Source of the DNA: Streptomyces pactum
GTDB taxonomy: Bacteria > Actinomycetota > Actinomycetes > Streptomycetales > Streptomycetaceae
DNA: 64,000 nt
Direction of reading: 5' to 3'
Assembly (NCBI RefSeq): GCF_002005225.1
Contig: NZ_CP019724.1
Location: 558,001 to 622,000 of the forward strand
Numbering within the stretch: the first letter of the stretch is position 1; each line of letters opens with the position of its first letter. Of the stretch, positions 1 through 64,000 are shown one piece after another. A model generated the notes under the pieces. The model was not told where the DNA came from. It did not search any database and saw only the letters and a list, made by a program, of their open reading frames with translations. The position numbers were made by a program, and so were the translations under genes.

Positions 1-215
1 ACGGGATGATGGACGCAGTCGCCGGTGATCAGGGCGTCCGCGCCGGGGCCGTACACCCGCACGGCGACGTGGCCCGGGGTGTGTCCGGGAGGCGGCAGGA
101 GGCGCAGGCCGGGCGCGACGTCGACGCCGCCGGCGGTAACGTCGACGGCGTCCGGCAGCCGGCCTCCTCCACCGGGTCGACGGAGTCGCGGAACGGCTGT
201 CGGACGTGGCCGTCG
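1..215 (-). pseudogene. MBL-fold metallohydrolase remnant, cut by the window edge
   Basis: Read on the minus strand, positions 157 to 2 encode a stretch with the metallo-beta-lactamase signature PPGHTPGHVAV followed by ALITGDCVHHP. This is typical of the second metal-ligand region of MBL-fold hydrolases of the lactonase/flavoprotein type. Just upstream the matching family text (RDSVDPVEEAG) lies in a different frame, so one base appears to be missing near position 157. The gene also runs into the decayed TetR remnant on the other strand. The 3' end lies outside the window. Identity as an MBL-fold gene is well supported; its inactivity rests on the single frameshift. Confidence 0.6.
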
Positions 216-246
216 AGCACCCGCGGCCGGACACCGCCCCGGAGGC

Positions 247-640
247 CACGGCGATCTGCTCGCCGGCCCGACGGCCTGGGCCGAGCAGTTCCTCGACGAG
301 ACGGCCCCTCCCCCGGGCCGCGCGTACAACCGCGACGCTCTGCCGGGCGATCCGGACGGCACCCAGGCGGGCCGGTGCTCCGCCTACGCCGCCGAGCAGA
401 AGGCGGGCCGGTGCTCCGGCTACGCCGCCGAGCAGGTCGACGTCGTCCTCGCCCGCCCGGCCGGCCGGCCGCGGGGAGCCGGCGCCCGGCACCGAGGCGG
501 TCCTCGACCGCGTGGTCGCTCCCGTCATGCACCGCGTCCTGCTCCGCCCCGGCCGGCTCGACGCCGCCCACGTCCGCCACCTGGTGGCCGGGCTGCTCGA
601 CGCCCCCGACAGCGGGCCGGGCTCCCGAACCCGTGCGCCA
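247..640 (+). pseudogene. TetR-family regulator, C-terminal half only, frameshifted
   Basis: The segment from about 470 to 610 reads TEAVLDRVVAPVMHRVLL then DAAHVRHLVAGLLDA, the usual end of the TetR ligand-binding domain. The preceding helix (YAAEQVDVVLAR, about 420-460) lies in another frame, so at least one frameshift separates them. No HTH domain is present upstream. A 12-codon tandem duplication (365-436) interrupts the helix before the frameshift. I take it as the decayed 3' half of a TetR gene; an upstream partner such as the MBL gene would be a common arrangement but cannot be shown here. Confidence 0.5.
365..436 (+). repeat. 36-bp tandem duplication inside TetR remnant
   Basis: Two adjacent 36-bp copies (365-400 and 401-436) differ at only two positions. 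The unit encodes 12 residues ending in YAAEQ and keeps the local frame. It looks like a recent slippage or unequal-crossover duplication within a gene already under no selection. Confidence 0.85.
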
Positions 641-730
641 CTCCGTACGAGTGGTGCGTTTCGGGACACGGCCGTACCGTCGGTACGGGGAATGCGGAGA
701 CGAGCGACCCCGAGACGGCCGGGAGCAGAC

Positions 731-1189
731 ATGGGCAGAAACCCGATGAGGGCAGCGGTCACGCTCTGTGCCGCCGCCGCGCTCGCAGTGCCCCTGGGCA
801 CGGCCTCCGCCGCACCGTCGGCGGAAGACACGACACGGACACAGCAGACGCGGGACCCCGTGCTGGTCGACTGCGCCTGGCAGCCGGAGGTACGGCCCGA
901 GGCGTTCCTGCTCGCCTGCGGCGACGGCAACAGCCGCCTGGTCTCGCTGGACTGGCTGCGCTGGGACGCCAACGCCGCGGTGGGCCGGGGAACCAACGCC
1001 ATCAACGACTGCGACCCCTACTGCGCCGCCGGCACGTTCCACTCGTATCCCGTGACCGTCCGGCTCGACCAGCCGCGGGCCTGGGAGAAGGACCCGGGCG
1101 AGCGGCACTACACCCGCATGACCCTGACCTACACCGACGGCAGGCCGGACGGATTTCCCCGCGTGGTGACCTACCCCCTGTGGGCCTGA
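731..1189 (+). CDS. small secreted protein of unknown function
   Basis: The product is 152 aa. It begins with MGRNPMRAAV and a hydrophobic run ending in GTASAAPSA, a standard Sec signal peptide of about 28 residues. The mature part has three cysteines (in VDCAW, LLACG and NDCDPYC a pair) and is rich in W, Y and D; no family name comes to mind with certainty. An open frame extends upstream to 206 but that part reads through the TetR remnant, so the ATG at 731 in front of the signal peptide is the sensible start. It converges on the GH65 gene with only 12 bases between the stops. Similar short exported proteins are common in Streptomyces. Function unknown. Confidence 0.75.
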   Translation: MGRNPMRAAVTLCAAAALAVPLGTASAAPSAEDTTRTQQTRDPVLVDCAWQPEVRPEAFLLACGDGNSRLVSLDWLRWDANAAVGRGTNAINDCDPYCAAGTFHSYPVTVRLDQPRAWEKDPGERHYTRMTLTYTDGRPDGFPRVVTYPLWA

Positions 1190-1201
1190 CGGCCCGGTCG
1201 G

Positions 1202-3577
1202 TCAGTCCGGGAGCGCCAGCCGGCAGGTGTCGCCCGGCTGGAGGCGCACCGCACGGTCCGGCAGCCGGACGTCGAACGGCAGGCTGCCGGACGCGGGCAC
1301 GGCGATCTCCAGGCTGCCGTGCTCCGGCCGGAGCCGTACGCCCCAGTGGCCCTGGTAGCGGATGGAGAAGCCGTACGACGACAGCTCCGGCAGCGGCACC
1401 GGGTCCAGCCACAGGGCGCCCGCGCGGGTCTCCAGCCCGGTCAGGCCGCGCTGGACGAGGTCGAGGGTGCCCGCCATGGCGCCGAGGTGGATGCCCTCGC
1501 CGGTGGTGCCGCCCTGGAGGTCGGCGACGTCGCCCTTGAGCGCCTCCTGGCAGAACGCCCAGGCCTCGGCGCGGCGGGCCCGGGCCAGGATCCAGCCGTG
1601 GACGAGTCCGCTGAGGGTGGAGCCGTGGCTGGTGCGGTCCAGGTAGTAGTCGACGGTGCGCTGCCAGGTCTCCTCGTCCAGGCGGTACCCCAGCCGTTCG
1701 AAGAGTGAGCGGAGTTCGGCCGGGGAGAAGAGGTAGCCCAGCATCAGCACGTCGGCCTGTTTGGACGCCTGGTAGTTGTTGACGCTGTCGTCCTCGGCCT
1801 CCAGGACGCGGTCGAGACGCCTGATGTCGCCGTACCGCTCGCGCAGGCCCTCCCAGTCGAGTTCGGGAAGGTCGCCGTAGCCGTCGAACTGGCTGACGAC
1901 GCCCTCGTGGAAGGGGACGTGGAGGGTACGGGACACGTCCTCCCACTGTTCCAGTTCGCCGTCGTCCAGGGCGGTGCGCTCGACGAGCTCGCGGCGGCGG
2001 GGCGCGGGCAGGTCCGCCAGCACCTCCAGCGTGCGGGTCAGGACCCAGGCGGCGGTGACGTTGGTGTACGCGTTGTCGTCGAGGCCCGGTTCCAAGGCGC
2101 CGGGGTAGGCCTCGTGGTACTCGTCCGGGCCGACGACGCCGCGGATGCGGTGCCTGCCCAGGTGCTCGTCCCAAGTGGCGGAGTCCGCCCAGAAGCGCGC
2201 GATCTGCAGCAGCATCTCGGCGCCCTTGGTGTGCAGGAACTCCTCGTCGCCGCTCGCCTCGCAGTACTGCCACACGTTGTACGCGATCGCCGACCCCACA
2301 TGGTGCTGGAGGTGCGAGTGGTCCGGCAGCCAGCGGCCCGAGTGCGGATTGAGATGGAGCTGCTGGGTCTCCTCGCGTCCGTCGCTGCCGCTCTGCCACG
2401 GGTACAGGGCGCCGCGCCTGCCGATCGCGCGGGCCGCGGCGCGGGCCCGTTCCAGGCGGCGGTGCCGGTAGTGGAGCAGGGCCCGGGAGACCTCGGGGAA
2501 GTGCAGGTTGAGGTAGGGCAGCACGAACAGCTCGTCCCAGAAGACGTGCCCCCGGTACGCCTCGCCGTGCAGCCCGCGGGCCGGTACGCCCACGTCGAGG
2601 TCGGCGGTGTGCGGGGACAGTGTCTGCAGCACGTGGAAGAGGTGCAGGCGCAGGATGCTGCCCGCCTCGCCGGGGACGTCGAGTTCGGCGCGGCGCCAGA
2701 GCTGGCCCCAGGCCGTCCGGTGCGTCACCAGCAGTGCGTCGAAGCCGGGTGCGTCGGTCACCCGGTCGGCGGCGGCCTGCAGCGGATCGCTGATCGCCGG
2801 GTCGCGCGAGGTGTGCAGGGCCACGATCTTGTCGACGGTGACGGTGCGGCCCGGTTTCGCGCGCAGGGTCGTGCGCTGGGTGACCCGCAGGTGTTCCCGG
2901 GCCGGGGTGACGGGCGCGTCGGCCGTCGTGCGGGCCGCCAGGCCGACCCGGATGTCCGAGGTGCGGGTGCGGCAGCGCAGCCATACCGTGCCGTCGTCGG
3001 CGGTGCCGGTGTGCACGTGGGTCAGGTGGCGGCCCTCCAGGTCCCGGTAGCGCGGCACGCCGGAGTTGGTGACGCCGCCGTCCAGGGCCGCCTCCACGTC
3101 GAGGTCCGCCGCGCCCGCGTCGACCGTGAACTCCGTGCGCATCGCGGCGAGGTGCGGGTCGGCCATGTGCACCAGGCGCAACTGGCGTACGGACAGCACG
3201 CGTCCCTGGCCGATCCCGAAGTGGGTGCGGCGCTCCAGTACGCCCGAGTCCAGGTGCACGGTCTGGCGGTGGTCGAGCACCTCGGCGGTGTCCGGCGTGA
3301 GCCAGTCCCCGCCGGCGACCCGGAAACGCAGCGGCAGCCAGTTCGGGAGGTTGACCATGTCCTCGTTCTCCACCTCGCGTCCGGCGACGGTGGAGGTGAG
3401 GCGGTTGTAGCAGCCGGCCACGTAGGTGCCCGGGTAGTGCACGTCGTCCGCGACGCACTCGGGCAGCGCGCCCCGGGTGGCGAAGTAGCCGTTGCCGAGC
3501 GTGCACAGCGACTCGCGCAGCCGCTCGTCCGCGGGGTCGTAGTGGTCGTAGTCCCAGGTCGAGGGGGTTGCGGTCAC
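1202..3577 (-). CDS. glycoside hydrolase family 65 (disaccharide phosphorylase type)
   Basis: This 791-aa protein has the full length and domain order of GH65: N-terminal beta-sandwich, (alpha/alpha)6 barrel and a C-terminal beta-sheet cap. GPDEYHE near residue 483 holds the catalytic acid glutamate. GTTGEGIHLGAM near 685 is the phosphate-binding loop seen in maltose, trehalose and kojibiose phosphorylases. Such enzymes split alpha-glucosides with phosphate, giving beta-glucose 1-phosphate in the cytoplasm. Start: GTG at 3577 with GAAGGGA about ten bases upstream; the open frame continues upstream only through the phosphoketolase remnant. Which disaccharide is used cannot be read from motifs. 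Many actinobacterial relatives carry a fused or neighbouring phosphoglucomutase; none is here. Confidence 0.9.
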   Translation of the reverse strand: MTATPSTWDYDHYDPADERLRESLCTLGNGYFATRGALPECVADDVHYPGTYVAGCYNRLTSTVAGREVENEDMVNLPNWLPLRFRVAGGDWLTPDTAEVLDHRQTVHLDSGVLERRTHFGIGQGRVLSVRQLRLVHMADPHLAAMRTEFTVDAGAADLDVEAALDGGVTNSGVPRYRDLEGRHLTHVHTGTADDGTVWLRCRTRTSDIRVGLAARTTADAPVTPAREHLRVTQRTTLRAKPGRTVTVDKIVALHTSRDPAISDPLQAAADRVTDAPGFDALLVTHRTAWGQLWRRAELDVPGEAGSILRLHLFHVLQTLSPHTADLDVGVPARGLHGEAYRGHVFWDELFVLPYLNLHFPEVSRALLHYRHRRLERARAAARAIGRRGALYPWQSGSDGREETQQLHLNPHSGRWLPDHSHLQHHVGSAIAYNVWQYCEASGDEEFLHTKGAEMLLQIARFWADSATWDEHLGRHRIRGVVGPDEYHEAYPGALEPGLDDNAYTNVTAAWVLTRTLEVLADLPAPRRRELVERTALDDGELEQWEDVSRTLHVPFHEGVVSQFDGYGDLPELDWEGLRERYGDIRRLDRVLEAEDDSVNNYQASKQADVLMLGYLFSPAELRSLFERLGYRLDEETWQRTVDYYLDRTSHGSTLSGLVHGWILARARRAEAWAFCQEALKGDVADLQGGTTGEGIHLGAMAGTLDLVQRGLTGLETRAGALWLDPVPLPELSSYGFSIRYQGHWGVRLRPEHGSLEIAVPASGSLPFDVRLPDRAVRLQPGDTCRLALPD

Positions 3578-3605
3578 TGCGGTGGTTCCCTTCGCACGGT
3601 GGTTC

Positions 3606-4280
3606 TCAGCCGTCCCAGGACCAGTCGGCGACCTCGGGCAGGTCCACTCCGTGTTCGCGGTTCCAGTCGTGGTGGCGCAGCCGGGCGTCCTCCGTCCGCT
3701 GGCGTACGGCAGCCGCGCGCACGGCCGGGCCGGGTACGCGGTCGATGACGTCCACGACGAGGCGGTAGCGGTCCATGTCGTTGCCGGCCACCATGTCGAA
3801 GGGTGTGGTCGTGGTCCCGGATCGGGTCGTGGCCGTACCCGCGCAGGAGTTCGTCGAGCTCGGCCTCGGGGAGGCGGGCGAGGACCGTCGGGCCCGAGAA
3901 CTGCTTGAACAGCCGGGCCACTGCGGTCGCGTCCCGGGTGATGTCCGGGTAGGTCGCGGTGTACGAGCCCTCCAGCCATGAGTCGGCCAGTACGGCGGGC
4001 CCGCCGTGGCCGGGCCCCAGCCGCACAGGGCGTCGAGGTCGCGCGCATTGCTCACCCGGTTGAGGTGGGTGTGGACCAGGTTGAGGCCGGGTGAGGTGCC
4101 CCAGGGGCCGAGCGGCCGGGGCTTGACGTGCTCGGGGCGCAGTGGCTCGGTCAGCAGGGGGTTGGCCATGAGGTGGATCTGACCGACGGAGAGGTGGTTC
4201 GCGGCACGCCAGTGGGCGTCCAGGCCGGCGAGCTCATCGTCCGTGAGCCCGGAGGGCACCTGCTGCGTGTCGGCGGACAT
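3606..4280 (-). pseudogene. xfp: phosphoketolase (Xfp/Xpk) relic with internal deletions
   Basis: The minus strand starts with an intact phosphoketolase N terminus (WRAANHLSVGQIHLMANP, then RPLGPWGTSPGLNLVHTHLNR) and ends with an intact C terminus (PFDMVAGNDMDRYRL, then HDWNREHGVDLPEVADW). Between them only short family pieces remain, in shifted frames: GPGHGGPAVLADSWLEGSY, LFKQFS joined directly to GPTVLARLPEAEL, and LLRGYGHDPI. A normal enzyme has about 800 residues; fewer than 230 codons are left, and the thiamine-diphosphate core is gone. The head-to-head order with GH65 suggests a former sugar-phosphate operon. The uninterrupted 224-codon frame across it is accidental. Confidence 0.85.
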
Positions 4281-4405
4281 CGGTGGTCCTTTCCGTGTCG
4301 GGACAGCGGTCGGGCCGTGTGGGCACGGGTCGCCCGTGCCCTGCCCATCCCAACCCTGTGCGGACCGCTCGGGTACCCGACAGGGCCGTTCGGGTCACGT
4401 CGGCT

Positions 4406-4473
4406 CTTGCACGGGGGCAGCCCCTGCCGCGTGCCGCCTCTCGCACGGGGGCCGCCCCTGCCGCGTGCCGCCG
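4406..4473. repeat. 34-bp tandem repeat in intergenic DNA
   Basis: Two adjacent 34-bp copies (4406-4439, 4440-4473) differ at two positions and carry GCACGGGGGC and CCCCTGCCGCGTGCCGC. They lie in the 613-base stretch between the phosphoketolase relic and the persulfide operon. Apart from this repeat and the two operators at its right end, I see no gene in that stretch. Confidence 0.7.
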
Positions 4474-4818
4474 CTCTTCGGCGGCACGGCAGCCTGCCTC
4501 CGACTCCGGCGCGTCACCCTCGACCGCCTCGCGAGCCTCGCGGATCTCGCCGCTCCCGTGGTTTCCCCGGATCACCCGAGTCGCCTGGATCGCCGTGGAC
4601 CTGGCGGACCTCGCGGACCCGGAGGATTCCAGCACGCGAGCAGCACGGCCGACCCCGGCGCCGACCCCGGTGCCGACCGTGCTGGTGCACCGTGTACCCC
4701 AACTTCGTCGCCGCACGCAGGGATTGTGCATACCGCAGGCGCCGGGCACTGGACGGCAGGCCGGGGCCGCGGGCCGAGCCCTCGGCCGCTCCGCGCCCCG
4801 GGGCACACCCAGTCCTTC

Positions 4819-4836
4819 GATACCCCCGTGGGTATC
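4819..4836. promoter_or_regulatory. CstR/CsoR-type operator 1
   Basis: GATACCCCCGTGGGTATC is a near-perfect palindrome of the ATACCC(n4)GGGTAT type bound by CsoR-family repressors. It lies about 60 bases before the start of the persulfide dioxygenase gene. A third site of the same type lies at the CstR-like gene itself, which makes that protein the natural binder. Confidence 0.8.
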
Positions 4837-4856
4837 TTTGCTACGGTGGACGGGGA

Positions 4857-4872
4857 GATACCCCGGGGGGTA
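4857..4872. promoter_or_regulatory. CstR/CsoR-type operator 2
   Basis: GATACCCCGGGGGGTA is a second ATACCCC/GGGGTA site, centred about 38 bases after operator 1 and ending just before the ribosome-binding site GGAAGGAG of the next gene. Two sites in tandem suggest tight or cooperative repression. Confidence 0.65.
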
Positions 4873-4893
4873 ATTTCGGAAGGAGAGTGCGCC

Positions 4894-6279
4894 GTGTTCT
4901 TTGTCGACGTCCTGGGGACCGAAGGGCTGGGCAACCGCAGCTATCTGGCAGGCGGGGCCCGCTCGGCCGTCGTCGTGGACCCACCGCGGGACATCGACCG
5001 GGTCATCGCCGAGGCGGCTCGGCGCGGGGTGCGGATCGCCGCCGTCGCCGAGACCCACGTGCACAACGACTACATCACCGGCGGCCTGGAGCTCGCCCGC
5101 CTCACCGGCGCGCGCTACCTGGTACCGGCCGGGGCCGACGTGGCGTACGCGCGCGTGGCGGTGGCCGACGGGCACGTGGAACCGGTCGACGCGGACCTGG
5201 AGCTGCGCGCGGTGGCCACGCCCGGCCACACCCCGCACCACACCTCGTACGTCCTGCGGGAGTCGGGGCGGGCGGTGGCCGCCTTCACCGGCGGCTCCCT
5301 GCTGATCGGCGGCGTGGGCCGGCCCGACCTCGTGGAGCCGCGGCTGACCGAGGAGCTGGCCCGCGCCCAGTACGCCTCCGCGCACCGCCTCGCGGACCAG
5401 TTGGAGGACCAGGTGGCCGTGCTGCCGACGCACGGCTTCGGGAGTTTCTGCTCCTCCTCCCCGGCCGGCGGCGAGCAGCACAGCACCATGGGCGCCGAGA
5501 AGGCGGCCAACCCGGCGCTCGTCCAGGACGTGGACACCTTCGTCGAGGAGCTGCTGGCCGGGCTCGACGACGTTCCCGCCTACTACGCGCACATGGGACC
5601 GGCGAACGCGGACGGCCCCGCGCCCGTGGACCTGACCGAGCCCCGGCGCGCCGACGCGGAGGAGATCGCCCGGCGCCTGGCCGCCGGCGAGTGGGTCGTG
5701 GACCTGCGCGGCCGGGTGGCCTTCGCCGCCGGCCACGTCGCCGGGTCGTTCAACTTCGAGGTCGACGGACAGCTCGCGACCTATCTCGCGTGGATGATTC
5801 CGTGGGGGAAGCCCGTGACACTGCTCGCCCGCAGTGCGCAGGAGCTCGCCCGTGCCCAGCGGGAACTGGCCCGGGTGGGCATCGACCGGCCGGCCGCGGC
5901 GGCGGTCGGTTCCCCAGCCGACTGGCTCCTGGACGGGTCCCGGCCGGCCTCGTTCCGGCGCGCCACGTTCGCCGGGCTGGCCGCCGCGCGGCGCGGCGGT
6001 GAGGACGTGGTGGTGGTCGACGTGCGCCGGGACAACGAGCGCGCGGACGGCTGGGTCGAGGGCAGCGTGCACCTTCCCGTGCACGAGATCCACCGGCGGC
6101 TGGACGAGGTGCCGCCGGGCACCGTGTGGGTGCACTGCGCGGGCGGAATGCGCGCGGCCGTCGCCGCCTCGGTGCTGGACGCCGCGGGACGCGAGGTGGT
6201 CGCGGTCGACGACGGCTTCGCGGCGGCGGCCGAGGCCGGTCTACGGCTCGTCGCGCCCTCGGGTGGCAGCGCCGCATGA
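4894..6279 (+). CDS. CstB-like persulfide dioxygenase-rhodanese fusion
   Basis: The 461-aa cytoplasmic protein joins an MBL-fold persulfide dioxygenase (residues 1-250, metal motif THVHND near 54, second motif GHTPHHTSY) to two rhodanese domains. The first rhodanese (about 255-340) has no catalytic cysteine; the second (about 360-455) has it in VHCAGGMR near residue 415. Family members oxidise low-molecular-weight persulfides to sulfite and transfer sulfane sulfur. GTG start at 4894 is set by GGAAGGAG nine bases upstream and by the operators. It overlaps the TauE gene by four bases, so sulfite or thiosulfate made here is probably exported by that neighbour. Repression by the CstR-like protein is inferred from the operators. 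Confidence 0.88.
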   Translation: MFFVDVLGTEGLGNRSYLAGGARSAVVVDPPRDIDRVIAEAARRGVRIAAVAETHVHNDYITGGLELARLTGARYLVPAGADVAYARVAVADGHVEPVDADLELRAVATPGHTPHHTSYVLRESGRAVAAFTGGSLLIGGVGRPDLVEPRLTEELARAQYASAHRLADQLEDQVAVLPTHGFGSFCSSSPAGGEQHSTMGAEKAANPALVQDVDTFVEELLAGLDDVPAYYAHMGPANADGPAPVDLTEPRRADAEEIARRLAAGEWVVDLRGRVAFAAGHVAGSFNFEVDGQLATYLAWMIPWGKPVTLLARSAQELARAQRELARVGIDRPAAAAVGSPADWLLDGSRPASFRRATFAGLAAARRGGEDVVVVDVRRDNERADGWVEGSVHLPVHEIHRRLDEVPPGTVWVHCAGGMRAAVAASVLDAAGREVVAVDDGFAAAAEAGLRLVAPSGGSAA

Positions 6280-7019
6280 CCCCGCTGGTCCTCGCCCTGC
6301 TCGCCGGCGCCGTGGCCGGCCTGTCACTGGGCGCGCTGGGGGCGGGCGGCAGCATCCTCACCGTGCCCGCGCTCATCTACCTGCTCGGTTACAGCCCGGC
6401 CGCGGCCACCACCGCGAGTCTGGTCGTCGTGATCGTCACCTCGGTCACCGCGCTGGTCGCCCATGCCCGGGCCGGCGCGGTGCGCTGGCGGGCCGGGCTG
6501 GTGTTCGCGGCGGCGGGTCTGCTGCCCGCCGCCGTGGCCGGCACCCTGTCCGCGCGGGTCCCCGAGGCGATGCTGACGCTGGTGTTCGCGGCCCTGGCCG
6601 CCCCGGCCGGCCTGCACATGCTGCGCCGCCGGACACCACGCGAGAACGGCACCGTGTCGGGTGTCCGGGCCGCGGGCGCCGGGGCCGGGCTGGGCGCGGT
6701 GACCGGGTTCCTGGGCGTCGGCGGCGGCTTCCTGGCGGTGCCCGCGCTGGTGACGGTACTGGCCGTGCCGATGAGCGCGGCGGTGGGCACGAGTCTGCTG
6801 GTCGTCACGGCCAACGCGCTGGTGGCTCTCGCGGCCCGCGCGCACACCGCCGTACACCTGGATCTCGCGCTGCTCCCGCCGTTCCTGGCCACCGCCGTCC
6901 TGGGCGCGTGGGACGGCAGGCGGCTGGCCGCGAAGGTCTCCGCCGGGACGCTGCGGCGCGTCTTCGGCGCCGTACTGCTCACCGTCGCCGTGGCGATGGG
7001 CGCCACGGCGGTACTGTGA
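6276..7019 (+). CDS. TauE/SafE-family sulfite/anion exporter
   Basis: A 247-aa integral membrane protein with about eight hydrophobic helices. The two repeated glycine-rich blocks, LSLGALGAGGSILTVPALIY near the N terminus and VTGFLGVGGGFLAVPALV in the middle, are the diagnostic duplicated TauE/SafE motifs. The family moves sulfite, sulfoacetate and related anions out of the cell. The ATG overlaps the stop of the persulfide dioxygenase gene (ATGA at 6276), which implies translational coupling and a shared job in clearing oxidised sulfur. Confidence 0.9.
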   Translation: MTPLVLALLAGAVAGLSLGALGAGGSILTVPALIYLLGYSPAAATTASLVVVIVTSVTALVAHARAGAVRWRAGLVFAAAGLLPAAVAGTLSARVPEAMLTLVFAALAAPAGLHMLRRRTPRENGTVSGVRAAGAGAGLGAVTGFLGVGGGFLAVPALVTVLAVPMSAAVGTSLLVVTANALVALAARAHTAVHLDLALLPPFLATAVLGAWDGRRLAAKVSAGTLRRVFGAVLLTVAVAMGATAVL

Positions 7020-7032
7020 GCCGCCCGGCGGG

Positions 7033-7985
<953 letters not shown>

Positions 7986-8001
7986 GCCGAGCCACCGTGG
8001 C

Positions 8002-8037
8002 GGCGGGCGCCGAACCCTTCGGGGATCGGCGCCCGCC
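8002..8037 (+). terminator. rho-independent-type hairpin after the rhodanese gene
   Basis: GGCGGGCGCCGA (8002-8013) pairs exactly with TCGGCGCCCGCC (8026-8037) across a 12-base loop that can pair further (CCC/GGG). It separates the persulfide locus from the TetR/MFS pair. Confidence 0.7.
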
Positions 8038-8043
8038 ACAATT

Positions 8044-8075
8044 TTGCATGCCGTGCATCTTTGCATACCATGCAA
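8044..8075. promoter_or_regulatory. twin TetR-type operators
   Basis: Two related palindromes lie just before the TetR gene: TTGCATGCCGTGCAT from 8044 and TTGCATACCATGCAA (8061-8075, perfect 6-bp arms around ACC). Their centres are 17 bases apart. They end four bases before the ATG at 8079, which fits autorepression by the downstream TetR protein. Confidence 0.65.
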
Positions 8076-8078
8076 CTT

Positions 8079-8765
8079 ATGTCGGAGAAGAGTGCCGCGA
8101 GAGGCGGCCTGCGCGAGCGGAAGAAGCGGGCCACACGTGCCGCTCTCGCCGAGGCCGCGGTGCGTCTGGCCGCCGAACACGGAGCGGAGAAGGTCACCGT
8201 CGAGGCGATCAGCGCCGCCGCCGGGGTGTCGGTGCGTACCTTCTTCAACTACTTCGACACCCGCGAGGACGCCTTCGTCGTCATCGACGCGGACGCGGGT
8301 GGCCGCATACGGCGCGCCGTTCTGGACGCGCCCGCCGATCTCTCCCCGCTGGAGGCCCTGCGCCGCGCCCTGGCGGCGGAACTCGCCGAGGCGGAGCAGC
8401 ACCACGAGCTGTGGCACCTGCACGCCGAGGTGCTGCACGCCTCACCGCACCTCCTGGCGCGCGGTGTCGGGGCGCACATGGCGGCCGAGGCGGACCTGGC
8501 CGAAGCCATCGCCGAACGCCTCCGCGGCGACGGCGACGGTTACGGCGACGACGACCGGGCCGGGCCGCCATCCGCGTCCGGGCCCGGCGAGGAAAGGCCC
8601 ACGCCCCCGGGCCTCTATCCGCGGCTGCTGGCCTCCGTGGCGCACGCCGCGGTGCGGACCAGCATGGACCACTGGTCGGCACACCAGGACGAGGCGGCCT
8701 TCCTCGACGTGTTCGACGAGGTGTTCGCGCTCCTCGCCGCCGGTCTTCCGGCACCTTCCGCGTAA
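8079..8765 (+). CDS. TetR-family repressor of the adjacent MFS exporter
   Basis: This 228-aa protein has a canonical N-terminal TetR HTH (RERKKRATRAALAEAAVRLA, then VTVEAISAAAGVSVRTFFNYF). The ligand domain is variable and has a Gly/Asp-rich insert near residues 150-170. The start is taken at 8079 rather than 8061, because the operator palindrome covers the first option. It is transcribed with the drug-exporter gene 63 bases downstream, so it probably represses both itself and the exporter until a ligand binds. Confidence 0.85.
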   Translation: MSEKSAARGGLRERKKRATRAALAEAAVRLAAEHGAEKVTVEAISAAAGVSVRTFFNYFDTREDAFVVIDADAGGRIRRAVLDAPADLSPLEALRRALAAELAEAEQHHELWHLHAEVLHASPHLLARGVGAHMAAEADLAEAIAERLRGDGDGYGDDDRAGPPSASGPGEERPTPPGLYPRLLASVAHAAVRTSMDHWSAHQDEAAFLDVFDEVFALLAAGLPAPSA

Positions 8766-8828
8766 CCACCGCGCGCCGGGCGCCGCGCGCCGGCGCGACC
8801 TCACTCCACCACCACCGAAAGAGATGCC

Positions 8829-10493
8829 GTGACCGCAGCTCAGGCGCCCGCCGACGCGCCTCCCACCGCCATGGACCGACGGCAGATACTCCAGGCCATG
8901 TCCGGCCTGATGGCCGGCATGTTCGTCGCCATCCTGGCGGGCACCGTCGTGTCCAACGCGCTGCCGACGATCATCGCCGACCTGGGGGCCAGCCAGTCCT
9001 CGTACACCTGGGTCGTCACCGCCGAGCTGCTGGCCATGACCGCGACGGTGCCCCTGTGGGGCAAGCTGTCCGACCTGTTCAACAAGAAGCTGCTGCTCCA
9101 GCTCTCCCTGCTGATGTTCGTGGTCGGTTCGCTGCTGGCGGGCTTCTCCCACGACACGACCCTGCTGATCTTCAGCCGGGTCGTGCAGGGCATCGGCGCG
9201 GGCGGGCTCACCGCGCTCGCGCAGGTCGTCATGGCCGCCGTGATCCCGCCCCGGGAACTGGGCAAGTACTCCGGCATCTTCGGTGCCGTGTTCGCCGTCG
9301 GCACCGTGGCCGGACCGCTGATCGGCGGTGTGCTGGTGGACACCGACTGGCTGGGCTGGCGCTGGTGCTTCTTCATCGGCGTGCCGTTCGCCCTGCTGGC
9401 CATCTTCCTGTTGCAGCGCACGCTGAAGCTGCCCACCGTCAAGCGTCAGGTGAAGATCGACTGGCTCGGCGCCTTCCTGATCGTCGCCGGTGTCTGCGCG
9501 CTGCTCATCTGGGTCTCGCTGGCCGGCAACCAGTTCGACTGGGCGTCCTGGCAGACCGGCGCGCTCGTGATCGGCGGTGTGCTGCTGCTGGGCCTGGCGG
9601 TCTTCGTCGAGGCGCGTACCGCCGAGCCGGTGATCCCGCTCGACATCTTCAGGAACCGCACGGTCACCCTCACCACGGTGGCCAGCCTCCTGGTCGGTGT
9701 CGCCATGTTCGGCGGAACCGTCTTCCTCTCGCAGTACTTCCAGGTGTCCCTGGGCAAGTCGCCGACCGTCGCCGGTCTGATGAGCCTGCCGATGATCCTG
9801 GGTCTGCTGGTGTCGTCCACCGTCGCCGGACAGCTCATCAGCCGGACCGGCAAGTGGAAGGGCTACCTGGTGGCCGGCGCGGTCACCATGACCGCCGGCC
9901 TCGCGCTGCTCTCCCTGATCGACGCGGACACGCCCTTCGGACTGCTCAGCCTCTACATGGCCGTCCTCGGCGTCGGCGTCGGCATGCTGATGCAGAACCT
10001 GGTGCTCGCCGCGCAGAACGACGTCCCCGCCGCCGAGCTGGGCGCCGCGACCTCGGTGCTGTCCTTCTTCCGCAGCATGGGCGGCACGATCGGCACCAGC
10101 GTCCTCGGCGCCGTCCTCGCCAACCGGGTCGCGAGCGAGATGACCGAGGGACTGGAGAAGGCGGGCGTCGCCGGCGGCGCGGAGGGCGGCTCGGGCGGCG
10201 GTGAGGGCAGCGTCCCGGACATGAGCACGCTGCCCGCCCCGATGCGGGAGATCGTGGAGCACGCCTACGGTGTCGCCACCGCCGACCTGTTCCTCGTCGC
10301 CACCCCGTTCGCGCTGCTCGCACTGGTCGCCGTGGTCTTCATCAAGGAGAAGCCGCTGAAGACCACCAGCGGCATGGAGCGCCTGGCCGAGGAAGCCGGC
10401 GAGGCCGCCCGCGCCACGGCCGCCGTCCCGGCGCAGCGCTCCGGTGACGCACCGTCGAAGGTGGACAGCGGACCGGCGTCCCCGGTCGGCTGA
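8829..10493 (+). CDS. MFS exporter, DHA2 (EmrB/QacA) type, 14 TM
   Basis: The 554-aa protein has the 14-helix DHA2 plan. Visible family motifs include LSDLFNKK (motif A region), RVVQGIGAGG (motif B) and GAVFAVGTVAGPLIGG (motif C, the antiporter signature). A Gly/Glu-rich loop (about 440-460) precedes the last two helices. GTG start at 8829 has GAAAGAG eight bases upstream. It probably exports a toxic or antibiotic-like compound by proton antiport, under the TetR protein encoded just before it. A hairpin terminator follows. Confidence 0.9.
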   Translation: MTAAQAPADAPPTAMDRRQILQAMSGLMAGMFVAILAGTVVSNALPTIIADLGASQSSYTWVVTAELLAMTATVPLWGKLSDLFNKKLLLQLSLLMFVVGSLLAGFSHDTTLLIFSRVVQGIGAGGLTALAQVVMAAVIPPRELGKYSGIFGAVFAVGTVAGPLIGGVLVDTDWLGWRWCFFIGVPFALLAIFLLQRTLKLPTVKRQVKIDWLGAFLIVAGVCALLIWVSLAGNQFDWASWQTGALVIGGVLLLGLAVFVEARTAEPVIPLDIFRNRTVTLTTVASLLVGVAMFGGTVFLSQYFQVSLGKSPTVAGLMSLPMILGLLVSSTVAGQLISRTGKWKGYLVAGAVTMTAGLALLSLIDADTPFGLLSLYMAVLGVGVGMLMQNLVLAAQNDVPAAELGAATSVLSFFRSMGGTIGTSVLGAVLANRVASEMTEGLEKAGVAGGAEGGSGGGEGSVPDMSTLPAPMREIVEHAYGVATADLFLVATPFALLALVAVVFIKEKPLKTTSGMERLAEEAGEAARATAAVPAQRSGDAPSKVDSGPASPVG

Positions 10494-10521
10494 GCCCTCG
10501 GCTCGCGCGCGTCACGACCCG

Positions 10522-10554
10522 GTCGGGGCCGCCCACCGTGTGTGCGGCCCCGAC
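10522..10554 (+). terminator. hairpin terminator after the MFS gene
   Basis: GTCGGGGCCGC (10522-10532) and GCGGCCCCGAC (10544-10554) form an 11-bp stem with an 11-base loop, about 30 bases after the MFS stop codon. Confidence 0.75.
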
Positions 10555-10608
10555 GGGTTCAGGCAAAGCGGTAGACGACCCACGTCTGCTCGGCCACGCT
10601 GATCCGTT

Positions 10609-11511
10609 ATGTCGGAAGATGCTGCGGACGGTGCCCGTCCGCGTTGGCTGGCCAAGCTCCTCAAGATCGACAGCAACGACAAGGTCGACCGCGTTCTGGT
10701 CACGACGCTCGCTGTCGTGACCACCCTTGGGGCAAGCGGTGGTCTCGTCAACCTTGCGGACCTCGAACCCGATACAGGGCCCTACGAAGCGGCCGCCGTC
10801 GCCTCCATGCTCACCGTGGCGACAATAGGCACGCTGTTCTGGAAGTTCACCGCTCCTCGCGAGAGTGCGGAGCAGGTGAGCCGCCGACGAGTCCGCGATG
10901 CCGAGCGGAATTTCGAAGAGGCATTGCGTGCCGGGCAGGCAACAGTGGACCCGGAAACGCCTGCTGGGCCTTTCGGCCCTCTCGACCGACGGGAAGCCGG
11001 AGCAGATGCGTCCCCGCCGGCGACGGTGGACCCGAGCCCTCGCGCCGGCGGCCTGGCGCTACCAGAGCTATGGACGCTGACTCACACTCGCCTGGACGCC
11101 TACCACGAGATCGCCCTCGCCCAAGCGCGGCGATCATTCCGCAACGCTCAAGTGGCGATGGGCCTCGGATTCGCATTACTGCTCGCCTTCGTGTTCGTCG
11201 CACTGAATGCCAGCACCACGGCCGGTGCGGTCGTCGCAGGCGGACTCGGTGCCGTCTCAGCAGCACTGGCCGGATATGTGAGCCGCACGTTCGTCGTGTC
11301 ACAAACCGCTTCGGCAGCCCACTTACGCGCATACTTCGATCAGCCGCTCGAGTTCGCCAGGTACCTGGCCGCTGAGCGGATCATCATGGACTGCGGACTG
11401 GACCAGGCCCAGCGGACGGAGGTGCTCACGTCCTTGGTTCAGGCGATGGTCGCGCCGCCGGCAGCCCCGGATCCTGCCGGTCAAGTAGGTGCTCGCGGCA
11501 TTCCTCAGTGA
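10609..11511 (+). CDS. membrane protein with TRADD-N-associated-type core
   Basis: This 300-aa protein has two predicted helices near 29-50 and 60-78, a loop rich in Pro and Ala (about 105-150), and a second helix pair near 181-230. The segment LTHTRLDAYHEIALAQARRS followed by two helices resembles the TRADD-N-associated membrane domain found in bacterial conflict and NLR-type proteins. The C-terminal helix region (ARYLAAERIIMDCGLD) also fits that family. Its coding DNA uses more A/T-ending codons than its neighbours, which suggests acquisition by transfer. It stands alone, with a terminator before it and a convergent gene after it. A defence role is inference; no effector domain is visible. 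Confidence 0.65.
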   Translation: MSEDAADGARPRWLAKLLKIDSNDKVDRVLVTTLAVVTTLGASGGLVNLADLEPDTGPYEAAAVASMLTVATIGTLFWKFTAPRESAEQVSRRRVRDAERNFEEALRAGQATVDPETPAGPFGPLDRREAGADASPPATVDPSPRAGGLALPELWTLTHTRLDAYHEIALAQARRSFRNAQVAMGLGFALLLAFVFVALNASTTAGAVVAGGLGAVSAALAGYVSRTFVVSQTASAAHLRAYFDQPLEFARYLAAERIIMDCGLDQAQRTEVLTSLVQAMVAPPAAPDPAGQVGARGIPQ

Positions 11512-11595
11512 TTCACCGGCGAACGTCCTTCAGAGCCAAGCCGCGATCCGGAACAGAACACAACTCAAGTGGCGACGGAAGAACTCGATACCGGC

Positions 11596-11898
11596 TCACT
11601 GGGTAGTGACGGGGTGCCAGGGCGCGTCGGCTCGAGTGGGCAGGGCGTCGGAGGCCAGCCGGAGTGCGAAGACTGGTCGGTTGCCGGGGACCGGGCCGAG
11701 GTAGTGGTGTCCGGTCATGTGGCACCAGGCGGGCAGATCGAGCGGGGCCGCCGGGTCGGTGGCGATGACGTGGACGACGGTGCCCGGCACGGCGTCGTCG
11801 ATCTCCTTGCGCAGGCGCAGCAGGAGGGTGACGCAGAGCAGGCCGGTGCCGTCGACGGTGATGTCCGGCGTGGGGGTGTCGGGGTTCATGGTGCTCAT
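11596..11898 (-). CDS. TusA/SirA-like sulfur-carrier protein
   Basis: A 100-aa protein of the TusA fold: a TVDGTGLLCVTLLLRLRKEI helix then VVHVIATDPAAPLDLPAWC. The conserved TusA cysteine is kept in GLLC, but the usual CPxP motif has become CVTL. Such proteins pass sulfane sulfur as a protein persulfide between rhodaneses, desulfurases and acceptor enzymes. The ATG overlaps the stop of the upstream MFS gene by four bases. It is the last gene of a five-gene minus-strand run with a cysteine desulfurase, a likely sulfur donor. A start at 11889 is also possible. Confidence 0.75.
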   Translation of the reverse strand: MSTMNPDTPTPDITVDGTGLLCVTLLLRLRKEIDDAVPGTVVHVIATDPAAPLDLPAWCHMTGHHYLGPVPGNRPVFALRLASDALPTRADAPWHPVTTQ

Positions 11899-13160
11899 CG
11901 GCGGTAGGCGGTGGCGACAACGGCGGGCAGGAGAGCGAGGGAGAGGATGCCGCCGGTGAGGGCAAGGGCGGGGTAGCCGGTGGCGGCGACCATGATGCCG
12001 GAGGCCATGCCGCCGGTGGCGCCGGCGATGGCGATGGAGACGTCGATCAGGCCCTGGGTCTTGGCTCGGGTGGCCAGCGGCACGGTGTCCGTGATGATCG
12101 CGGTGCCGGAAACCAGGCCGAAGTTCCAGCCGAGCCCCAGCAGGGCCAGGGCGAGTGCGAGGAGGGCGACGGAGTCGCCCGGCGCGAGCGCGGCGAGGAC
12201 GCCGGCGGCCAGCAGGGTCATGCCGGAGGCGGCCGCGACTTCGATGCGGCCGTAGCGGTCGACGAGCCAGCCTGTCAGAGGTGAGGGCAGGTACATGGCG
12301 CCGATGTGGATGGCGATGACGAGGCCGGATGCGGCGGTGCCGTGGCCGTGGTCGTGCATGTGCACCGGCGTCATCGTCATGATCGCGACCATGACGAGCT
12401 GGGTGAGGACCATGACCAGGGCGCCCAGAACTACGCCTCCGCGGCCCTCGCTCGGGTCGGCGACGGCCGCGGTGGTCGTGCCGGTGGTGGCTTCGGTGTC
12501 CTTGGTCTCGGCAACGGTGCGGGCCAGGAGCAGCGGGTCGGGGCGTAGCCAGAGGGCGAGGACGAGGGCGGCTAGCGCATAGGCGGCGCCGGAAAGGATG
12601 AAGAGCCCGGCGAGGTGGGGGATGCCGAGGGCTTCGGCGAAGGTGCCGGTGGGGGCGGCGAGGTTGGGGCCGGCTACACCGCCCACAGTGGTGGCGACCA
12701 GGACGGTGGAAACGGCGCGGGCGCGGTGTCCGGGTGCGGCGAGGTCGGCTCCGGCGTAGCGGGCCTGGAGGTTGGTTGCGGTGCCGGCACCGTAGACGAA
12801 CAGGGCGGTGAACAGCAGGACGGGGTTGTCCAGGATCGCGGCGGTGATGACACCGGCCGAGCCGATGGCGCCGGTGAGGTAGCCGGTAGCGAGGCCGGGA
12901 CGGCGGCCACGGGCCTGGGAGATGCGGCCGACGACCACGGCGGCGAGGGCGGATCCGGCGGTGAACAGGGCGCTGGGCAGTCCGGCGAGGCTGGTGGAGC
13001 CGAGCATGTCCTGAGCGAGGAGGGCGCCGACGGTGACGCCTGCGGCGAGGCCCGCTCCGCTGAGGACCTGGGAGGCGACCAGGACGCGCAGGATGCGGTG
13101 CTGGGCCTGGACGGGGTCGGATATGTGGGCCGCCGTGCCGGCGGATGGGGAGCTGGTCAT
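11895..13160 (-). CDS. MFS transporter of the sulfur island, His-rich loop
   Basis: The 421-aa protein has 12 predicted helices and MFS text such as VVGRISQARGRRPG (motif A). Near residue 264 it has HMHDHGHG, a histidine cluster that might bind a metal ion. The nearest known types are drug- or metabolite-exporting MFS proteins; the substrate is not readable. Start ATG at 13160 has GAAAGAGA just upstream; a TTG at 13172 is less likely. It overlaps the TusA-like gene and follows the PLP-enzyme gene by 82 bases, so the cargo may be a sulfur compound. Confidence 0.8.
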   Translation of the reverse strand: MTSSPSAGTAAHISDPVQAQHRILRVLVASQVLSGAGLAAGVTVGALLAQDMLGSTSLAGLPSALFTAGSALAAVVVGRISQARGRRPGLATGYLTGAIGSAGVITAAILDNPVLLFTALFVYGAGTATNLQARYAGADLAAPGHRARAVSTVLVATTVGGVAGPNLAAPTGTFAEALGIPHLAGLFILSGAAYALAALVLALWLRPDPLLLARTVAETKDTEATTGTTTAAVADPSEGRGGVVLGALVMVLTQLVMVAIMTMTPVHMHDHGHGTAASGLVIAIHIGAMYLPSPLTGWLVDRYGRIEVAAASGMTLLAAGVLAALAPGDSVALLALALALLGLGWNFGLVSGTAIITDTVPLATRAKTQGLIDVSIAIAGATGGMASGIMVAATGYPALALTGGILSLALLPAVVATAYRR

Positions 13161-13242
13161 GGTCTCTTTCAACAGTGGTGCAGGCGTGCTGCACCGGCCC
13201 GGTCCGGCAGGGCGGCGGGCCGGTGCACGCGGGGCTGGTGCG

Positions 13243-14427
13243 TCAGTCGGCGTCCAGGGCCTGGGCGAGGTCGGCGATCAGGTCGTCGGCGTCTTCGAGG
13301 CCGACGGACAGTCGGATCATGCTGTCGGCGATGCCCCGCTTGGCGCGCTCGGCCGGGTCCATGCCGTGGTGGGTGGTGGTGATGGGCTGGGTGACCAGGG
13401 ACTCGACTCCGCCGAGGCTGGGCGCGATGGCGAACAGGAGCAACCGGTCCACCACCGCGGCGGTCTGGTCGGCGTCCGCGTTGAGGACGGCGCTGAGCAT
13501 GCCGCCTCCGCCTCGCATCTGCGCGTCCACGATGCGTTTCTGTTCGCCGGTGGCCAGGCCCGGGTAGTGGGACCGGGCGACACGGGGGTGCGTGTGGAGG
13601 AAGGCGGCGACGGCCGCGGCGGCGTCGTTCTGTGCGCGGACCCGGACGGGAAGGGAGCGCAGGGAACGGGCGAGGAGGAAGGCGGTTTCGGGGGCGATGA
13701 CCTGGCCGAGGTTCTTGCGCCACATCGCGACCGGGGCCAGCAGTTCCGCGGGGCCGATGAGGGCGCCGGCGGTCAGGTCGGAGTGCCCGCCGAGGTACTT
13801 GGTCGCGGAGTGCACGACCAGGTCCGCACCATGCTGGAGAGGGTTCTGGTTGACCGGGGTGGCGAAGGTGTTGTCCACCACCGTCAGCGCGCCGGCCGCG
13901 CGGGCCTGGGCGGAGATGGCGGCGATGTCGAAGACGGTCAGGGTGGGGTTGGCCGGGGTTTCGAAGAACACGACCCGCGTCCGGCCGGTCAGCACCTGCG
14001 GCAGCCGGCCGACCTCGTCGGCGCGCAGGAACGTGGTCGTGATGCCGACCTGTGGCAGGTTGTCGCCGAGGAGTTCGAACGTTCCGCCGTAGACCTCGCC
14101 GATACACACGATGTGGCCGCCGGTCCGGCAGTGGGCGAGGAAAGTGGCGGCTTCGGCGGCCATCCCGGACGAGAATGCCAGGGCCTGCTCGCCGCCTTCG
14201 AGGTCGGCGAGTTTGGCCTCGGTCGCACGGATGGTGGGGTTGAGGCCGTAGCGGGTGTAGAGGTTGCCGGTCTTGCGCCCTTCGACGACGTCGAGGAGGT
14301 CGGCGGTGGAGTCGAACGCGAACGTGGAGTGGTTGTAGAGCGGGGTGTGGACGGCGCCTTCGGCGTCGCGGCGCTCGCCGGCGTGGACACTGCGGGTGGA
14401 CAGTCCGTACGCGGTCGTCTCGGTCAT
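13243..14427 (-). CDS. Cys/Met-metabolism PLP enzyme (gamma-synthase/lyase type)
   Basis: A 394-aa fold-type-I PLP enzyme. The internal aldimine lysine sits in SATKYLGGHSD, the substrate site in NLYTRYGLNPT, and the PLP phosphate loop in FSSGMAAEA. The length and motifs fit cystathionine gamma-synthase, cystathionine gamma-lyase and methionine gamma-lyase, which cannot be separated by eye. In this setting a lyase that frees sulfide or persulfide from cysteine, cystine or methionine would feed the island. It lies between the cysteine desulfurase gene and the MFS gene on the same strand. Confidence 0.87.
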   Translation of the reverse strand: MTETTAYGLSTRSVHAGERRDAEGAVHTPLYNHSTFAFDSTADLLDVVEGRKTGNLYTRYGLNPTIRATEAKLADLEGGEQALAFSSGMAAEAATFLAHCRTGGHIVCIGEVYGGTFELLGDNLPQVGITTTFLRADEVGRLPQVLTGRTRVVFFETPANPTLTVFDIAAISAQARAAGALTVVDNTFATPVNQNPLQHGADLVVHSATKYLGGHSDLTAGALIGPAELLAPVAMWRKNLGQVIAPETAFLLARSLRSLPVRVRAQNDAAAAVAAFLHTHPRVARSHYPGLATGEQKRIVDAQMRGGGGMLSAVLNADADQTAAVVDRLLLFAIAPSLGGVESLVTQPITTTHHGMDPAERAKRGIADSMIRLSVGLEDADDLIADLAQALDAD

Positions 14428-14459
14428 GCCTCTCCTGCTGATCGACGGTTTCTGCGGTC

Positions 14460-15650
14460 CTAACCGGTCAGCTCGGTCACTTCGTGGGCAGCCGCAACGA
14501 GAGCTGATGCCGCTGTCTCGATGTCCTCGTGTCTGGTCCAGCGGCCCAGGGAGAGCCGCAGTGCGCCGAGCGCGCGGGCCGGCGCGAGGCCCATGGCGGT
14601 CAGCACCGGCGAGGGGGTGTGGGTGCCGCTGTGGCAGGCCGATCCGGTCGAGGCGGCGATCTGGTGGCAGGCGGCGAGGAGTTCGTGACCGAGGACGCCA
14701 TCGACGCTGACGTTCAGGGTGTTCGGCAGACGGTGCGCGTCGGGACCATTGAGGTGCATGCGGCCAGGCAGGGCAGCCGTCAGCCGTTGGTGGAGGTCGT
14801 CGCGCAGGGCCGCGATGCGGGCCGGGGCGCCGGAGGCCAGTTCGGCAGCCGCGATCTGGGCGGCGGTGCCGAGCGCGACGGCCAGGGCGACGTTCTCCGT
14901 GCCCGCCCGCAGGCCGCGCTCCTGCCCGCCCCCGTAGACGACCGGCTCCAGCCGTACCCCGTCGCGTACGAAGAGGGCGGCGGCGCCCTTGGGCGCGTAC
15001 ATCTTGTGCCCCACCGTTGTGAGCAGGTCCACGCCCAGCTCACGGACATTGATCGAAACCTTGCCCACCGCCTGGGCAGCGTCGCAGTGGAACAGCGACC
15101 CGCGCTCGTGAGCGAGCGCAGCGAGCTCCGCGATCGGCTGGAGAGCGCCGGTCTCGTTGTTCGCCGCCATCACCGACACCAGCACCGTGTCCTCGGTGAA
15201 CGCGCCGACCAGCGCCGCCGGGGAAAGGAGCCCCTCGCCGTCGACCGGCAGCACGGTCACCCGCGCGCCGTGCAGCCGCTCAAGGGCCCGGCACGTCTCC
15301 AGGACGGCAGGGTGCTCGGTGGCCTGGGTGATCACATGCGGGTGACGGCGGCCAGAGCCAAGGACCGCGCCCCGCAGGGCGAGCAGGTCGGCTTCGGACC
15401 CGGAGCCGGTGAACGCGACTTCGCCGGGCCGGGCACCGATCAGGTCTGCGACCTGGGCGCGGGCTTCGGCGAGAGCCCGTCGAGGCTCCTGGGAGAACGG
15501 GTGGCTGCTGGAGGGGTTGCCGAAGAAGTCGGCCAGGTACGGGAGCATCGCCTCGGCGACGCGCGGGTCGACCGGGGTGGTGGCGTTGTAGTCCAGGTAC
15601 ACCGGGCCGTCGGCCAGCCCCGGATGAACGTCTGGCGTCCCGGCGATCAC
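14460..15650 (-). CDS. cysteine desulfurase (IscS/NifS type)
   Basis: This 396-aa PLP enzyme starts with the family hallmark VYLDYNATTPVDPRVAEAM. The PLP lysine lies in VGHKMYAPKG, and the catalytic cysteine lies in the loop TGSACHSGTHTPS. It removes sulfur from cysteine to give an enzyme persulfide. The GTG start at 15650 overlaps the stop of the ArsR-rhodanese gene (GTGA), so it is translated under that regulator. It probably serves the TusA-like carrier rather than general Fe-S assembly, since no isc or suf genes are nearby. A relic of a related gene lies at 29252. Confidence 0.9.
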   Translation of the reverse strand: MIAGTPDVHPGLADGPVYLDYNATTPVDPRVAEAMLPYLADFFGNPSSSHPFSQEPRRALAEARAQVADLIGARPGEVAFTGSGSEADLLALRGAVLGSGRRHPHVITQATEHPAVLETCRALERLHGARVTVLPVDGEGLLSPAALVGAFTEDTVLVSVMAANNETGALQPIAELAALAHERGSLFHCDAAQAVGKVSINVRELGVDLLTTVGHKMYAPKGAAALFVRDGVRLEPVVYGGGQERGLRAGTENVALAVALGTAAQIAAAELASGAPARIAALRDDLHQRLTAALPGRMHLNGPDAHRLPNTLNVSVDGVLGHELLAACHQIAASTGSACHSGTHTPSPVLTAMGLAPARALGALRLSLGRWTRHEDIETAASALVAAAHEVTELTG

Positions 15651-16312
15651 ACGAGCTCCCCGGCGTCGACGGGCATGTCGGACAAGCGCCACTCGAGCAT
15701 GCCGTCGTTCATGCGCAGCGCGCGTCGTCCACGGTCTGTCAGCAGCCGAACGGCGTCGTAGGCGAGTGCGCAGTACTCGCCGCGGCAGTAGACGACGATC
15801 TCCACGTGCTCGGGCAGTTCGTCGATCCGATGGGCCAGCTCCGCTACCGGGATGGAGAGAGCACCGGGGATGTGCCCGGCGAGATATTCCTCCATCGGCC
15901 GCACATCCAGCACTACTGCCGCACCGGACCGGACACGGGCCGCCAGCTCTTCGCGGTTGATCTCCTGTGCGCCGTCTTCCCCGAGGTAGGCGTCGCGGGC
16001 TGCGGGAACGGACGACTGGTGCGTCTCGGCCACCTTGCGCAGCAGCGCGAACAGTTGGGCGACGTCGTCGCCGGCGAGCCGGTAGTGGATTCGCACGCCT
16101 TCACGGCGAGTGGCGACGAACCCGGCCCGCTTGAGGGTCTGCAGGTGGGCCGATGCCGTGGTCAGATTCAGGCCGGCTGCTTTCGCGAGCGCGTCCACAG
16201 TGCGCTCGCCCTGGGCTAGGAGATCGAGCAGTTCCAGCCTCTTTCCACTGGCCAGTGCTTTGCCGCTGACCGCGAACGCGTCGTAAAGCCGCGCCCTGGT
16301 GTTCTCCGCCAC
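15647..16312 (-). CDS. ArsR-rhodanese fusion regulator, copy 1
   Basis: About 221 aa. Residues 8-80 form an ArsR winged helix (GKRLELLDLLAQGERTVDAL, recognition helix LTTASAHLQTLKR). Residues 120-220 form a rhodanese domain with active-site loop CRGEYC (Cys176, Cys181). The DNA-binding half has no cysteine, so sulfur sensing most likely occurs in the rhodanese loop. The start is uncertain between GTG 16315 and GTG 16312; GGAGGA lies just before both. A 9+9-bp inverted repeat covers this ribosome-binding site and is a likely operator. It heads the minus-strand operon with cysteine desulfurase, the PLP enzyme, MFS and TusA-like genes. Confidence 0.85.
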   Translation of the reverse strand: MAENTRARLYDAFAVSGKALASGKRLELLDLLAQGERTVDALAKAAGLNLTTASAHLQTLKRAGFVATRREGVRIHYRLAGDDVAQLFALLRKVAETHQSSVPAARDAYLGEDGAQEINREELAARVRSGAAVVLDVRPMEEYLAGHIPGALSIPVAELAHRIDELPEHVEIVVYCRGEYCALAYDAVRLLTDRGRRALRMNDGMLEWRLSDMPVDAGELV

Positions 16313-16315
16313 CAC

Positions 16316-16337
16316 TCCTCCATGATTCCATGGAGGA
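16316..16337. promoter_or_regulatory. inverted repeat at ArsR-rhodanese 1 start
   Basis: TCCTCCATG (16316-16324) and CATGGAGGA (16329-16337) are perfect 9-bp arms around ATTC. The repeat includes the Shine-Dalgarno sequence of the minus-strand regulator gene. It may be the operator for that regulator, an RNA hairpin that hides the ribosome-binding site, or both. It does not resemble the 18-bp sites at 16684 and 20237. Confidence 0.6.
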
Positions 16338-16683
16338 ATGTAGCTTATGGCGAGCGCTCCGGCCACCTTCCCTGCGGCGCGGTTTCGCCCCGGCCTGCTC
16401 ACTGGCGGCCCAAGTGCGCGACCCGCGACGACGACCGGTCACCGGACCGGGTCACCATGTCACCGGCACAGCGGCGAGTCCGCCCGTGAGCGTGTCCTGG
16501 CGGACAGTGAGGTCGACCGTCTCCACCGCGGAACCCGCGCGCACCCCGCCCGGGAGGAACGACACCCGAGTGACGGGCAAGATCCTTGTCTGCGTCTGCC
16601 CCGGCAGCCACCTGGGTCGATGCCGTGAGACGGCGGTAGAAGGCTGTACGGGTTGGCTGGAAGTCCTTGCCCGCGAGCATCTG
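16338..16683. other. divergent intergenic region with a possible gene relic
   Basis: This 346-base stretch separates the two divergently transcribed ArsR-rhodanese genes. On the minus strand, about 16462-16600 reads LPVTRVSFLPGGVRAGSAVE then TVDLTVRQDTLTGGL and ends at a stop. That text looks like the end of a real protein but has no start or recognisable family, so I treat it as a possible relic only. Confidence 0.3.
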
Positions 16684-16701
16684 TTCTAGATATCTTTAGA
16701 A
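16684..16701. promoter_or_regulatory. 18-bp operator of ArsR-rhodanese 2
   Basis: TTCTAGATATCTTTAGAA is an imperfect palindrome 25 bases before the ATG of the second ArsR-rhodanese gene. It matches a site before the DsrE gene (20237) at 15 of 18 positions, the expected pattern of one regulator acting on itself and on a target operon. Confidence 0.75.
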
Positions 16702-16726
16702 CATCCGAAGGGACCGGGGGTATGGC

Positions 16727-17395
16727 ATGTCGGAGCGAGAAGTGCGTGAGGGCCTGTTCGGCCAGCTCGCTCGCATCGGCAAGGCCATCAGCAACCCCAA
16801 GCGCATCGAACTGCTCGACATCCTGGGGCAGGGAGAGCGCTCGGTGGAGTCTCTCGCCACCGTCACGAATATGACGGTGGGCAACACCTCCAGCCATCTG
16901 CAGGTCCTGCGGGGGGCTCGCATGGTCGAGACCCGCAAGGTGGGCACGAAGGTCATCTACTCGCTCGCGGACGAGCGGGTGGCGTGTTTCGTGCGTGAAC
17001 TGTGGACGCTGGCAGACGCTCGCCTCGCTGAGGTGGAGCAGTTGATCCGTGAGTACCTGCAGGGCGAGGAGACGCTCGAGCGGGTCACCAAGGAAGAGCT
17101 CGTCGCCCGCTCGCTGAGCGGCGATGTGTTCATCATCGATGTGCGGCCGGCCGAGGAGTATGCGGCCGGGCACATCCCCGGAGCCACGTCGGTACCGTTC
17201 GACGAGTTGAGTGACCACCTGTCCCGGTTGCCTGCAGACCTGGATATCGTCGCGTACTGCCGTGGCCCGCACTGCGTCTTCGCTCCGAAGGCGGCGCAGA
17301 TACTCAGGCAGCACGGACTTCGGGCGATGGTGCTCGAGGACGGCATGCCGGAATGGCGTCAGGGGGGACTTCCTGTGAGCACTGTCAGCAGTTAA
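16727..17395 (+). CDS. ArsR-rhodanese fusion regulator, copy 2
   Basis: 222 aa. Residues 10-85 form an ArsR winged helix (NPKRIELLDILGQGERSVES, recognition helix VGNTSSHLQVLR). Residues 120-218 form a rhodanese domain with loop CRGPHC (Cys178, Cys183); the only other cysteine is Cys87. It is clearly related to copy 1 but diverged. ATG at 16727 follows GAAGGGACCGGGGG at a slightly long distance. It is the first gene of the plus-strand arm, and the shared 18-bp operators suggest that it represses itself and the DsrE/flavoprotein genes. Release by sulfane sulfur is inferred from the rhodanese domain. Confidence 0.85.
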   Translation: MSEREVREGLFGQLARIGKAISNPKRIELLDILGQGERSVESLATVTNMTVGNTSSHLQVLRGARMVETRKVGTKVIYSLADERVACFVRELWTLADARLAEVEQLIREYLQGEETLERVTKEELVARSLSGDVFIIDVRPAEEYAAGHIPGATSVPFDELSDHLSRLPADLDIVAYCRGPHCVFAPKAAQILRQHGLRAMVLEDGMPEWRQGGLPVSTVSS

Positions 17396-17440
17396 CCGAG
17401 TGGCCGCGGCAACCGCGGCGACGGACTTCAGCGTCATCTG

Positions 17441-17569
17441 TCACGGCCGGGTGCACCGCCCCGGGGCGCCGTTTCGGCGTGCCCGCATTCCCACGCGCCG
17501 GCCGCAGTTCCAACACGCGTCACCGGCGAAGCCGCACACGCGACACGCACTTTGACGTGTACTTGTCAT
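17441..17569 (-). CDS. possible 42-aa Cys-rich protein
   Basis: A short minus-strand frame from ATG 17569 encodes two CxxC pairs, CRVCGFAGDACWNCGRR, then an Arg-rich tail. The double CxxC could bind zinc. No ribosome-binding site precedes the ATG and both neighbours run the other way, so this may be chance. It fills part of the 197-base gap between the regulator and the PhnD-like gene. Confidence 0.25.
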   Translation of the reverse strand: MTSTRQSACRVCGFAGDACWNCGRRVGMRARRNGAPGRCTRP

Positions 17570-17592
17570 GCTCGTGAACTGTAGGGGCGTAC

Positions 17593-18501
17593 GTGAAGAA
17601 GATCCAACTGTTCCTTGCCCTGTCCGTGCTTGCTGCCACCGCCGCGTGCGGCGGCGACGCATCGGGCGAGACCAACGCCCAGGGCATTCCGGCGAAGTTA
17701 CGCGTGGGGATCATCCCCAATGTGGCCCCGGACAAGCAGGGGGCCAAATACGATCCGCTGCGGAAGTACCTGGCGGACAAGCTCGACACCGACGTCGAAC
17801 TGTTCGTCGCCACCGACTACGCGGGCGTCGTGGCCGCCCTCGCGGCCGAGAAGGTCGATCTCGCCTACGTCGGCGGCCTGACCTATGTACAGGCCGAAGA
17901 GCAGGTCGACGTGCAGCCGCTGGTCACCGAGGTCGACGAGGAGACCGGCACCAAGGAGTACCTGTCCGGCATCGTCGTCCGTGACGACGCCCCGTACGAA
18001 AGCCTGAAGGACGTGCTGGACGCCGAGGCCAAGTTCGCTTTCGGGGACGTCAGTTCCACTTCCGGAAGCCTGTACCCGCGCGTCATGCTGAACGCGGCCG
18101 GTGCCGAGTGCTCACCCAAGACGATCGACAAGTGCCCGCCGCTGTCGAAGGTTTCCTTCACCGGCGGTCACGACGCCACCGCCCAGGCGGTCCTGAACGG
18201 CTCGGTGGACGCCGGCGGCCTGGAAGTGCGGATCCTGCACCGACTGGAACGCGACGGCAAGGTCCCCAAGGGCGAGCTGAAGGTCGTCCAGTCGCACAAG
18301 GTCATGGGCTACCCCTGGGTCATGCGGACCGCGCTCGGCGACACGGCGGCGTCCACGTTGACGGACGTGTTCGAGGCGATGAAGGACCCCAAGCTGCTCG
18401 ACCTGATGGGCACCACCGGCTACCAGTCGGTGACCGAGGCCGAGTACGAGCCGCTCAAGAAGCACGCCGAGGACCTCGGCCTGCTCACCGCCGGCCGGTG
18501 A
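17593..18501 (+). CDS. PhnD-like ABC transporter substrate-binding lipoprotein
   Basis: 302 aa beginning MKKIQLFLAL, with a short signal peptide and Cys19 as a likely lipid anchor (TAAC, a weak lipobox). The mature part follows the PhnD family: RVGIIPNVAPDK near 38, DYAGVVAALAAEKVDLAYVG, and ASSTSGSLYPR-like text (DVSSTSGSLYPRVML). PhnD proteins bind phosphonates and phosphite; the same fold also binds other oxyanions, as in the arsenite-binding AioX. Placement between a sulfur-sensing regulator and sulfur enzymes suggests a sulfur oxyanion or organosulfur ligand. The GTG start at 17593 heads a three-gene ABC operon. Confidence 0.82.
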   Translation: MKKIQLFLALSVLAATAACGGDASGETNAQGIPAKLRVGIIPNVAPDKQGAKYDPLRKYLADKLDTDVELFVATDYAGVVAALAAEKVDLAYVGGLTYVQAEEQVDVQPLVTEVDEETGTKEYLSGIVVRDDAPYESLKDVLDAEAKFAFGDVSSTSGSLYPRVMLNAAGAECSPKTIDKCPPLSKVSFTGGHDATAQAVLNGSVDAGGLEVRILHRLERDGKVPKGELKVVQSHKVMGYPWVMRTALGDTAASTLTDVFEAMKDPKLLDLMGTTGYQSVTEAEYEPLKKHAEDLGLLTAGR

Positions 18502-18549
18502 CGGGCACGGCCGGCCGTCTGAACCGTTGACTCAGGGGGAACCGATCCC

Positions 18550-19290
18550 ATGAAGATCGAGCTGAAAGACGTCTCCGCGTCGTTCGCCGACAGCGACGCA
18601 CCCGCCCTCAACGACATCTCGCTCACCATCGACCAAGCCGAACACGTCGTCCTGCTGGGCCCCTCCGGCTCCGGCAAGACCACGCTGCTGCGCTGCATCC
18701 TGGGCGCCGTCGCTCCGACCTCCGGAATGATCCGGGTGGGCGACCTCGACCCCACCGACGACTCCGATCTGCGCGCACTGCGCCGCAAGACCGGCGTCAT
18801 CAGGCAAGGCAACGACCTGGTGCTCGGTCTGCGGGCACAGACCAATGCGGTGCTGGGCACCGCGCCCGCCTGGGGGCTGCGCGAATGGGCCTCCGTTCTG
18901 CGCGGCAAGGTACCCGGCCGATACCAGGAGCGGGTGCACGCGCTTGCCGAGGCCCAGGGAATCCTCCCGTATCTGAGGAACCGGGTGGAGAACCTCTCCG
19001 GTGGACAGCGGCAGCGGGTCGCGCTGGTCCGCGCGGTCCTGTCCGAGCCACAGCTGTTACTGGCGGACGAACCGACCTCCGGCCTGGACCCGGTCACCTC
19101 CCAGGCTGCCGTCGACACACTGCGTGAGGCGAAGGGCGTGACCGTCGTGGTGTCGACCCACGACCTCGGCATCGCCCGGCAGTTCTCGCGCGTGATCGCC
19201 CTGCGGGCCGGCCGGGTCTGCTTCGACGGGCCGCAGCTCTCCGAACACGACGCCGAGGAGATCTACCAGGGAACGGCGGTACCGGCATGA
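18550..19290 (+). CDS. PhnC-like ABC transporter ATPase
   Basis: The 246-aa protein has Walker A GPSGSGKTT (near 38), signature LSGGQRQR, Walker B LLLADEP and the H-loop STHDLG. Order and length match PhnC-type ATPases of oxyanion importers. It lies 48 bases after the binding-protein gene and overlaps the permease gene by four bases (ATGA at 19287), so the three genes form one importer. Confidence 0.9.
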   Translation: MKIELKDVSASFADSDAPALNDISLTIDQAEHVVLLGPSGSGKTTLLRCILGAVAPTSGMIRVGDLDPTDDSDLRALRRKTGVIRQGNDLVLGLRAQTNAVLGTAPAWGLREWASVLRGKVPGRYQERVHALAEAQGILPYLRNRVENLSGGQRQRVALVRAVLSEPQLLLADEPTSGLDPVTSQAAVDTLREAKGVTVVVSTHDLGIARQFSRVIALRAGRVCFDGPQLSEHDAEEIYQGTAVPA

Positions 19291-20183
19291 GCGCCGACAC
19301 CAACACGAGCGCGGGTGAGCGGGGATCGGCCTGCGGGCCGAAGGTCCCGGTCCAGCGCGACGGGTCCAAGCCGCCGCCGCCCGACGTCTCGGCGCAGATG
19401 CGTGGTCCCAAGCGGTCCAGGACCACCTGGATCGTGCTGGCCGTGGCCTTCGCGGCGGTCGTCTGGTCCCTCGACGGCACGGGCGTGAGCGTCGCCAATC
19501 TTGCGGCCGGCTGGGAGGGCGCCCGTGACATCTTCTCCGGCCTCTTCCCGCCGGAGCTGGACGGGGAGCTGCTGCAGGCGGTCGGTCGGGCCGCACTGGA
19601 GACACTTCAGATCTCCATCGCCGCCCTGTTCTTCGGCACCATCGGCGGCCTCGTCCTCGCCGTGCTGATGGCCGGCAACATCGGGGCACCACGCTGGCTG
19701 TCCGGCGGCGCCCGCCTGATCGCCACCGTCTGCCGCTCCGTGCCCGAACTGCTGTGGGCCCTGGTCTTCGTCGCCGTCGTCGGCCTCGGCCCGGCAGCAG
19801 GCGTCTACGCCATCTCCCTGCACGCCGCCGGCCTGCTCGCCAAACTCGTCTCCGAACAGCTCGAAGCCGTCGACCCCGCGCCGGTGGAAGCCATGCGCAT
19901 GACCGGCGCATCCAAACTCGCCACCGGCCTCCTCGCGGTCATCCCGCAGGCCCGCAACAACATCGCCTCCCTCGTGCTCTACCAGTGGGAGTGCAACATC
20001 CGCAGCTCCGCCATCATCGGCTTCGTCGGTGCCGGCGGCATCGGACAGGCCCTCGGCATCTCCATGCGCCTGTTCCGCTACCAGGAACTGGCCACTCTCA
20101 TGATCGCGCTGCTCCTGCTCGTCGTCGCCGTCGACCAGATCAGCCGCTTTCTGCGCCGCCGTATGGGTGCAGCGACCCGCTAG
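19287..20183 (+). CDS. PhnE-like ABC transporter permease
   Basis: 298 aa with a hydrophilic N terminus of about 45 residues and six predicted helices. The EAA-type loop lies near VEAMRMTGASKLATGLLAV, and GFVGAGGIGQALGISMRLF near the end is typical of PhnE permeases. It completes the PhnDCE-like importer. The next gene starts 84 bases on, behind its own operator, so the importer operon probably ends here. Confidence 0.88.
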   Translation: MSADTNTSAGERGSACGPKVPVQRDGSKPPPPDVSAQMRGPKRSRTTWIVLAVAFAAVVWSLDGTGVSVANLAAGWEGARDIFSGLFPPELDGELLQAVGRAALETLQISIAALFFGTIGGLVLAVLMAGNIGAPRWLSGGARLIATVCRSVPELLWALVFVAVVGLGPAAGVYAISLHAAGLLAKLVSEQLEAVDPAPVEAMRMTGASKLATGLLAVIPQARNNIASLVLYQWECNIRSSAIIGFVGAGGIGQALGISMRLFRYQELATLMIALLLLVVAVDQISRFLRRRMGAATR

Positions 20184-20236
20184 TACCGGCCTTCCACCCC
20201 GATTCCTCTGGACACCCCCGCCCTCGATCCCTACTC

Positions 20237-20254
20237 TTCAAGAGATCTCTAGAA
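20237..20254. promoter_or_regulatory. 18-bp operator before the DsrE gene
   Basis: TTCAAGAGATCTCTAGAA is a palindrome at 16 of 18 positions and lies 13 bases before the GTG of the DsrE gene. It matches the site before ArsR-rhodanese 2 at 15 of 18 positions. No copy is seen before the PhnD-like gene. Confidence 0.78.
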
Positions 20255-20267
20255 TAGGAGAACATCG

Positions 20268-20618
20268 GTGAACTTCCTTTTCGTCTTCCACGACCCGCCC
20301 TACGGCACGGAACGCGTCTACAACGGGCTGCGGTGGGCGACCGAAGTGGCCAAGCGCGAGGGCAACGAGGTCAAGGTCTTCCTGTTCGGGGACGCGGTGG
20401 TCTCCGTCGCGGACGGCCAGAAGACGCCGGACGGCTACTACAACACCGGCAAGATGTCGGTGAACTTCGCCCGCCAGGGCGGGGAGATCGGCTGCTGCGG
20501 CACCTGCATGGACGCGCGGGGGATGAGCGACGAGGGCCTGGTCAAGGGCGCCCACCGCTCCTCCATGAACGAACTGACCGACTGGACTCTGTGGGCCGAC
20601 AAGGTCATCAACGTCTGA
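20268..20618 (+). CDS. DsrE-family sulfur-transfer protein
   Basis: 116 aa of the DsrE/DsrF fold (FLFVFHDPPYGTERVYNGLR at the N terminus). A cysteine-rich loop, IGCCGTCMDARG, gives Cys76, Cys77 and Cys80 at the place where DsrE proteins carry sulfur. Members relay protein persulfides between rhodanese, TusA and reductases. GTG start at 20268 follows TAGGAGAAC. It sits directly behind the 18-bp operator and 13 bases before the flavoprotein gene, so both are probably under ArsR-rhodanese control. Confidence 0.85.
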   Translation: MNFLFVFHDPPYGTERVYNGLRWATEVAKREGNEVKVFLFGDAVVSVADGQKTPDGYYNTGKMSVNFARQGGEIGCCGTCMDARGMSDEGLVKGAHRSSMNELTDWTLWADKVINV

Positions 20619-20631
20619 GGTGGGAGCACCC

Positions 20632-21813
20632 ATGCGACGCAATATCCTCGTACTCGGGTCAGGCTTCGGCGGCCTGAGCACCGTGCGGGAACTCGAGAAG
20701 TACGTGGACCCGAACGACAAGATCACCCTCGTCGACCGCAGCGAGAGCCAGGTGCAGGGCCTGTCCCTGCTGTGGCTGCTGCGCGGCTGGCGGACTCTGG
20801 AGGACGTCACCGTCCATCCGACCAAGGACGCCCTCGGCAAGGCGACGCACCACGTCGCCGATGTCGAGCAGCTCGACCTGCCGGGCAGGCAGGTCCGCAC
20901 CTCGAAGGGCGTGCTGGACTACGACGCGCTGGTCCTGGCGCTCGGAGCGGAACTGAACACCGCAGCCGTCCCCGGCCTGGACGATGCCCTCGCGGCGGGA
21001 GTGGCAGCGCACTACTACACGGCCGAGGCCGCGGTCGACGCACACGCGAAGCTGACGGCCACCACCTCGGGCAAGGTCGTCTTCCTGGTGACCCGCATGC
21101 CCTACAAGTGCCCGGCCGCACCGTACGAGGGGGCGATGCTCGCCTCGGACCTGCTCACCGAGACCGGGGTGCGCGACAACGTCTCCGTCGACGTCTACAC
21201 GCCCGAGCCGCAGCCGATGCCGGTGGCCGGCCCGGTGGTCGGCGCCGGGGTGGTGCAGATGCTCGAATCGCAGAAGATCGGCTTCCATCCCGGACGCACG
21301 GTCACGCAGGTGGACCCCGCCGCGCGGGAGCTCGTCTTCGACGACGGCGAGCGGGTCTCCTTCGACCTGCTGGTGTTCATCCCGCCGCACCAGGCCCCGG
21401 CCCCCGTCAAGGCGGCCGATCTGTCACCCACCGGATTCGTCCCGGTGGACGCCCACACCCAGAAGACGATCATCGACGGCGTGTGGGCGCTCGGTGACGT
21501 CGCCTCGATCACGCTGACGAACGGCAAGCCGCTGCCCAAGGCCGCGGTCTTCGCCAAGGGACAGGCCGAAGCGGTGGCCCAGGGTGTGGCCCGCCACCTC
21601 GGCTACGACGCCCCGGAGCCGCACTTCGCCGGTGAGGGCCACTGCTACCTGGAGCTCGGCGGGCACCTCGCCGCCAAGGGCGCGGGCGACTTCTACCACC
21701 CCGACGGACCGAAGATCGAGATGTCGCAGCCGTCCGAGGAGCTGCACCGCGCCAAGGAACGTGAGGAGCAGGAGTGGCTCGCCCTGTGGAACGCCGCTCC
21801 CGGCCGCAACTGA
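20632..21813 (+). CDS. FAD-dependent SQR/flavocytochrome-c-type oxidoreductase
   Basis: 393 aa. The N-terminal dinucleotide fold is LVLGSGFGGLSTVRELEKY; a second NAD-like fold covers the middle. The key cysteine is Cys160 in PYKCPAAPYE, the motif of sulfide:quinone reductases and flavocytochrome c sulfide dehydrogenase; another lies near 341 in GEGHCYLE. FAD contacts appear at WALGDVA. Such enzymes oxidise sulfide, or reduce persulfides in the CoA-disulfide-reductase branch. There is no clear C-terminal membrane helix. The start at 20632 has AGGTGGGA upstream. Pairing with DsrE makes DsrE the likely sulfur acceptor. Confidence 0.83.
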   Translation: MRRNILVLGSGFGGLSTVRELEKYVDPNDKITLVDRSESQVQGLSLLWLLRGWRTLEDVTVHPTKDALGKATHHVADVEQLDLPGRQVRTSKGVLDYDALVLALGAELNTAAVPGLDDALAAGVAAHYYTAEAAVDAHAKLTATTSGKVVFLVTRMPYKCPAAPYEGAMLASDLLTETGVRDNVSVDVYTPEPQPMPVAGPVVGAGVVQMLESQKIGFHPGRTVTQVDPAARELVFDDGERVSFDLLVFIPPHQAPAPVKAADLSPTGFVPVDAHTQKTIIDGVWALGDVASITLTNGKPLPKAAVFAKGQAEAVAQGVARHLGYDAPEPHFAGEGHCYLELGGHLAAKGAGDFYHPDGPKIEMSQPSEELHRAKEREEQEWLALWNAAPGRN

Positions 21814-21838
21814 CGCCAGGCACCTGCCTGTAGTGGAT

Positions 21839-21862
21839 CCCGGCCGCCCTCGCGCGGCCGGG
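21839..21862 (+). terminator. hairpin after the flavoprotein gene
   Basis: CCCGGCCGC (21839-21847) pairs with GCGGCCGGG (21854-21862) over a six-base loop, 25 bases after the stop. It may end or weaken transcription before the MMPL gene. Confidence 0.5.
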
Positions 21863-21973
21863 CCCACCGATTCCCCTTCTCGCCCCGGACGTCCCGTCCC
21901 CGTCCGAACCTTGACCATCCGGGGCGCCTGCCCCCCCGTCAGGGCGCATCCCCGCTATCGGAGGTTCACCCCT

Positions 21974-24127
21974 ATGTCTGTCGGCACGTCCGAGCCCGTC
22001 CACACCCAGGAACCGCCGGGCCGGCGCACCCTCGCCGACCGCACCGCAGCGGTCATGGTCGGCCGCCGCAAGATCGTCATGGTCGCCTGGCTGGTCCTGG
22101 TGCTGCTCGCGGCCCCGTTCGCCGTCACTCTCAACGGCGCCCTTTCCGGCGCCGGTTGGACGGCCTCCGGATCCGAGAGCCAGGAGGTCCGCGAAGAGCT
22201 CCGCGAGGACTTCGCAGACCTCGGCGCCGAAGCCGCCGTCATCGTCGTCCAGGTGCCGGCCAAGGACGACCTGGACACGGCCGTGAGCGGCCTCATCGAC
22301 TCCCTCGACGGCCAGGAGGACGTCCGCAAGGTCACCGATCCCCGCACCCAGCCGGCGCAGGCCGGTCTCATCAGCGAGGACGGCACGACCGCACTCGTCC
22401 CGGTCCACCTGCAGGCCGACGACGAAGCCGGGCTCCCCGAAGCCGCCGCCGCGGTGGGCGACACGGTCAAGGACAGCGACCTGCCCAAGGGCGCCACCGC
22501 GGACGTCACCGGTGAGTGGCCGATGTGGGCGGACTTCAACGAGTCCAACGAGAAGGCCATGCTCAAGGCCGAACTCATGTCCGGCCTGCCGATGATGATC
22601 CTGCTCGTCATCGTCTTCGGCAGCCTGATCGCCGCGGGCATGCCCATGATGCTGACCGTGGTCGGCATCGCCGTCGCCTACGGCACCCTGCACCTGATCA
22701 CCATGGCCACACCCGTGTCGGTGTGGTCGATGAACTTCTCCATGATGATCGGCATGGCGCTCGGCATCGACTACAGCCTGTTCATCGTCACCCGCTACCG
22801 AGCCGAGCGCGCCAAGGGCCACGGCGCCCAGGCAGCGCTGGCCACCACCCTCGCGACCTCCGGCAAAGCGATCTTCCTCTCCGGCCTCGCACTGATCATG
22901 GCGCTCGGCGCGGTGTTCCTGCTGCCGGTCATGGTCTTCCGGTCCATGGCCCTCGGCATGATCATCGCGGTCGTCGCGGTCGTCGCCGCCGCCCTCACCC
23001 TGCTGCCGGCCGTTCTGGCAGCCCTCGGCGACAGGGTGCTGCGCGGACGCGCCGAGCGCAGCCACCGCAGCGAAGCACGCTGGGGCCGCTGGGCGGACGG
23101 TGTCGTACGGCGTCCCGCCCTCGGCCTGGTCGCCGGCCTGGTCCTCCTCGGCGCCCTGACCGCACCGGTCATCGGAGTACAACTGGGCATGCCGGGCGCC
23201 CGCGTCGTCGACTCCGGATACTCCAGCCGCGACGGCTACGAGACCATGACCGACGCCTTCGGACCCGGTGCCGCAGCCACCATCTATGTCACCACCCCCA
23301 CCGGTGACGCGGACAAGGTCATCAGCGCGGCCGAGGACCGGTCCGGCGTCAAGGAAGCGGCGCTCGCCGCAGAACCGGCCGACACGGGCCGCACCGTCGT
23401 CCGGATCACCCCGACCACCGCCATCGACGACAACAAGACCTCCGACCTCGTCAGCGACCTGCGCTCCGACCTCGACGAGAACGTACCCGCGGCCAAGGTG
23501 GGCGGCCCCGCCGCGCAGAACCACGACATGACCGAGGCGCTGGCCGCCTCAGCGCCGTGGATCATCGCCCTGGTACTCGTCATGTCGCTGATGATGATGC
23601 TCATCGTCTTCCGCAGCGTCGTCATCGCCCTGGTGTCGATCGCGATGAACCTGCTCACCGTCGGCGCCGCGTTCGGTATCGCATCGATCATCTTCCAGCA
23701 CGGTGTGGGCGCCTCGCTGATCGGCATCGAATCCCAGGGCTTCATCAACGCCTGGGCACCGGTGTTCTTCTTCGCGATCCTCTTCGGCCTGTCGATGGAC
23801 TACCAGCTGTTCCTGCTCGCCTCCGTCCGCGAGAAGTACGAACTCAGCGGTGACACCCGCACCGCCGTGCGCGAGGGCATCGCCGCGACCGGACGGCCCA
23901 TCACCAACGCCGCGGTCATCATGGTCATCGTCTTCGTGGCCTTCGGCGTCACCGGACCCATCCCGCCGACCGAACTCGGCATCACCCTGGCCATCGCCGT
24001 CATCCTGGACGCCACCCTGGTGCGGATGCTGGTCGTGCCCGCCTCCCTCGCCGTCTTCGGCAACAGCAACTGGTGGATGCCGCGCTGGCTCGACAGGGTG
24101 CTGCCGGCCTTCTCCTTCAAGCACTGA
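21974..24127 (+). CDS. MMPL/RND-family membrane exporter
   Basis: 717 aa with 12 predicted helices in two repeats, each with a large outer loop after the first helix. The repeated family texts are GMALGIDYSLFIVTRYRAE and FGLSMDYQLFLLASVREKY, which include the proton-relay Asp-Tyr pairs. Actinobacterial MMPL proteins export lipids, siderophores or small hydrophobic molecules. Its place inside the sulfur island, between the flavoprotein and the molybdoenzyme genes, is unusual. The substrate is unknown. ATG at 21974 follows GGAGGTTCACCCCT. Confidence 0.88.
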   Translation: MSVGTSEPVHTQEPPGRRTLADRTAAVMVGRRKIVMVAWLVLVLLAAPFAVTLNGALSGAGWTASGSESQEVREELREDFADLGAEAAVIVVQVPAKDDLDTAVSGLIDSLDGQEDVRKVTDPRTQPAQAGLISEDGTTALVPVHLQADDEAGLPEAAAAVGDTVKDSDLPKGATADVTGEWPMWADFNESNEKAMLKAELMSGLPMMILLVIVFGSLIAAGMPMMLTVVGIAVAYGTLHLITMATPVSVWSMNFSMMIGMALGIDYSLFIVTRYRAERAKGHGAQAALATTLATSGKAIFLSGLALIMALGAVFLLPVMVFRSMALGMIIAVVAVVAAALTLLPAVLAALGDRVLRGRAERSHRSEARWGRWADGVVRRPALGLVAGLVLLGALTAPVIGVQLGMPGARVVDSGYSSRDGYETMTDAFGPGAAATIYVTTPTGDADKVISAAEDRSGVKEAALAAEPADTGRTVVRITPTTAIDDNKTSDLVSDLRSDLDENVPAAKVGGPAAQNHDMTEALAASAPWIIALVLVMSLMMMLIVFRSVVIALVSIAMNLLTVGAAFGIASIIFQHGVGASLIGIESQGFINAWAPVFFFAILFGLSMDYQLFLLASVREKYELSGDTRTAVREGIAATGRPITNAAVIMVIVFVAFGVTGPIPPTELGITLAIAVILDATLVRMLVVPASLAVFGNSNWWMPRWLDRVLPAFSFKH

Positions 24128-24220
24128 CCACGACTCCGGGCGGCGCGGGCCACCCCCGTCCTGCGCCGCCCGGTCCCACGCGCCCCGCTTGTTCGAACGA
24201 ACCGGTCCGGAGGACTGTCC

Positions 24221-24832
24221 ATGCCCCGATTCGGCATGCTCATCGACTTGAACACCTGTATCGGCTGTCACGCCTGCTCGGTGGCCTGCAAGAACGAGTT
24301 CGACGTGCCACTCGGAGTCTTCCGCGACACGGTCAAGGTCGTCGAGGACGGCGAGTACCCCAACGCCGGCAAGCACTTCATACCCGTGCTGTGCAACCAG
24401 TGCGAAGACGCTCCCTGCCTGAACGCCTGCCCCACCGACGCGATCACCCGCCTGCCCAACGGCGAGGTCGTCATCGAGGAAGGCGACTGCAACCTCAACC
24501 GGTTCTGCATGGCCGCCTGCCCCTACGACGCCATCTACGAAGACCCGCAGACCCAGACCGCATCGAAGTGCACCTTCTGCGAACACCGCACCTCCAAGGG
24601 CGGCGAGCCCGCATGCGTGGAGGCGTGCCCCACCGGCTGCCGCGTCTTCGGCGACCTCGACGACCCCGACAGCAAGATCTCGCGGATGGCCAGCGACAAC
24701 GAGATCGACGTCTGGAAGCCCGAGGCGAACACCCAGCCCAAGGTCTTCTACGTCGACCCCAAGCGGGCCCTGCCCCTCATCGCCGTCGACGGCGTCCAGG
24801 TCGACCAGAGCACCGACCTCAAGGGACGGTGA
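24221..24832 (+). CDS. PsrB/PhsB-like four-cluster ferredoxin subunit
   Basis: 203 aa with four ferredoxin cysteine groups: CIGCHACSVAC, CNQCEDAPCLNAC, CNLNRFCMAAC and CTFCEHRTSKGGEPACVEAC. This is the DmsB/PsrB/TtrB subunit, which passes electrons between the membrane quinone subunit and the molybdenum subunit through four [4Fe-4S] clusters. One group reads CNLNRFCMAAC, where the first spacing is longer than the common CxxC, a small oddity. It is first of the reductase genes and lies four bases before the NrfD gene. It has no signal of its own and would be exported with the Tat-signal catalytic partner. Confidence 0.9.
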   Translation: MPRFGMLIDLNTCIGCHACSVACKNEFDVPLGVFRDTVKVVEDGEYPNAGKHFIPVLCNQCEDAPCLNACPTDAITRLPNGEVVIEEGDCNLNRFCMAACPYDAIYEDPQTQTASKCTFCEHRTSKGGEPACVEACPTGCRVFGDLDDPDSKISRMASDNEIDVWKPEANTQPKVFYVDPKRALPLIAVDGVQVDQSTDLKGR

Positions 24833-24835
24833 CCG

Positions 24836-25729
24836 GTGGCGACCACACTCGCGCAGACAGCACCGATCGAGCACGCTCAGCCCTGGGGCACGCTGCTCGC
24901 GGTGTACTTCACTCTCATCGGGATTCCCAGCGGCCTGACCCTCATGGTGTGGTGGCACCGCAACCGCTACCCGACCGCGGCCCTCAGTCTGGACTGGCGG
25001 GCCGGCTGGGCCACCCTCGGCCTGCTCGCGGCGGCCGGGCTGCTGCTCACCATCGACCTCGGCCGGCCCGAACGCTTCCACCTGATGCTCACCGAGTTCG
25101 GCAACTGGGACTCGCCCATCTCCCTCGGCGCGAAGATCATCGCGGTCAAGACGTTCCTCATCGCCGTCGCGCTCTACCTCCTGTGGCGCCGCCGGACCGC
25201 GTCCCGCGACACCCCTGCTCAAGCCCGTGGCATGACGGCCCGTTTCGATACCTCGGTGGCATGGCTGCTGGGAGCGTCCAGCGTCGCGCTCGCCGTATAC
25301 CCGGTCGCTGTCCTCGCCCGAACCTGGGTCTCACCGCTGGCGGCCACCAACAGCTCCGCGCTGCTGTTCCTGATCACCTCGCTGCTGATGGGCTGCGCCA
25401 CCGTCCTGATCCTCGACGCCGTGAGCCCGAACGAGGCCGAACAGCAACGCGGCCTGAACAGGATCACTCTCGCCCTGCTCATGGCCTACACCGTCACCCT
25501 CGTATTCGGCGCCGCCTCCGTCAGCGGCGGACCGGCGAAGAAGTCCCTGGACACGGTCCTCACAGGTGAGCACGCGCCGCTGTTCTACACCTGCGTCATC
25601 GGCGCCGGCGTTCTCCTCCCCGCGGCCGCACTCGCCCTCGCCGGGAAGCGTCGCTGGGCCCGTCTGCCGGCGGCCGGCGGACTGCTCGCCGGAACCGCGG
25701 CCATCCGCTACCTCATCTTCACGGCCTGA
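24836..25729 (+). CDS. NrfD/PsrC-like membrane anchor
   Basis: 297 aa, about nine predicted helices; NrfD family text includes LGRPERFHLML after the second helix and an early GIPSGLTLMVWWHR. This subunit exchanges electrons between quinones and the ferredoxin subunit and, in some relatives, couples to ions. GTG start at 24836. The gene lies between the ferredoxin and catalytic subunit genes, an order of B-C-A instead of the A-B-C order found in many psr/phs operons. Confidence 0.87.
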   Translation: MATTLAQTAPIEHAQPWGTLLAVYFTLIGIPSGLTLMVWWHRNRYPTAALSLDWRAGWATLGLLAAAGLLLTIDLGRPERFHLMLTEFGNWDSPISLGAKIIAVKTFLIAVALYLLWRRRTASRDTPAQARGMTARFDTSVAWLLGASSVALAVYPVAVLARTWVSPLAATNSSALLFLITSLLMGCATVLILDAVSPNEAEQQRGLNRITLALLMAYTVTLVFGAASVSGGPAKKSLDTVLTGEHAPLFYTCVIGAGVLLPAAALALAGKRRWARLPAAGGLLAGTAAIRYLIFTA

Positions 25730-25748
25730 CCTCGGGGGGAGACGTCAC

Positions 25749-28313
25749 ATGACCACCGACACCCACACCACCAGCGGCAACGAGGCAGCCGGGTCTTCAC
25801 CGACCTGGGAGCTGTCCCGCCGGGATCTGCTGCGCATCGGCGCCGCCGCCGGCGCCGCCGTGGCCGGCCTCGGCGCCATCGAGATCGCCCGCGACCCGCA
25901 GACCGGCGTCACCCCCGAAGGAGCCGGTGCGAGGCCTGTGACGGTTCCTTCCCTGTGCCAGATGTGCACCACCGCCTGCGGCATCGTCGGTCACGTCGCC
26001 GACGGACGCCTGCTGAGAATCACCGGCAACCCGGAGGACCCCAACAGCCAGGGTTCGGTCTGCGCCAAGGGCGTCGCCGGCCCCTCGGTGCTCTACGACC
26101 CGTTCCGCATGCTGTACCCGCTCAAGCGCGTGGGCGAGCGGGGCTCGGGACGCTGGCGGCGCGTCAGCTGGGACGAGGCGTACGACGAGATGGCCACCCG
26201 TCTGAAGGAGATCCGGGAACGCGGCAAGCCGGAGGAGTTCGCATTCCAGCAGGGCCGCAACCGCTCCGCCGACATCGTCGCCCGGTTCCTCAACGCCTAC
26301 GGCACCCCTTCGCACTTCAATCACCGGGCCCTGTGCTCGTCCAACCGGCGAGCCGCGATCGCCACCACGATCGGTGAGTCCGACTGGGACCTCGGCGACT
26401 TCGAGAACAGCCAGTACGTACTCAACTTCGGCTCCAACTGGGCCGAGGCGCACCAGGGCCACATCCCCGTCGCGATCCGCATGATGCGCGCCCGCCGCAA
26501 GGGCGCCAAACTCGTCACTTTCGAGACCCGCATGTCCAACACCGCGGCGCTCTCGGACGAGTGGTTCTGCGTCAAGCCGGGCACCGACGGCCTGATCGCC
26601 CTGGCCATGGCGAACGTGATCTGCCGCGAACAGCTGTGGGACAAGCAGTGGCTCGACGCCTGGTCGAACTACCCGGCCGCGAAGGTCGCCGAACACGTCG
26701 CCCAGTACACCCCGGCCTACGCCGAACAGGAAAGCGGCGTCCCGGCCGCGGTGATCGAACGGATCGCCCGCGAGTTCGCCGCCGCCGCACCGCAGTGCAC
26801 CACCATCTGCAACCGCGGGTCCGCCTCCCATCGCAACGGCTACTACAACGACCGGGCCATCACCATGCTCAATGCCCTGGTCGGCAACATGGGCAAGGTC
26901 GGCGGCTGGTGCTGGCACCCCAACTCCGCCTGGGACAAGAAGGCCCTCCCCGAACCCGGGCCGGTACCGGACAAGCCCAAGGCGAAGAGCGTCATCGCAG
27001 AGGCCAAGGACTGGCCCCTGGCCAACGCCTTCGAAGGCAAGAAGATGAAGGTCGCCGAGGTCATCTACCTGTGGATCAAGGAAGGCCGGCAGAAAGTGTC
27101 GGCCTTGATGACCTACAACGCCGACACTGCCTGGTCCTTTCCCGAAGCCCAACTCGTCAGAAGCGTGCTGAAGGACGAGAGGCTCATCCCGTTCCACGTG
27201 TGCATCGACGTGATGTACTCAGAGACCGCGCATCTCGCCGACCTGATCCTGCCGTGGGCCACCTATCTCGAGCGGTGGGACATCGACTCCCGCCCTCCGC
27301 AGAGCCTGGTCGACTACGTGGGACTACGTCAGCCCGTAGTGGAACCGCGCGGCGAGTCCAAGGACATCCGTGAGATCTTCCCCGAACTCGCCCGCCGCAT
27401 CGGCGGCGGAATGCAGACCTACTTCCCCTGGAAGACCACCGAGGACTACCTGGAGGAGTACTTCAAACCCGTCCCGGGCGGCTTCCCCCGCATGAAAGCC
27501 ACCGGCATCTGGATCGACCCGGCCAAGAAGCCGCTCTACGAGCCCCACCTGAAACGCCTCACACCGGACGAGCTCGACGGCGCGGAGGAAGACACCCGGA
27601 CCGGCATCTTCTACAAGGGCAAGGACGAGAAGACCGGCGGGCCGCTCGCGATCGGTGTCCGGATCGCGGGGGTTCCGCGCCGCGGCTTCCTCACCCCCTC
27701 ACGCAAGGTCGAGATCCACAGCGACTTCGTCGTCGGTGCGGGCAAGGACGTCGGGCGCGAGATACAGCCGCTGCCGGTGTACGAACCGATACCCAGTCAC
27801 CAGCGGGACCTCCCCGACGACCACCTCATCATGACCAGCTACAAGATCAACGTGCACAACGCCCACCGCACCATGCAGTCCAAGTGGCTGCAGGAGATCT
27901 CCCACACCAATCCCGCCCTGCTCAACAGGGCCACCGCCGACAAGCTGGGCATCGCCGACGGCGACTGGATCGACGTCACCAGCTTCAGGCCCGACGATCC
28001 CGCCGTCCCCGGGGGTGACGGCTCCAAGGTCGGCACCCTGCGCACCCGCGTCCGGCTCACCGAGGGCGTCCACCCCATGGTGTTAGCCATCGCGCACAAC
28101 GCCGGCCGCAGCGTCGGCGGCGCCTACGCCACCAACGGCAAGGACACCGCGGACAACCCGGGCTACGGCGAAGCCACCGACCGCGATCTGGACCGCCTGT
28201 GGTGGAAGGGCGCAATCAGCGTCCCCCAGAACGACCTGCTGCCCATCTACCCCGACCCGGTCGTCGGCGGCCAGTCCTACCACGACACCGTCGTGCAGAT
28301 ACGGAAGGTCTGA
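25749..28313 (+). CDS. Tat-exported molybdenum oxidoreductase, Psr/Phs type
   Basis: 854 aa. The Tat motif SRRDLLRIG (Arg24-Arg25) and following hydrophobic stretch mark export. A [4Fe-4S] site has Cys70, Cys73, Cys77 and Cys105 (CQMCTTAC ... VCAKG). The likely molybdenum ligand is Cys196 in NHRALCSSNRR, as in polysulfide, thiosulfate and arsenate reductases rather than Ser (DMSO) or Asp (nitrate) types. The C terminus is a molybdopterin-dinucleotide-binding domain. In a B-C-A operon with DsrE, SQR and TusA genes nearby, a sulfur substrate (polysulfide, thiosulfate, tetrathionate or sulfite) is most likely. Direction, reduction or oxidation, is open; Streptomyces are mainly aerobic. Confidence 0.88.
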   Translation: MTTDTHTTSGNEAAGSSPTWELSRRDLLRIGAAAGAAVAGLGAIEIARDPQTGVTPEGAGARPVTVPSLCQMCTTACGIVGHVADGRLLRITGNPEDPNSQGSVCAKGVAGPSVLYDPFRMLYPLKRVGERGSGRWRRVSWDEAYDEMATRLKEIRERGKPEEFAFQQGRNRSADIVARFLNAYGTPSHFNHRALCSSNRRAAIATTIGESDWDLGDFENSQYVLNFGSNWAEAHQGHIPVAIRMMRARRKGAKLVTFETRMSNTAALSDEWFCVKPGTDGLIALAMANVICREQLWDKQWLDAWSNYPAAKVAEHVAQYTPAYAEQESGVPAAVIERIAREFAAAAPQCTTICNRGSASHRNGYYNDRAITMLNALVGNMGKVGGWCWHPNSAWDKKALPEPGPVPDKPKAKSVIAEAKDWPLANAFEGKKMKVAEVIYLWIKEGRQKVSALMTYNADTAWSFPEAQLVRSVLKDERLIPFHVCIDVMYSETAHLADLILPWATYLERWDIDSRPPQSLVDYVGLRQPVVEPRGESKDIREIFPELARRIGGGMQTYFPWKTTEDYLEEYFKPVPGGFPRMKATGIWIDPAKKPLYEPHLKRLTPDELDGAEEDTRTGIFYKGKDEKTGGPLAIGVRIAGVPRRGFLTPSRKVEIHSDFVVGAGKDVGREIQPLPVYEPIPSHQRDLPDDHLIMTSYKINVHNAHRTMQSKWLQEISHTNPALLNRATADKLGIADGDWIDVTSFRPDDPAVPGGDGSKVGTLRTRVRLTEGVHPMVLAIAHNAGRSVGGAYATNGKDTADNPGYGEATDRDLDRLWWKGAISVPQNDLLPIYPDPVVGGQSYHDTVVQIRKV

Positions 28314-29212
28314 TGAGTCCTGTGAACCCCCCCGTCGGCGCCGACCACCTCAAGGCGTACAGCGGCCTGCTGCGCCTGGCCGTCAGGCTCCTGGCCCGCG
28401 AAGTCGACACCGCGCTGTACCGGCAGATGTCGAACGCCGACGGCCACAGCAGCAAGGACCACGCCCCGCTGATCGACTCCGATCTCGCCGACGCCGGCGA
28501 ACACCACGCTCTGGTCGAGCTCGCCACCGAGTACTGCCGGCTGTTCATCGGCCCCCAGCCCGCCTGCCCGCCGTACGCCTCGGCGCACCAAGGGGAGGTC
28601 AAACTCGGTGGCCGCGCCGCCCACGACGTCGAGACCTTCATGGCCCGCCACAGCCTGCACCCGGTCATCGCCCAGCAGGACGCCGTCCTCGAGGCTGACC
28701 ACCTGTCGGTCGAGCTCGCCCTCCTCGCCCACCTGTACTCCGTCGCTGCGGGCGCCAATGAGAGTGACCTGACGATCGAGCAAGCCTGGACCGCGAGTCA
28801 CGAACTGCTGCACACCCACATCAAGCCCTGGGCCTTCAGCTACTTGCGCGACCTCGCGCAAGCCGCTGAGTACGCCCCCTACACCACGATCGCTCACCTC
28901 GTTCACCGCGTTCTGGACGAGGCCTGCGCCTGGCCCGCCCGCACGCTCACCATCCCCTCGGAGGCAAGCACCATGGTCACCGTCTACTCCACCACCTGGT
29001 GCGGCTACTGCGACCGCCTGAAGAAGCAACTCGATCGCGAGAACATCGCCTACACCGAAGTTGACATCGAAACCGACCCCGAAGCGGCACAGACCGTCAT
29101 GAAGGCCAACGGCGGCAACCAGGTCGTCCCCACCGTGATCTTCTCCGACGGCACCGCCATGACCAACCCCGGCGTCCTCCGGATCAAGCAGCACCTCGCG
29201 AAGACCGCCTGA
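28313..29212 (+). CDS. TorD-family chaperone fused to mycoredoxin
   Basis: 299 aa in one frame. Residues 1-215 are an all-helical TorD/DmsD-type chaperone (TEYCRLFIGPQPACPPYAS is the typical motif) that would hold the molybdoenzyme until cofactor insertion. Residues 221-299 are a complete mycoredoxin/glutaredoxin-like protein, MVTVYSTTWCGYC at its start and VVPTVIFSDGT at the cis-Pro site. GGAGG lies nine bases before an internal ATG at 28973, so the 79-aa mycoredoxin may also be made alone. The stop of the reductase gene overlaps this start by one base (TGATG). I know of no common TorD-mycoredoxin fusion. Confidence 0.88.
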   Translation: MSPVNPPVGADHLKAYSGLLRLAVRLLAREVDTALYRQMSNADGHSSKDHAPLIDSDLADAGEHHALVELATEYCRLFIGPQPACPPYASAHQGEVKLGGRAAHDVETFMARHSLHPVIAQQDAVLEADHLSVELALLAHLYSVAAGANESDLTIEQAWTASHELLHTHIKPWAFSYLRDLAQAAEYAPYTTIAHLVHRVLDEACAWPARTLTIPSEASTMVTVYSTTWCGYCDRLKKQLDRENIAYTEVDIETDPEAAQTVMKANGGNQVVPTVIFSDGTAMTNPGVLRIKQHLAKTA

Positions 29213-29251
29213 AATCTCGGGAAGACCGCGAGGCCTGCCAAGCATCTGCAA

Positions 29252-29326
29252 GACGGTCCCGTCCACCTCGACTACAACGCCACCACCCCGGTCGACCCGA
29301 ACGTGCTCGCTGCGATGCTGCCCTAG
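29252..29326 (+). pseudogene. 5' relic of a cysteine desulfurase gene
   Basis: These 25 codons read DGPVHLDYNATTPVDPNVLA then AMLP and a stop. They match the start of the intact cysteine desulfurase encoded at 14460-15650 (GPVYLDYNATTPVDPRV) but differ in sequence, so this is a diverged copy, not a recent duplicate. No start codon or further enzyme follows. It marks a rearranged right edge of the sulfur island and is inverted relative to the intact gene. Confidence 0.8.
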
Positions 29327-29497
29327 TCGCAGGTCAAGGGGCCTTCCGGTGCCACCAGCGGCGACGGAGCTCCACAATCAGCCTTGGAGCGGCACACCGG
29401 CACCGTTGGGTAAATATCGGGATCAAATGGGTGAATAGCGGCACATGCTGGGGGCACTCCGTTCCCTGTAGATCCCCCCATAGAACGGAGCCGCCCA

Positions 29498-29773
29498 ATG
29501 ATCATCAAGAAGATGCACGACATGGGCGTCAAGAGCGAGCACGCCTACATGGCTGCGTTCGCCTCCATCGGCCTCACCGTCGTCGCCTGGGCCACCAGCC
29601 TCAACGCCGAACCCGGCACCAGCGTCGCCCGCGCCGACCGGTGGGGCATCTTCGTCGGCGAATGGGCGCCCACCTTCTTCGGCCTCGGCCTCGCCCTCTC
29701 CCACTACGAGCAGCAAGACGGCACCCTCACCGACGGCGCCGCCCACGCGCTCCGCGATCAGAACGGCGGCTGA
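29498..29773 (+). CDS. small membrane protein, unknown function
   Basis: 91 aa starting MIIKKMHDMGVKSEHAYMAA, with two predicted helices (about 17-36 and 49-67) and a polar C terminus. No enzymatic motif. CATAGAACGGAGCC before the ATG gives a fair ribosome-binding site. A strong terminator follows within 11 bases, so it is probably expressed alone. It belongs to a class of short Streptomyces membrane proteins without known function. Confidence 0.7.
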   Translation: MIIKKMHDMGVKSEHAYMAAFASIGLTVVAWATSLNAEPGTSVARADRWGIFVGEWAPTFFGLGLALSHYEQQDGTLTDGAAHALRDQNGG

Positions 29774-29783
29774 AGAACAACGA

Positions 29784-29808
29784 GGGCCCGCCCCAAGTGG
29801 GCGGGCCC
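29784..29808 (+). terminator. perfect 10-bp hairpin terminator
   Basis: GGGCCCGCCC (29784-29793) and GGGCGGGCCC (29799-29808) form a perfect stem around CAAGT, 11 bases after the stop of the small membrane protein gene. Confidence 0.8.
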
Positions 29809-29837
29809 TGCTGTAAGTGCCACCGGGCAAGATGCAG

Positions 29838-29990
29838 GCATGGCGATCACGATGCCGGGTTCCGCTTCACCTGGACCGACCCCGACGGACCCCGCGCGCC
29901 TCCACCGTCGCCTACGACCGGTCCTCCGCCGACCGGCGACGAGGTGAACGGGAGAAGGCCGGGGGCTCGCAGGCGGCGAGGGCCGCGGCG
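29838..29990 (+). pseudogene. possible short gene relic
   Basis: Two frames share what looks like one protein: GFRFTWTDPDG in one and ASTVAYDRSSADRRRGE in the next, separated by a one-base shift near 29890. The text resembles a short Streptomyces protein type, but I cannot name a family. The rest of 29809-30226 holds nothing else that I can identify. Confidence 0.3.
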
Positions 29991-30226
29991 ACGCCGCCGA
30001 GGCCGCCGAGGATGTCGGGTTCCGGAATCACTCTGCTCCTTGTGTCGTGCGGTCGGTCCGGGGCGTTGCGCGGTTGGTTCGGGGCGTCGTGCGCTTGCTC
30101 GTGGTCGTCGTGCGATGGGTCACGAGGCGGCCGGCGGGCCTGCGGTGGTGCCGGCCGTGGGGCGCGGTGGACCGACCACCGTGCGGAGGGGTGGGCCGGC
30201 GTGCGGAGGGGTGGGCCCGGCCGCCG

Positions 30227-30739
30227 TCAGATGCCGAACGGTGCCGCGTAGCGCACCGTGCCGGCGGGCAGCGGGCGGGCCGCGTCCAGGGTGAGGGCCA
30301 TCAGGGCCTCGTCCGGAACGTCGATGGTCAGGCCGATGCCGTGCGCGGAGGCCCGGCCGAAGCCGAACCGCGGGTAGTACTCCGGGTGCCCGAGGACCAC
30401 GACGTGGTGTTCGCCCAGGCCTGCGGCCGCGGTGAGTGCCGCCCGGACGGCCGCGGAACCGGCGCCGCCGTTCTGCGCCTCGGGCCGGACGGCGACGGGT
30501 GCCAGGCAGAGCGCCGGGCTGTCCCCGATATGGCAGCGGGTCAGCAGGGCGTGGCCCACGGGGCGGTCGTCGTCGTCCACCGCGACGAGGGACAGGCCGT
30601 CGATCCACGCCTCGGGGTCGGCGCGAAGCGCGTCGACGAGGGCGGCCTCCGCCGGTGTGGGGAAGGCGGTGCGGACGATGTCACGGATGGCGGGGATGTC
30701 GGCGTCGGTCTCGGCGCGCGTGTTCCAGGTGTGGGGCAT
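30227..30739 (-). CDS. GNAT N-acetyltransferase (YhbS-like)
   Basis: 170 aa. The acetyl-CoA loop reads PVAVRPEAQNGGAGSAAVR, followed by VVVLGHPEYYPRFGFGRA, the typical YhbS-type segment. It probably acetylates an amine on a small molecule or protein; the substrate is unknown. It faces the lipoprotein gene tail-to-head with a possible 21-codon frame between them. Confidence 0.87.
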   Translation of the reverse strand: MPHTWNTRAETDADIPAIRDIVRTAFPTPAEAALVDALRADPEAWIDGLSLVAVDDDDRPVGHALLTRCHIGDSPALCLAPVAVRPEAQNGGAGSAAVRAALTAAAGLGEHHVVVLGHPEYYPRFGFGRASAHGIGLTIDVPDEALMALTLDAARPLPAGTVRYAAPFGI

Positions 30740-30778
30740 GAGGGGATGAGGTCCGTTTCGGAGTCGCGTTCGTCGGGG

Positions 30779-30844
30779 TCAGGCCGTGGCCCGGGCCGCG
30801 AGGGAGACCCGGGCGCCGCGCAGGGCGGCTTCGGGCGCGGTCAT
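30779..30844 (-). CDS. possible 21-aa peptide
   Basis: A 21-codon minus-strand frame, MTAPEAALRGARVSLAARAT plus a final Ala, is preceded by GGGAGGTGAGGTTG, a strong ribosome-binding site at good spacing. It could be a leader peptide for the GNAT gene or a chance frame. It is a weak call supported mainly by the Shine-Dalgarno sequence. Confidence 0.35.
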   Translation of the reverse strand: MTAPEAALRGARVSLAARATA

Positions 30845-30939
30845 CAACCTCACCTCCCTGGCGTGCTGGTCTTCCCGACGCGGAATCGAACGCGAACGGC
30901 CTCAGCGTACCCGTCGAGGACCGGCGGTAACCGCCATGG

Positions 30940-31464
30940 TCACCCGCTGGGGGAAGGGCTGGAGTCGTAGACGGGGACCTGCGACTGGATGTTGAACGTG
31001 ACGGAGCCCGCCTTCTCGAAGTTGAGGGTGATCTTCATGAAGTCACCGCCTCGGACGACCTCGCGCACGTCCCGCAGCAGCAGGTGGTCGTTGGTCGGTT
31101 CCAGTTGCCGCAGCTTGTCCGGCGGCAGTTCCACCCCGTGCGGCAAGGGCTTGCCGTCCGCGTTCACGACGCTCACCGACTCCGCGTTGGGACTGCTCGC
31201 GCTCACCAGCCGGTCGGTCTCGTCCCCCTCGTTCATCAGCCAGACGTAGGCCGGCACGTCGTCACCGGGTTGCCACGGCTCCCCCTTGGGCTCCGCGACG
31301 TGGGCGTAGCGGATCAGGACGGGGCCGACGCTCGCGTTCTGGCCGGGCGCGTGCCAGTCCTGGAGCTCGAAACTGTCGTCCCCGCCGCAGCCGGTCAATG
31401 CCAGGGCCGCCACGGCCAGCACGGCGGCGGCGGAACGGGCGGTTCTCCCACGGGCGAGCACCAT
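30940..31464 (-). CDS. DUF461/PCuAC-like lipoprotein
   Basis: 174 aa with a lipoprotein signal ending in LALTGCGG. The mature part follows the Streptomyces DUF461 group related to the periplasmic copper chaperone PCuAC (VLIRYAHVAEP, then DVREVVRGGDFMKITLNFE). Canonical PCuAC copper ligands (two Met and two His) are not evident, so copper binding is doubtful. ATG at 31464. The 408 bases before it hold no gene I can identify. Confidence 0.75.
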   Translation of the reverse strand: MVLARGRTARSAAAVLAVAALALTGCGGDDSFELQDWHAPGQNASVGPVLIRYAHVAEPKGEPWQPGDDVPAYVWLMNEGDETDRLVSASSPNAESVSVVNADGKPLPHGVELPPDKLRQLEPTNDHLLLRDVREVVRGGDFMKITLNFEKAGSVTFNIQSQVPVYDSSPSPSG

Positions 31465-31872
31465 GGCACCTCCAGTACAGCGGTCCGGTATCCGCGTCCG
31501 GGTTGCCCCGGGACCGGACCGCAAACGACGGGGTGACACGGCAGGCCAGGCGCTGCCGGCCGGGAGGTACCGGGCCGTCGGGTCGTCCGCGGGCGGTCCG
31601 CCCGACGGCCGGCATGGGAAGGTGGGACTCCGGCGCGTCCACCCTGACGACCGTGGCCGCCGAACCACCGGTCCTGCGCCGGGGACTTCGGTGATCGCTC
31701 CTCGCGAGTGACCAGCCCTGTGAGAGCGTCGGGAGAAGTGACGCCTTCCCGCGCTCGGACACGTATCCGGCGGGGAGGCTTTCTTCATGCGCCGGAAACC
31801 CTGTCCCCCGTCGGCCACCGTTGACGCGGGTACGGCCGCCCGCCCATCGATCAGCCACCGTGAAGGAGTCCC

Positions 31873-32397
31873 GTGTCAGTCCTCGTGCGCCCCGCGACCG
31901 CTGCCGACCGTCCCACAGTGGAGCGGTTGTGGCTGATGTTCCGCCATGACCTGTCGGAGATGGAGGGCCTGCTGCCCGGTCCGGACGGGACCTTCCGCAG
32001 TGACCGGCTCCGGTCCGCCTTCACCGACGCCGACTGGGCGCCCTACCTGTTGACGAGCGGAGACCGGCCCGCCGGGTTCGCGTTCGTGCGCGACCTGACC
32101 GGCCCGGTCCGGGTACTCAACAGCTTCTTCGTCGTCCGCGGGGCGCGCGGCCGGGGGATCGGACTGCGCGCCGTCCAGGAGATCGTGGCCAGGCATCCGG
32201 GACGGTGGGAAGTGGCCTTCCAGGACGCCAACCCGGCGGCGGTGCGTTTCTGGCGCCGTGTCGCCGCCGAGACCGCGGGCGAGGCGTGGACCGAGGAGCG
32301 CAGGCCGGTGCCGCGGCGTCCGGACGTGCCACCGGACGTCTGGATCTCCTTCAGCACCGGCGGCGGCCGGCCCGGGGACGGTGCCCCGGCCGAGTGA
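31873..32397 (+). CDS. GNAT N-acetyltransferase
   Basis: 174 aa. The acetyl-CoA motif A is NSFFVVRGARGRGIGLRA, followed by a C-terminal AVRFWRRVAAE helix typical of GNAT enzymes. A Pro/Gly-rich C-terminal tail is not conserved. GTG start at 31873 with GAAGGAGTCCC upstream. It stands alone; substrate unknown. Confidence 0.85.
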   Translation: MSVLVRPATAADRPTVERLWLMFRHDLSEMEGLLPGPDGTFRSDRLRSAFTDADWAPYLLTSGDRPAGFAFVRDLTGPVRVLNSFFVVRGARGRGIGLRAVQEIVARHPGRWEVAFQDANPAAVRFWRRVAAETAGEAWTEERRPVPRRPDVPPDVWISFSTGGGRPGDGAPAE

Positions 32398-32593
32398 CGT
32401 GTACGGGGCGCCCCGCCGGGACCAGCAGGTCGGCCCGCCGGCGTGTCCGAGCGGACGGGATGTACGGACTGCCCGCCCAACCGTCCCCTGATTCCGGGCA
32501 GTTGGCGCGACAGGCACGCTTGCGCCTCGCATAAACGTTCTGCGAACCTCCGCTCGACTCGCTGGTCGTACGAGTGACGGAGGGAATCCCCAC

Positions 32594-34189
32594 ATGCCCG
32601 GAAGTCGAATACGCCGTGCCTGGATCACCACAGCCGCCGCGGCCGCGCTCGCGTTCACCGGCCTCGCGGCTCCGGCCCAGGCGGAGGACCTTCCGCCGGA
32701 TGTACCGGAGTCCTGGATCCAGGAACCCCGCGCGACGGAGGGCACCCCTTCGCCGTACGGCGCCCGCGACTGGACGGCTCCGGGCGGCGCGGCCTCGCCC
32801 GGTGACTTCACGCTCTCGCCCGGCGCGATGAACGCCGAGACCACCAGGCGGGTCACCCGCCTGGACGTGGTCCTGCCCAAGTCGGGCGTGCAGAACCTGC
32901 TGGCCGGGGCGAACCGCACCGCCCAGCCGTGGTGCTCACGCGACTCGTTCGGCACCGCCCCGGACCCCGACATCAAGTACTGCCTGCAGAACGACGACTC
33001 CATTTCCCGGGAGTGGGTCCCGCAGGGCTTCAGCGGCGTCTCCGACGCCAAGGACAACGAGTTGTGGGGCGAAGCCGGGAACATCCGGCTCTACGCCTCC
33101 TACGACGGCTGGGACCCGGGCCGGGAGGACGACCCGGACCCGTCTACCGGTGACTGCACCGCGAGCGAGGCGGAAGCCAACGACGCCTGCAACCAGAAAG
33201 GCGTCCGGATCACCTTCGTGCAGAGCCGGACCAACCCGGCCACAGGCAGCCCCGAGATCAAGTACCGGCACGTCCTGCTGGGCTGGACCTATGTGAACTC
33301 CGCCGACCACATCTCCTTCGACGGGCTGCACGCCGCCGAGTACCCGATCCAGAAGGGCGTCCACGCCGGCGGGATCGTCTGGTACGGCAACTACCTGTAC
33401 GTCGCGGACACCCGCAACGGCCTGCGCGTCTTCGACATGCGCTACATCATGGACCTGGACCCGGACGGCGACCCCGGCACGCACGACGCGATGGGCTCCG
33501 ACACCGACGGTGTGCAGACCACCGCCAACGTCCAGGACAAGACCAAGGTCGGCCGGCACAATCACGTCTGGTACAGCTTCGGGTACCGCTACGTGATGCC
33601 GCAGGTGGCCGCGTGGAGGTTCAAGGCGACGCAGAACAACCCCAAGGGTTCCTACGCCTGTGTCGCCACCGGCGCCCCGAAGGCCTCGTACATCTCACTG
33701 GACCGCAGCACCGTCCCCGACCGCCTGATCATGGGTGAGTACTGCCGTCCGGAAAGCGGCTACCCCTCCACCGGCCGCATCGCCTCGTACCCGGTGGCCG
33801 CCCTGGCGGGACGCTCCGCCGACGTGACCGCGGAAGGCTGGGCCAACTACCTGACGATGACCAACGGGGGCGCGCAGGGCGCGGCGGCGTACAACGGCAC
33901 GCTGTACGTGAACCAGTCCAAGGGCACGGACGAGCCGGGCAACCTGTGGCGCCACCACTGGAGCGACGGCCGACTGGTCCAGGACGGCCAGGCCGTCAAG
34001 ACCGCCCGGGGCGCCGAGGACCTCTACGTCGAGCGCGGCACGGGACGGCTGTGGTCCGTCTCCGAACACCGCCCGGGGGTGGCGTCCGACTGCACGGCGA
34101 ACCGTGATCCCGCCGACCCGGTCGGCACGGACTACTGCCAGCGTGTGCTCTACGGACACAAGATGAGCTGGCTGGACGCCCGGCCGTAG
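32594..34189 (+). CDS. large secreted protein, probable beta-propeller
   Basis: 531 aa with a signal peptide ending APAQAED near residue 35. The mature part has no catalytic motif I recognise. Repeats such as GNYLYVADTRNGLRVFDMRY, YNGTLYVNQSKGT and TARGAEDLYVERGTGRLWSV look like LVIVD/propeller blades, and at least eight cysteines could form disulfides. A GAGGGAATCCCC Shine-Dalgarno precedes the ATG. It is monocistronic. It may be an extracellular binding or hydrolytic protein; function not known. Confidence 0.8.
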   Translation: MPGSRIRRAWITTAAAAALAFTGLAAPAQAEDLPPDVPESWIQEPRATEGTPSPYGARDWTAPGGAASPGDFTLSPGAMNAETTRRVTRLDVVLPKSGVQNLLAGANRTAQPWCSRDSFGTAPDPDIKYCLQNDDSISREWVPQGFSGVSDAKDNELWGEAGNIRLYASYDGWDPGREDDPDPSTGDCTASEAEANDACNQKGVRITFVQSRTNPATGSPEIKYRHVLLGWTYVNSADHISFDGLHAAEYPIQKGVHAGGIVWYGNYLYVADTRNGLRVFDMRYIMDLDPDGDPGTHDAMGSDTDGVQTTANVQDKTKVGRHNHVWYSFGYRYVMPQVAAWRFKATQNNPKGSYACVATGAPKASYISLDRSTVPDRLIMGEYCRPESGYPSTGRIASYPVAALAGRSADVTAEGWANYLTMTNGGAQGAAAYNGTLYVNQSKGTDEPGNLWRHHWSDGRLVQDGQAVKTARGAEDLYVERGTGRLWSVSEHRPGVASDCTANRDPADPVGTDYCQRVLYGHKMSWLDARP

Positions 34190-34287
34190 TCCGGGGACGG
34201 AGCGGCCGTCCGGGACGGGCCTTCACCGGGCCCGCTCCCGGACGGCTTCGGCGAGGACGCGGGCGGAGGAGAGCGGCGGGGCGACCC

Positions 34288-35532
34288 TCACAGGAACCGG
34301 CGCAGGGGCCGGACGGCGACCTCACGGGCCCGCTGGAGGGCGGAGCGTCTCTTCCACCTGCCCGCCCGGATCAGTGTGCTGGCCGCGACGTCCGCCTCGA
34401 AGTGCTCGTCCAGTGTCGCGGTGAACTCCGGGTCCAGCACGGCGAGCATGACCTCCTCGTCGTGGTCGAGCGAACGGCGGTTGAAGTTGGTCGAGCCGAT
34501 CAGGGCGGCGACGCGGTCGACGGTGACGATCTTGGCGTGCATCATCGTCGGCTGGTACTGGTGGATCCGCACCCCGCACGCGGTGAGGTCCTCGTAGTAG
34601 TGCTGTCCGGCCAGTTGGCAGACCCGCTTGTCGGTGTGCGGCCCGGGCAGCACGATCTCCACCTCGACCCCGCGCCGCGCGGCGGCGCACAGCAGCTCGA
34701 CGAAGTACGCGTCGGGTGAGAAGTACGCGGTGGCCAGACGGACACGTTCCTCGGCCGACTCCAGCATCACGCGGAGCAGGGTCTGCATGTCCTGCCAGCC
34801 GAAGCTCGCCGAACCGCGCACCACCTGGACGACCGCGTCGCCCTGGTGCGGGTGCGTGACGAACCGGTCCCGGTCGTCGAAGAGCTCGTCGTGGCACTCC
34901 GCCCAGTTCTGTGCGAAGGCCGCGGCGACGCCGTCCACCGCGGGGCCCCGGACCTCGACGTGGGTGTCACGCCACTCGTGCGGATTGCGCGCGTCGCCGC
35001 ACCACTCCTCGGCGATCCCCACTCCGCCGGTGAAGGCGGTCTCCTCGTCGACGACGAGGACCTTGCGGTGGCAGCGGTGGTTCTGCTTGAGCGGCGAGAG
35101 GTACAGCGGCTTGCGGAACCACGCCACCTGCACCCCGGCCCGTTCCATCGTCCGCAGTTGCTCGGCCTCGATCAGCCGGCTGCCGAACCCGTCCAGCAGC
35201 AGCCGCACCCGTATCCCGGCACGCGCCCGCTCCGCGAGGGCCTCGGCGAAGCGGCGGGCGATGTCGCCCTTCCAGTACACGAACGTCATCATGTCCACCG
35301 TGTGCTCGGCACTGCCGATCGCGGCCAGCATGGCGGCGAAGATCTCGTCCCCGTTGCGCAGGACCGTCAGCGCGTTGCCCTCGGTCGCCGCGATCCCGAT
35401 CAGCCGCTCCAGACGCCGTCTTATCCGCGTGACGCGCTCGTCGCCGGACGCAGCGGCGCCGGCGGCAGCGGGCGTAGCCGGGGTCTTCGGGGCCGCCGGG
35501 GCCGGTTTGGACGGTTGCTGCGTACTTGTCAT
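34288..35532 (-). CDS. phospholipase D-family protein (cardiolipin synthase-like)
   Basis: 414 aa with two HKD motifs: HRKVLVVDEETAFTGG (HxK, first) and MHAKIVTVDRVAALIGSTN (second). Each is followed by the expected Asn/Gly-Ser block. The first 30 residues are Pro/Ala-rich and there is no obvious membrane anchor, unlike most Cls enzymes. The ATG is at 35532. Likely reactions are transesterification or hydrolysis of phospholipids. No operon partner. Confidence 0.87.
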   Translation of the reverse strand: MTSTQQPSKPAPAAPKTPATPAAAGAAASGDERVTRIRRRLERLIGIAATEGNALTVLRNGDEIFAAMLAAIGSAEHTVDMMTFVYWKGDIARRFAEALAERARAGIRVRLLLDGFGSRLIEAEQLRTMERAGVQVAWFRKPLYLSPLKQNHRCHRKVLVVDEETAFTGGVGIAEEWCGDARNPHEWRDTHVEVRGPAVDGVAAAFAQNWAECHDELFDDRDRFVTHPHQGDAVVQVVRGSASFGWQDMQTLLRVMLESAEERVRLATAYFSPDAYFVELLCAAARRGVEVEIVLPGPHTDKRVCQLAGQHYYEDLTACGVRIHQYQPTMMHAKIVTVDRVAALIGSTNFNRRSLDHDEEVMLAVLDPEFTATLDEHFEADVAASTLIRAGRWKRRSALQRAREVAVRPLRRFL

Positions 35533-35727
35533 GGTATTCCCTGGCCGGATCACGACGAGGAAACATCGGGCCGCGGCGCCCGGTCCGGCACGGGCTGAGC
35601 GGCGAGCCGACTGTACCTCCGGCGCCCGGGCCCGGCCGGACCGCGTCCCGTAGCCCGCGCCGCCGGCGGGGCGGGCACCGGGTGGCGTTCCTTGCGGGAC
35701 GGGGGCGCCGGACGGCAGGCTTCGGTT

Positions 35728-36180
35728 GTGGCCACTTTGCTGATCGTGCATCACACGCCGTCGCCGAACTGCCGGGCGATGCTGGAAGCCGTCGTGTCCG
35801 GGGCGACCGCGCCGGAGATCGAGGGGGTGCGGGTGGTCCGGCGGGCGGCGCTGGCGGCGACCGCCGTCGACGTGCTGGAGGCCGACGGGTACCTGCTGGG
35901 CACCCCGGCGAACCTCGGCTACATGTCCGGGGCACTGAAGCACTTCTTCGACCAGGTCTACTACCCCTGCCTGGACGACACGCGGGGCCGGCCCTTCGGC
36001 TACTACGTGCACGGCGGCAGCGACACCACCGGCGCGGTGCGCGCCGTCGAGTCGGTCACGACGGGCCTCGCCTGGCAGCGCGCGGCCCCGGTGGTGAGCG
36101 TGGCCGGCGAGCCCGGAAAGGCCGATCTGGAGGCCTGCTGGGAGCTGGGGGCCACGCTCGCCGCCGGACTGATGGACTGA
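35728..36180 (+). CDS. flavodoxin-fold NAD(P)H-dependent reductase
   Basis: 150 aa with an N-terminal flavin-phosphate loop (VHHTPSPNCRAMLEAV) and the motif GTPANLGYMSGALKHFFDQ typical of NADPH-dependent FMN reductases. FMN-binding and dimer text HGGSDTTGA fits the WrbA/flavodoxin_2 group. GTG start at 35728; an upstream in-frame ATG (35692) lacks a ribosome-binding site. Likely a quinone or flavin reductase in the cytoplasm. Confidence 0.82.
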   Translation: MATLLIVHHTPSPNCRAMLEAVVSGATAPEIEGVRVVRRAALAATAVDVLEADGYLLGTPANLGYMSGALKHFFDQVYYPCLDDTRGRPFGYYVHGGSDTTGAVRAVESVTTGLAWQRAAPVVSVAGEPGKADLEACWELGATLAAGLMD

Positions 36181-36685
36181 CCCGCCCGGCGCTTCCCCGG
36201 CGGTGGGTGAACGACCGGGCGGCCGGGCCGTGGGCGCGCGGGTGCCCCAGGGCTCGCGGCGCGCGGGAAGGCGGGCGTCCGGAGCCGACGGGACGCTGGC
36301 TTTCCGCCCGCGGCTCGGCCGCGCGGACCAAGCGCTCGGCGGTGGGGGCCTCCGCCGTCTGCACCGGCCCGCCGCCAGCGCCGGACCGCGTGCTGCCGAG
36401 GATCTCGCCGTCGAGCAGGAGTACGGGAGGCCGGACGGGTCCGGCGAGCCTGCCGGTCCTGCCGCCGAGCCGGTGCGGGATCAGGCGGCGTCACGTCGAG
36501 GACGGCCGGATCGAAGCACCGCTCGGTCAGCCGGGCCACGCATCCGGGCGCCGCCCCGCGCCGGCACGACCCGGTGGCCCGCCGGCCGCGGCGTGCTCCG
36601 CGGGAGCTCCGCCGGGCGGTCGGCGCCGACGGTGAGCAGGACGTACGGCACGCCCGCACGACGGGCGGTCCCGCACCTCGGGCCT
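36181..36685. other. gene-poor DNA with unidentified relics
   Basis: About 500 bases with no intact gene. The minus strand has stretches that read like protein (AGVPYVLLTVGADRPAEL near 36640, ARLTERCFDPAVLDVTPPDP near 36520), but they stop or shift frame and I cannot name a family. I regard them as decayed coding sequence. Confidence 0.35.
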
Positions 36686-36795
36686 CACGACCGCGGGACC
36701 CACGACCGCGGGACCCACGACCGCGGACCTCACGACCGCGGACTTCACGACCTTACGACCGCGGGACCCACGACCCGGGGAACCGACGACCGGGA
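36686..36795. repeat. 15-bp tandem repeat array
   Basis: About seven copies of a 15-bp unit, CACGACCGCGGGACC, with the first two identical and the later ones drifting (CACGACCGCGGACCT, then shorter forms). It lies in the gap after the flavodoxin gene. There are no spacers, so it is not a CRISPR array. Confidence 0.85.
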
Positions 36796-36883
36796 GACAT
36801 ACGTGCCGGGGGGACATGCGTGCGGACAGGCCGGCCGGGGCCGCTGGGGCGGACGGCGGCTTGCGCGTGCGCGCCATGCCGGC

Positions 36884-36940
36884 ACTCCCGCCTTGCTCAG
36901 GTACTCCCGCATTGCTCAGGCACTCCCGCATTGCTCAGGC
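36884..36940. repeat. 19-bp tandem repeat across the end of the ABC ATPase gene
   Basis: Three adjacent 19-bp units, ACTCCCGCATTGCTCAGGC (36903 and 36922, identical) and a variant at 36884. The third copy contains the stop codon of the minus-strand ATPase gene (36935-36937), so the array seems to have grown by copying that gene's 3' end. Confidence 0.85.
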
Positions 36941-37765
36941 AGTACGGTCGTCCTCGGTCGCCCGCCCGGGGCGGGTCAGGGCCCGGCTCGGGGGCTTGGC
37001 CGTCAGGGTGCCGAGGAAGCGGACGTGCGGGCGGCCGCCCGGGCCGTGGCCGACCTCGGCGCGCACCCGGTACACATCGGCGACGAGGTCCGCGGTCAGG
37101 ACCTCCGCGGGATCGCCGGAGGCGACGACCCGCCCCTCGGACAGCACCACGAGGTGGTCGCAGTACATCGCCGCGAGGTTCAGGTCGTGCAGGGCGACGA
37201 CGCTGGTGACGGGCAGTGCGGCGACGAGGGACAGCACGTCGAGCTGGTGCTGGATGTCGAGGTGGTTGGTCGGTTCGTCCAGCAGGAGTTCGCGTGGCCG
37301 CTGGGCGAGGGCGCGGGCGATCTGGACGCGCTGGCGTTCACCACCGGACAGGGTGTGCCACAGCCGGTCCGCCTGCCCGGCCAGAGCGGTGCGTTCCAGG
37401 GCGTCCGTGACCGCCTCCTCGTCCGCCGTCGACGTCGGCGTCCAGGCACGGCGGTGCGGGATCCGGCCGAGCCGGACCACGTCCCGGACGGTGAGTTCGA
37501 CCTGTGTGTCGGCCTGCTGCTCGACCACCGCCACGCGCCGGGCCACGTCCCGGCGGCCCACCCGGTCCAGCGGGCGGCCGTCGAGGGTGACGACGCCGCC
37601 GGCCGGGGCCAGGACGCCGGCGAGCAGCCGCAGCAGCGTGGACTTCCCCGAGCCGTTGGGACCGAGCAGGCCCGTCATGGCGCCGGGCCGGGGGCTCAGG
37701 CCGACGCCGTCCAGAATGAGCCGCCCGCCGGCGGCGCGGGAGACCCGCTCGGCCCTCAGTGTCAC
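36935..37765 (-). CDS. corrinoid/siderophore ABC importer ATPase (BtuD/FecE type)
   Basis: 276 aa with Walker A GPNGSGKST, signature LSGGERQR, Walker B LLLDEPTNHLD and H-loop VALHDLN. Closest types are FecE/BtuD. The GTG start at 37765 overlaps the permease stop (GTGA), giving coupled translation. With the upstream cobalamin riboswitch, the natural role is energising vitamin B12 or cobinamide import. The C-terminal tail beyond about residue 255 is variable, and the 19-bp repeat covers its end. Confidence 0.88.
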   Translation of the reverse strand: MTLRAERVSRAAGGRLILDGVGLSPRPGAMTGLLGPNGSGKSTLLRLLAGVLAPAGGVVTLDGRPLDRVGRRDVARRVAVVEQQADTQVELTVRDVVRLGRIPHRRAWTPTSTADEEAVTDALERTALAGQADRLWHTLSGGERQRVQIARALAQRPRELLLDEPTNHLDIQHQLDVLSLVAALPVTSVVALHDLNLAAMYCDHLVVLSEGRVVASGDPAEVLTADLVADVYRVRAEVGHGPGGRPHVRFLGTLTAKPPSRALTRPGRATEDDRTA

Positions 37766-38820
37766 CGGATCCTCCGGGTGCGGTACAGGACGAGGACGAA
37801 CGCGGGCACACCGATCATCGAGGTCACCACCCCCACCGGGATCTCCTGGGGTTCCAGGACGGTACGCGCCAGGGTGTCGGCCCACACCAGGAACACCGCC
37901 CCGGCGAGCGCGCAGACCGGCAGCAGCCGGGCGTGTCCGGGGCCGGTCACCGCCCGTACGGCGTGCGGCAGCACCAGTCCGACGAAGCCGATGGCACCGG
38001 CGGAGGCGACCAGGGCGGCGGTGAGCAGCGCGGTCGCGCACAGCAGTACCAGCCGGGTACGGGCCAGGTGGACGCCGAGCGTGGCCGCCGCCTCCTGGCC
38101 GAACGCGAAGGCGTCCAGCGTCCCGGCGTATCCGAGGCACACGGCCAGCACCACGGCCAGGGCCGCCGCCCCCGTCCACACGTCCGTCCAGTCAGCCCCG
38201 CCGAGCGAGCCGAGCAGCCAGAACAGTACGCCGCGGGTGGTCTCGGCGTCGGCCGCGGTCATCACGACGAACGAGGTGAGCGCGGAGAACATCTGCATGG
38301 CCGCCACGCCGGCGAGCACCACCCGGTCGGGGGTTCCGCCGAGGCTGTGGCTGAGCAGCATCACCAGCGCGAACGAGCACACGGCCCCGACGAACGCCCC
38401 GCCCGGCAGGGACAGGGCGCCGCCGCCCACACCGAGTACGACGACCAGGACGGCACCGGTCGAGGCGCCGGAGGAGACGCCCAGCACGAAGGGGTCGGCG
38501 AGCGGGTTGCGCAGCAGGGACTGGAGTACGGCGCCGCACACGGCGAGTCCGGCGCCGCACACCGCGGCGAGGAGGGTGCGGGGCAGCCGCAGGTTCCAGA
38601 CGATGCCGTCGCGCAGGGGCGTGACGTCGACGCCGGGGCTGCCCCCGCCGAGGTGGGCGGCGACCACCGACCACACCTCGCCGACGCCGATGTCCGCCGG
38701 GCCGATGGTGACGGCGACGGCCACGGAGGCGCACAGGGCGAGGAGTCCGGCCGCCGCCCACGCCGGGTACGTGCGGCCGGTCGCGCGTATGCCGGGGGCC
38801 GCCCGGCCGGTGGACGTCAC
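37762..38820 (-). CDS. FecCD/BtuC-type permease
   Basis: 352 aa with about ten helices. Family text includes LRLPRTLLAAVCGAGLAVCG, QSLLRNPLADPFVLGVSSGA and AGAIGFVGLVLPHAVRAVTG, all diagnostic of the FecCD/BtuC fold. It overlaps the binding-protein gene at one end (ATGA at 38817-38820) and the ATPase gene at the other. Import of a corrinoid is inferred from the riboswitch. Confidence 0.9.
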   Translation of the reverse strand: MTSTGRAAPGIRATGRTYPAWAAAGLLALCASVAVAVTIGPADIGVGEVWSVVAAHLGGGSPGVDVTPLRDGIVWNLRLPRTLLAAVCGAGLAVCGAVLQSLLRNPLADPFVLGVSSGASTGAVLVVVLGVGGGALSLPGGAFVGAVCSFALVMLLSHSLGGTPDRVVLAGVAAMQMFSALTSFVVMTAADAETTRGVLFWLLGSLGGADWTDVWTGAAALAVVLAVCLGYAGTLDAFAFGQEAAATLGVHLARTRLVLLCATALLTAALVASAGAIGFVGLVLPHAVRAVTGPGHARLLPVCALAGAVFLVWADTLARTVLEPQEIPVGVVTSMIGVPAFVLVLYRTRRIR

Positions 38821-39893
38821 TTGGTGAGGCCGTACGCGCGCAACGCCGCCGCCACCTTCTCCACGCCCTCGACGGTGCGGATGGTGGGGTTCATGGCCTG
38901 CCCGCTGAGGAGCACGTAGCGCTTCTTCCTGACGGCGGTCATGTTCCTGGTGACGGGGTCGGACTCCAGGAACTCGATCTTCTTCGCGGCGGTCTCGGCC
39001 GATTGCGACCTGCGGGTGAGGTCGCCGATGACCAGGACGTCGGGGTCACGGTCGGCGACCGTCTCCCAGCCGATCTGCGGCCACTCCTCACGGGTGTCGT
39101 CCATGACGTTCCTCGCGCCGACCGCGCGGGTCATGACGCCGGGGGCGCCGCAACAGCCCGCCAGGTAGGGCGAGGTGGAGTTGGCGAACCAGTACATGAG
39201 GGTGACACCGGAGGCGTCGACGCCCGACGTGGCCTTCTCGACCCGGGCCTTCAGGTCGGCGACCAGTTCCTCGCCACGCTGCTCGACGTCGAAGATCCGG
39301 GCGAGGTCGCGGACTTCGCCGTAGACGGTGTCCATCGTCAGGGCCTTGCTGCGGACGCCGTCGCCGTCGCCGCCGTTGTCCTTGCCGGCGCAGTCGGACG
39401 GGGACAGGTAGGCCGGTACGCCGAGTTCGTCGAACTGCTCGCGCGTTGCCACGCCGCCGGGGCCGAGCGTGGAGGCGAAGGAGGCGGCGACGAAGTCGGG
39501 TTCGGCGTCCAGGACCTTCTCGAAGGAGGGCATGTCGTCGGCGAGTCTGGGCACGCCGGCGTTAGCCTTCTCCAGGCCCTTCATGACCGGGTCGGTCCAG
39601 GTGGCGGTGCCCGCCATCCGGTCGGCCAGGCCGAGCGACAGCAGGATCTCGGTGGTGCCCTGGTTGAGGGAGACCGCCCGCCGGGGCGGCGCGCCGACCT
39701 CCACCCGGTACCCGCAGTCGGTGACGGTGCGGGGGTAACCGGCGGCCTCGGCCGGTACGGCGGAGTCGGTGGTGGTCGCTGTGGAGCCGCACCCGGCCGC
39801 CAGCAGGGCGACGGAGACGAGCAGGGCCGGGCCGCGGGACGAGCGGCGGGAACGGAGCAGGCGTCGGGAGGCGGCGGGGCACGCTGCGGGCAA
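38817..39893 (-). CDS. BtuF/FecB-type substrate-binding lipoprotein
   Basis: 358 aa with a long basic N terminus and lipobox VALLAAGCGS near residue 35. The mature part is a helical-backbone metal/corrinoid receptor: RRAVSLNQGTTEILLSLGLA, then DPDVLVIGDLTRR. A cysteine pair (AGCCGAPG) is unusual. The probable start is TTG at 39893 with AGAGGAT upstream. It is the first gene after the cobalamin riboswitch, which argues for corrinoid binding over siderophore binding. Confidence 0.85.
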   Translation of the reverse strand: MPAACPAASRRLLRSRRSSRGPALLVSVALLAAGCGSTATTTDSAVPAEAAGYPRTVTDCGYRVEVGAPPRRAVSLNQGTTEILLSLGLADRMAGTATWTDPVMKGLEKANAGVPRLADDMPSFEKVLDAEPDFVAASFASTLGPGGVATREQFDELGVPAYLSPSDCAGKDNGGDGDGVRSKALTMDTVYGEVRDLARIFDVEQRGEELVADLKARVEKATSGVDASGVTLMYWFANSTSPYLAGCCGAPGVMTRAVGARNVMDDTREEWPQIGWETVADRDPDVLVIGDLTRRSQSAETAAKKIEFLESDPVTRNMTAVRKKRYVLLSGQAMNPTIRTVEGVEKVAAALRAYGLTK

Positions 39894-39967
39894 GGAAGAT
39901 CCTCTGGCGTCGAGGGCTCATACGCGAAGCCCGTTCGTACGGTGCGGCCCGCGCCGTGCGCGGCGCG

Positions 39968-40140
39968 GGTGCCAGCAGGTCTTCGGACTCGGGATCGACC
40001 GGACGGAACGCCTTCCCGGACGGCTCCCGCCGTCCAGTGGCTCTTGTCCCGCCCGTCCCCCTCACCGCTGCGCGTCAGCTCCGGATTCGCACCGGATTCC
40101 CTGACCCACCAGGTGGGTTCGACTGGCTCCCGCAAGCTAC
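39968..40140 (-). promoter_or_regulatory. cobalamin riboswitch upstream of the btuFCD-type genes
   Basis: On the minus strand the region contains, in order, GGGAATCCGGTGCGAATCCG, CTGACGCGCAGCGGTGAG (B12-box region), GCCACTGGACGG and a closing arm with GAAGACCTGCTGGCA. The order and sequences are those of the adenosylcobalamin riboswitch (RF00174). It starts about 75 bases before the binding-protein gene. When bound to cobalamin it should lower expression of the importer. Edges are approximate. Confidence 0.9.
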
Positions 40141-40373
40141 CACAGGGTCACCACGCCTTCGGGGGCGGCCGACTGCCCGACCGCCCCCGGCGCCGCCCGG
40201 ACGGTCTTCACGTTGCCGCGGACGACCTCGGCCGAGACGTTGACGGTGCAGGACTCGTCCGCACCGCGCAGGGGGTTGCCCGGCACCTCCGCGGTGCCGA
40301 CCACCATCACCCCGATCGGCCATGCCGTCAACGGCAGAACCAGCGGCAGAAAGACGAAAACGGCCGTGCGGCG
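40137..40373 (-). pseudogene. remnant downstream of the BlaI gene, M56-like start
   Basis: Directly after the BlaI stop codon the same frame reads RTAVFVFLPLVLPLTAWPI, like the first helix of the M56 (BlaR-type) protease gene that normally follows BlaI in Streptomyces. It then runs into unrelated text (MVVGTAEVPGNPLRGADESC) and stops at 40137 against the riboswitch. There is no usable start codon. It is probably a truncated protease gene joined to other sequence. An intact small secreted protein with an undetected start remains possible. Confidence 0.4.
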
Positions 40374-40760
40374 TCAGCCGTCCCCCGCCTCGGGCGCGTG
40401 CCCCAGCAGTTCGCGCAGCAGCCGCTCGTCGTCCGGGTCGAGGCCGATCACGAAGCTGGCCAGCACCGCTTCCCGGTCGCTCTCGGCGTCCAGCACCTTG
40501 CGCATCTTGCGCGCGGCCAGGCCCGCCTGGTCCGAGGCGGGTGTCCAGGCGAAGGACCGGCCCGCGCGCTCGCGGCCGACCGCGCCCTTCTCCAGCAGCC
40601 TGGTCAGGATCGTGATCACCGTGGTGTAGGCGAGGTCGCCGCCCAGGCGCTTCTGCACCCAGCCGGCCGTCGCGGGGCCGTCCGCCTCGCGCAGCGCCGA
40701 CAGCACCAGCGCCTCCAGCTCGCCCTGCCCCCGCCGCCGCGGACGCCGGTGATCTGTCAC
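40374..40760 (-). CDS. BlaI/MecI-family repressor
   Basis: 128 aa. The winged helix reads LEALVLSALREADGPATAGW, then TTVITILTRLLEKGAVGRER, which is standard for BlaI/MecI/CopY. The C-terminal dimer region is ERLLRELLGHAPE. GTG at 40760 follows AAGGAGACGGGCC. Family members repress beta-lactamase or copper genes and are cut by an M56 protease. Here the partner seems damaged (see the region at 40137), so control may be lost or act from elsewhere. Confidence 0.85.
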   Translation of the reverse strand: MTDHRRPRRRGQGELEALVLSALREADGPATAGWVQKRLGGDLAYTTVITILTRLLEKGAVGRERAGRSFAWTPASDQAGLAARKMRKVLDAESDREAVLASFVIGLDPDDERLLRELLGHAPEAGDG

Positions 40761-40933
40761 GGCCCGTCTCCTTCCGCCGCAGTCCCTTGCCCGTCCGATG
40801 TCCGTCCGAGGCGACATCGTATAGAGGCGCCGGTCGTGCCGGTGCCACCCGGACCGGTCACCGGCGCTTCCGCGGGCGTGGCCGGCGGCGACGGCGAGCC
40901 GGGCCCGGTGTCCCGCGTCCGGTGTTGTGCCGG

Positions 40934-42658
40934 TCAGTGGTCCGTGGCGCAGCAGCCGCCCGCACCGCCGTCGGCCGGGGAGGTGTCGAGGCGGCAGAAG
41001 CAGGAAGCCTCGACGGGTACGTCGGCCAGGGCGGTGGCGAACTTCAACTGCTGTGCCACGATCCGCGCCTCCCCCGGCCTACCCAGCCGCACCAGGCACT
41101 CGTGGAGTCCGTGCAGGGCCCAGACGTTGCCGGGGTGCTGCAGGGGGCGGGGAAGGGTGTCGTCGAGCCCCAGGTCGGCCCGGTACACCGCCTCGGCCTC
41201 CGCGACCCGGCCCCGTTCCAGGAGCAGGGCGCCGTAGGCGTGCCGGGTGGGCTGCATCCAGCCCCACGGTTCGTCGTACGGGAGGTTGTCGTCCAGTTCG
41301 ATCGACCGCTCCAGGGCGGCGAAGGCGGCGGTGTGGTCGCCCTTGCGGTACTCCAGTTCGCCGTCGAGCATGGCGGAGGCGACGGCGAGGATGTCGGCGC
41401 AGGTGTTGTTGAACAGCGTGCGCGTCCGCGGCACCCGGGCGACCGCCTCGCGGAACAGGAGGCGCTCGGCCTCCGCCTCGGCGATCCTGCCGGTGGCCGA
41501 GAGGGCGACCCCGCGGGCGTAGTGGAGCATCGCGGTCGTCACGCTGTACAGGCGCGGGTCGGCGGGCAGCGGCAGTCCGAGGATGTCCGCCCAGCGCCCG
41601 AACCGGATCAGGACGTGCACCCGCATGGCGACGAAGCCCTCCAGCCAGTCGGCCATCGGCGGGCTTTCGACGCGCAGCAGTTCCTCGGGGACGGACGCCT
41701 CGAGCTGTGCGGCGGTGTCCAGGGCGACCTGGTACTGGCCCAGGAACATCGCGCCGTAGATCCGGAAGTGGTAGTTGTGCGAGCGGTAGAGGGTGTAGAA
41801 GTTCATCGCCCCGGCCCGCGCTCGGTACTTCTCGTCGGCGGCGATCGCGGCGCTGTTGTCCGACACCACGCGCCGGTAGTCGCCGCACAGCACTTCGAGG
41901 TGCGACGGCATGTGGTTGAGGTGCCCGGCGTCGGGGACCAGGCCGCGCAGCCGGTCGGCGACGGTGAGGGCCGCCTCGGGAGTGGCCGACATCTCCATCA
42001 GGTGGATGTACAGGTGCAGGACACCGGGGTGCGCACGTCCGCCCTCGGTGCCCAGGGCCCGGTCGAGGACGTCCTTCGCCTCCAGGGTGCGGGCGCCCTC
42101 GGCGGGCCGTCCCGTGCGCAGGTCCCACAGTTGCCAGGGCGTCAGGTTCATCAGCGCGTCGGCGTAGAGGGCGGCCACGTCCAGGTCGTCCGGGGCGAGT
42201 TCCCGGACGGCACGCATGTTCTCGGCGTACGGCGCGTTCCACACCGAGCAGTCCTCGACGGCGCGCGCCTGCGGGTAGCGGGCGCGCAGGGCGCCGATCA
42301 GGGCGCGCTCGACCGGGGTGGCAGAGCGGGCCGCCTTCTCGTGGGCGAGTTCGACGGCGGCGTGGGTGCGGTCGACGGTCCGCGTCAGCTCCTCGGCGTC
42401 GAAGGCCTCCCACGGCTTGTTGTAGTTCGGGCCGAGGGCGTAGGCGATGCCCCAGTGGGCCATGGCGCAGTGCGGGTCGGCCGCGGCGGCGGCCTCGAAG
42501 CAGGCGACGGCCTCCTCGTGGTGGAAGGCGTACGTCCACACCAGTCCGCGGTCGAACCACCGCTGGGCCTCGGGGGACGAGGTCGTCACCGGGCGACCGT
42601 GGGTGCCGAGGTCGTAGTAGTCCCTGGGATGGTTCACGGGGTGGTTCATGGGGTCCAT
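40934..42658 (-). CDS. large TPR-repeat protein with Cys-rich tail
   Basis: 574 aa, mostly paired helices of the TPR type (RWFDRGLVWTYAFHHEEAVA at the start). Conserved His-rich texts HPGVLHLYIHLMEM and HLNHMPSHLEV recur in this widespread but uncharacterised family. The C terminus has CFCRLD and GGCC followed by ATDH, which could bind a metal. No signal peptide. It is separated from the BlaI gene by 173 bases. The role is unknown; metal-dependent enzyme activity is conceivable. Confidence 0.75.
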   Translation of the reverse strand: MDPMNHPVNHPRDYYDLGTHGRPVTTSSPEAQRWFDRGLVWTYAFHHEEAVACFEAAAAADPHCAMAHWGIAYALGPNYNKPWEAFDAEELTRTVDRTHAAVELAHEKAARSATPVERALIGALRARYPQARAVEDCSVWNAPYAENMRAVRELAPDDLDVAALYADALMNLTPWQLWDLRTGRPAEGARTLEAKDVLDRALGTEGGRAHPGVLHLYIHLMEMSATPEAALTVADRLRGLVPDAGHLNHMPSHLEVLCGDYRRVVSDNSAAIAADEKYRARAGAMNFYTLYRSHNYHFRIYGAMFLGQYQVALDTAAQLEASVPEELLRVESPPMADWLEGFVAMRVHVLIRFGRWADILGLPLPADPRLYSVTTAMLHYARGVALSATGRIAEAEAERLLFREAVARVPRTRTLFNNTCADILAVASAMLDGELEYRKGDHTAAFAALERSIELDDNLPYDEPWGWMQPTRHAYGALLLERGRVAEAEAVYRADLGLDDTLPRPLQHPGNVWALHGLHECLVRLGRPGEARIVAQQLKFATALADVPVEASCFCRLDTSPADGGAGGCCATDH

Positions 42659-42777
42659 GAGGGGACCTATACCGCACGCCGGGGCGGCCAGAGGTACTTC
42701 GCGGGCCGGTCATACCAACCGGTGTCCCCGCCGGACGCTCGGCGCCCGGCGGGGGTGGGGGGACGGGAAGGGCGCGA

Positions 42778-43455
42778 TCAGCCGAAGTCGACGTCGCTGC
42801 ACAGGAAGTACGTCTGGTCCATGTGCGACGCCTGCCAGATCGTGTAGACGACGTGCCGGCCGCTCAGGCCCGAGGTACTCACCGGGATCTCGTAGTTCTG
42901 GCTCGGGCCGTAGCGGCCCGTGCTGGCGACCAGTTGGAGTGAGTCCCAGGTCAGGGGCTGGGTGGCGGGGTCGAAGCCCTGCCGGGTGACGTAGACCTTG
43001 AAGTAGTCGGCGCCGTGGCTGGCCTGGTCGTACAGCTTGACGGTGAAGTTGTCGGTGATGTCCGTGGTCTGCCAGGCGCCCACAGTGTCCAGGGAGTTGT
43101 AGCGGCCGCCCTCCGTGCGGCCGCCGCTGCAGAGCTGGCCGTCGGGGACGACGGCCTCGAAGTTGCCGGCGGAGCCGTTGCGGTACAGGCCGTTCCAGTT
43201 CCACATGGCGTTGGGGTTGTCCTGCCATGCCTGCCAGCACATGGGGTCTTCCTGGGCCATGGCGGGGTTCTGGAAGTCGTCGCCCCAGCGTTGCCAGCAG
43301 CCGTAGTTGCGGGAGGCCGGGTCGACGACAGAGCCGTGGGCGACGGCAGTGCCGCTCCACGGGATGAGGGTGAGCAGGGTCGCGGTCGCGGTCAGGGCGC
43401 CCAGGGTGAGGGTCGACGCCCGCCGGGTCTCCTTGTCGCGATCATGACAAGTCAT
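42778..43455 (-). CDS. AA10 lytic polysaccharide monooxygenase
   Basis: 225 aa. Signal peptide cleavage after AVA leaves His40 as the mature N terminus (HGSVVDPASRNYGCW), the first copper ligand of the histidine brace. The second histidine lies near 213 in ASHMDQTYF, with the axial Phe at the C terminus (SDVDF). Four or more cysteines fit the usual disulfides. It cuts cellulose or chitin oxidatively outside the cell. No carbohydrate-binding module is attached. The CebR-type operator upstream suggests induction by cellobiose and points to cellulose. Confidence 0.92.
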   Translation of the reverse strand: MTCHDRDKETRRASTLTLGALTATATLLTLIPWSGTAVAHGSVVDPASRNYGCWQRWGDDFQNPAMAQEDPMCWQAWQDNPNAMWNWNGLYRNGSAGNFEAVVPDGQLCSGGRTEGGRYNSLDTVGAWQTTDITDNFTVKLYDQASHGADYFKVYVTRQGFDPATQPLTWDSLQLVASTGRYGPSQNYEIPVSTSGLSGRHVVYTIWQASHMDQTYFLCSDVDFG

Positions 43456-43510
43456 GACGTCCTTCTTTCGCGTGGGGGGACAGCCATCATGGGTGGGCTC
43501 GAAGCGCCGA

Positions 43511-43524
43511 TGGGAGCGCTCCCA
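43511..43524. promoter_or_regulatory. CebR-type operator TGGGAGCGCTCCCA
   Basis: TGGGAGCGCTCCCA is the exact 14-bp palindrome bound by CebR, the cellobiose-released LacI-family repressor of Streptomyces cellulase genes. It lies 56 bases before the LPMO start codon, in the promoter region. Confidence 0.88.
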
Positions 43525-43622
43525 AAAGCCTCTCGGGGAACAGGCTGCGCCCGGGTAAAGGGAATGGCAATAGTTGAAATGCGCCAGATGCCGTCCGGCG
43601 ATGGCGCGTTCGATGCGGTCGT

Positions 43623-43663
43623 GACCGCGGGCGGGTAGGGCCTGGCCCTACCCGCCCGCGGTC
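43623..43663 (-). terminator. 19-bp hairpin between DUF1996 gene and LPMO gene
   Basis: GACCGCGGGCGGGTAGGGC (43623-43641) pairs perfectly with its complement at 43645-43663 over a CTG triloop. It lies 86 bases after the stop of the minus-strand DUF1996 gene and before the LPMO promoter, so it should insulate the two genes. Confidence 0.85.
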
Positions 43664-43748
43664 AGAACGACGTCCTGCCGGCGTCATGCCGGCGTCACAC
43701 CGAGGTCATGCGGCGTCCTGCCGGCGTCATACCGAGGTCATACCGGCG

Positions 43749-45932
43749 TCACAGCGAACGTCGCCTGGAGCGGATCAGCAGCACACAGCCGCCGGCGAAG
43801 AGGACGCCTCCGACCGCCGCGGGCCACAGGCCGAGGCCGGAGCCGGTCTCCGCGAGTCCGCCCTGCGCCGCCTGCGGCTCGGTCGCCGACCCGGCGTCGT
43901 CGTCACCACCGCCGCCCGCGCCCTGTGTCGTCCCGGGTGCGGCCTGTGCGCCGCTCGTGTCGTCCGGGGTGTCGGCGGCGGGTGTCGTGGCCGCCCTGGG
44001 CTCGGCGCCCGGGGAGGCGTCGTCGTTCCGGTCCGGGGCCGGGGGCGCGGACTTGTCCCCCACGTCCTGCCCGGCGTCGTTCCCTGTCCGGTCCCGGTCG
44101 CCCTTTCCGTCGTCGTGCCCGTCCTGGCCGGAGCCCACGGGTGCGGAGGCCGTGGCGGTCTGCTCGGCCGGGGGCCCGGAGGGGGCGGGGTTCTCGGTCG
44201 GCCGCTGCTCCTGCGGGTCCTCGGTGGGGTTCTCCGCGGGGTTCTCGGTGGGGTTCTCGGTGGGGTGCTGCGCGGGGTCCTCAGCGGGGTTGTCCGCAGG
44301 ATCCTCGGTGGGGTTCTCGGTCGGCTGCTCCTGCGGGTCCTCGCCCTGGCCGGGCTCCGATCCCGGGGGTGTGCCGGGACCGCACTCGCGGCCGTCGTTG
44401 ATGCAGTCGACCATGTCCCGCATCAGGTCCTCGTCGAAGACGTTGATGAAGTCGCTGTGGTCCGTGACCGGCTTGTGCAACTGCTCGGGGAAGGAGTCCA
44501 CCGCGAACAGCGGCACGGTCTTGCCCCCGTCCTGCAGACTGGGCGCGTCCACGTCGTACACGACACGCTGGACCAGCCGCGGAATGGGCCGGAACCCGTC
44601 CGGGCAGCGGCCGTCGGCGGCGGCGAAGGCCACGTGGGTGCGGTGGTTGGCGCTGTCGATGTTGCGGCCGTCCCAGCAGCTCTGGAAGGTGAAGGTGCGC
44701 ACCACGTCGCTGCCGGACGGGCAGAGCGGGTACTTGTCCTTCAGTTGCCGGTCCTCGAAGCCGGTGCAGCTCCAGGAGGCGTTGGCGTTGGTGTTGCCGT
44801 TGACGAACGCCTTCGCGTCACCGGTGATGATGCGCAGCAGTCGCGGCATCTCCGTGACCTTGCCGCGCTCGTTGCCCTCGAACGTCAGCGTGACCTCGGC
44901 CGGTGTGACGATCTCACCGGCGTTGCCCTCGATGCCGCCGCCGGGTGACTGGGCATCCTGTTCGACGGTGCCGTTCTGGAGGCGGAGCACCGGCCAGTAG
45001 TACGAGGACTTGTCGCCCTGGTCGGCGCAGCTCGTGGCGGCGGCGGCCAGGTCCTCGTCGGCGGCGAAGGCGTCGTTGGCCTGGTTGCCGACGTAGTCGT
45101 GGAAGTGGTGGGCGCCGTTGCTGACACCAGGGGCGGCGATGAGGTTGTCCGAGTTGAACAGGCCCTCGGCGTTGACGCCGCAGTCGGTGGCGAAGGACCC
45201 GCGCGAGGCCTTCTTGCCCTGGGGCGCCTTCACGACGTTGGGCCGGACGGACTCGATGTCGACGTAGTCCGCCGCCACGGGGCCGTTGCCCGCCTGTCCG
45301 CCGTTGCCGGGCTGCTGCCCGTCACCGGGCTGTTCGCCCTCCCCCGCTTCCTCGCCGTCTCCGCCGTTCGCGGACTCTTCGCCCTTGCCGTTGCGCCCCT
45401 GGTCGTCCGGGGCACCGCCGGGCGTGTCCGCCGTGGCGACCTCGGTGCGGCGCAGCGTGCACTCCGCCAGGGTGTCCAGGCCCTCGGGGCGGTCGGCGGC
45501 CTTGTCGATGGCCGCCGCGATGCGCTCGATCGTCCCGGCCCGCTCCTTCTTCAGCGGGTCGAGGATGGCCTTTTCGTCGAGCCTGCCGTCGTTCGCGGTG
45601 CGGGCGGCCTCCTGGAGCTGGCGGTAGGCGGTGGCGATCTGCTCGTCGAGCCGGGCGAGTTCGGTGTCGACGTCCGGCCTCGCCTGCTCGGGGACCGTCG
45701 TCAGCCGTTCGCTCAGGTCGGGGCAGTCGACGGTGGCCGCCACACCGGAACTGCCCAGGGGAACAGCGGTGTCGCCGGCTTCGGTGGCGGAGGCGAACAC
45801 GTTGACGGCCACCAGGCCGCCGCCTCCGAGTATCAGCGCGAATGCTCCGAAGGTCGCGCGGCGCGCCCCGGTCGGGCGTCTGCGCCTGTTGTGTCCCAAG
45901 GCGTGCTCCTGTGTCGTGGCGGACTCGGACAT
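43749..45932 (-). CDS. DUF1996 surface protein with LAETG sortase signal
   Basis: 727 aa. An N-terminal signal/anchor lies near 30-50, a coiled-coil-like helical region at 75-150, a Gly/Glu-rich linker, then the DUF1996 domain (about 220-500; GAHHFHDYVGNQANDAF, WSCTGFED). Next come Pro/Glu repeats (PTENPTEDPADNPAEDP) and a C-terminal LAETG, hydrophobic helix and RSRRRSL. The last block is the Streptomyces class-E sortase signal, so the protein is likely joined to the cell wall. ATG at 45932 follows GGAGCGGGGG. Function unknown; fungal DUF1996 relatives are cell-wall or secreted proteins. Confidence 0.85.
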   Translation of the reverse strand: MSESATTQEHALGHNRRRRPTGARRATFGAFALILGGGGLVAVNVFASATEAGDTAVPLGSSGVAATVDCPDLSERLTTVPEQARPDVDTELARLDEQIATAYRQLQEAARTANDGRLDEKAILDPLKKERAGTIERIAAAIDKAADRPEGLDTLAECTLRRTEVATADTPGGAPDDQGRNGKGEESANGGDGEEAGEGEQPGDGQQPGNGGQAGNGPVAADYVDIESVRPNVVKAPQGKKASRGSFATDCGVNAEGLFNSDNLIAAPGVSNGAHHFHDYVGNQANDAFAADEDLAAAATSCADQGDKSSYYWPVLRLQNGTVEQDAQSPGGGIEGNAGEIVTPAEVTLTFEGNERGKVTEMPRLLRIITGDAKAFVNGNTNANASWSCTGFEDRQLKDKYPLCPSGSDVVRTFTFQSCWDGRNIDSANHRTHVAFAAADGRCPDGFRPIPRLVQRVVYDVDAPSLQDGGKTVPLFAVDSFPEQLHKPVTDHSDFINVFDEDLMRDMVDCINDGRECGPGTPPGSEPGQGEDPQEQPTENPTEDPADNPAEDPAQHPTENPTENPAENPTEDPQEQRPTENPAPSGPPAEQTATASAPVGSGQDGHDDGKGDRDRTGNDAGQDVGDKSAPPAPDRNDDASPGAEPRAATTPAADTPDDTSGAQAAPGTTQGAGGGGDDDAGSATEPQAAQGGLAETGSGLGLWPAAVGGVLFAGGCVLLIRSRRRSL

Positions 45933-45991
45933 GAAATGCCCCCGCTCCATACGGAGTCGGGGGCCGGAGCGTTCAAACGCCTCGAGGATTC

Positions 45992-46230
45992 TCAGCGATC
46001 CCTCATCTCACGGGCGCGGATCAGCCGGACGACGGGGTCGCCCTCCCCCTTCTCCGGCCGCGCGACCGCCCCGACGGCCTCCGTCGGCGGCAGCACCCCG
46101 CAGATGGAGCCGGAGAAGCCCAGCCGACCGCCTTGGACCAGCCTCCGAGGGAGCCGCCCGGCGCCACGGCGAACGACGCGTCGTCGGCGACGGTGAACCG
46201 GCCGCGCCCGGGGGCGGAAGGGGCCGAAGG
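45992..46230 (-). pseudogene. frameshifted unidentified gene relic
   Basis: RFTVADDASFAVAPGGSLGG, ending SKAVGW in one frame, continues as LGFSGSICGVLPPTEAVGAV in the next and ends EMRDR with a stop. A single base change near 46115 would join them. The family is not recognised. It lies between the DUF1996 gene and the repeat array. Confidence 0.4.
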
Positions 46231-46236
46231 GGGCCG

Positions 46237-46332
46237 GCGCAAGGACCGCGGGAACCGCCAAAGGGCGGGCGCAAGGACCGCGGGAACCGCCAAAGGGCGG
46301 GCGCAAGGACCGCGGGAACCGCCAAAGGGCGG
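46237..46332. repeat. three perfect 32-bp tandem repeats
   Basis: The unit starts GCGCAAGGACCGCGGGAACC and is repeated without any mismatch at 46237, 46269 and 46301. Perfect identity implies recent expansion. Each unit contains CCGCCAAAGGGCGG, which can form a short hairpin. Confidence 0.95.
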
Positions 46333-46450
46333 GCGGGGCGCGGGCGAGGCGCGCTCGGACGGCTCCTGTTAGGCGCCCCGGTTCGGGGAACCCGGGGACC
46401 CGCCCGTCGTACGCACCCGCGCGGCGGCCCCACGACGAGGAGGCGTCCCG

Positions 46451-46915
46451 ATGTCACTGACCAGAGGTCTCGTCGCCGGAGCGGCCGGGACCGTCGCGCT
46501 GAACCTCACCACGTACGGCGACATGCTCCTGAACGGCCGGGGGTCCAGCGACGTGCCGGTCCAGGTCGCGGACCGGTTCGTCGACCGGGCAGGCATCCGT
46601 CTGGGCGACGAGGCGGCCACGTCCAACCGTGAGCAGGCCGCCGGGGCCCTCCTCGGCTACGTCACCGGCCTCGGAGTCGGGGCCGCGTACGGACTGCTGC
46701 TGCGCCGGCGTGGTGCGCTGCCGGACTGGGTGGCCGGCCCGTTGCTGGGCGCGGCCGCCATGGCGGCCAGTGATCTGCCGGCCACGGCGCTCGGGGTGAC
46801 CGACCCGGCCGCGTGGGACCGGACGTCGTGGGTGTCGGACATCGTGCCGCACCTGGTGTACGGGTTCACCACGGCGTCGGTCTACCAGGCGCTGCGACGA
46901 ACGGAGGCGTCATGA
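46451..46915 (+). CDS. membrane protein, unknown function
   Basis: 154 aa with about three or four hydrophobic helices (RGLVAGAAGTVALNLTTYG; LLGYVTGLGVGAAYGLLLRR; AGPLLGAAAMAASDLPATAL). No motif for an enzyme. CGACGAGGAGGCGTCCCG gives a good ribosome-binding site. It overlaps the dehydrogenase gene by four bases (ATGA), so the two are coupled. Confidence 0.8.
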   Translation: MSLTRGLVAGAAGTVALNLTTYGDMLLNGRGSSDVPVQVADRFVDRAGIRLGDEAATSNREQAAGALLGYVTGLGVGAAYGLLLRRRGALPDWVAGPLLGAAAMAASDLPATALGVTDPAAWDRTSWVSDIVPHLVYGFTTASVYQALRRTEAS

Positions 46916-47712
46916 CGGGCAGCAGGCCGCTCGCCCTGGTCACCGGGGCCTCCAGCGGAATCGGGTACGAACTCGCCAGGCTGTTCGGGGAGCACGGCCA
47001 CGACCTCGTGGTCAACGCCGAGGACGACCGGCTGGAGCACGCCGCCCAGCGGCTGCGGGAGACCGGCGCCGAGGTGCGGGCCGTGCGCGCGGATCTCCGT
47101 ACCGCCGAAGGCGTGGACCGGCTGGTCGCCGCCCTGACCGGACACGCCGTGGACGTCGCGGCGCTCAACGCGGGTGTGGGGCGGGGCGGCGCCTTCGTCG
47201 ACACCGACCCGGCCGACGACCAGTCCGTCATCGACCTCAACGTGACATCCACCGTGCGGCTCGCCAAACCGTTGCTGCGGGACATGGTGGCGCGCGGGGT
47301 GGGGCGGCTGATGTTCACGTCGTCGGTGGCCGCGACGATGCCCGGCTCCTTCCAGTCGGTCTACAACGCCTCGAAGTCCTTCGTGCAGTCCTTCGCCCAG
47401 GCGCTGCAGGAGGAGGTCGCCGACACCGGCGTGACGGTCACCTCCTTCATGCCGGGGCCTACGGAGACCGACTTCTTCCGGCGGGCCGGCATGGCGGACA
47501 CCAAGGTCGGCACCATGGACAAGGACGACCCGGCGCAGGTCGCCCGGCAGGCGTTCGACGCGGTCATGAAGGGCCGCGGGAAACTGGTCACCGGCTCACC
47601 GAAGACCAAGGCGCAGGGAGTGGCCGACAGGGTCCTGCCGGACCGCGTCAAGGCCGCCGTGCACCGCCGGATGGCCGAGCCGGGAACCGCACCGGACGGC
47701 GACGGCCGGTAG
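46912..47712 (+). CDS. short-chain dehydrogenase/reductase
   Basis: 266 aa classical SDR. Cofactor loop TGASSGIGYELARL (near 10), the NAG-like motif ALNAGVGRGG, the catalytic Ser in FTSSVAATM and the Tyr-Lys pair in VYNASKSF are all in place. The acidic residue after the second strand (NAEDDRLEH) suggests NAD(H) preference. It oxidises or reduces an unknown alcohol or ketone. The ATG overlaps the preceding membrane protein gene. Confidence 0.9.
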   Translation: MTGSRPLALVTGASSGIGYELARLFGEHGHDLVVNAEDDRLEHAAQRLRETGAEVRAVRADLRTAEGVDRLVAALTGHAVDVAALNAGVGRGGAFVDTDPADDQSVIDLNVTSTVRLAKPLLRDMVARGVGRLMFTSSVAATMPGSFQSVYNASKSFVQSFAQALQEEVADTGVTVTSFMPGPTETDFFRRAGMADTKVGTMDKDDPAQVARQAFDAVMKGRGKLVTGSPKTKAQGVADRVLPDRVKAAVHRRMAEPGTAPDGDGR

Positions 47713-47817
47713 GACGGCGGGTGGGGTCGGCGGCACCGCCCGGAGCGCCCCTTGTCCACGGCTCGCTCCCGGTGGAACGATGCCCGCGGCACCGCTCAGC
47801 CCACCGGAGGGACCGTC

Positions 47818-48477
47818 GTGACCGACGAGCAGCAACGACCGCCGGCCGCCGCCGTCGTCTTCGACGCGCTGGGCGCCGAGTACGAGAAGGCGTTCGCCGG
47901 CTCGACGACGCACCGGCACTCGCTCGAGTGGCTGCTCGGGCGGCTGGAGCCGGGCAGCCGGGTGCTGGACGTGGGCAGCGGCACGGGCCGGCCCACCGCC
48001 GAGACCCTCGCGGGTGCCGGGCACGAGGTGCTGGGCGTCGACGTCTCCCCCGTGATGGTGGAGCTGGCGAGGCGGCGGGTGCCGGCCGCCACCTTCCAGT
48101 GCGCCGACGTCCGTGACGTACCGCTCGCGGACGGCTCGTTCGACGCGGTCTGCGTGTACTTCTCGCTGCTCCAACTGGACCGGCGGGAGCAGGCGGACCT
48201 GGTCCGGCTCCTGGTGAGGGCGCTGAAGCCGGAGGGGTACATGGTCCTGGCCACCGTGCCGCTGGACGTGGAGGGCGTCGACGCCACCTTCATGGGGCAG
48301 CCGGTGCGGGTGACCAGCTTCGCCGCGCAGGACCTGACCACCGTGGCCGAGGAGGCCGGCCTGGAGGTGCTGGCGCAGGAGGCGTCGCTGTTCACCCCGG
48401 CCCACCCGGACGCGCGGCCGGAGCCGCACCTGTTCCTGCACTGCAGGCGCCGGGCCGCCACCCCGCCGGGCGTCTGA
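47818..48477 (+). CDS. class I SAM-dependent methyltransferase
   Basis: 219 aa. The SAM loop is VLDVGSGTGRPTAETLAGAG, followed by VLGVDVSPVMVELARRR and DGSFDAVCVYFSLLQLD. It resembles the UbiE/COQ5-like and small-molecule methyltransferases. GTG start at 47818 follows GGAGGGACC. No partner enzyme nearby shows what is methylated. Confidence 0.87.
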   Translation: MTDEQQRPPAAAVVFDALGAEYEKAFAGSTTHRHSLEWLLGRLEPGSRVLDVGSGTGRPTAETLAGAGHEVLGVDVSPVMVELARRRVPAATFQCADVRDVPLADGSFDAVCVYFSLLQLDRREQADLVRLLVRALKPEGYMVLATVPLDVEGVDATFMGQPVRVTSFAAQDLTTVAEEAGLEVLAQEASLFTPAHPDARPEPHLFLHCRRRAATPPGV

Positions 48478-48573
48478 CACGCCGCACGTCGCCGGAGGGC
48501 GGTAGGCCCCCGTCCAGCCCCGGATGGGGTAACTGCGCACGCGCGGGCCGGGGTCCACGGCCAGAGTGGCAGC

Positions 48574-48897
48574 ATGACAGAACCTGGCGAGCGGCGGCGC
48601 GGCACGACTTCCACGACCACGCGCGAGCGTGCCGTTCGCGTTCGGGGCGCTCGGGACGCAGCCGAGCGCGCCGCGGACGCCCTGTCCGAGCTGATCCGGC
48701 ACCGCCTGGAGGGCGTCTCCGCGGTGTGCCGGAGCGAGGACGACGGCTGGATCGTCAACGTGGACGTGCTGGAGGTGGCACGCATCCCCGACACCACCAG
48801 CCTGCTCGCCACCTACGAGGTCGAGCTGGACTCGGCGGGCGACCTGCTCCGGTACCGCAGGGTCGGCCGATACCGGCGCGGTGCCCAGGACCAGTGA
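48574..48897 (+). CDS. gvpO: gas vesicle protein GvpO
   Basis: 107 aa with a disordered basic N terminus and the GvpO core GVSAVCRSEDDGWIVNVDVL, then ARIPDTTSLLATYEVELD. GvpO is an accessory protein needed for vesicle formation in Streptomyces and haloarchaea. It begins the ten-gene operon, whose order matches the S. coelicolor clusters. A 96-base gap upstream probably holds the promoter. Confidence 0.9.
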   Translation: MTEPGERRRGTTSTTTRERAVRVRGARDAAERAADALSELIRHRLEGVSAVCRSEDDGWIVNVDVLEVARIPDTTSLLATYEVELDSAGDLLRYRRVGRYRRGAQDQ

Positions 48898-48933
48898 CCG
48901 GACCGTGAGGCCCGCATCCGGAAGGACCACCGC

Positions 48934-49449
48934 ATGATCACCTACGACGACGAGGTCGTCTGCGCGCCCCGCGCCGGAACCCTCTACGACGTCCTCGAAC
49001 TCATCCTCGACCGCGGCATGGTGATCGACGTCTTCGTGCGCGTCTCCCTGGTCGGCATCGAGATCCTCAAGGTGGACGCCCGCATCGTGGTCGCGAGCGT
49101 CGACACGTATCTGCGGTTCGCCGAGGCCTGCAACCGCCTGGACCTGGAGCACGACGTGCGCTCCAAGACCGTTCCCGAGATGTTCGGCAGTCCGGTCGCC
49201 AAGACCATAGGGAGGGCGGGCGCCAGGCGGTCGGCGCGCTCCCTGACCGACAAGGTGCGGGACATCCTCACGCCCGAGGAAGCGGCGGCGGAAGCGGAGG
49301 GGGCCCGGCCCCGCGAGTACACCCGTGAGCGCGCGGAACGCGGCCGGGGCCCCCAACGGCCCCGGACCCGGCCGGCCGGCCGCCCCCGCGACGAGGGCGA
49401 CCAGCCGCGCAGCCGCCCCCGCCGGCGCACGGAGACGGAGGACGAATGA
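48934..49449 (+). CDS. gvpA: gas vesicle structural protein GvpA, long C-terminal tail
   Basis: 171 aa. Residues 15-70 are the GvpA core (LYDVLELILDRGMVIDVFVR, then SLVGIEILKVDARIVVASVD) that stacks into the ribbed shell. About 80 residues follow that are rich in Arg, Glu and Pro, much longer than in cyanobacterial GvpA. Such a tail would need to face the cytoplasm or be removed. The stop overlaps gvpF by four bases. Confidence 0.9.
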   Translation: MITYDDEVVCAPRAGTLYDVLELILDRGMVIDVFVRVSLVGIEILKVDARIVVASVDTYLRFAEACNRLDLEHDVRSKTVPEMFGSPVAKTIGRAGARRSARSLTDKVRDILTPEEAAAEAEGARPREYTRERAERGRGPQRPRTRPAGRPRDEGDQPRSRPRRRTETEDE

Positions 49450-50228
49450 CCGCGCCCACCACCACCGACAGCACCACCACCGACGCCAGCACCACCACCG
49501 GCCCGGAGGCGCTGTACGTCTACGGGATCACCCCCGCCGGGGCCCGCACTCCCCGCTCCCTGGGGGTCGGCGGTGCCACCGTACGGCTGCTGACCGGGAC
49601 CGGCTTGTGCGCGGCGGTGTCGGCCGCGCCGGCCCGGCTCCGGCCGCGTCGCCGTGACCTGCTGGCCCATCAGGCCGTACTGGACGAACTGGCGGCACAG
49701 GGGCCGCTGCTGCCCATGAGGTTCGCGGTGCTCAGCCCCCGGCCGGACGTCCTGCTCTCCCAACTGCGGACCGACGCGACCCACTTGTCACGGCAGCTCG
49801 ACGCGGTCCGGGGGTGCGTCGAACTCAACGTCAAGGGGGCGGTCGTGCCCGGCCACTTCGCCGATCTGGTCCGCCGGGACGAGACCCTGCGGAACCTGGC
49901 CCTGCGGACGCGACGCCGTCCGGACTACGAGGCCAACGTCCGGCTGGGTGAGGCGATCGCCCGCGGTGTCCGCCGCGAGGCGCGGCGCGCGGCCCGGGAG
50001 GTCCTCGACCATCTGACCCCGCTCGCCGTACGCACGGTGCGGGGTACGACCGACGACGAGCAGGTGCTGAGCGCGTCGTTCCTGCTGCGCTCCGCCGACG
50101 AGCGCCGCTTCCGGCAGGCGGTGGAGGCGCGGGCACGGGACTGCGGGGACCGGCTGGCACTCAGCGTGACCGGCCCCCTGCCGTGCTACAGCTTCGTCGA
50201 CCCCGCTCCCGCGCCGGCCGGGCGGTGA
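49446..50228 (+). CDS. gvpF: gas vesicle protein GvpF
   Basis: 260 aa of the GvpF/GvpL family. The N-terminal domain starts after a Thr-rich leader at LYVYGITPAG, and the C terminus has the family end SVTGPLPCYSFVDP. GvpF helps chaperone GvpA and may sit on the inner face of the vesicle. Second GvpF/L member is encoded at 52366. Confidence 0.9.
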   Translation: MTAPTTTDSTTTDASTTTGPEALYVYGITPAGARTPRSLGVGGATVRLLTGTGLCAAVSAAPARLRPRRRDLLAHQAVLDELAAQGPLLPMRFAVLSPRPDVLLSQLRTDATHLSRQLDAVRGCVELNVKGAVVPGHFADLVRRDETLRNLALRTRRRPDYEANVRLGEAIARGVRREARRAAREVLDHLTPLAVRTVRGTTDDEQVLSASFLLRSADERRFRQAVEARARDCGDRLALSVTGPLPCYSFVDPAPAPAGR

Positions 50229-50232
50229 CGCG

Positions 50233-50511
50233 ATGGGCATCGTGAGCGGTCTCCTGCTGCTGCCCCTCGCCCCGGTGCGCGGCACGGCGTGGATCGCCGA
50301 CCACCTGCTCCGGGAAGCCCGGCGCCAGGTCCACGATCCGCGCGCGGTCCAGGCGCGTCTGGCCGCACTCAACCGGGCCCTGGACGAGGGCGCCATCGAC
50401 GAGGCCGCCTTCGAGCGGGAGGAGGAGCGTCTGCTCGCCCTCCTCGAACGCCCGTACCGGCCGACCGGACGCACCCCAACCATGGATCGAGCGCAGAGGA
50501 GGCACGGATGA
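50233..50511 (+). CDS. gvpG: gas vesicle protein GvpG
   Basis: 92 aa: a hydrophobic start (GIVSGLLLLPLAPVRGTAW) then a helical coiled-coil-like region with FEREEERLLALLE. This is the GvpG pattern; it is a minor assembly protein. It overlaps gvpY by four bases. Confidence 0.88.
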   Translation: MGIVSGLLLLPLAPVRGTAWIADHLLREARRQVHDPRAVQARLAALNRALDEGAIDEAAFEREEERLLALLERPYRPTGRTPTMDRAQRRHG

Positions 50512-51131
50512 GCGACAGCAAGGCGGTCATGGCGGCTGTCGTGGCGGGCGGGTATCTCCTGGGTCGCACGAAGAAGGCCAGACTCGCCTTCGTGGTCGGC
50601 TCCTACCTCGTGGGCCGACGCGTGGGTCTGTCACCCGGCCAGGTGCTTTCCCAGGGCCTGACAGGGCTCCAGCAGACTCCGCAACTCCGGGAGCTGACGG
50701 ACCAGGTGCGCGGTGAGCTGCTGACCGCCGTACGCACGGCCGTCACGGCCGCGGCGGACCGCCGGCTCACCGGCCTCGCGGACACACTCCGAGACCGTAC
50801 CGACGCACTCACGGGCACGGGCACGGGCCGACAAGGCGACGGGGACGACGAGCGCGGCCCGTACGACGGGTACGACGCATACGACGAGTACGACCCGGAC
50901 GACGCGGACGACGACGCACCGGACGAGGCCGCCTTCTTCGACGCCGAGGAGCGGGAGGAGGACCGGCGGCCGGCGCCGCCCAGGAAGACGGGCGAGAAGG
51001 CTCCGCCCGGCAAGCCGGCACCTCCCGCGAAGAAGGCCGCGAAGAAGGCCGCCGAGAAGACCGCCAAGAAGGCCGTGCCCGCGAAGAAGACGGCGAGCCC
51101 GGCCCACCGGCACGGAGGTGTGCGCCGATGA
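50508..51131 (+). CDS. gvpY: gas vesicle cluster protein GvpY, Lys-rich tail
   Basis: 207 aa. The first 60 residues have two hydrophobic segments (MAAVVAGGYLLGRTKKARLA; VVGSYLVGRRVG). An acidic Asp/Tyr stretch (about 115-150) follows, then a basic tail with AKKAAKKAAEKTAKKAV, like histone H1. It is at the gvpY position of the Streptomyces operon. Its role is not established. The tail is opposite in charge to that of the next protein. Confidence 0.8.
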   Translation: MSDSKAVMAAVVAGGYLLGRTKKARLAFVVGSYLVGRRVGLSPGQVLSQGLTGLQQTPQLRELTDQVRGELLTAVRTAVTAAADRRLTGLADTLRDRTDALTGTGTGRQGDGDDERGPYDGYDAYDEYDPDDADDDAPDEAAFFDAEEREEDRRPAPPRKTGEKAPPGKPAPPAKKAAKKAAEKTAKKAVPAKKTASPAHRHGGVRR

Positions 51132-52006
51132 CCCCCACCCGGCAGGAGGACGGCGCGCCCTCTCCCCTCGCCGACCTCAAGGACGCGCTCGGCGGGTACC
51201 TCGCCGCCAAGGGGCACAGCCTCGTGGGCGGCGCGGGGCAACGAATCGGCGGGCTGACCGAACGCCTGACCGAGTCCGCCGACGACCGCGGTTCCGGAGG
51301 CGGCGGTGCGGGGGGCGGGGCAGGCGGCGGCAGTGTCAAGGCGACGCACATCATGGAGACCGTCGACATCGGCGTCCCCCTGCGCACCGTCTACGACCAG
51401 TGGACGCGGCTTCAGGACTTCAGCGGCTTCACCAAGGGCGTCCGCAGTGTCGGCACCGACGACGAGGTGACGTCCGACTGGAACGTCAAGGTCGGCCCGT
51501 CGAGCCGCGGCTGGAAGGCCACCGTCCGGGAACAGGTCCCCGACGAACGCATCGTCTGGACCTCCGAGGGCGCCAAGGGCAGTACCAGTGGGGCGGTCAC
51601 CTTCCACGAGCTGGCGCCCCGGCTGACCCGGGTCGTCCTGGTCGTCGAGTACTACCCGGCGGGCTTCTTCGAGAAGACCGGCAACCTCTGGCGTGCCCAG
51701 GGTCGCCGGCTGCGGCTGGACCTGAAGCACTTCGCGCGGCACGTGACCCTGATGGACGACGAGGAGGTGGAGGGCTGGCGCGGCGAGATCCGCGACGGCG
51801 AGGTCGTCAGGAGTCACGAGGAGGCGATGGAGGAGGAGAACGCCGAGGATGCCGAGGACACGGAGGACGAGTACGAAGACGCCGACGAGGAGGGTGGGGA
51901 CCAGGACACCGAGTACCAGGGCGAGGAGGGTGAGTACGACGACGAGGACGCAGAGGACGCAGAGGACGAGTACGAGGACGACGAACGTGCCCGCCCGTAT
52001 CGCTGA
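51128..52006 (+). CDS. gvpZ: gas vesicle cluster protein GvpZ, SRPBCC fold, acidic tail
   Basis: 292 aa. Residues 75-215 form an SRPBCC/polyketide-cyclase-like domain (VDIGVPLRTVYDQWTRLQDF, then VGPSSRGWKATVREQVPDER). The last 60 residues are nearly all Glu, Asp and Tyr. It is annotated elsewhere as a cyclase, but position and the neighbours identify it as GvpZ. It overlaps gvpY by four bases. The acidic end could pair with the Lys-rich end of GvpY. Confidence 0.82.
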   Translation: MTPTRQEDGAPSPLADLKDALGGYLAAKGHSLVGGAGQRIGGLTERLTESADDRGSGGGGAGGGAGGGSVKATHIMETVDIGVPLRTVYDQWTRLQDFSGFTKGVRSVGTDDEVTSDWNVKVGPSSRGWKATVREQVPDERIVWTSEGAKGSTSGAVTFHELAPRLTRVVLVVEYYPAGFFEKTGNLWRAQGRRLRLDLKHFARHVTLMDDEEVEGWRGEIRDGEVVRSHEEAMEEENAEDAEDTEDEYEDADEEGGDQDTEYQGEEGEYDDEDAEDAEDEYEDDERARPYR

Positions 52007-52024
52007 CGCCGGCGGGAGCACGCG

Positions 52025-52369
52025 GTGACCGACGTCGACCTCCGGTACGCCGGCCCGGATCCGCAGCCCTACGCGCCCGCGACCGGCAACCTCGCCGACC
52101 TGCTCGAACGGGTCCTCGACAAGGGCATCGTCATCGCCGGCGACATCAAGATCGACCTGCTCGACATCGAACTGCTCACCATCCGGCTGCGGTTGTTCAT
52201 CGCCTCGGTGGACACCGCCAAGAAGGCGGGCATCGACTGGTGGGAGACCGACCCGGCGCTGTCGTCCCGGGCGGCGCGGGACGCGCTCGCGGAGGAGAAC
52301 GAGCGGTTGCGCGCCCGGCTCGACGCCCTTGAGGGGGCCGCCGAGGAGACGGCGGGGGCCGCGCGGTGA
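52025..52369 (+). CDS. gvpJ: gas vesicle protein GvpJ
   Basis: 114 aa. GvpA-like core LADLLERVLDKGIVIAGDIK, then DIELLTIRLRLFIASVDTAK, and a helical C terminus. GvpJ is a GvpA paralogue thought to sit at the tips or caps of the vesicle. Start GTG at 52025. It overlaps gvpL by four bases. Confidence 0.9.
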   Translation: MTDVDLRYAGPDPQPYAPATGNLADLLERVLDKGIVIAGDIKIDLLDIELLTIRLRLFIASVDTAKKAGIDWWETDPALSSRAARDALAEENERLRARLDALEGAAEETAGAAR

Positions 52370-53316
52370 GCGCGCCCACGGCCGGACCGGCGGCGCCCGG
52401 CCTCGTCTGCGCGTTCGCCGTGGCGCGCACTGCGCCGGACCCCGCCGCGCTTGCGGCGGCGACCGGTCACGAGGAGGGCGGTCCGCTGCGCGTACTGCGC
52501 GCGGGCGGCCTGTGCCTGGTCGTCCAGGACGTCCCGGCCGCGTTGTTCGACGAGGAGGCGCTGGCGGAGCGGCTCAACCGGCCCGGGGACCTGGAACGCT
52601 GCGCCCGTGCCCACCACCGGGGCGTCGAGGCGGCGGCCGGGCGGGGGACGGTCGTGCCGCTGCCGATGGCGACCCTGTACCGCGGCGACTGGAGCGCGCG
52701 GCAGGCCGTCGCCTCTCGGGAGGCGGTGCTGGGCGCGCTGCTCGACCGGCTGCGGGGCCGTACGGAGTGGGCGGTGAAGGCGCACGCCGCCGAGCGCGCG
52801 AAGGGCACCGTCGGCGGTGCCGGCGCACCGGCCGGTTCCGGAGCCCCGGGCGGAGGGCGCGCCTACCTCAGCCGGGCCAGCGCGCGGCGGCGCGACCGGC
52901 AGGACGCCCACGGGAGAGCCCTGGCCGAGGCGGAGGCCGTCGACGCCGAACTGCGGCGGCACGCCGTCGCCGCGACGCGACACCGCCCGCAGAGCGAGCG
53001 GCTGACGGGCCGGTGCACGCCGCAACTGCTCAATGTCGCCTACCTGGTGGAGGACGCGGAGAGCGCCGCCTTCCGGCGGGCCCTGGCCCGGCTCGCCGCC
53101 GAAGGCCGGCACCCGGCGATGGAGATCAGCGCCTCGGGCCCGTGGATCCCGTACTCCTTCGCCCGCTGGGACGAACACCAGGACGCCGCGAAGCCGGACC
53201 CTACGGAACCGGACCACACACCACCGGACCGCCCACCACCGGACCGCCCACCACCGGACCGCCCATCACCGGACCACGCGGCACGGTACGCCACGACGCG
53301 GGAGGCCCGCTCATGA
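52366..53316 (+). CDS. gvpL: gas vesicle protein GvpL, with a PPDRP repeat
   Basis: 316 aa of the GvpF/L family (LVCAFAVARTAPD; end motif ISASGPWIPYSFARW). A Gly-rich insert lies near 150-165. After the family end the tail carries repeated PPDRP units encoded by a 15-bp repeat (53222-53275). The tail is probably disordered and may vary between strains. Confidence 0.88.
   Translation: MSAPTAGPAAPGLVCAFAVARTAPDPAALAAATGHEEGGPLRVLRAGGLCLVVQDVPAALFDEEALAERLNRPGDLERCARAHHRGVEAAAGRGTVVPLPMATLYRGDWSARQAVASREAVLGALLDRLRGRTEWAVKAHAAERAKGTVGGAGAPAGSGAPGGGRAYLSRASARRRDRQDAHGRALAEAEAVDAELRRHAVAATRHRPQSERLTGRCTPQLLNVAYLVEDAESAAFRRALARLAAEGRHPAMEISASGPWIPYSFARWDEHQDAAKPDPTEPDHTPPDRPPPDRPPPDRPSPDHAARYATTREARS
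53222..53275 (+). repeat. 15-bp coding repeat in gvpL
   Basis: Consecutive units of CACCGGACCGCCCAC encode PPDRP three or four times at the end of gvpL. The copies are almost identical at DNA level, which suggests slippage and length variation. Confidence 0.85.
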
Positions 53317-53561
53317 CCGCCCTGGACACCCGTACGCCGGGGCCGGACCCCGTGCCCTGGGGCGGTCCCGAGCCGTACGCGCCGGTGGGGGTGCCGCTGG
53401 TGGACCTGCTGGACCGGGTGCTGGCGACGGGTGTCGTCGTCAGCGGGGACCTGGTCCTGGCGATCGCGGACGTGCCGCTGGTGCGGATCTCCCTGCACGC
53501 CCTGCTGTCGTCGGTGAACGAGCGGGTGCCCGCCCCCTGGCCGGACAGCGGACCGCTGTGA
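53313..53561 (+). CDS. gvpS: gas vesicle protein GvpS
   Basis: 82 aa. A short GvpA-like core, LVDLLDRVLATGVVVSGDLV, then DVPLVRISLHALLSSV. GvpS is the third GvpA paralogue of this operon. It overlaps gvpL and gvpK by four bases each (ATGA, GTGA). Confidence 0.87.
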   Translation: MTALDTRTPGPDPVPWGGPEPYAPVGVPLVDLLDRVLATGVVVSGDLVLAIADVPLVRISLHALLSSVNERVPAPWPDSGPL

Positions 53562-53851
53562 CCGCCCCCCGGGCCCACGCGCTCGACCTGGACCCCGAGC
53601 GGGTCACGAACGACCTGGCCGCCCTCGTCCTCACCGTGGTGGAGCTGCTGCGGCAGCTCATGGAACGTCAGGCCGTGCGCCGCTTCGACGAGGGCACGCT
53701 GAGCGCGGAGCAGGAGGACCGGCTCGGCACGGCGCTGATGCTGCTCGACGAGCGCATGGACGACCTGTGCGAGCAGCACGGCCTGAGCCGCGGCGACCTG
53801 AACCTCGATCTCGGGCCGCTGGGTCCGCTCCTCGCGGACCCGGAACCGTAG
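53558..53851 (+). CDS. gvpK: gas vesicle protein GvpK
   Basis: 97 aa. The GvpK core reads LAALVLTVVELLRQLMERQA, then DRLGTALMLLDERMDDLCEQ and ends DLNLDLGPLGPLL, all conserved in the family. GTG start at 53558. It is the last gene of the operon; no clear terminator follows. Confidence 0.92.
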   Translation: MTAPRAHALDLDPERVTNDLAALVLTVVELLRQLMERQAVRRFDEGTLSAEQEDRLGTALMLLDERMDDLCEQHGLSRGDLNLDLGPLGPLLADPEP

Positions 53852-53919
53852 GGGCCGCCGGGGCCGGGAGGCCGCGCACACCCCACCCAGGACGAACGAT
53901 CGCTATGATGACGGCGAAT

Positions 53920-53936
53920 CGCTCAAACGAACATTC
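53920..53936. promoter_or_regulatory. sugar-regulator operator 1
   Basis: CGCTCAAACGAACATTC lies 17 bases before the ATG of the DeoR/LacI-hybrid gene. The complementary strand of the site at 55075 reads CGTTCAAACGCTCATTC, a match at 14 of 17 positions. Both contain TCAAACG. Confidence 0.7.
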
Positions 53937-53953
53937 ACGGGTGGGGAGGCCTG

Positions 53954-55063
53954 ATGCGGGAGCCGGTAGATCTCAGGCGCCAGCGGATTCTGGCGGCGGT
54001 CCAGGCGCGCGGTACCGCGCGGGTGCGCGATCTCGCCGACGAGCTGCAGGTCTCCGTGGTGACGGTGCGCCGCGACGTGGAGGAGCTGACGCGCGAGGGC
54101 AGGCTGCGCCGCGGGCACGGCGTCGTCCGCTCGACGCTGCCCGCCCAGGAGGTGCCCGCGAAGAGCACCGCCGACGGGGACCGGGTGGCCGTGGTGGTGC
54201 CGGAGCGGCACTCGTACCTGACCGAGACGCTGCACGGCGCCCGTACGGTGCTGGAGGAGGCCGGAGTGCGCCTCGCGCTGCACATCGCGCCCCAGGCGGC
54301 CGGCGCGGAACGCCCGCTGGTCGAACGGGCCCTCGCCGACGGCGCGCGCGGTCTGCTGCTCGCGCCCCGGTGGAACACTCTGGCCGCCGAGGAGGCCGAC
54401 CACGGGTGGCTGTCGGCACTGGAGGTGCCGACGGTGCTCATGGAACGGCGCCCGCGCCGCGGCAGCACGCCGCACGTGCTGGACTCCGTGTGCTCGGACC
54501 ACTGGTACGGGGCGCACCTCGCGGTGGAGCACCTGGTGGAGCTGGGGCACCGGCGCATCGTGTTCGCCACCCGGGACGACAGCCCGACCGCGCGCACGCT
54601 GCGGTCCGCGTTGGCCGAGATCGCCGGCGCGCACCCACTGGTGGAGGAGTGGGCGTGGGCGCTGAGTACGCCGGAGTCGGGTCCCGAGGGGCCGTACTCC
54701 GCGGACGAGACGGCCGAACTGCCGGTGCTGCTGCGCAAGACGGGGGCGACCGCGGTGGTGCTGCACGGTGACGTGGACGCGCTGATGATCGTGCAGCGGC
54801 TGGCGGGCGACGCGGTGCGGGTACCGCGGGACTGCTCGGTGGTGGCGTACGACGACGTGGTGGCCGGACTCGCCACCCCGCCGCTGACCGCCGTGTCCCC
54901 GCCCCGGGCGGAGGTCGGCCGGGTGGCCGCCGAGCTGCTGCTGGAGCGCCTGCGGGAGGGCCGCGGCCATGCCGCGCGGCGCGTCGAGCTGCTGCCCCGG
55001 CTGATGGTGCGAGGCTCGACACAGCGCGTGGCTGTCGAGGAGCCGGGACCGGAGACTCCATGA
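53954..55063 (+). CDS. DeoR-HTH/LacI-type sensor hybrid regulator
   Basis: 369 aa. Residues 5-60 are a DeoR-type winged helix (RRQRILAAVQARGTARVRDL, then VSVVTVRRDVEEL). Residues 78-350 are a periplasmic-binding-protein-like sensor as in LacI proteins (RVAVVVPERHSYL; end VELLPRLMVRGST). This hybrid is common in actinobacterial sugar operons. ATG at 53954 after GGGGAGGCCTG. The matching operators before it and at the start of the sugar-transport operon indicate control of both. The inducing sugar is unknown. Confidence 0.87.
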   Translation: MREPVDLRRQRILAAVQARGTARVRDLADELQVSVVTVRRDVEELTREGRLRRGHGVVRSTLPAQEVPAKSTADGDRVAVVVPERHSYLTETLHGARTVLEEAGVRLALHIAPQAAGAERPLVERALADGARGLLLAPRWNTLAAEEADHGWLSALEVPTVLMERRPRRGSTPHVLDSVCSDHWYGAHLAVEHLVELGHRRIVFATRDDSPTARTLRSALAEIAGAHPLVEEWAWALSTPESGPEGPYSADETAELPVLLRKTGATAVVLHGDVDALMIVQRLAGDAVRVPRDCSVVAYDDVVAGLATPPLTAVSPPRAEVGRVAAELLLERLREGRGHAARRVELLPRLMVRGSTQRVAVEEPGPETP

Positions 55064-55074
55064 TCGATCCGAAC

Positions 55075-55091
55075 GAATGAGCGTTTGAACG
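55075..55091. promoter_or_regulatory. sugar-regulator operator 2
   Basis: GAATGAGCGTTTGAACG lies between the regulator gene and the transport operon, 116 bases before the first transporter codon, and matches operator 1 in reverse orientation. Its core CGTTTGAACG is an imperfect palindrome. The A/T-rich stretch that follows (TTTATTTTCTTC) is a possible promoter. Confidence 0.72.
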
Positions 55092-55206
55092 CTTTATTTT
55101 CTTCTGATCGATCTATTGACCGTTTCCGCTGGAGGATTCAGGATTCCCGTGTCCCGAACAGTCGTGTCCGCATCCACGCGGACCCGCAGGAGCCGCGGGA
55201 GGCGCC

Positions 55207-56538
55207 ATGCCCGGACGACCCAGCCGTCGGTCCGTGCTCGCCGCGATGGCCGCCGTACCCCTGGCAGGAGCCGTGAGCGCCTGCAGCGGGGGGAACGGCG
55301 CCTCGTCGGCCCGCACGAGCACCACCACGCGCGTCACCTTCTGGTCCGCCCTGCGCGGCAGCCAGGAGGTGGTCGACGCCTTCAACCGCACACACCGCAA
55401 CATCCAGGTGGAGTTCCAGCAGATCCCCTCCGGCGGGCAGGGCGGCTACGCCAAGCTCAGCAACGCCGCCCGGGCGGGCAACGCGCCCGACGTCGCCACC
55501 ATCGAGTATCCGCAGGTGCCGGGGTACGCCATCGACGGTGTGGCCCGTGACATCACCGACCTGGTCAGCGACGGCCTGCGCCGCAAGCTGCTGCCGCAGG
55601 CGCTCGGGCTGACCACGTTCGAGGGCCGGGTGTTCGCCGTGCCGCTGGACGTCGAGCCCATGGTGATGCACTACCGCGCCGACCTGTTCGACCACTACGG
55701 CCTGCGGGCCGCCCGCACCTGGGACGAGTTCGCCGAGCAGGCCGCCACCGTGCACCGCAAGGCGCCCGACCGGCGGCTGGTGCTGTTCCCCACCGACGGG
55801 ATGACGCAGTTCGCCTGCTACGCCTGGCAGGCCGGAGCCCAGTGGTTCGACACCTCGCGCGGCGCCTGGAACGTCTCCCTCGCCGACGCGCCCTCCCGGC
55901 GCGTCGCGGACTACTGGCAGGGGCTCATCGACCGGGACGACGTCTTCATGAACGCCGTGGAGAGCAGGCAGTCCGACGCGCAGATCGGCAACGGCCTGGT
56001 CCTCACCCGGCTCAGCGGCGCCTGGGACGCCGGTGCGCAGATGAACGCCCGGCCCGGGCAGAAGAACCAGTGGCGGATCGCGCCGCTGCCGCAGTGGGAC
56101 ACCGGCAGCCCGTCCGCCGGCACGCACGGCGGCTCCACCTTCGCCGTCACCGAGGACAGCCGCCATCCCGAGGCCGCGATGGAGTTCATCGAGTGGCAGG
56201 TCTCCCACCCCGACGCCCTGCGCGCCCGGCTCTCCAGCGGCACCAGCAGCCAGTACCCGGCCGCCCCCGACCTGGTCCCGGTGGGCCGCGACGCCTTCGA
56301 CCGGTCGTACTACGGCGGGCAGGACATCTACACCCTGTTCGAGCAGGAGGCCGAGAAGATCGGCGGGCAGTGGCTGTGGGGCCCGCGGATGAGCGCCACC
56401 CAGAAGGTCATGCAGGACTCCTTCGCCCGCGTCGGCGCCGGCCAGGGCTCCCTCGTCGAATCCCTGCGCACCGCGCAGGAGGGCACCATGCCCGACCTCA
56501 AGGCCCTCGGCCTGTCCACCACCCAGCACAGCACCTGA
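55207..56538 (+). CDS. ABC sugar-binding lipoprotein
   Basis: 443 aa with a twin-Arg signal (PSRRSVLAAMAAVPLAG) and lipobox VSAC near residue 26. The mature part is a cluster-B sugar-binding protein (FWSALRGSQEVVDAFNRTH; GNAPDVATIEYPQVPGY). It would catch an oligosaccharide outside the cell for the two permeases that follow. No ATPase gene is present; a shared MsiK-type ATPase encoded elsewhere is the usual solution in Streptomyces. Confidence 0.9.
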   Translation: MPGRPSRRSVLAAMAAVPLAGAVSACSGGNGASSARTSTTTRVTFWSALRGSQEVVDAFNRTHRNIQVEFQQIPSGGQGGYAKLSNAARAGNAPDVATIEYPQVPGYAIDGVARDITDLVSDGLRRKLLPQALGLTTFEGRVFAVPLDVEPMVMHYRADLFDHYGLRAARTWDEFAEQAATVHRKAPDRRLVLFPTDGMTQFACYAWQAGAQWFDTSRGAWNVSLADAPSRRVADYWQGLIDRDDVFMNAVESRQSDAQIGNGLVLTRLSGAWDAGAQMNARPGQKNQWRIAPLPQWDTGSPSAGTHGGSTFAVTEDSRHPEAAMEFIEWQVSHPDALRARLSSGTSSQYPAAPDLVPVGRDAFDRSYYGGQDIYTLFEQEAEKIGGQWLWGPRMSATQKVMQDSFARVGAGQGSLVESLRTAQEGTMPDLKALGLSTTQHST

Positions 56539-56564
56539 GCCGACGAAAGGCAGGTGACACCCCC

Positions 56565-57551
56565 ATGACCACGACCACCCAGCCCCGGGTGCCGACCGGC
56601 GCGTCCCGCGCCACCGCCCCGGCGCCCTCCGCGTCCGGGCTGCGCGCCCGCAAAGCGGCGAAACGCCGGCAACTGACCGCCGCCGGCGTTCTGATGACGC
56701 CGTTCTTCGCCCTGCTGGTCACCGTCTTCCTGATCCCCGTCGGCACGGCCGTCTACCTGAGCTTCTTCAGCGACGACCAGCCCGGACTCGGCTTCGGCCC
56801 CGAGCGCAGGATCTTCGTCGGGCTGCGGTCCTACGCCGCCGTGCTCACCGACCCCACCTTCCTCGGCGGGCTCGGCACGGTCGCGCTGTACTGCCTGATC
56901 TACATCCCGCTGATGGTCGTCGGCGCGCTCGCCCTGGCCCTGCTGCTGGACTCCGGCGTGGTGAGGCTGCGCGCCCTCGCCCAGCTCGGGCTGTTCCTGC
57001 CGCACGCGGTGCCCGGCATCATCGCGGCCCTGATCTGGCTGTACCTGTACACGCCCGGCATCAGCCCGGTCATCGAACTCTTCGCCCAGGGCGACATCAC
57101 GATCGACTTCCTCGGCATCCACACGGTGATCCCGTCCATCGTGAACATCGCCCTGTGGAGCAACCTCGGCTACAACATGGTGGTCTTCTACGCCGCCCTG
57201 CAGGCCGTGCCCCGCGAGGTGATCGAGGCGTCCGTCGTCGACGGCGCCGGTCCGGTGCGCACCGCGCTCCAGGTCAAGACGCCGCTGGTGCGGGCCTCGA
57301 TCGTCATGGTCGCCATCTTCACCCTGATCTGGGCGCTCCAGCTCTTCACGGAGCCGATGCTCCTCAGCCAGTCCTCCCCGATGATCAGCTCGCGCTTCTC
57401 GCCGAGCATGTACATCTACGACGCGGCCTTCACCCGCAACAACTACAGCCTCGCGGCCGCGGCCTCGGTGGTCCTGCTGGTATGCACCATCGCCCTGTCC
57501 TACGGCGTCACCCGCTTCACCAGCCGCGCCGACACCGAGGAGGCCCGATGA
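56565..57551 (+). CDS. ABC sugar permease, subunit 1 (MalF-like)
   Basis: 328 aa, cytoplasmic N terminus rich in Ala, Arg and Lys, then six helices. The EAA loop reads EVIEASVVDGAGPVRTALQV. GTGACACCCCC precedes the ATG at 56565, with AAAGGCAGG as ribosome-binding site. It overlaps the second permease gene by four bases. Confidence 0.9.
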   Translation: MTTTTQPRVPTGASRATAPAPSASGLRARKAAKRRQLTAAGVLMTPFFALLVTVFLIPVGTAVYLSFFSDDQPGLGFGPERRIFVGLRSYAAVLTDPTFLGGLGTVALYCLIYIPLMVVGALALALLLDSGVVRLRALAQLGLFLPHAVPGIIAALIWLYLYTPGISPVIELFAQGDITIDFLGIHTVIPSIVNIALWSNLGYNMVVFYAALQAVPREVIEASVVDGAGPVRTALQVKTPLVRASIVMVAIFTLIWALQLFTEPMLLSQSSPMISSRFSPSMYIYDAAFTRNNYSLAAAASVVLLVCTIALSYGVTRFTSRADTEEAR

Positions 57552-58411
57552 GCGCCACCGACAGTTCCCTGCTCCGCCCGAAGCTGCTGGGGCGGGCGAC
57601 GGTCAACGTGGTCGTCGCGATCTCCGTCCTCTACACGCTGCTGCCCGTCATGTGGCTGGTGCTGGCCGCCTCGAAGGACCGGGACGCGCTGTTCAGCAGT
57701 GACCTGCTGTCCCTGAGCGACTTCTCCTTCGCGCAGAACCTCGCGGACCTGTTCGCCATGGACGGCGGGCTGTACGGCCGCTGGTACGTCAACAGCCTGC
57801 TGTACGCCGTGCTGGGTGCCGCCGTCGGCGCGCTGGTGAGCGTGGCCTGCGGCTACGCCTTCGACAAGTACCGCTTCCGGCACAAGGAGAAGCTGTTCGG
57901 CCTGGTGCTGGCCGCGGTCATGGTGCCGCAGACGGTCCTCGCGCTGCCGCTGTACCTGATGGCCTCCGAGGCCGGCCTGGTCAACACCTTCTGGGCCGTG
58001 TTCATCCCGGTGCTGTTCAACCCGTTCGGCGTCTATCTGGGCCGCATCTTCGCGCGGGGCTACGTGCCCGACGAGGTACTGGAGGCGGCGCGCGTGGACG
58101 GGGCGGGCGAGCTGACCACGTACGCCCGGGTGGCGCTCAGGATGCTCGGCCCCGGCCTGATCACCGTCTTCCTGTTCCAGCTCACCGCGATCTGGAACAA
58201 CTTCTTCCTGCCCATGGTGATGCTGTCCGACCAGGACCTGTATCCCGTCAGCCTCGGCCTGTACCAGTGGAACAGCTCCGCGTCCGTGTCGCCGGAGTAC
58301 TACCCCGTGGTGATCATGGGTTCGTTGCTCGCCGTGGTACCGCTCATCCTCGCCTTCGTCCTGCTCCAGCGCTTCTGGCGGAGCGGGCTGACCGCCGGAG
58401 CCGTCAAGTGA
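57548..58411 (+). CDS. ABC sugar permease, subunit 2 (MalG-like)
   Basis: 287 aa with six helices. The EAA loop reads EVLEAARVDGAGELTTYARV and ITVFLFQLTAIWNNFFLPM lies in the following helix, both typical of MalG-type subunits. It overlaps the dehydrogenase gene (GTGA at 58408), so transporter and enzymes are made together. Confidence 0.9.
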   Translation: MSATDSSLLRPKLLGRATVNVVVAISVLYTLLPVMWLVLAASKDRDALFSSDLLSLSDFSFAQNLADLFAMDGGLYGRWYVNSLLYAVLGAAVGALVSVACGYAFDKYRFRHKEKLFGLVLAAVMVPQTVLALPLYLMASEAGLVNTFWAVFIPVLFNPFGVYLGRIFARGYVPDEVLEAARVDGAGELTTYARVALRMLGPGLITVFLFQLTAIWNNFFLPMVMLSDQDLYPVSLGLYQWNSSASVSPEYYPVVIMGSLLAVVPLILAFVLLQRFWRSGLTAGAVK

Positions 58412-59448
58412 CCCTGCACGCCCCCGACGTCCCCGACCGCGAGTCCCGGCCCCGTGCCGCCGTGGCCATGTCCCCGGACGCCGCCACGGCCGTACTCGAC
58501 CCCCAGTCCCTCGGCGCGTTCCGCCGGGTCTGCGAGCTGGCGCCGCTCCCGGTCCTGGACGACCTCGCCACTTCGCGGGCCAGATCCGTACTGGCCGACG
58601 TGGACCTGCTGATCACCGGCTGGGGCTGTCCGCCGCTGGACGCCGAGGTGCTGCGGGCCGCGCCGCGGCTGCGGGCCGTGGTGCACACGGCGGGCAGCGT
58701 GCGCGGGCATGTCACCGACGCGTGCTGGGAGCGGGGGATCGAGGTCTCCTCGGCCGCCGCGGCCAACGCGCTGCCGGTGGCGGAGTACACACTCGGCATG
58801 ATCCTGCTCACCGGCAAGCGGGTGCTGGAGCGGGCCCGCGACTTCCGGGTGTCCCGGACCCGCGGCAACTGGCTGCGCACCCCGCGCAGCGTCGGCAACT
58901 ACCGGCGTACGGTGGGCATCCTGTCGGCCTCGCTGATCGGCCGCCGGGTCGTCGAGCTGCTGCGGCCGCACGACGTCGGCGTCCTGCTGCACGACCCGTA
59001 CGTCAGCGACGCGGACGCCGCCGAACTGGGCGTCGAGCGCGTCGAGTTGCCGGAGCTGTTCAGGCGCTGCGACACCGTCAGCGTGCACACCCCGCTGCTG
59101 CCCTCGACCCGCGGTCTGGTCGGCCGTTCGCTGATCGACGCGATGCCGGCCGACGCGGTGCTGATCAACACCTCTCGCGGCGCGGTCGTCGAGCAGGAGG
59201 CGCTCACCGACGCGGTGCTGGCGGGGCGGATCCGGGCGGTGCTGGACGTCACCGACCCCGAGGTGCTGCCGCCGGACCACCCGCTGTGGGAGTGCGAGAA
59301 CGCGCTGATCACCCCGCACCTCGCCGGCTCCGAGGGCAACGAGTGGCGCCGCCTGGCCGACCTCGCGCTCGCCGAGACGACCCGCTGGGCGTCCGGTGCC
59401 GGTTTCCTCCATCCCGTACGACGCGAAAGGCTGGCGTTCCTGGCATGA
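58408..59448 (+). CDS. D-2-hydroxyacid dehydrogenase family protein
   Basis: 346 aa. The catalytic domain has SSAAAANALPVAEYTLGMIL, and the catalytic Arg and His are in NTSRGAVVEQEAL and TPHLAGSEGNEWRR. The NAD-binding fold is divergent: GILSASLIGRRVVELLRPHD replaces the usual GxGxxG. Either a changed cofactor site or a different reaction is possible. It starts at GTG 58408 and overlaps the DUF2264 gene by four bases. It probably oxidises a sugar acid or related product of the imported glycoside. Confidence 0.85.
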   Translation: MTLHAPDVPDRESRPRAAVAMSPDAATAVLDPQSLGAFRRVCELAPLPVLDDLATSRARSVLADVDLLITGWGCPPLDAEVLRAAPRLRAVVHTAGSVRGHVTDACWERGIEVSSAAAANALPVAEYTLGMILLTGKRVLERARDFRVSRTRGNWLRTPRSVGNYRRTVGILSASLIGRRVVELLRPHDVGVLLHDPYVSDADAAELGVERVELPELFRRCDTVSVHTPLLPSTRGLVGRSLIDAMPADAVLINTSRGAVVEQEALTDAVLAGRIRAVLDVTDPEVLPPDHPLWECENALITPHLAGSEGNEWRRLADLALAETTRWASGAGFLHPVRRERLAFLA

Positions 59449-61343
59449 GCATCCCGTTCGAACTGCCCACCGAGGACCGTGCGCTGAGCCCGTACACCGG
59501 TTACACCCGCGACCACTGGGAGGCCGTCGCGGACGGGCTCCTGTGGGCCGCGTGGCGCTGGAGCACCCCGGGCTGCGCCCTGCTCGACCTGCCGGGGCGC
59601 CCCTCGCGTTCGGGCGTGCGCTCCGACGGGCTGGAGGGCTTCGCCCGGACGTTCCTCGCGGCGGCCTTCCGCGTCGCGGGCGCGGACGGCGAGGACCCGC
59701 ACGGGTGGCTGGAGCGGTACGCGCGCGGCCTGGCCTCGGGCACCCTCGCCCCCGGCCGGGACGACACCGAGTCCTGGCCGCTGATCCTCGACCACGACGT
59801 GCAGGGCCAGCCCATGGTCGAGTCGGCGTCGGTCGCGCTCGGGCTGCGGCTGACCGCACCCTGGCTCTGGAAGCACCTCGACGCCGGGGTGCAGGACCGG
59901 GTGGAGGAGTGGCTGCGCGGGGCGCTGCGGCACGTGCCGGCACCGAACAACTGGTACCTGTTCCCGTACACGGTCGCCGGGTTCCTGGAGTCGGTCGGCC
60001 GTGGCGACGCCGAGACGGCGGCGGCCCGGGAGCGGGCGCTGGAGCTGATGGAGGGCTGGTACCGGGGCGGGGGCTGGTACGCCGACGGCGACGGACGCGC
60101 CTTCGACCACTACAACGGCTGGGCGCTGCACCTCTACCCGGTGCTCGACGCCCGCCTCTGTGGCGACACCGGACCGGCCGCGGCCCGGTACGGCGACCGG
60201 CTGCGTGCGCACCTCGACGGCTTCGCGCTGATGTTCGGCGCGGACGGGGCGCCGCTGCACTACGGCCGCTCGCTGTCGTACCGGTTCGCCGCCTCGGCCG
60301 CGGTGGGCCTGGGCGCGGTCACCGGGCACACGCCGCTGGCGCCGGGCGCCTCGCGGCGGCTGGCGAGCGGCAGTCTGCGGTACTTCCTGGAGCGCGGCGC
60401 GCTGACCGACGACGGACTGCTGAGCCTCGGCTGGCACGGTCCGCACGAGGCCACCCTCCAGTGCTACTCCGGCCCGTCCTCCCCCTACTGGGCGTCGAAG
60501 GCCTTCGTGTCGCTCCTCGCCCCCGCCGGCCACCCGCTGTGGACGGCCACGGAGGAAGCGGCGCCCGTTGAGGAGGCCGACCGGGTGCTGTCCCTGCCCG
60601 CGCCCGGGCTGCTGGTCCAGGCGACGCGCGGCGACGGGATCGTACGCCTGCACAACCACGGCAGCGACCACGTCCGGCCGCACGAGGGCGAGTCGGCCGC
60701 CGAGGACGACCCGCACTACGGGCGGCAGGCCTACTCCACCCGGACCGGCCCCACGGCGTCCGGGAACACCGCCGACAACCACCTGTCGGTGGAGGTGAAC
60801 GGCCGGCGCAGCGTGCGGCGTCGCGTCCACCCGCTCGGCGCGGGACACGGCGACGGCTGGGGCTGGGCGGCCTCCTGGCACCGGCCCGCCTTCGCGGGCG
60901 GGCCACCGATGGTGCCGGGGCTGCGGGTGGAGAGCGTGACGGTGGCACGGGGGCCGTACGAGCTGCGGGTGCACCGGGTGGTCGGGGCACCGGCCAAGGC
61001 CCGCCTGACGCACACGGGGTGGGCCACCGGCCCGGAGGACGCCCTGGTCTCGGCGCTGCACGGCCTGCACGGCTGGCGTCCCGAGCCGGAGACCGTCCGT
61101 GCCCCGCAGGGCACCGCCTACACGCCGTGGGCCGAGCTGCCCCGGCTGTCCGGCGACGCGGGCGGCACCTCCCTGCACGTCTGCCTGGCCGCGCTCACCG
61201 GTGAGCCGGGGCCCGGTCCCCTCGAAGAAGCGGTCACGGAGGTCGTGGCCGGTGAGACCGGCGTCGAGGTGGTCTGGGCGGGCGACGGCGGGCGCACCCG
61301 GGTCTCGTTCGAACCGGTGGGGGTGACGCACGGGGTGAGCTAG
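59445..61343 (+). CDS. DUF2264 family protein (glycosidase-like)
   Basis: 632 aa. The N-terminal helical barrel (HDVQGQPMVESASVALGLRL; ADGDGRAFDHYNGWALHLYP) and the C-terminal beta domain match DUF2264, often found with rhamnogalacturonan or uronate genes. Conserved Asp/Tyr groups (DGDGRAFDHYNGW) are candidates for the active site. It has no signal peptide, so it acts on an imported oligosaccharide. It ends the transport operon. Confidence 0.85.
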   Translation: MSIPFELPTEDRALSPYTGYTRDHWEAVADGLLWAAWRWSTPGCALLDLPGRPSRSGVRSDGLEGFARTFLAAAFRVAGADGEDPHGWLERYARGLASGTLAPGRDDTESWPLILDHDVQGQPMVESASVALGLRLTAPWLWKHLDAGVQDRVEEWLRGALRHVPAPNNWYLFPYTVAGFLESVGRGDAETAAARERALELMEGWYRGGGWYADGDGRAFDHYNGWALHLYPVLDARLCGDTGPAAARYGDRLRAHLDGFALMFGADGAPLHYGRSLSYRFAASAAVGLGAVTGHTPLAPGASRRLASGSLRYFLERGALTDDGLLSLGWHGPHEATLQCYSGPSSPYWASKAFVSLLAPAGHPLWTATEEAAPVEEADRVLSLPAPGLLVQATRGDGIVRLHNHGSDHVRPHEGESAAEDDPHYGRQAYSTRTGPTASGNTADNHLSVEVNGRRSVRRRVHPLGAGHGDGWGWAASWHRPAFAGGPPMVPGLRVESVTVARGPYELRVHRVVGAPAKARLTHTGWATGPEDALVSALHGLHGWRPEPETVRAPQGTAYTPWAELPRLSGDAGGTSLHVCLAALTGEPGPGPLEEAVTEVVAGETGVEVVWAGDGGRTRVSFEPVGVTHGVS

Positions 61344-61370
61344 GGTCTCCCGGCCCAAGTCAGGGCCGCC

Positions 61371-61442
61371 GAGGGCCCCGACCGGTACTTCTCCGATGCT
61401 GTTGGTGCCAACGGCATCGGTACTCCTCCGGTCGGGGCCCTC
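61371..61442. terminator. 72-nt elongated hairpin after the DUF2264 gene
   Basis: GAGGGCCCCGACCGG (61371-61385) pairs fully with 61428-61442. Inside, CCGATGC (61393) pairs with GCATCGG (61414), and GTTGG pairs with CCAAC at the tip. The internal loop has TACTTCT on one side and TACTCCT on the other. It lies 27 bases after the stop. It is long for a terminator and may be a structured RNA or a small inverted-repeat element. Confidence 0.65.
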
Positions 61443-61520
61443 CCCCGTGCGCCCGTCTCCGGTGGCGCGCCGCCCCCGGCCCGGCGACGCTGGTACGGCA
61501 CCGGTGAGAAGGAGTTCCCC

Positions 61521-61744
61521 ATGCGCGAGTCGTCGTGGGCCGTGGTCGCGGCCCTGGCCGTGTCGGTACTGTGCGCCGCTCCGGCCGAGGCCGCCGAACC
61601 CGTGCCGCGCGCCTGCCGGGCGACGTGAGGGCGACCGAGTGCGTCCCGGGCGGCGGAGTGATCCTCATCTCGGCGGACGGGGAGGGGACCGGCTCCTTCA
61701 CGGCGCGCTGCCAGGGCGGCGCCCGCGACGGGGAGACCACCTGA
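61521..61744 (+). pseudogene. small secreted protein gene with frameshift
   Basis: GAGAAGGAG precedes ATG 61521, and a signal peptide follows (WAVVAALAVSVLCAAPAEAA). The frame then stops at 61628. The next frame continues with family-like text, RATECVPGGGVILISADGEG then TGSFTARCQGGARDGE, to 61744. The two cysteines there would form a disulfide in the intact exported protein. One base lost or gained near 61610 explains the break; a sequencing error is also possible. Confidence 0.65.
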
Positions 61745-61879
61745 GCCGGCCGGCTCCGTTCTGCGCGCCCATGCCTTGAGTCCCGAACGCTGGGTACGCG
61801 GTCACGGCCCACCACGGCAGTCGGTACTCGAACACGACCGGCCGCGTGCAGCGGCCCGCCCAGAACGGAGAGAAGGCTG

Positions 61880-64000
<2,121 letters not shown>

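Follow-up and report, generated by a model that had tools for sequence, protein, structure and literature searches.

A two-armed gene island of Streptomyces pactum that may import and reduce a selenium oxyanion

The window that we analyzed is a 64,000-nucleotide stretch of the Streptomyces pactum genome, in which positions 11596–29326 carry an island with a desulfurase relic and 16 intact genes, split into divergent arms of five genes on the minus and 11 on the plus strand. A first-pass annotation had counted 14 genes in two divergent arms; the arms stand, but the recount gives 16. Its family assignments were upheld by profile matches for the two ArsR–rhodanese fusions, the phosphonate-binding protein, ABC ATPase, and PhnE, DsrE, the FCSD/SQR-like flavoprotein, MMPL, the 4Fe-4S and NrfD proteins, the molybdopterin oxidoreductase with a TAT signal, and the TorD-type chaperone. 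We also found the overlapping starts it had described, with 4 bp shared by the TusA and MFS genes and by the PhnC and PhnE genes, and a gap of 1 bp between the DsrE and SQR genes. The terminal relic (~29237–29326, plus strand) preserves the N-terminal part of another NifS-like gene, matching 22 of 29 residues of the NifS N terminus in related locus L047 before a stop; intact copies lie at the same place, directly after the chaperone gene, in L008, L047, and L012. Consensus promoters numbered zero, versus 0.8 in shuffles. Elsewhere in the window, at 4894–7985, there is a CsoR/TauE/MBL/YgaP-rhodanese module, of a type that we take to be typical of sulfane-sulfur stress.

At the outer end of the minus arm, we rejected a 532-aa frame (11596–13194) as a gene, since it corresponds to an MFS transporter gene (11895–13160, minus; PF07690, 114 bits) read out of frame, and then to a TusA-like sulfurtransferase gene (11596–11898, minus; PF01206, 38 bits on the overlapping frame), whose cysteine lies in LLCVTL and not in CPxP. 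These are followed by a Cys/Met metabolism PLP enzyme (13243–14427, minus; PF01053, 414 bits), closest to methionine gamma-lyase with a TIGR01328 score of 391 bits that is below the cut-off of 549.7, and by a NifS/IscS-like cysteine desulfurase (14460–15650, minus, start uncertain within 15602–15692; PF00266, 241 bits), which scores 425.6 with TIGR03402, below the cut-off of 530.75. NifS-like copies are 59–63% identical in L008, L047, L012, L099, L133, and L136, and 50% identical in L011. TusA-like homologs adjoin ArsR–rhodanese in L008 and L047 (53 and 61% identity over ~70 aa).

The two arms meet at a pair of regulators, each combining an ArsR domain (PF01022) with a rhodanese domain (PF00581). 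Regulator B (15647–16315, minus; CRGEYC loop) has homologs in the fetched related loci, and regulator A (16727–17395, plus; CRGPHC loop) is 92–93% identical in L008/L047 and 78% identical in L012. Two near-identical 18-bp palindromes, assigned to neither strand, precede regulator A (TTCTAGATATCTTTAGAA, 16684–16701) and the DsrE gene (TTCAAGAGATCTCTAGAA, 20237–20254). No such palindrome occurred in 100 shuffles of the window, a slightly looser pattern, allowing at most one mismatch, has no further site in the 8.55-Mb genome (control, 0), and the palindrome recurs with a few changes in three related loci. Shared operators, as previously proposed, are thus supported at two sites, but the window scan found no third one before 24221. 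From its sequence, the palindrome is a candidate inverted-repeat operator of an ArsR-type sulfane-sulfur repressor. The ArsR sulfur sensors BigR and YgaV are among the PDB matches of the island regulator, which shares the ArsR fold with the BigR/SqrR/YgaV type but differs in having an attached rhodanese domain with a CxxxxC loop and in scoring 44 bits with the BigR model, against a cut-off of 155. We rejected an arsenic reading of the name ArsR, as these ArsR domains are fused to rhodaneses and none of the island genes was found to belong to an arsenic family.

Downstream of regulator A lies a candidate importer composed of a PhnD/PtxB-type oxyanion-binding protein (17593–18501, plus; PF12974, 196 bits) with an N terminus resembling a lipoprotein signal by eye, a PhnC-type ABC ATPase (18550–19290, plus; PF00005), and a PhnE-type permease (19287–20183, plus). 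While the permease passes the PhnE equivalog cut-off (TIGR01097, 248.5 versus 216.7), the ATPase scores below that for PhnC (TIGR02315, 163.5 versus 266.1), and the equivalog cut-off for PhnD is likewise unmet. The 16 solved-structure matches of PhnD bind phosphite, phosphonate, or arsenic, with PtxB the best and ArrX and AioX weaker, which is why an arsenic reading via PhnD was also rejected; no sulfate or thiosulfate binder is among them. As in the PtxABC/PhnDCE phosphite–phosphonate importers, the phosphite pocket retains its STS, His, and capping Tyr, but the Asp holding the Tyr is an Asn and the gene context is one of chalcogen chemistry. This Asn is found in all 17 aligned PhnD proteins; since it is shared by the three from genomes without the divergent SelD type described below, it is no selenium mark. 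The window PhnD belongs to the same superfamily as the TIGR04553 "putative selenate" binding protein, with a score (141.8) below the cut-off of 250.

Four further genes follow. A DsrE-family protein with a CCGTC motif (20268–20618, plus; PF02635, 73.6 bits) is followed by an SQR/flavocytochrome-c-type flavoprotein (20620–21813, plus; PF07992 and PF21706), an MMPL/RND transporter (21974–24127, plus; PF03176, 279 bits), and a 4Fe-4S subunit of the PsrB/TtrB type with 16 cysteines (24221–24832, plus; PF13247). The flavoprotein, best related among solved structures to the 5n1t sulfide dehydrogenase, has the FAD-type fold and two redox cysteines (Cys164 and Cys342) of sulfide:quinone oxidoreductases, an activity that is putative here, with an NF049943 score of 169 bits that is below the cut-off of 525. 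The TusA-like and DsrE-like proteins recall the YedE/YedF selenium genes, for which TusA-like and DsrE-like domains with a CGxC motif are described in a selenium context (PMC5322559); in the island these are separate genes, no YedE was seen, and YedF membership is over no cut-off.

The 4Fe-4S subunit is encoded with an NrfD/PsrC-type membrane subunit (24836–25729, plus; PF03916, 70.5 bits), a Psr/Phs-type molybdoenzyme (25749–28313, plus; PF04879, PF00384, and PF01568 over cut-off), and a TorD/DmsD-type chaperone (28316–29212, plus; PF02613 and PF00462) fused to a mycoredoxin-like glutaredoxin (WCGYC; TIGR02200, 92.8 versus a cut-off of 89.5). TAT export of the molybdoenzyme is predicted from an RR motif seen by eye, the PF10518 score (20.2 bits) being just below the cut-off of 22.7. 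The gene set thus has the FeS subunit, NrfD-type anchor, and TorD chaperone of a Psr/Phs/Srr-type operon, and the complex has the corresponding N-terminal 4Fe-4S site, Mo-bisPGD subunit, and Cys at the Mo-ligand position: Cys196 aligns with a Cys of Thermus thermophilus Psr (2vpw) that serves as the Mo ligand. Both the A and the B subunit of the island enzyme find their best PDB match in 2vpw (2vpw_B for the latter), which shares subunit make-up and the aligned Cys with the island enzyme, although at only 241.6 bits. The nearest curated enzyme model is the PhsA thiosulfate reductase equivalog NF012032, which the 915-aa frame matches with 365.8 bits, below the cut-off of 694; the model scores are PhsA 366, Fdh-alpha 208, and TtrA 104. 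Formate dehydrogenase was therefore rejected as the reason for the SelD linkage reported below, given also the ligand region ...LCSSN.... Among the matches listed (120 relatives), the family forms a tight group of 62–85% identity followed by a drop to 49%.

The first-pass annotation knew of no described pathway with these parts, which does not hold for the reductase half. The Srr respiratory selenite reductase operon of Bacillus selenitireducens is described as comprising a TAT-exported Mo catalytic subunit, a 4Fe-4S subunit, a membrane anchor, a chaperone, and a rhodanese (PMC12481199), a likeness to the island at the level of the parts list; the island adds PhnDCE, DsrE, SQR, NifS, and the ArsR–rhodanese regulators. 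According to the literature, the PsrA/PhsA/SrrA clade includes selenite reductase, while SrdA of the SrdBCA selenate reductase belongs to a TtrA/SrdA clade (PMC10100899). SrdBCA likewise pairs an exported Mo enzyme with a membrane anchor, in a B-C-A order read from the operon name, but the island enzyme scores far higher with PhsA than with TtrA. A literature search found no paper on ArsR–rhodanese with polysulfide reductase in Streptomyces.

We then compared gene neighborhoods in relatives, where genes were called by a codon-usage script with approximate starts, and where the names of MFS, UbiB-like, CMD-type, and ClpC-like neighbors come from inspection of the sequence by eye or from resemblance to a gene of another locus. 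Every one of the 14 related loci has FeS and NrfD genes beside its molybdoenzyme gene, ArsR–rhodanese, PhnDCE–DsrE, and NifS recur, and the island core is shared by actinomycetes and two MAGs that bear a proteobacterial label. Separation of the two arms, named beforehand as evidence against the island, was not seen, since parts of both co-occur: ArsR–rhodanese, NifS, and TusA from one arm with PhnDCE, DsrE, and Psr from the other. This does not extend to the Cys/Met PLP gene, which has no homolog in the fetched neighborhoods, or to the MFS gene, whose sole homolog there is a weak match in L007 (38%).

The relatives also link the locus to genes for selenophosphate synthetase (SelD), SelA, SelB, tRNA-Sec, senA, and senB. 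In Actinomadura KC216, a pair encoding SelD2, a divergent SelD type, and SelA2 (SelA over cut-off) adjoins DsrE–ArsR–rhodanese–PhnDCE–Psr; Amycolatopsis palatopharyngis has Psr–TorD–ArsR–rhodanese–SelD2 and then SenB and SenA, both over cut-offs; and ~21 kb in Herbidospora hold NifS, ArsR–rhodanese, DsrE–PhnECD, tRNA-Sec, SelB2, and SelA2–SelD2, with Psr 24 kb further. A MAG labelled deltaproteobacterial, which has the molybdoenzyme, encodes a TIGR04553 protein (329.6, cut-off 250) ~5 kb from SelD. Among 297 genomes of one actinomycete family, a sample in which members of the same genus do not count as independent, PhsA is found in five, PhnD in 11, and SelD2 in 26. All five PhsA carriers have PhnD and SelD2, and 8 of the 11 PhnD carriers have SelD2, in seven cases on the same contig 8–21 kb away; hypergeometric probabilities for co-occurrence range from 2.5e-8 to 3.5e-6, uncorrected for kinship. 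Conversely, of the 26 genomes with SelD2, 18 have no such PhnD and 21 have no PhsA, many of these assemblies being incomplete. In the remaining three PhnD carriers, PhnDCE without SelD2 adjoins a radical SAM gene, and the 20 kb retrieved around it contain no DsrE gene.

SelD is present in 10 of 14 molybdoenzyme carriers and absent in four, including the window's genome, where none scores over the cut-off and which is accordingly not classed as a SelD-dependent selenium user. At least two distinct full SelD copies occur in 7 of the 10 SelD-positive carriers, compared with 0 of 69 genomes in a class sample (one has two fragments). Copy number was rejected as a signal because a pair of ordinary SelD genes is common in one genus of the family sample, and we therefore relied on the SelD2 type. 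In a 28-row tree, the 11 ordinary actinomycete SelD proteins form one clade (99/98), while the split of all SelD2 from the rest reaches only 69/90. We found no paper linking selenate, a PhnD-type ABC transporter, and SelD.

Among the relatives, tRNA-Sec has an ACA anticodon in five loci and AUA in one (over the Rfam threshold for the four tested), and an otherwise invariant cysteine of a DUF6073 protein is encoded by TGT in five loci and TAT in one, matching these anticodons. These relatives thus pair a non-UCA tRNA-Sec with the corresponding codon at a redox Cys site, the pattern of sense-codon tRNA-Sec recoding, with selenocysteine in DUF6073 as a candidate; both lie near enediyne-type genes. 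No paper on DUF6073 was found, none on enediynes and selenium was relevant by title and abstract among the matches listed, and DUF6073 was not found in the window's genome. UGU-coded selenocysteine in the relatives' molybdoenzyme was rejected, its TGT codons being scattered with no one conserved site. In S. aidingensis, an ordinary SelD, a UCA tRNA-Sec, and SelB-/SelA-like genes (by eye) adjoin formate dehydrogenase on another contig.

Since this rare, regulated kind of cluster often lies, in related soil bacteria, beside genes for building selenium into proteins and natural products, the island may be dedicated to selenium uptake and reduction, and we regard it as an evenly balanced proposition that it imports a selenium oxyanion and couples this to membrane-linked reduction with persulfide/perselenide sensing. 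The substrate would be an inorganic selenium oxyanion, handled by a relay of sulfane-sulfur chemistry. The PtxB-like protein and PhnCE would import a pyramidal XO3 anion, preferably selenite, judging from pocket and context, and the Tat-exported, quinol-linked FeS–NrfD–Mo enzyme of Psr/Srr type may reduce the oxyanion outside the membrane, from selenate to selenite or from selenite to Se0. By the chemistry of their families, DsrE, the SQR-like flavoprotein, the rhodanese domains, and the NifS-like enzyme could hand on bound S/Se. Via the private palindrome, regulator A would repress both itself and the DsrE operon, until freed by a persulfide or perselenide on its rhodanese dithiol. In SelD-positive relatives, the product may feed selenocysteine or selenoneine pathways, while the window's strain would have lost, or never had, such a sink; there, the island may be retained because it serves respiration or detoxification.

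The earlier reading was of a regulated system for import or sensing and redox conversion of a sulfur compound; synteny, the private operator, the exported Psr/Phs-type enzyme, and the PtxB-like protein support such a system for a chalcogen, but sulfur as the element is only partly supported in view of the relatives' selenium genes. A sulfur version, in which thiosulfate, sulfite, tetrathionate, or polysulfide is imported, reduced or oxidized outside, and relayed inside as sulfane sulfur, with opportunistic selenium links in relatives, remains because the window's genome and three other of the 14 carriers lack SelD. It would suit relay families named as sulfur proteins (DsrE, TusA, rhodanese, SQR, and NifS), PhsA as the nearest model, the CsoR/TauE/rhodanese module close by, and Actinokineospora, which has no SelD over cut-off and has CysK-/CysE-like genes (by eye) adjoining. 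We nevertheless find it rather unlikely, as the repeated linkage to SelD2, SelA2, SelB2, tRNA-Sec, and senA/senB would be unexpected for a plain sulfur pathway, and no sulfate or thiosulfate binder is among the 16 solved-structure matches of the binding protein.

Import of another oxyanion (phosphite, arsenite/arsenate, or tellurite), with the molybdoenzyme acting on it or its product, seems improbable: the PtxB, ArrX, and AioX matches, the conserved PtxB ligand residues, and the radical SAM gene beside SelD2-less PhnDCE point that way, yet among the island genes we found neither a phosphite dehydrogenase nor a family for arsenic methylation or efflux, and both the PhsA-like enzyme and the SelD2 link argue against it. 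Slightly more improbable still is a chalcogen-stress island, where SQR, MMPL, rhodanese, and reductase clear toxic sulfide, selenite, or tellurite, and the importer scavenges for some other purpose. A binding-protein importer beside the same regulator would be odd there, and SelD-positive relatives retain the same core, even though repressor–operator logic fits and MMPL and the chaperone–glutaredoxin fusion are confined to the window and L008, L012, and L047 (3 of 14 related loci), three of these four genomes lacking SelD.

A wider form of the selenium reading, which we hold tentatively and with less than even confidence, is that PhnDCE–DsrE and the Psr/Srr-type reductase are a dedicated actinomycete module for selenium uptake, reduction, and delivery. 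In relatives, it would supply either selenoneine synthesis or a private selenocysteine apparatus (SelD2–SelA2–SelB2 and a tRNA-Sec reading UGU or UAU) making a DynF-like DUF6073 selenoprotein in an enediyne-type polyketide cluster, while the window's strain would have the supply module alone. To our knowledge, no specific bacterial selenium importer is yet known. The island, found in cultured actinomycetes and equipped with a private operator, provides concrete candidates for an importer, a reductase, a relay, and a sensor, which makes this question testable, and its relatives point to natural-product clusters that may have their own selenocysteine code.

The window covers bases 558001-622000 of an 8.55-Mb, single-contig genome, and its island (11596-29326) contains 16 intact genes and one relic; the first-pass annotation had assigned the protein families correctly and recognized the relic, but it counted only 14 genes. 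The minus-strand arm encodes a TusA-like protein, an MFS protein, a Cys/Met-type PLP enzyme, a NifS-like desulfurase, and ArsR-rhodanese B, while the plus-strand arm encodes ArsR-rhodanese A, the importer proteins PhnD, PhnC, and PhnE, DsrE, an SQR-like flavoprotein, MMPL, an FeS subunit, NrfD, a TAT-exported molybdoenzyme, and a fusion of a Tat chaperone with a mycoredoxin-like glutaredoxin (28316-29212). The long frame at 11596-13194 was rejected as a single gene. Some 4 kb to the left of the island (4894-7985), genes for an MBL-rhodanese-like protein, TauE/SafE, a CsoR-family repressor, and a YgaP-like rhodanese appear to make up a module of their own for sulfane-sulfur stress.

An 18-bp palindrome lies upstream of both ArsR-rhodanese A (16684-16701) and DsrE (20237-20254). 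It is absent from 100 shuffles of the window even at 3 mismatches, and a whole-genome scan with a slightly looser pattern (≤1 mismatch) matched these two places only, with no match in the genome for a reversed control pattern. Upstream pieces from three related loci (L008, L047, and L012) contain it, with a few changes, at both equivalent places. The palindrome is thus good evidence that one regulator would control two operons; we infer that this regulator binds it and responds to a ligand, and in our reading the copy upstream of ArsR-rhodanese A would overlie the expected position of the -10 box. No such palindrome was found upstream of the FeS gene.

At a threshold of E 1e-100, the molybdoenzyme is rare, being found in 2/392 genomes of the genus sample and 2/394 of the class sample (each time the window's own and one more) and in 5/297 genomes of one other family. 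Among 120 relatives listed, a tight family at 62-85% identity is followed by a fall to 49%. We compared 14 related loci (L007-L017 and L047-L049), all retrieved via the molybdoenzyme with flanks of ~10 kb (the sequences of L014 and L017 end early). FeS and NrfD are present in all 14 (partial in L017), TorD in 13, full ArsR-rhodanese in nine, PhnDCE-DsrE inside the fetched flank in six, NifS in four, and MMPL and the glutaredoxin fusion in three (L008, L012, and L047); in the remaining relatives the chaperone is unfused (151-210 aa). The two arms, previously taken as one unit, belong together in part, because ArsR-rhodanese B (with relatives widespread among annotated loci), NifS, and TusA (homologs in L008 and L047) go with the plus arm, but the Cys/Met PLP gene has no homolog in any annotated related locus and the MFS gene has a weak match in L007 only.

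Any substrate of the island, and the direction of its redox step, are putative. The best solved-structure match of the FeS and molybdenum subunits is Thermus Psr, and alignment with it shows a conserved Cys in the ligand region; among curated models PhsA ranks first, yet far under its cut-off. According to PMC10100899, the selenite reductase SrrA shares a clade with PsrA and PhsA, and PMC12481199 describes the Srr operon as encoding rhodanese proteins and a chaperone besides a TAT-signal molybdenum subunit, an FeS subunit, and an anchor. The nearest solved relative of the window's PhnD is the phosphite-binding PtxB, with ArrX and AioX lower down. PtxB has, according to PMC5700983, a three-oxygen binding motif and a capping Tyr whose cap is held by an Asp. 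The motif and capping Tyr are common to PtxB and the window's PhnD, whereas the Asp is Asn in 17/17 aligned sequences, which is no mark of selenium because three PhnD without the divergent SelD2 also have Asn. Selenite and sulfite, too, are pyramidal XO3 anions, and the pocket would therefore permit selenite without proving it.

Relatives link these genes to selenium. In Actinomadura KC216, SelD-SelA (SelA score 508, cut-off 267.9) adjoins DsrE-ArsR-rhodanese-PhnDCE-Psr. In Amycolatopsis palatopharyngis, SelD adjoins an ArsR-rhodanese that is itself next to TorD and the molybdoenzyme; two genes past SelD are the selenoneine genes SenB (339.5, cut-off 300) and SenA (469, cut-off 420). The fullest relative, Herbidospora, carries over ~21 kb NifS (61%), ArsR-rhodanese, MBL-rhodanese, MFS, a PvdN-like PLP gene, DsrE-PhnE-PhnC-PhnD, an acyl-CoA-dehydrogenase-like gene, a second MFS, a UbiB-like gene, DUF6073 accompanied by two unnamed genes, tRNA-Sec, SelB2 (304.6, cut-off 242.25), SelA2 (481.5), and SelD2; most of the island therefore adjoins a complete Sec system there. 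The Psr genes lie another ~24 kb along, and an ordinary SelD is found elsewhere in the genome. One contig of genome G840 holds PhnDCE-DsrE-SQR and NifS-SelD2-SenA-SenB (sen genes by likeness to Amycolatopsis), and in G781 an ArsR-rhodanese adjoins SenA-SenB-SelD2, the 297-genome search listing no molybdoenzyme match for this genome. The roles of DsrE, SQR, and NifS in handling such substrates are putative.

Two further gene groups recur. Genes for an acyl-CoA-dehydrogenase-like protein, an Rv1680-like binding protein, and an AurF-like protein form a trio that neighbors sen genes in L099 (13362-16548) and L102 (3995-7134) and Psr genes in L009 (12935-15970); the two copies scored, both from L009, fell below cut-offs save for the Pfam family of the binding protein. 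A PvdN-like class V PLP gene adjoins DsrE in L131 (7340-8677), L133 (7211-8566; 356 bits, cut-off 650), and L016 (6032-7213). The L131 copy has an N-terminus resembling that of a TAT-exported lipoprotein and is possibly an outside desulfurase or deselenase.

SelD exceeds its cut-off in 10 of 14 molybdoenzyme-carrier genomes (the window's included, that of L016 left out) vs. 69/246 in the class. Copies linked to the locus are of the divergent type SelD2, which shares 64-71% identity with the Actinomadura copy (51-54% for ordinary actinomycete SelD); in a tree, all SelD2 separate from the rest with a support of only 69/90. Searched with equal settings in 297 genomes of one family, SelD2 occurs in 26 (≥432 bits; next score 349) and window-type PhnD in 11; all five molybdoenzyme genomes carry both. 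SelD2 is present in 8/11 PhnD genomes, on the same contig in seven of these eight, 8-21 kb apart. Hypergeometric values (PhnD with SelD2, 1.6e-7; molybdoenzyme with SelD2, 3.5e-6; molybdoenzyme with PhnD, 2.5e-8) overstate the surprise, given the common descent of the three Herbidospora and of several Nonomuraea. There are counter-cases: 18/26 SelD2 genomes are without PhnD, and 3/11 PhnD genomes have PhnDCE without SelD2, beside a radical SAM gene and with no DsrE in the fetched 20 kb. L128, L129, and L130 are such SelD2-less loci (PhnD ~60% identical), with a CMD-type gene, named by eye, near PhnDCE; the L128 radical SAM gene scores 221 bits against the Rv1681 family (cut-off 380). The main weakness of the selenium interpretation is the lack of any SelD above the cut-off in the strain of the window, as in three other carriers (Actinokineospora, Streptomyces S.PB5, and G284 of the window's genus); this strain may instead use the island on a sulfur substrate, for respiration, or for detoxification.

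In the relatives, the selenium link may extend to decoding. Beside SelB2 lie tRNA-Sec-like genes with anticodon ACA (L065:11487-11580, L066:4980-5072, L110:6092-6184, L133:17534-17627, and L136:18088-18181) or AUA (L116:4720-4815), and 4/4 tested exceeded the Rfam tRNA-Sec threshold (68-71 bits vs. 47; control, the ordinary UCA tRNA of S. aidingensis). The DUF6073 gene of each locus has the matching codon at one otherwise invariant Cys site: TGT where the anticodon is ACA (five loci) and TAT where it is AUA. The ACA loci are few independent cases, from two genera only (two Herbidospora and three g79, taken as Nonomuraea). Of 47 database relatives, 46 have Cys at this site; the other has Tyr and probably comes from the organism of L116. 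A short hairpin lies 3' of the codon in 6/6 loci, where the protein sequence is constrained as well. Recoding of sense codons to Sec, UGU included, is known in principle, according to PMC10778597, which cites Mukai 2016.

With a mean pLDDT of 79 and a pTM of 0.74, the predicted fold of DUF6073 (L065:12385-13107) matches that of the dynemicin-pathway protein DynF (E 4e-10), its sole match below 0.001. The Nonomuraea region with DUF6073 (L056:923-6954) encodes a thioesterase with CalE7 and DynE7 among its solved relatives. It also encodes a PKS that matches DynE8 over part of its length (226 bits); the ketosynthase part scores higher with other PKS. A DynF-like fold, such a thioesterase, and a PKS in one region make a selenium-dependent enediyne-type cluster possible; as a lead, not proof, this suggests that selenoproteins may occur in enediyne-type clusters.
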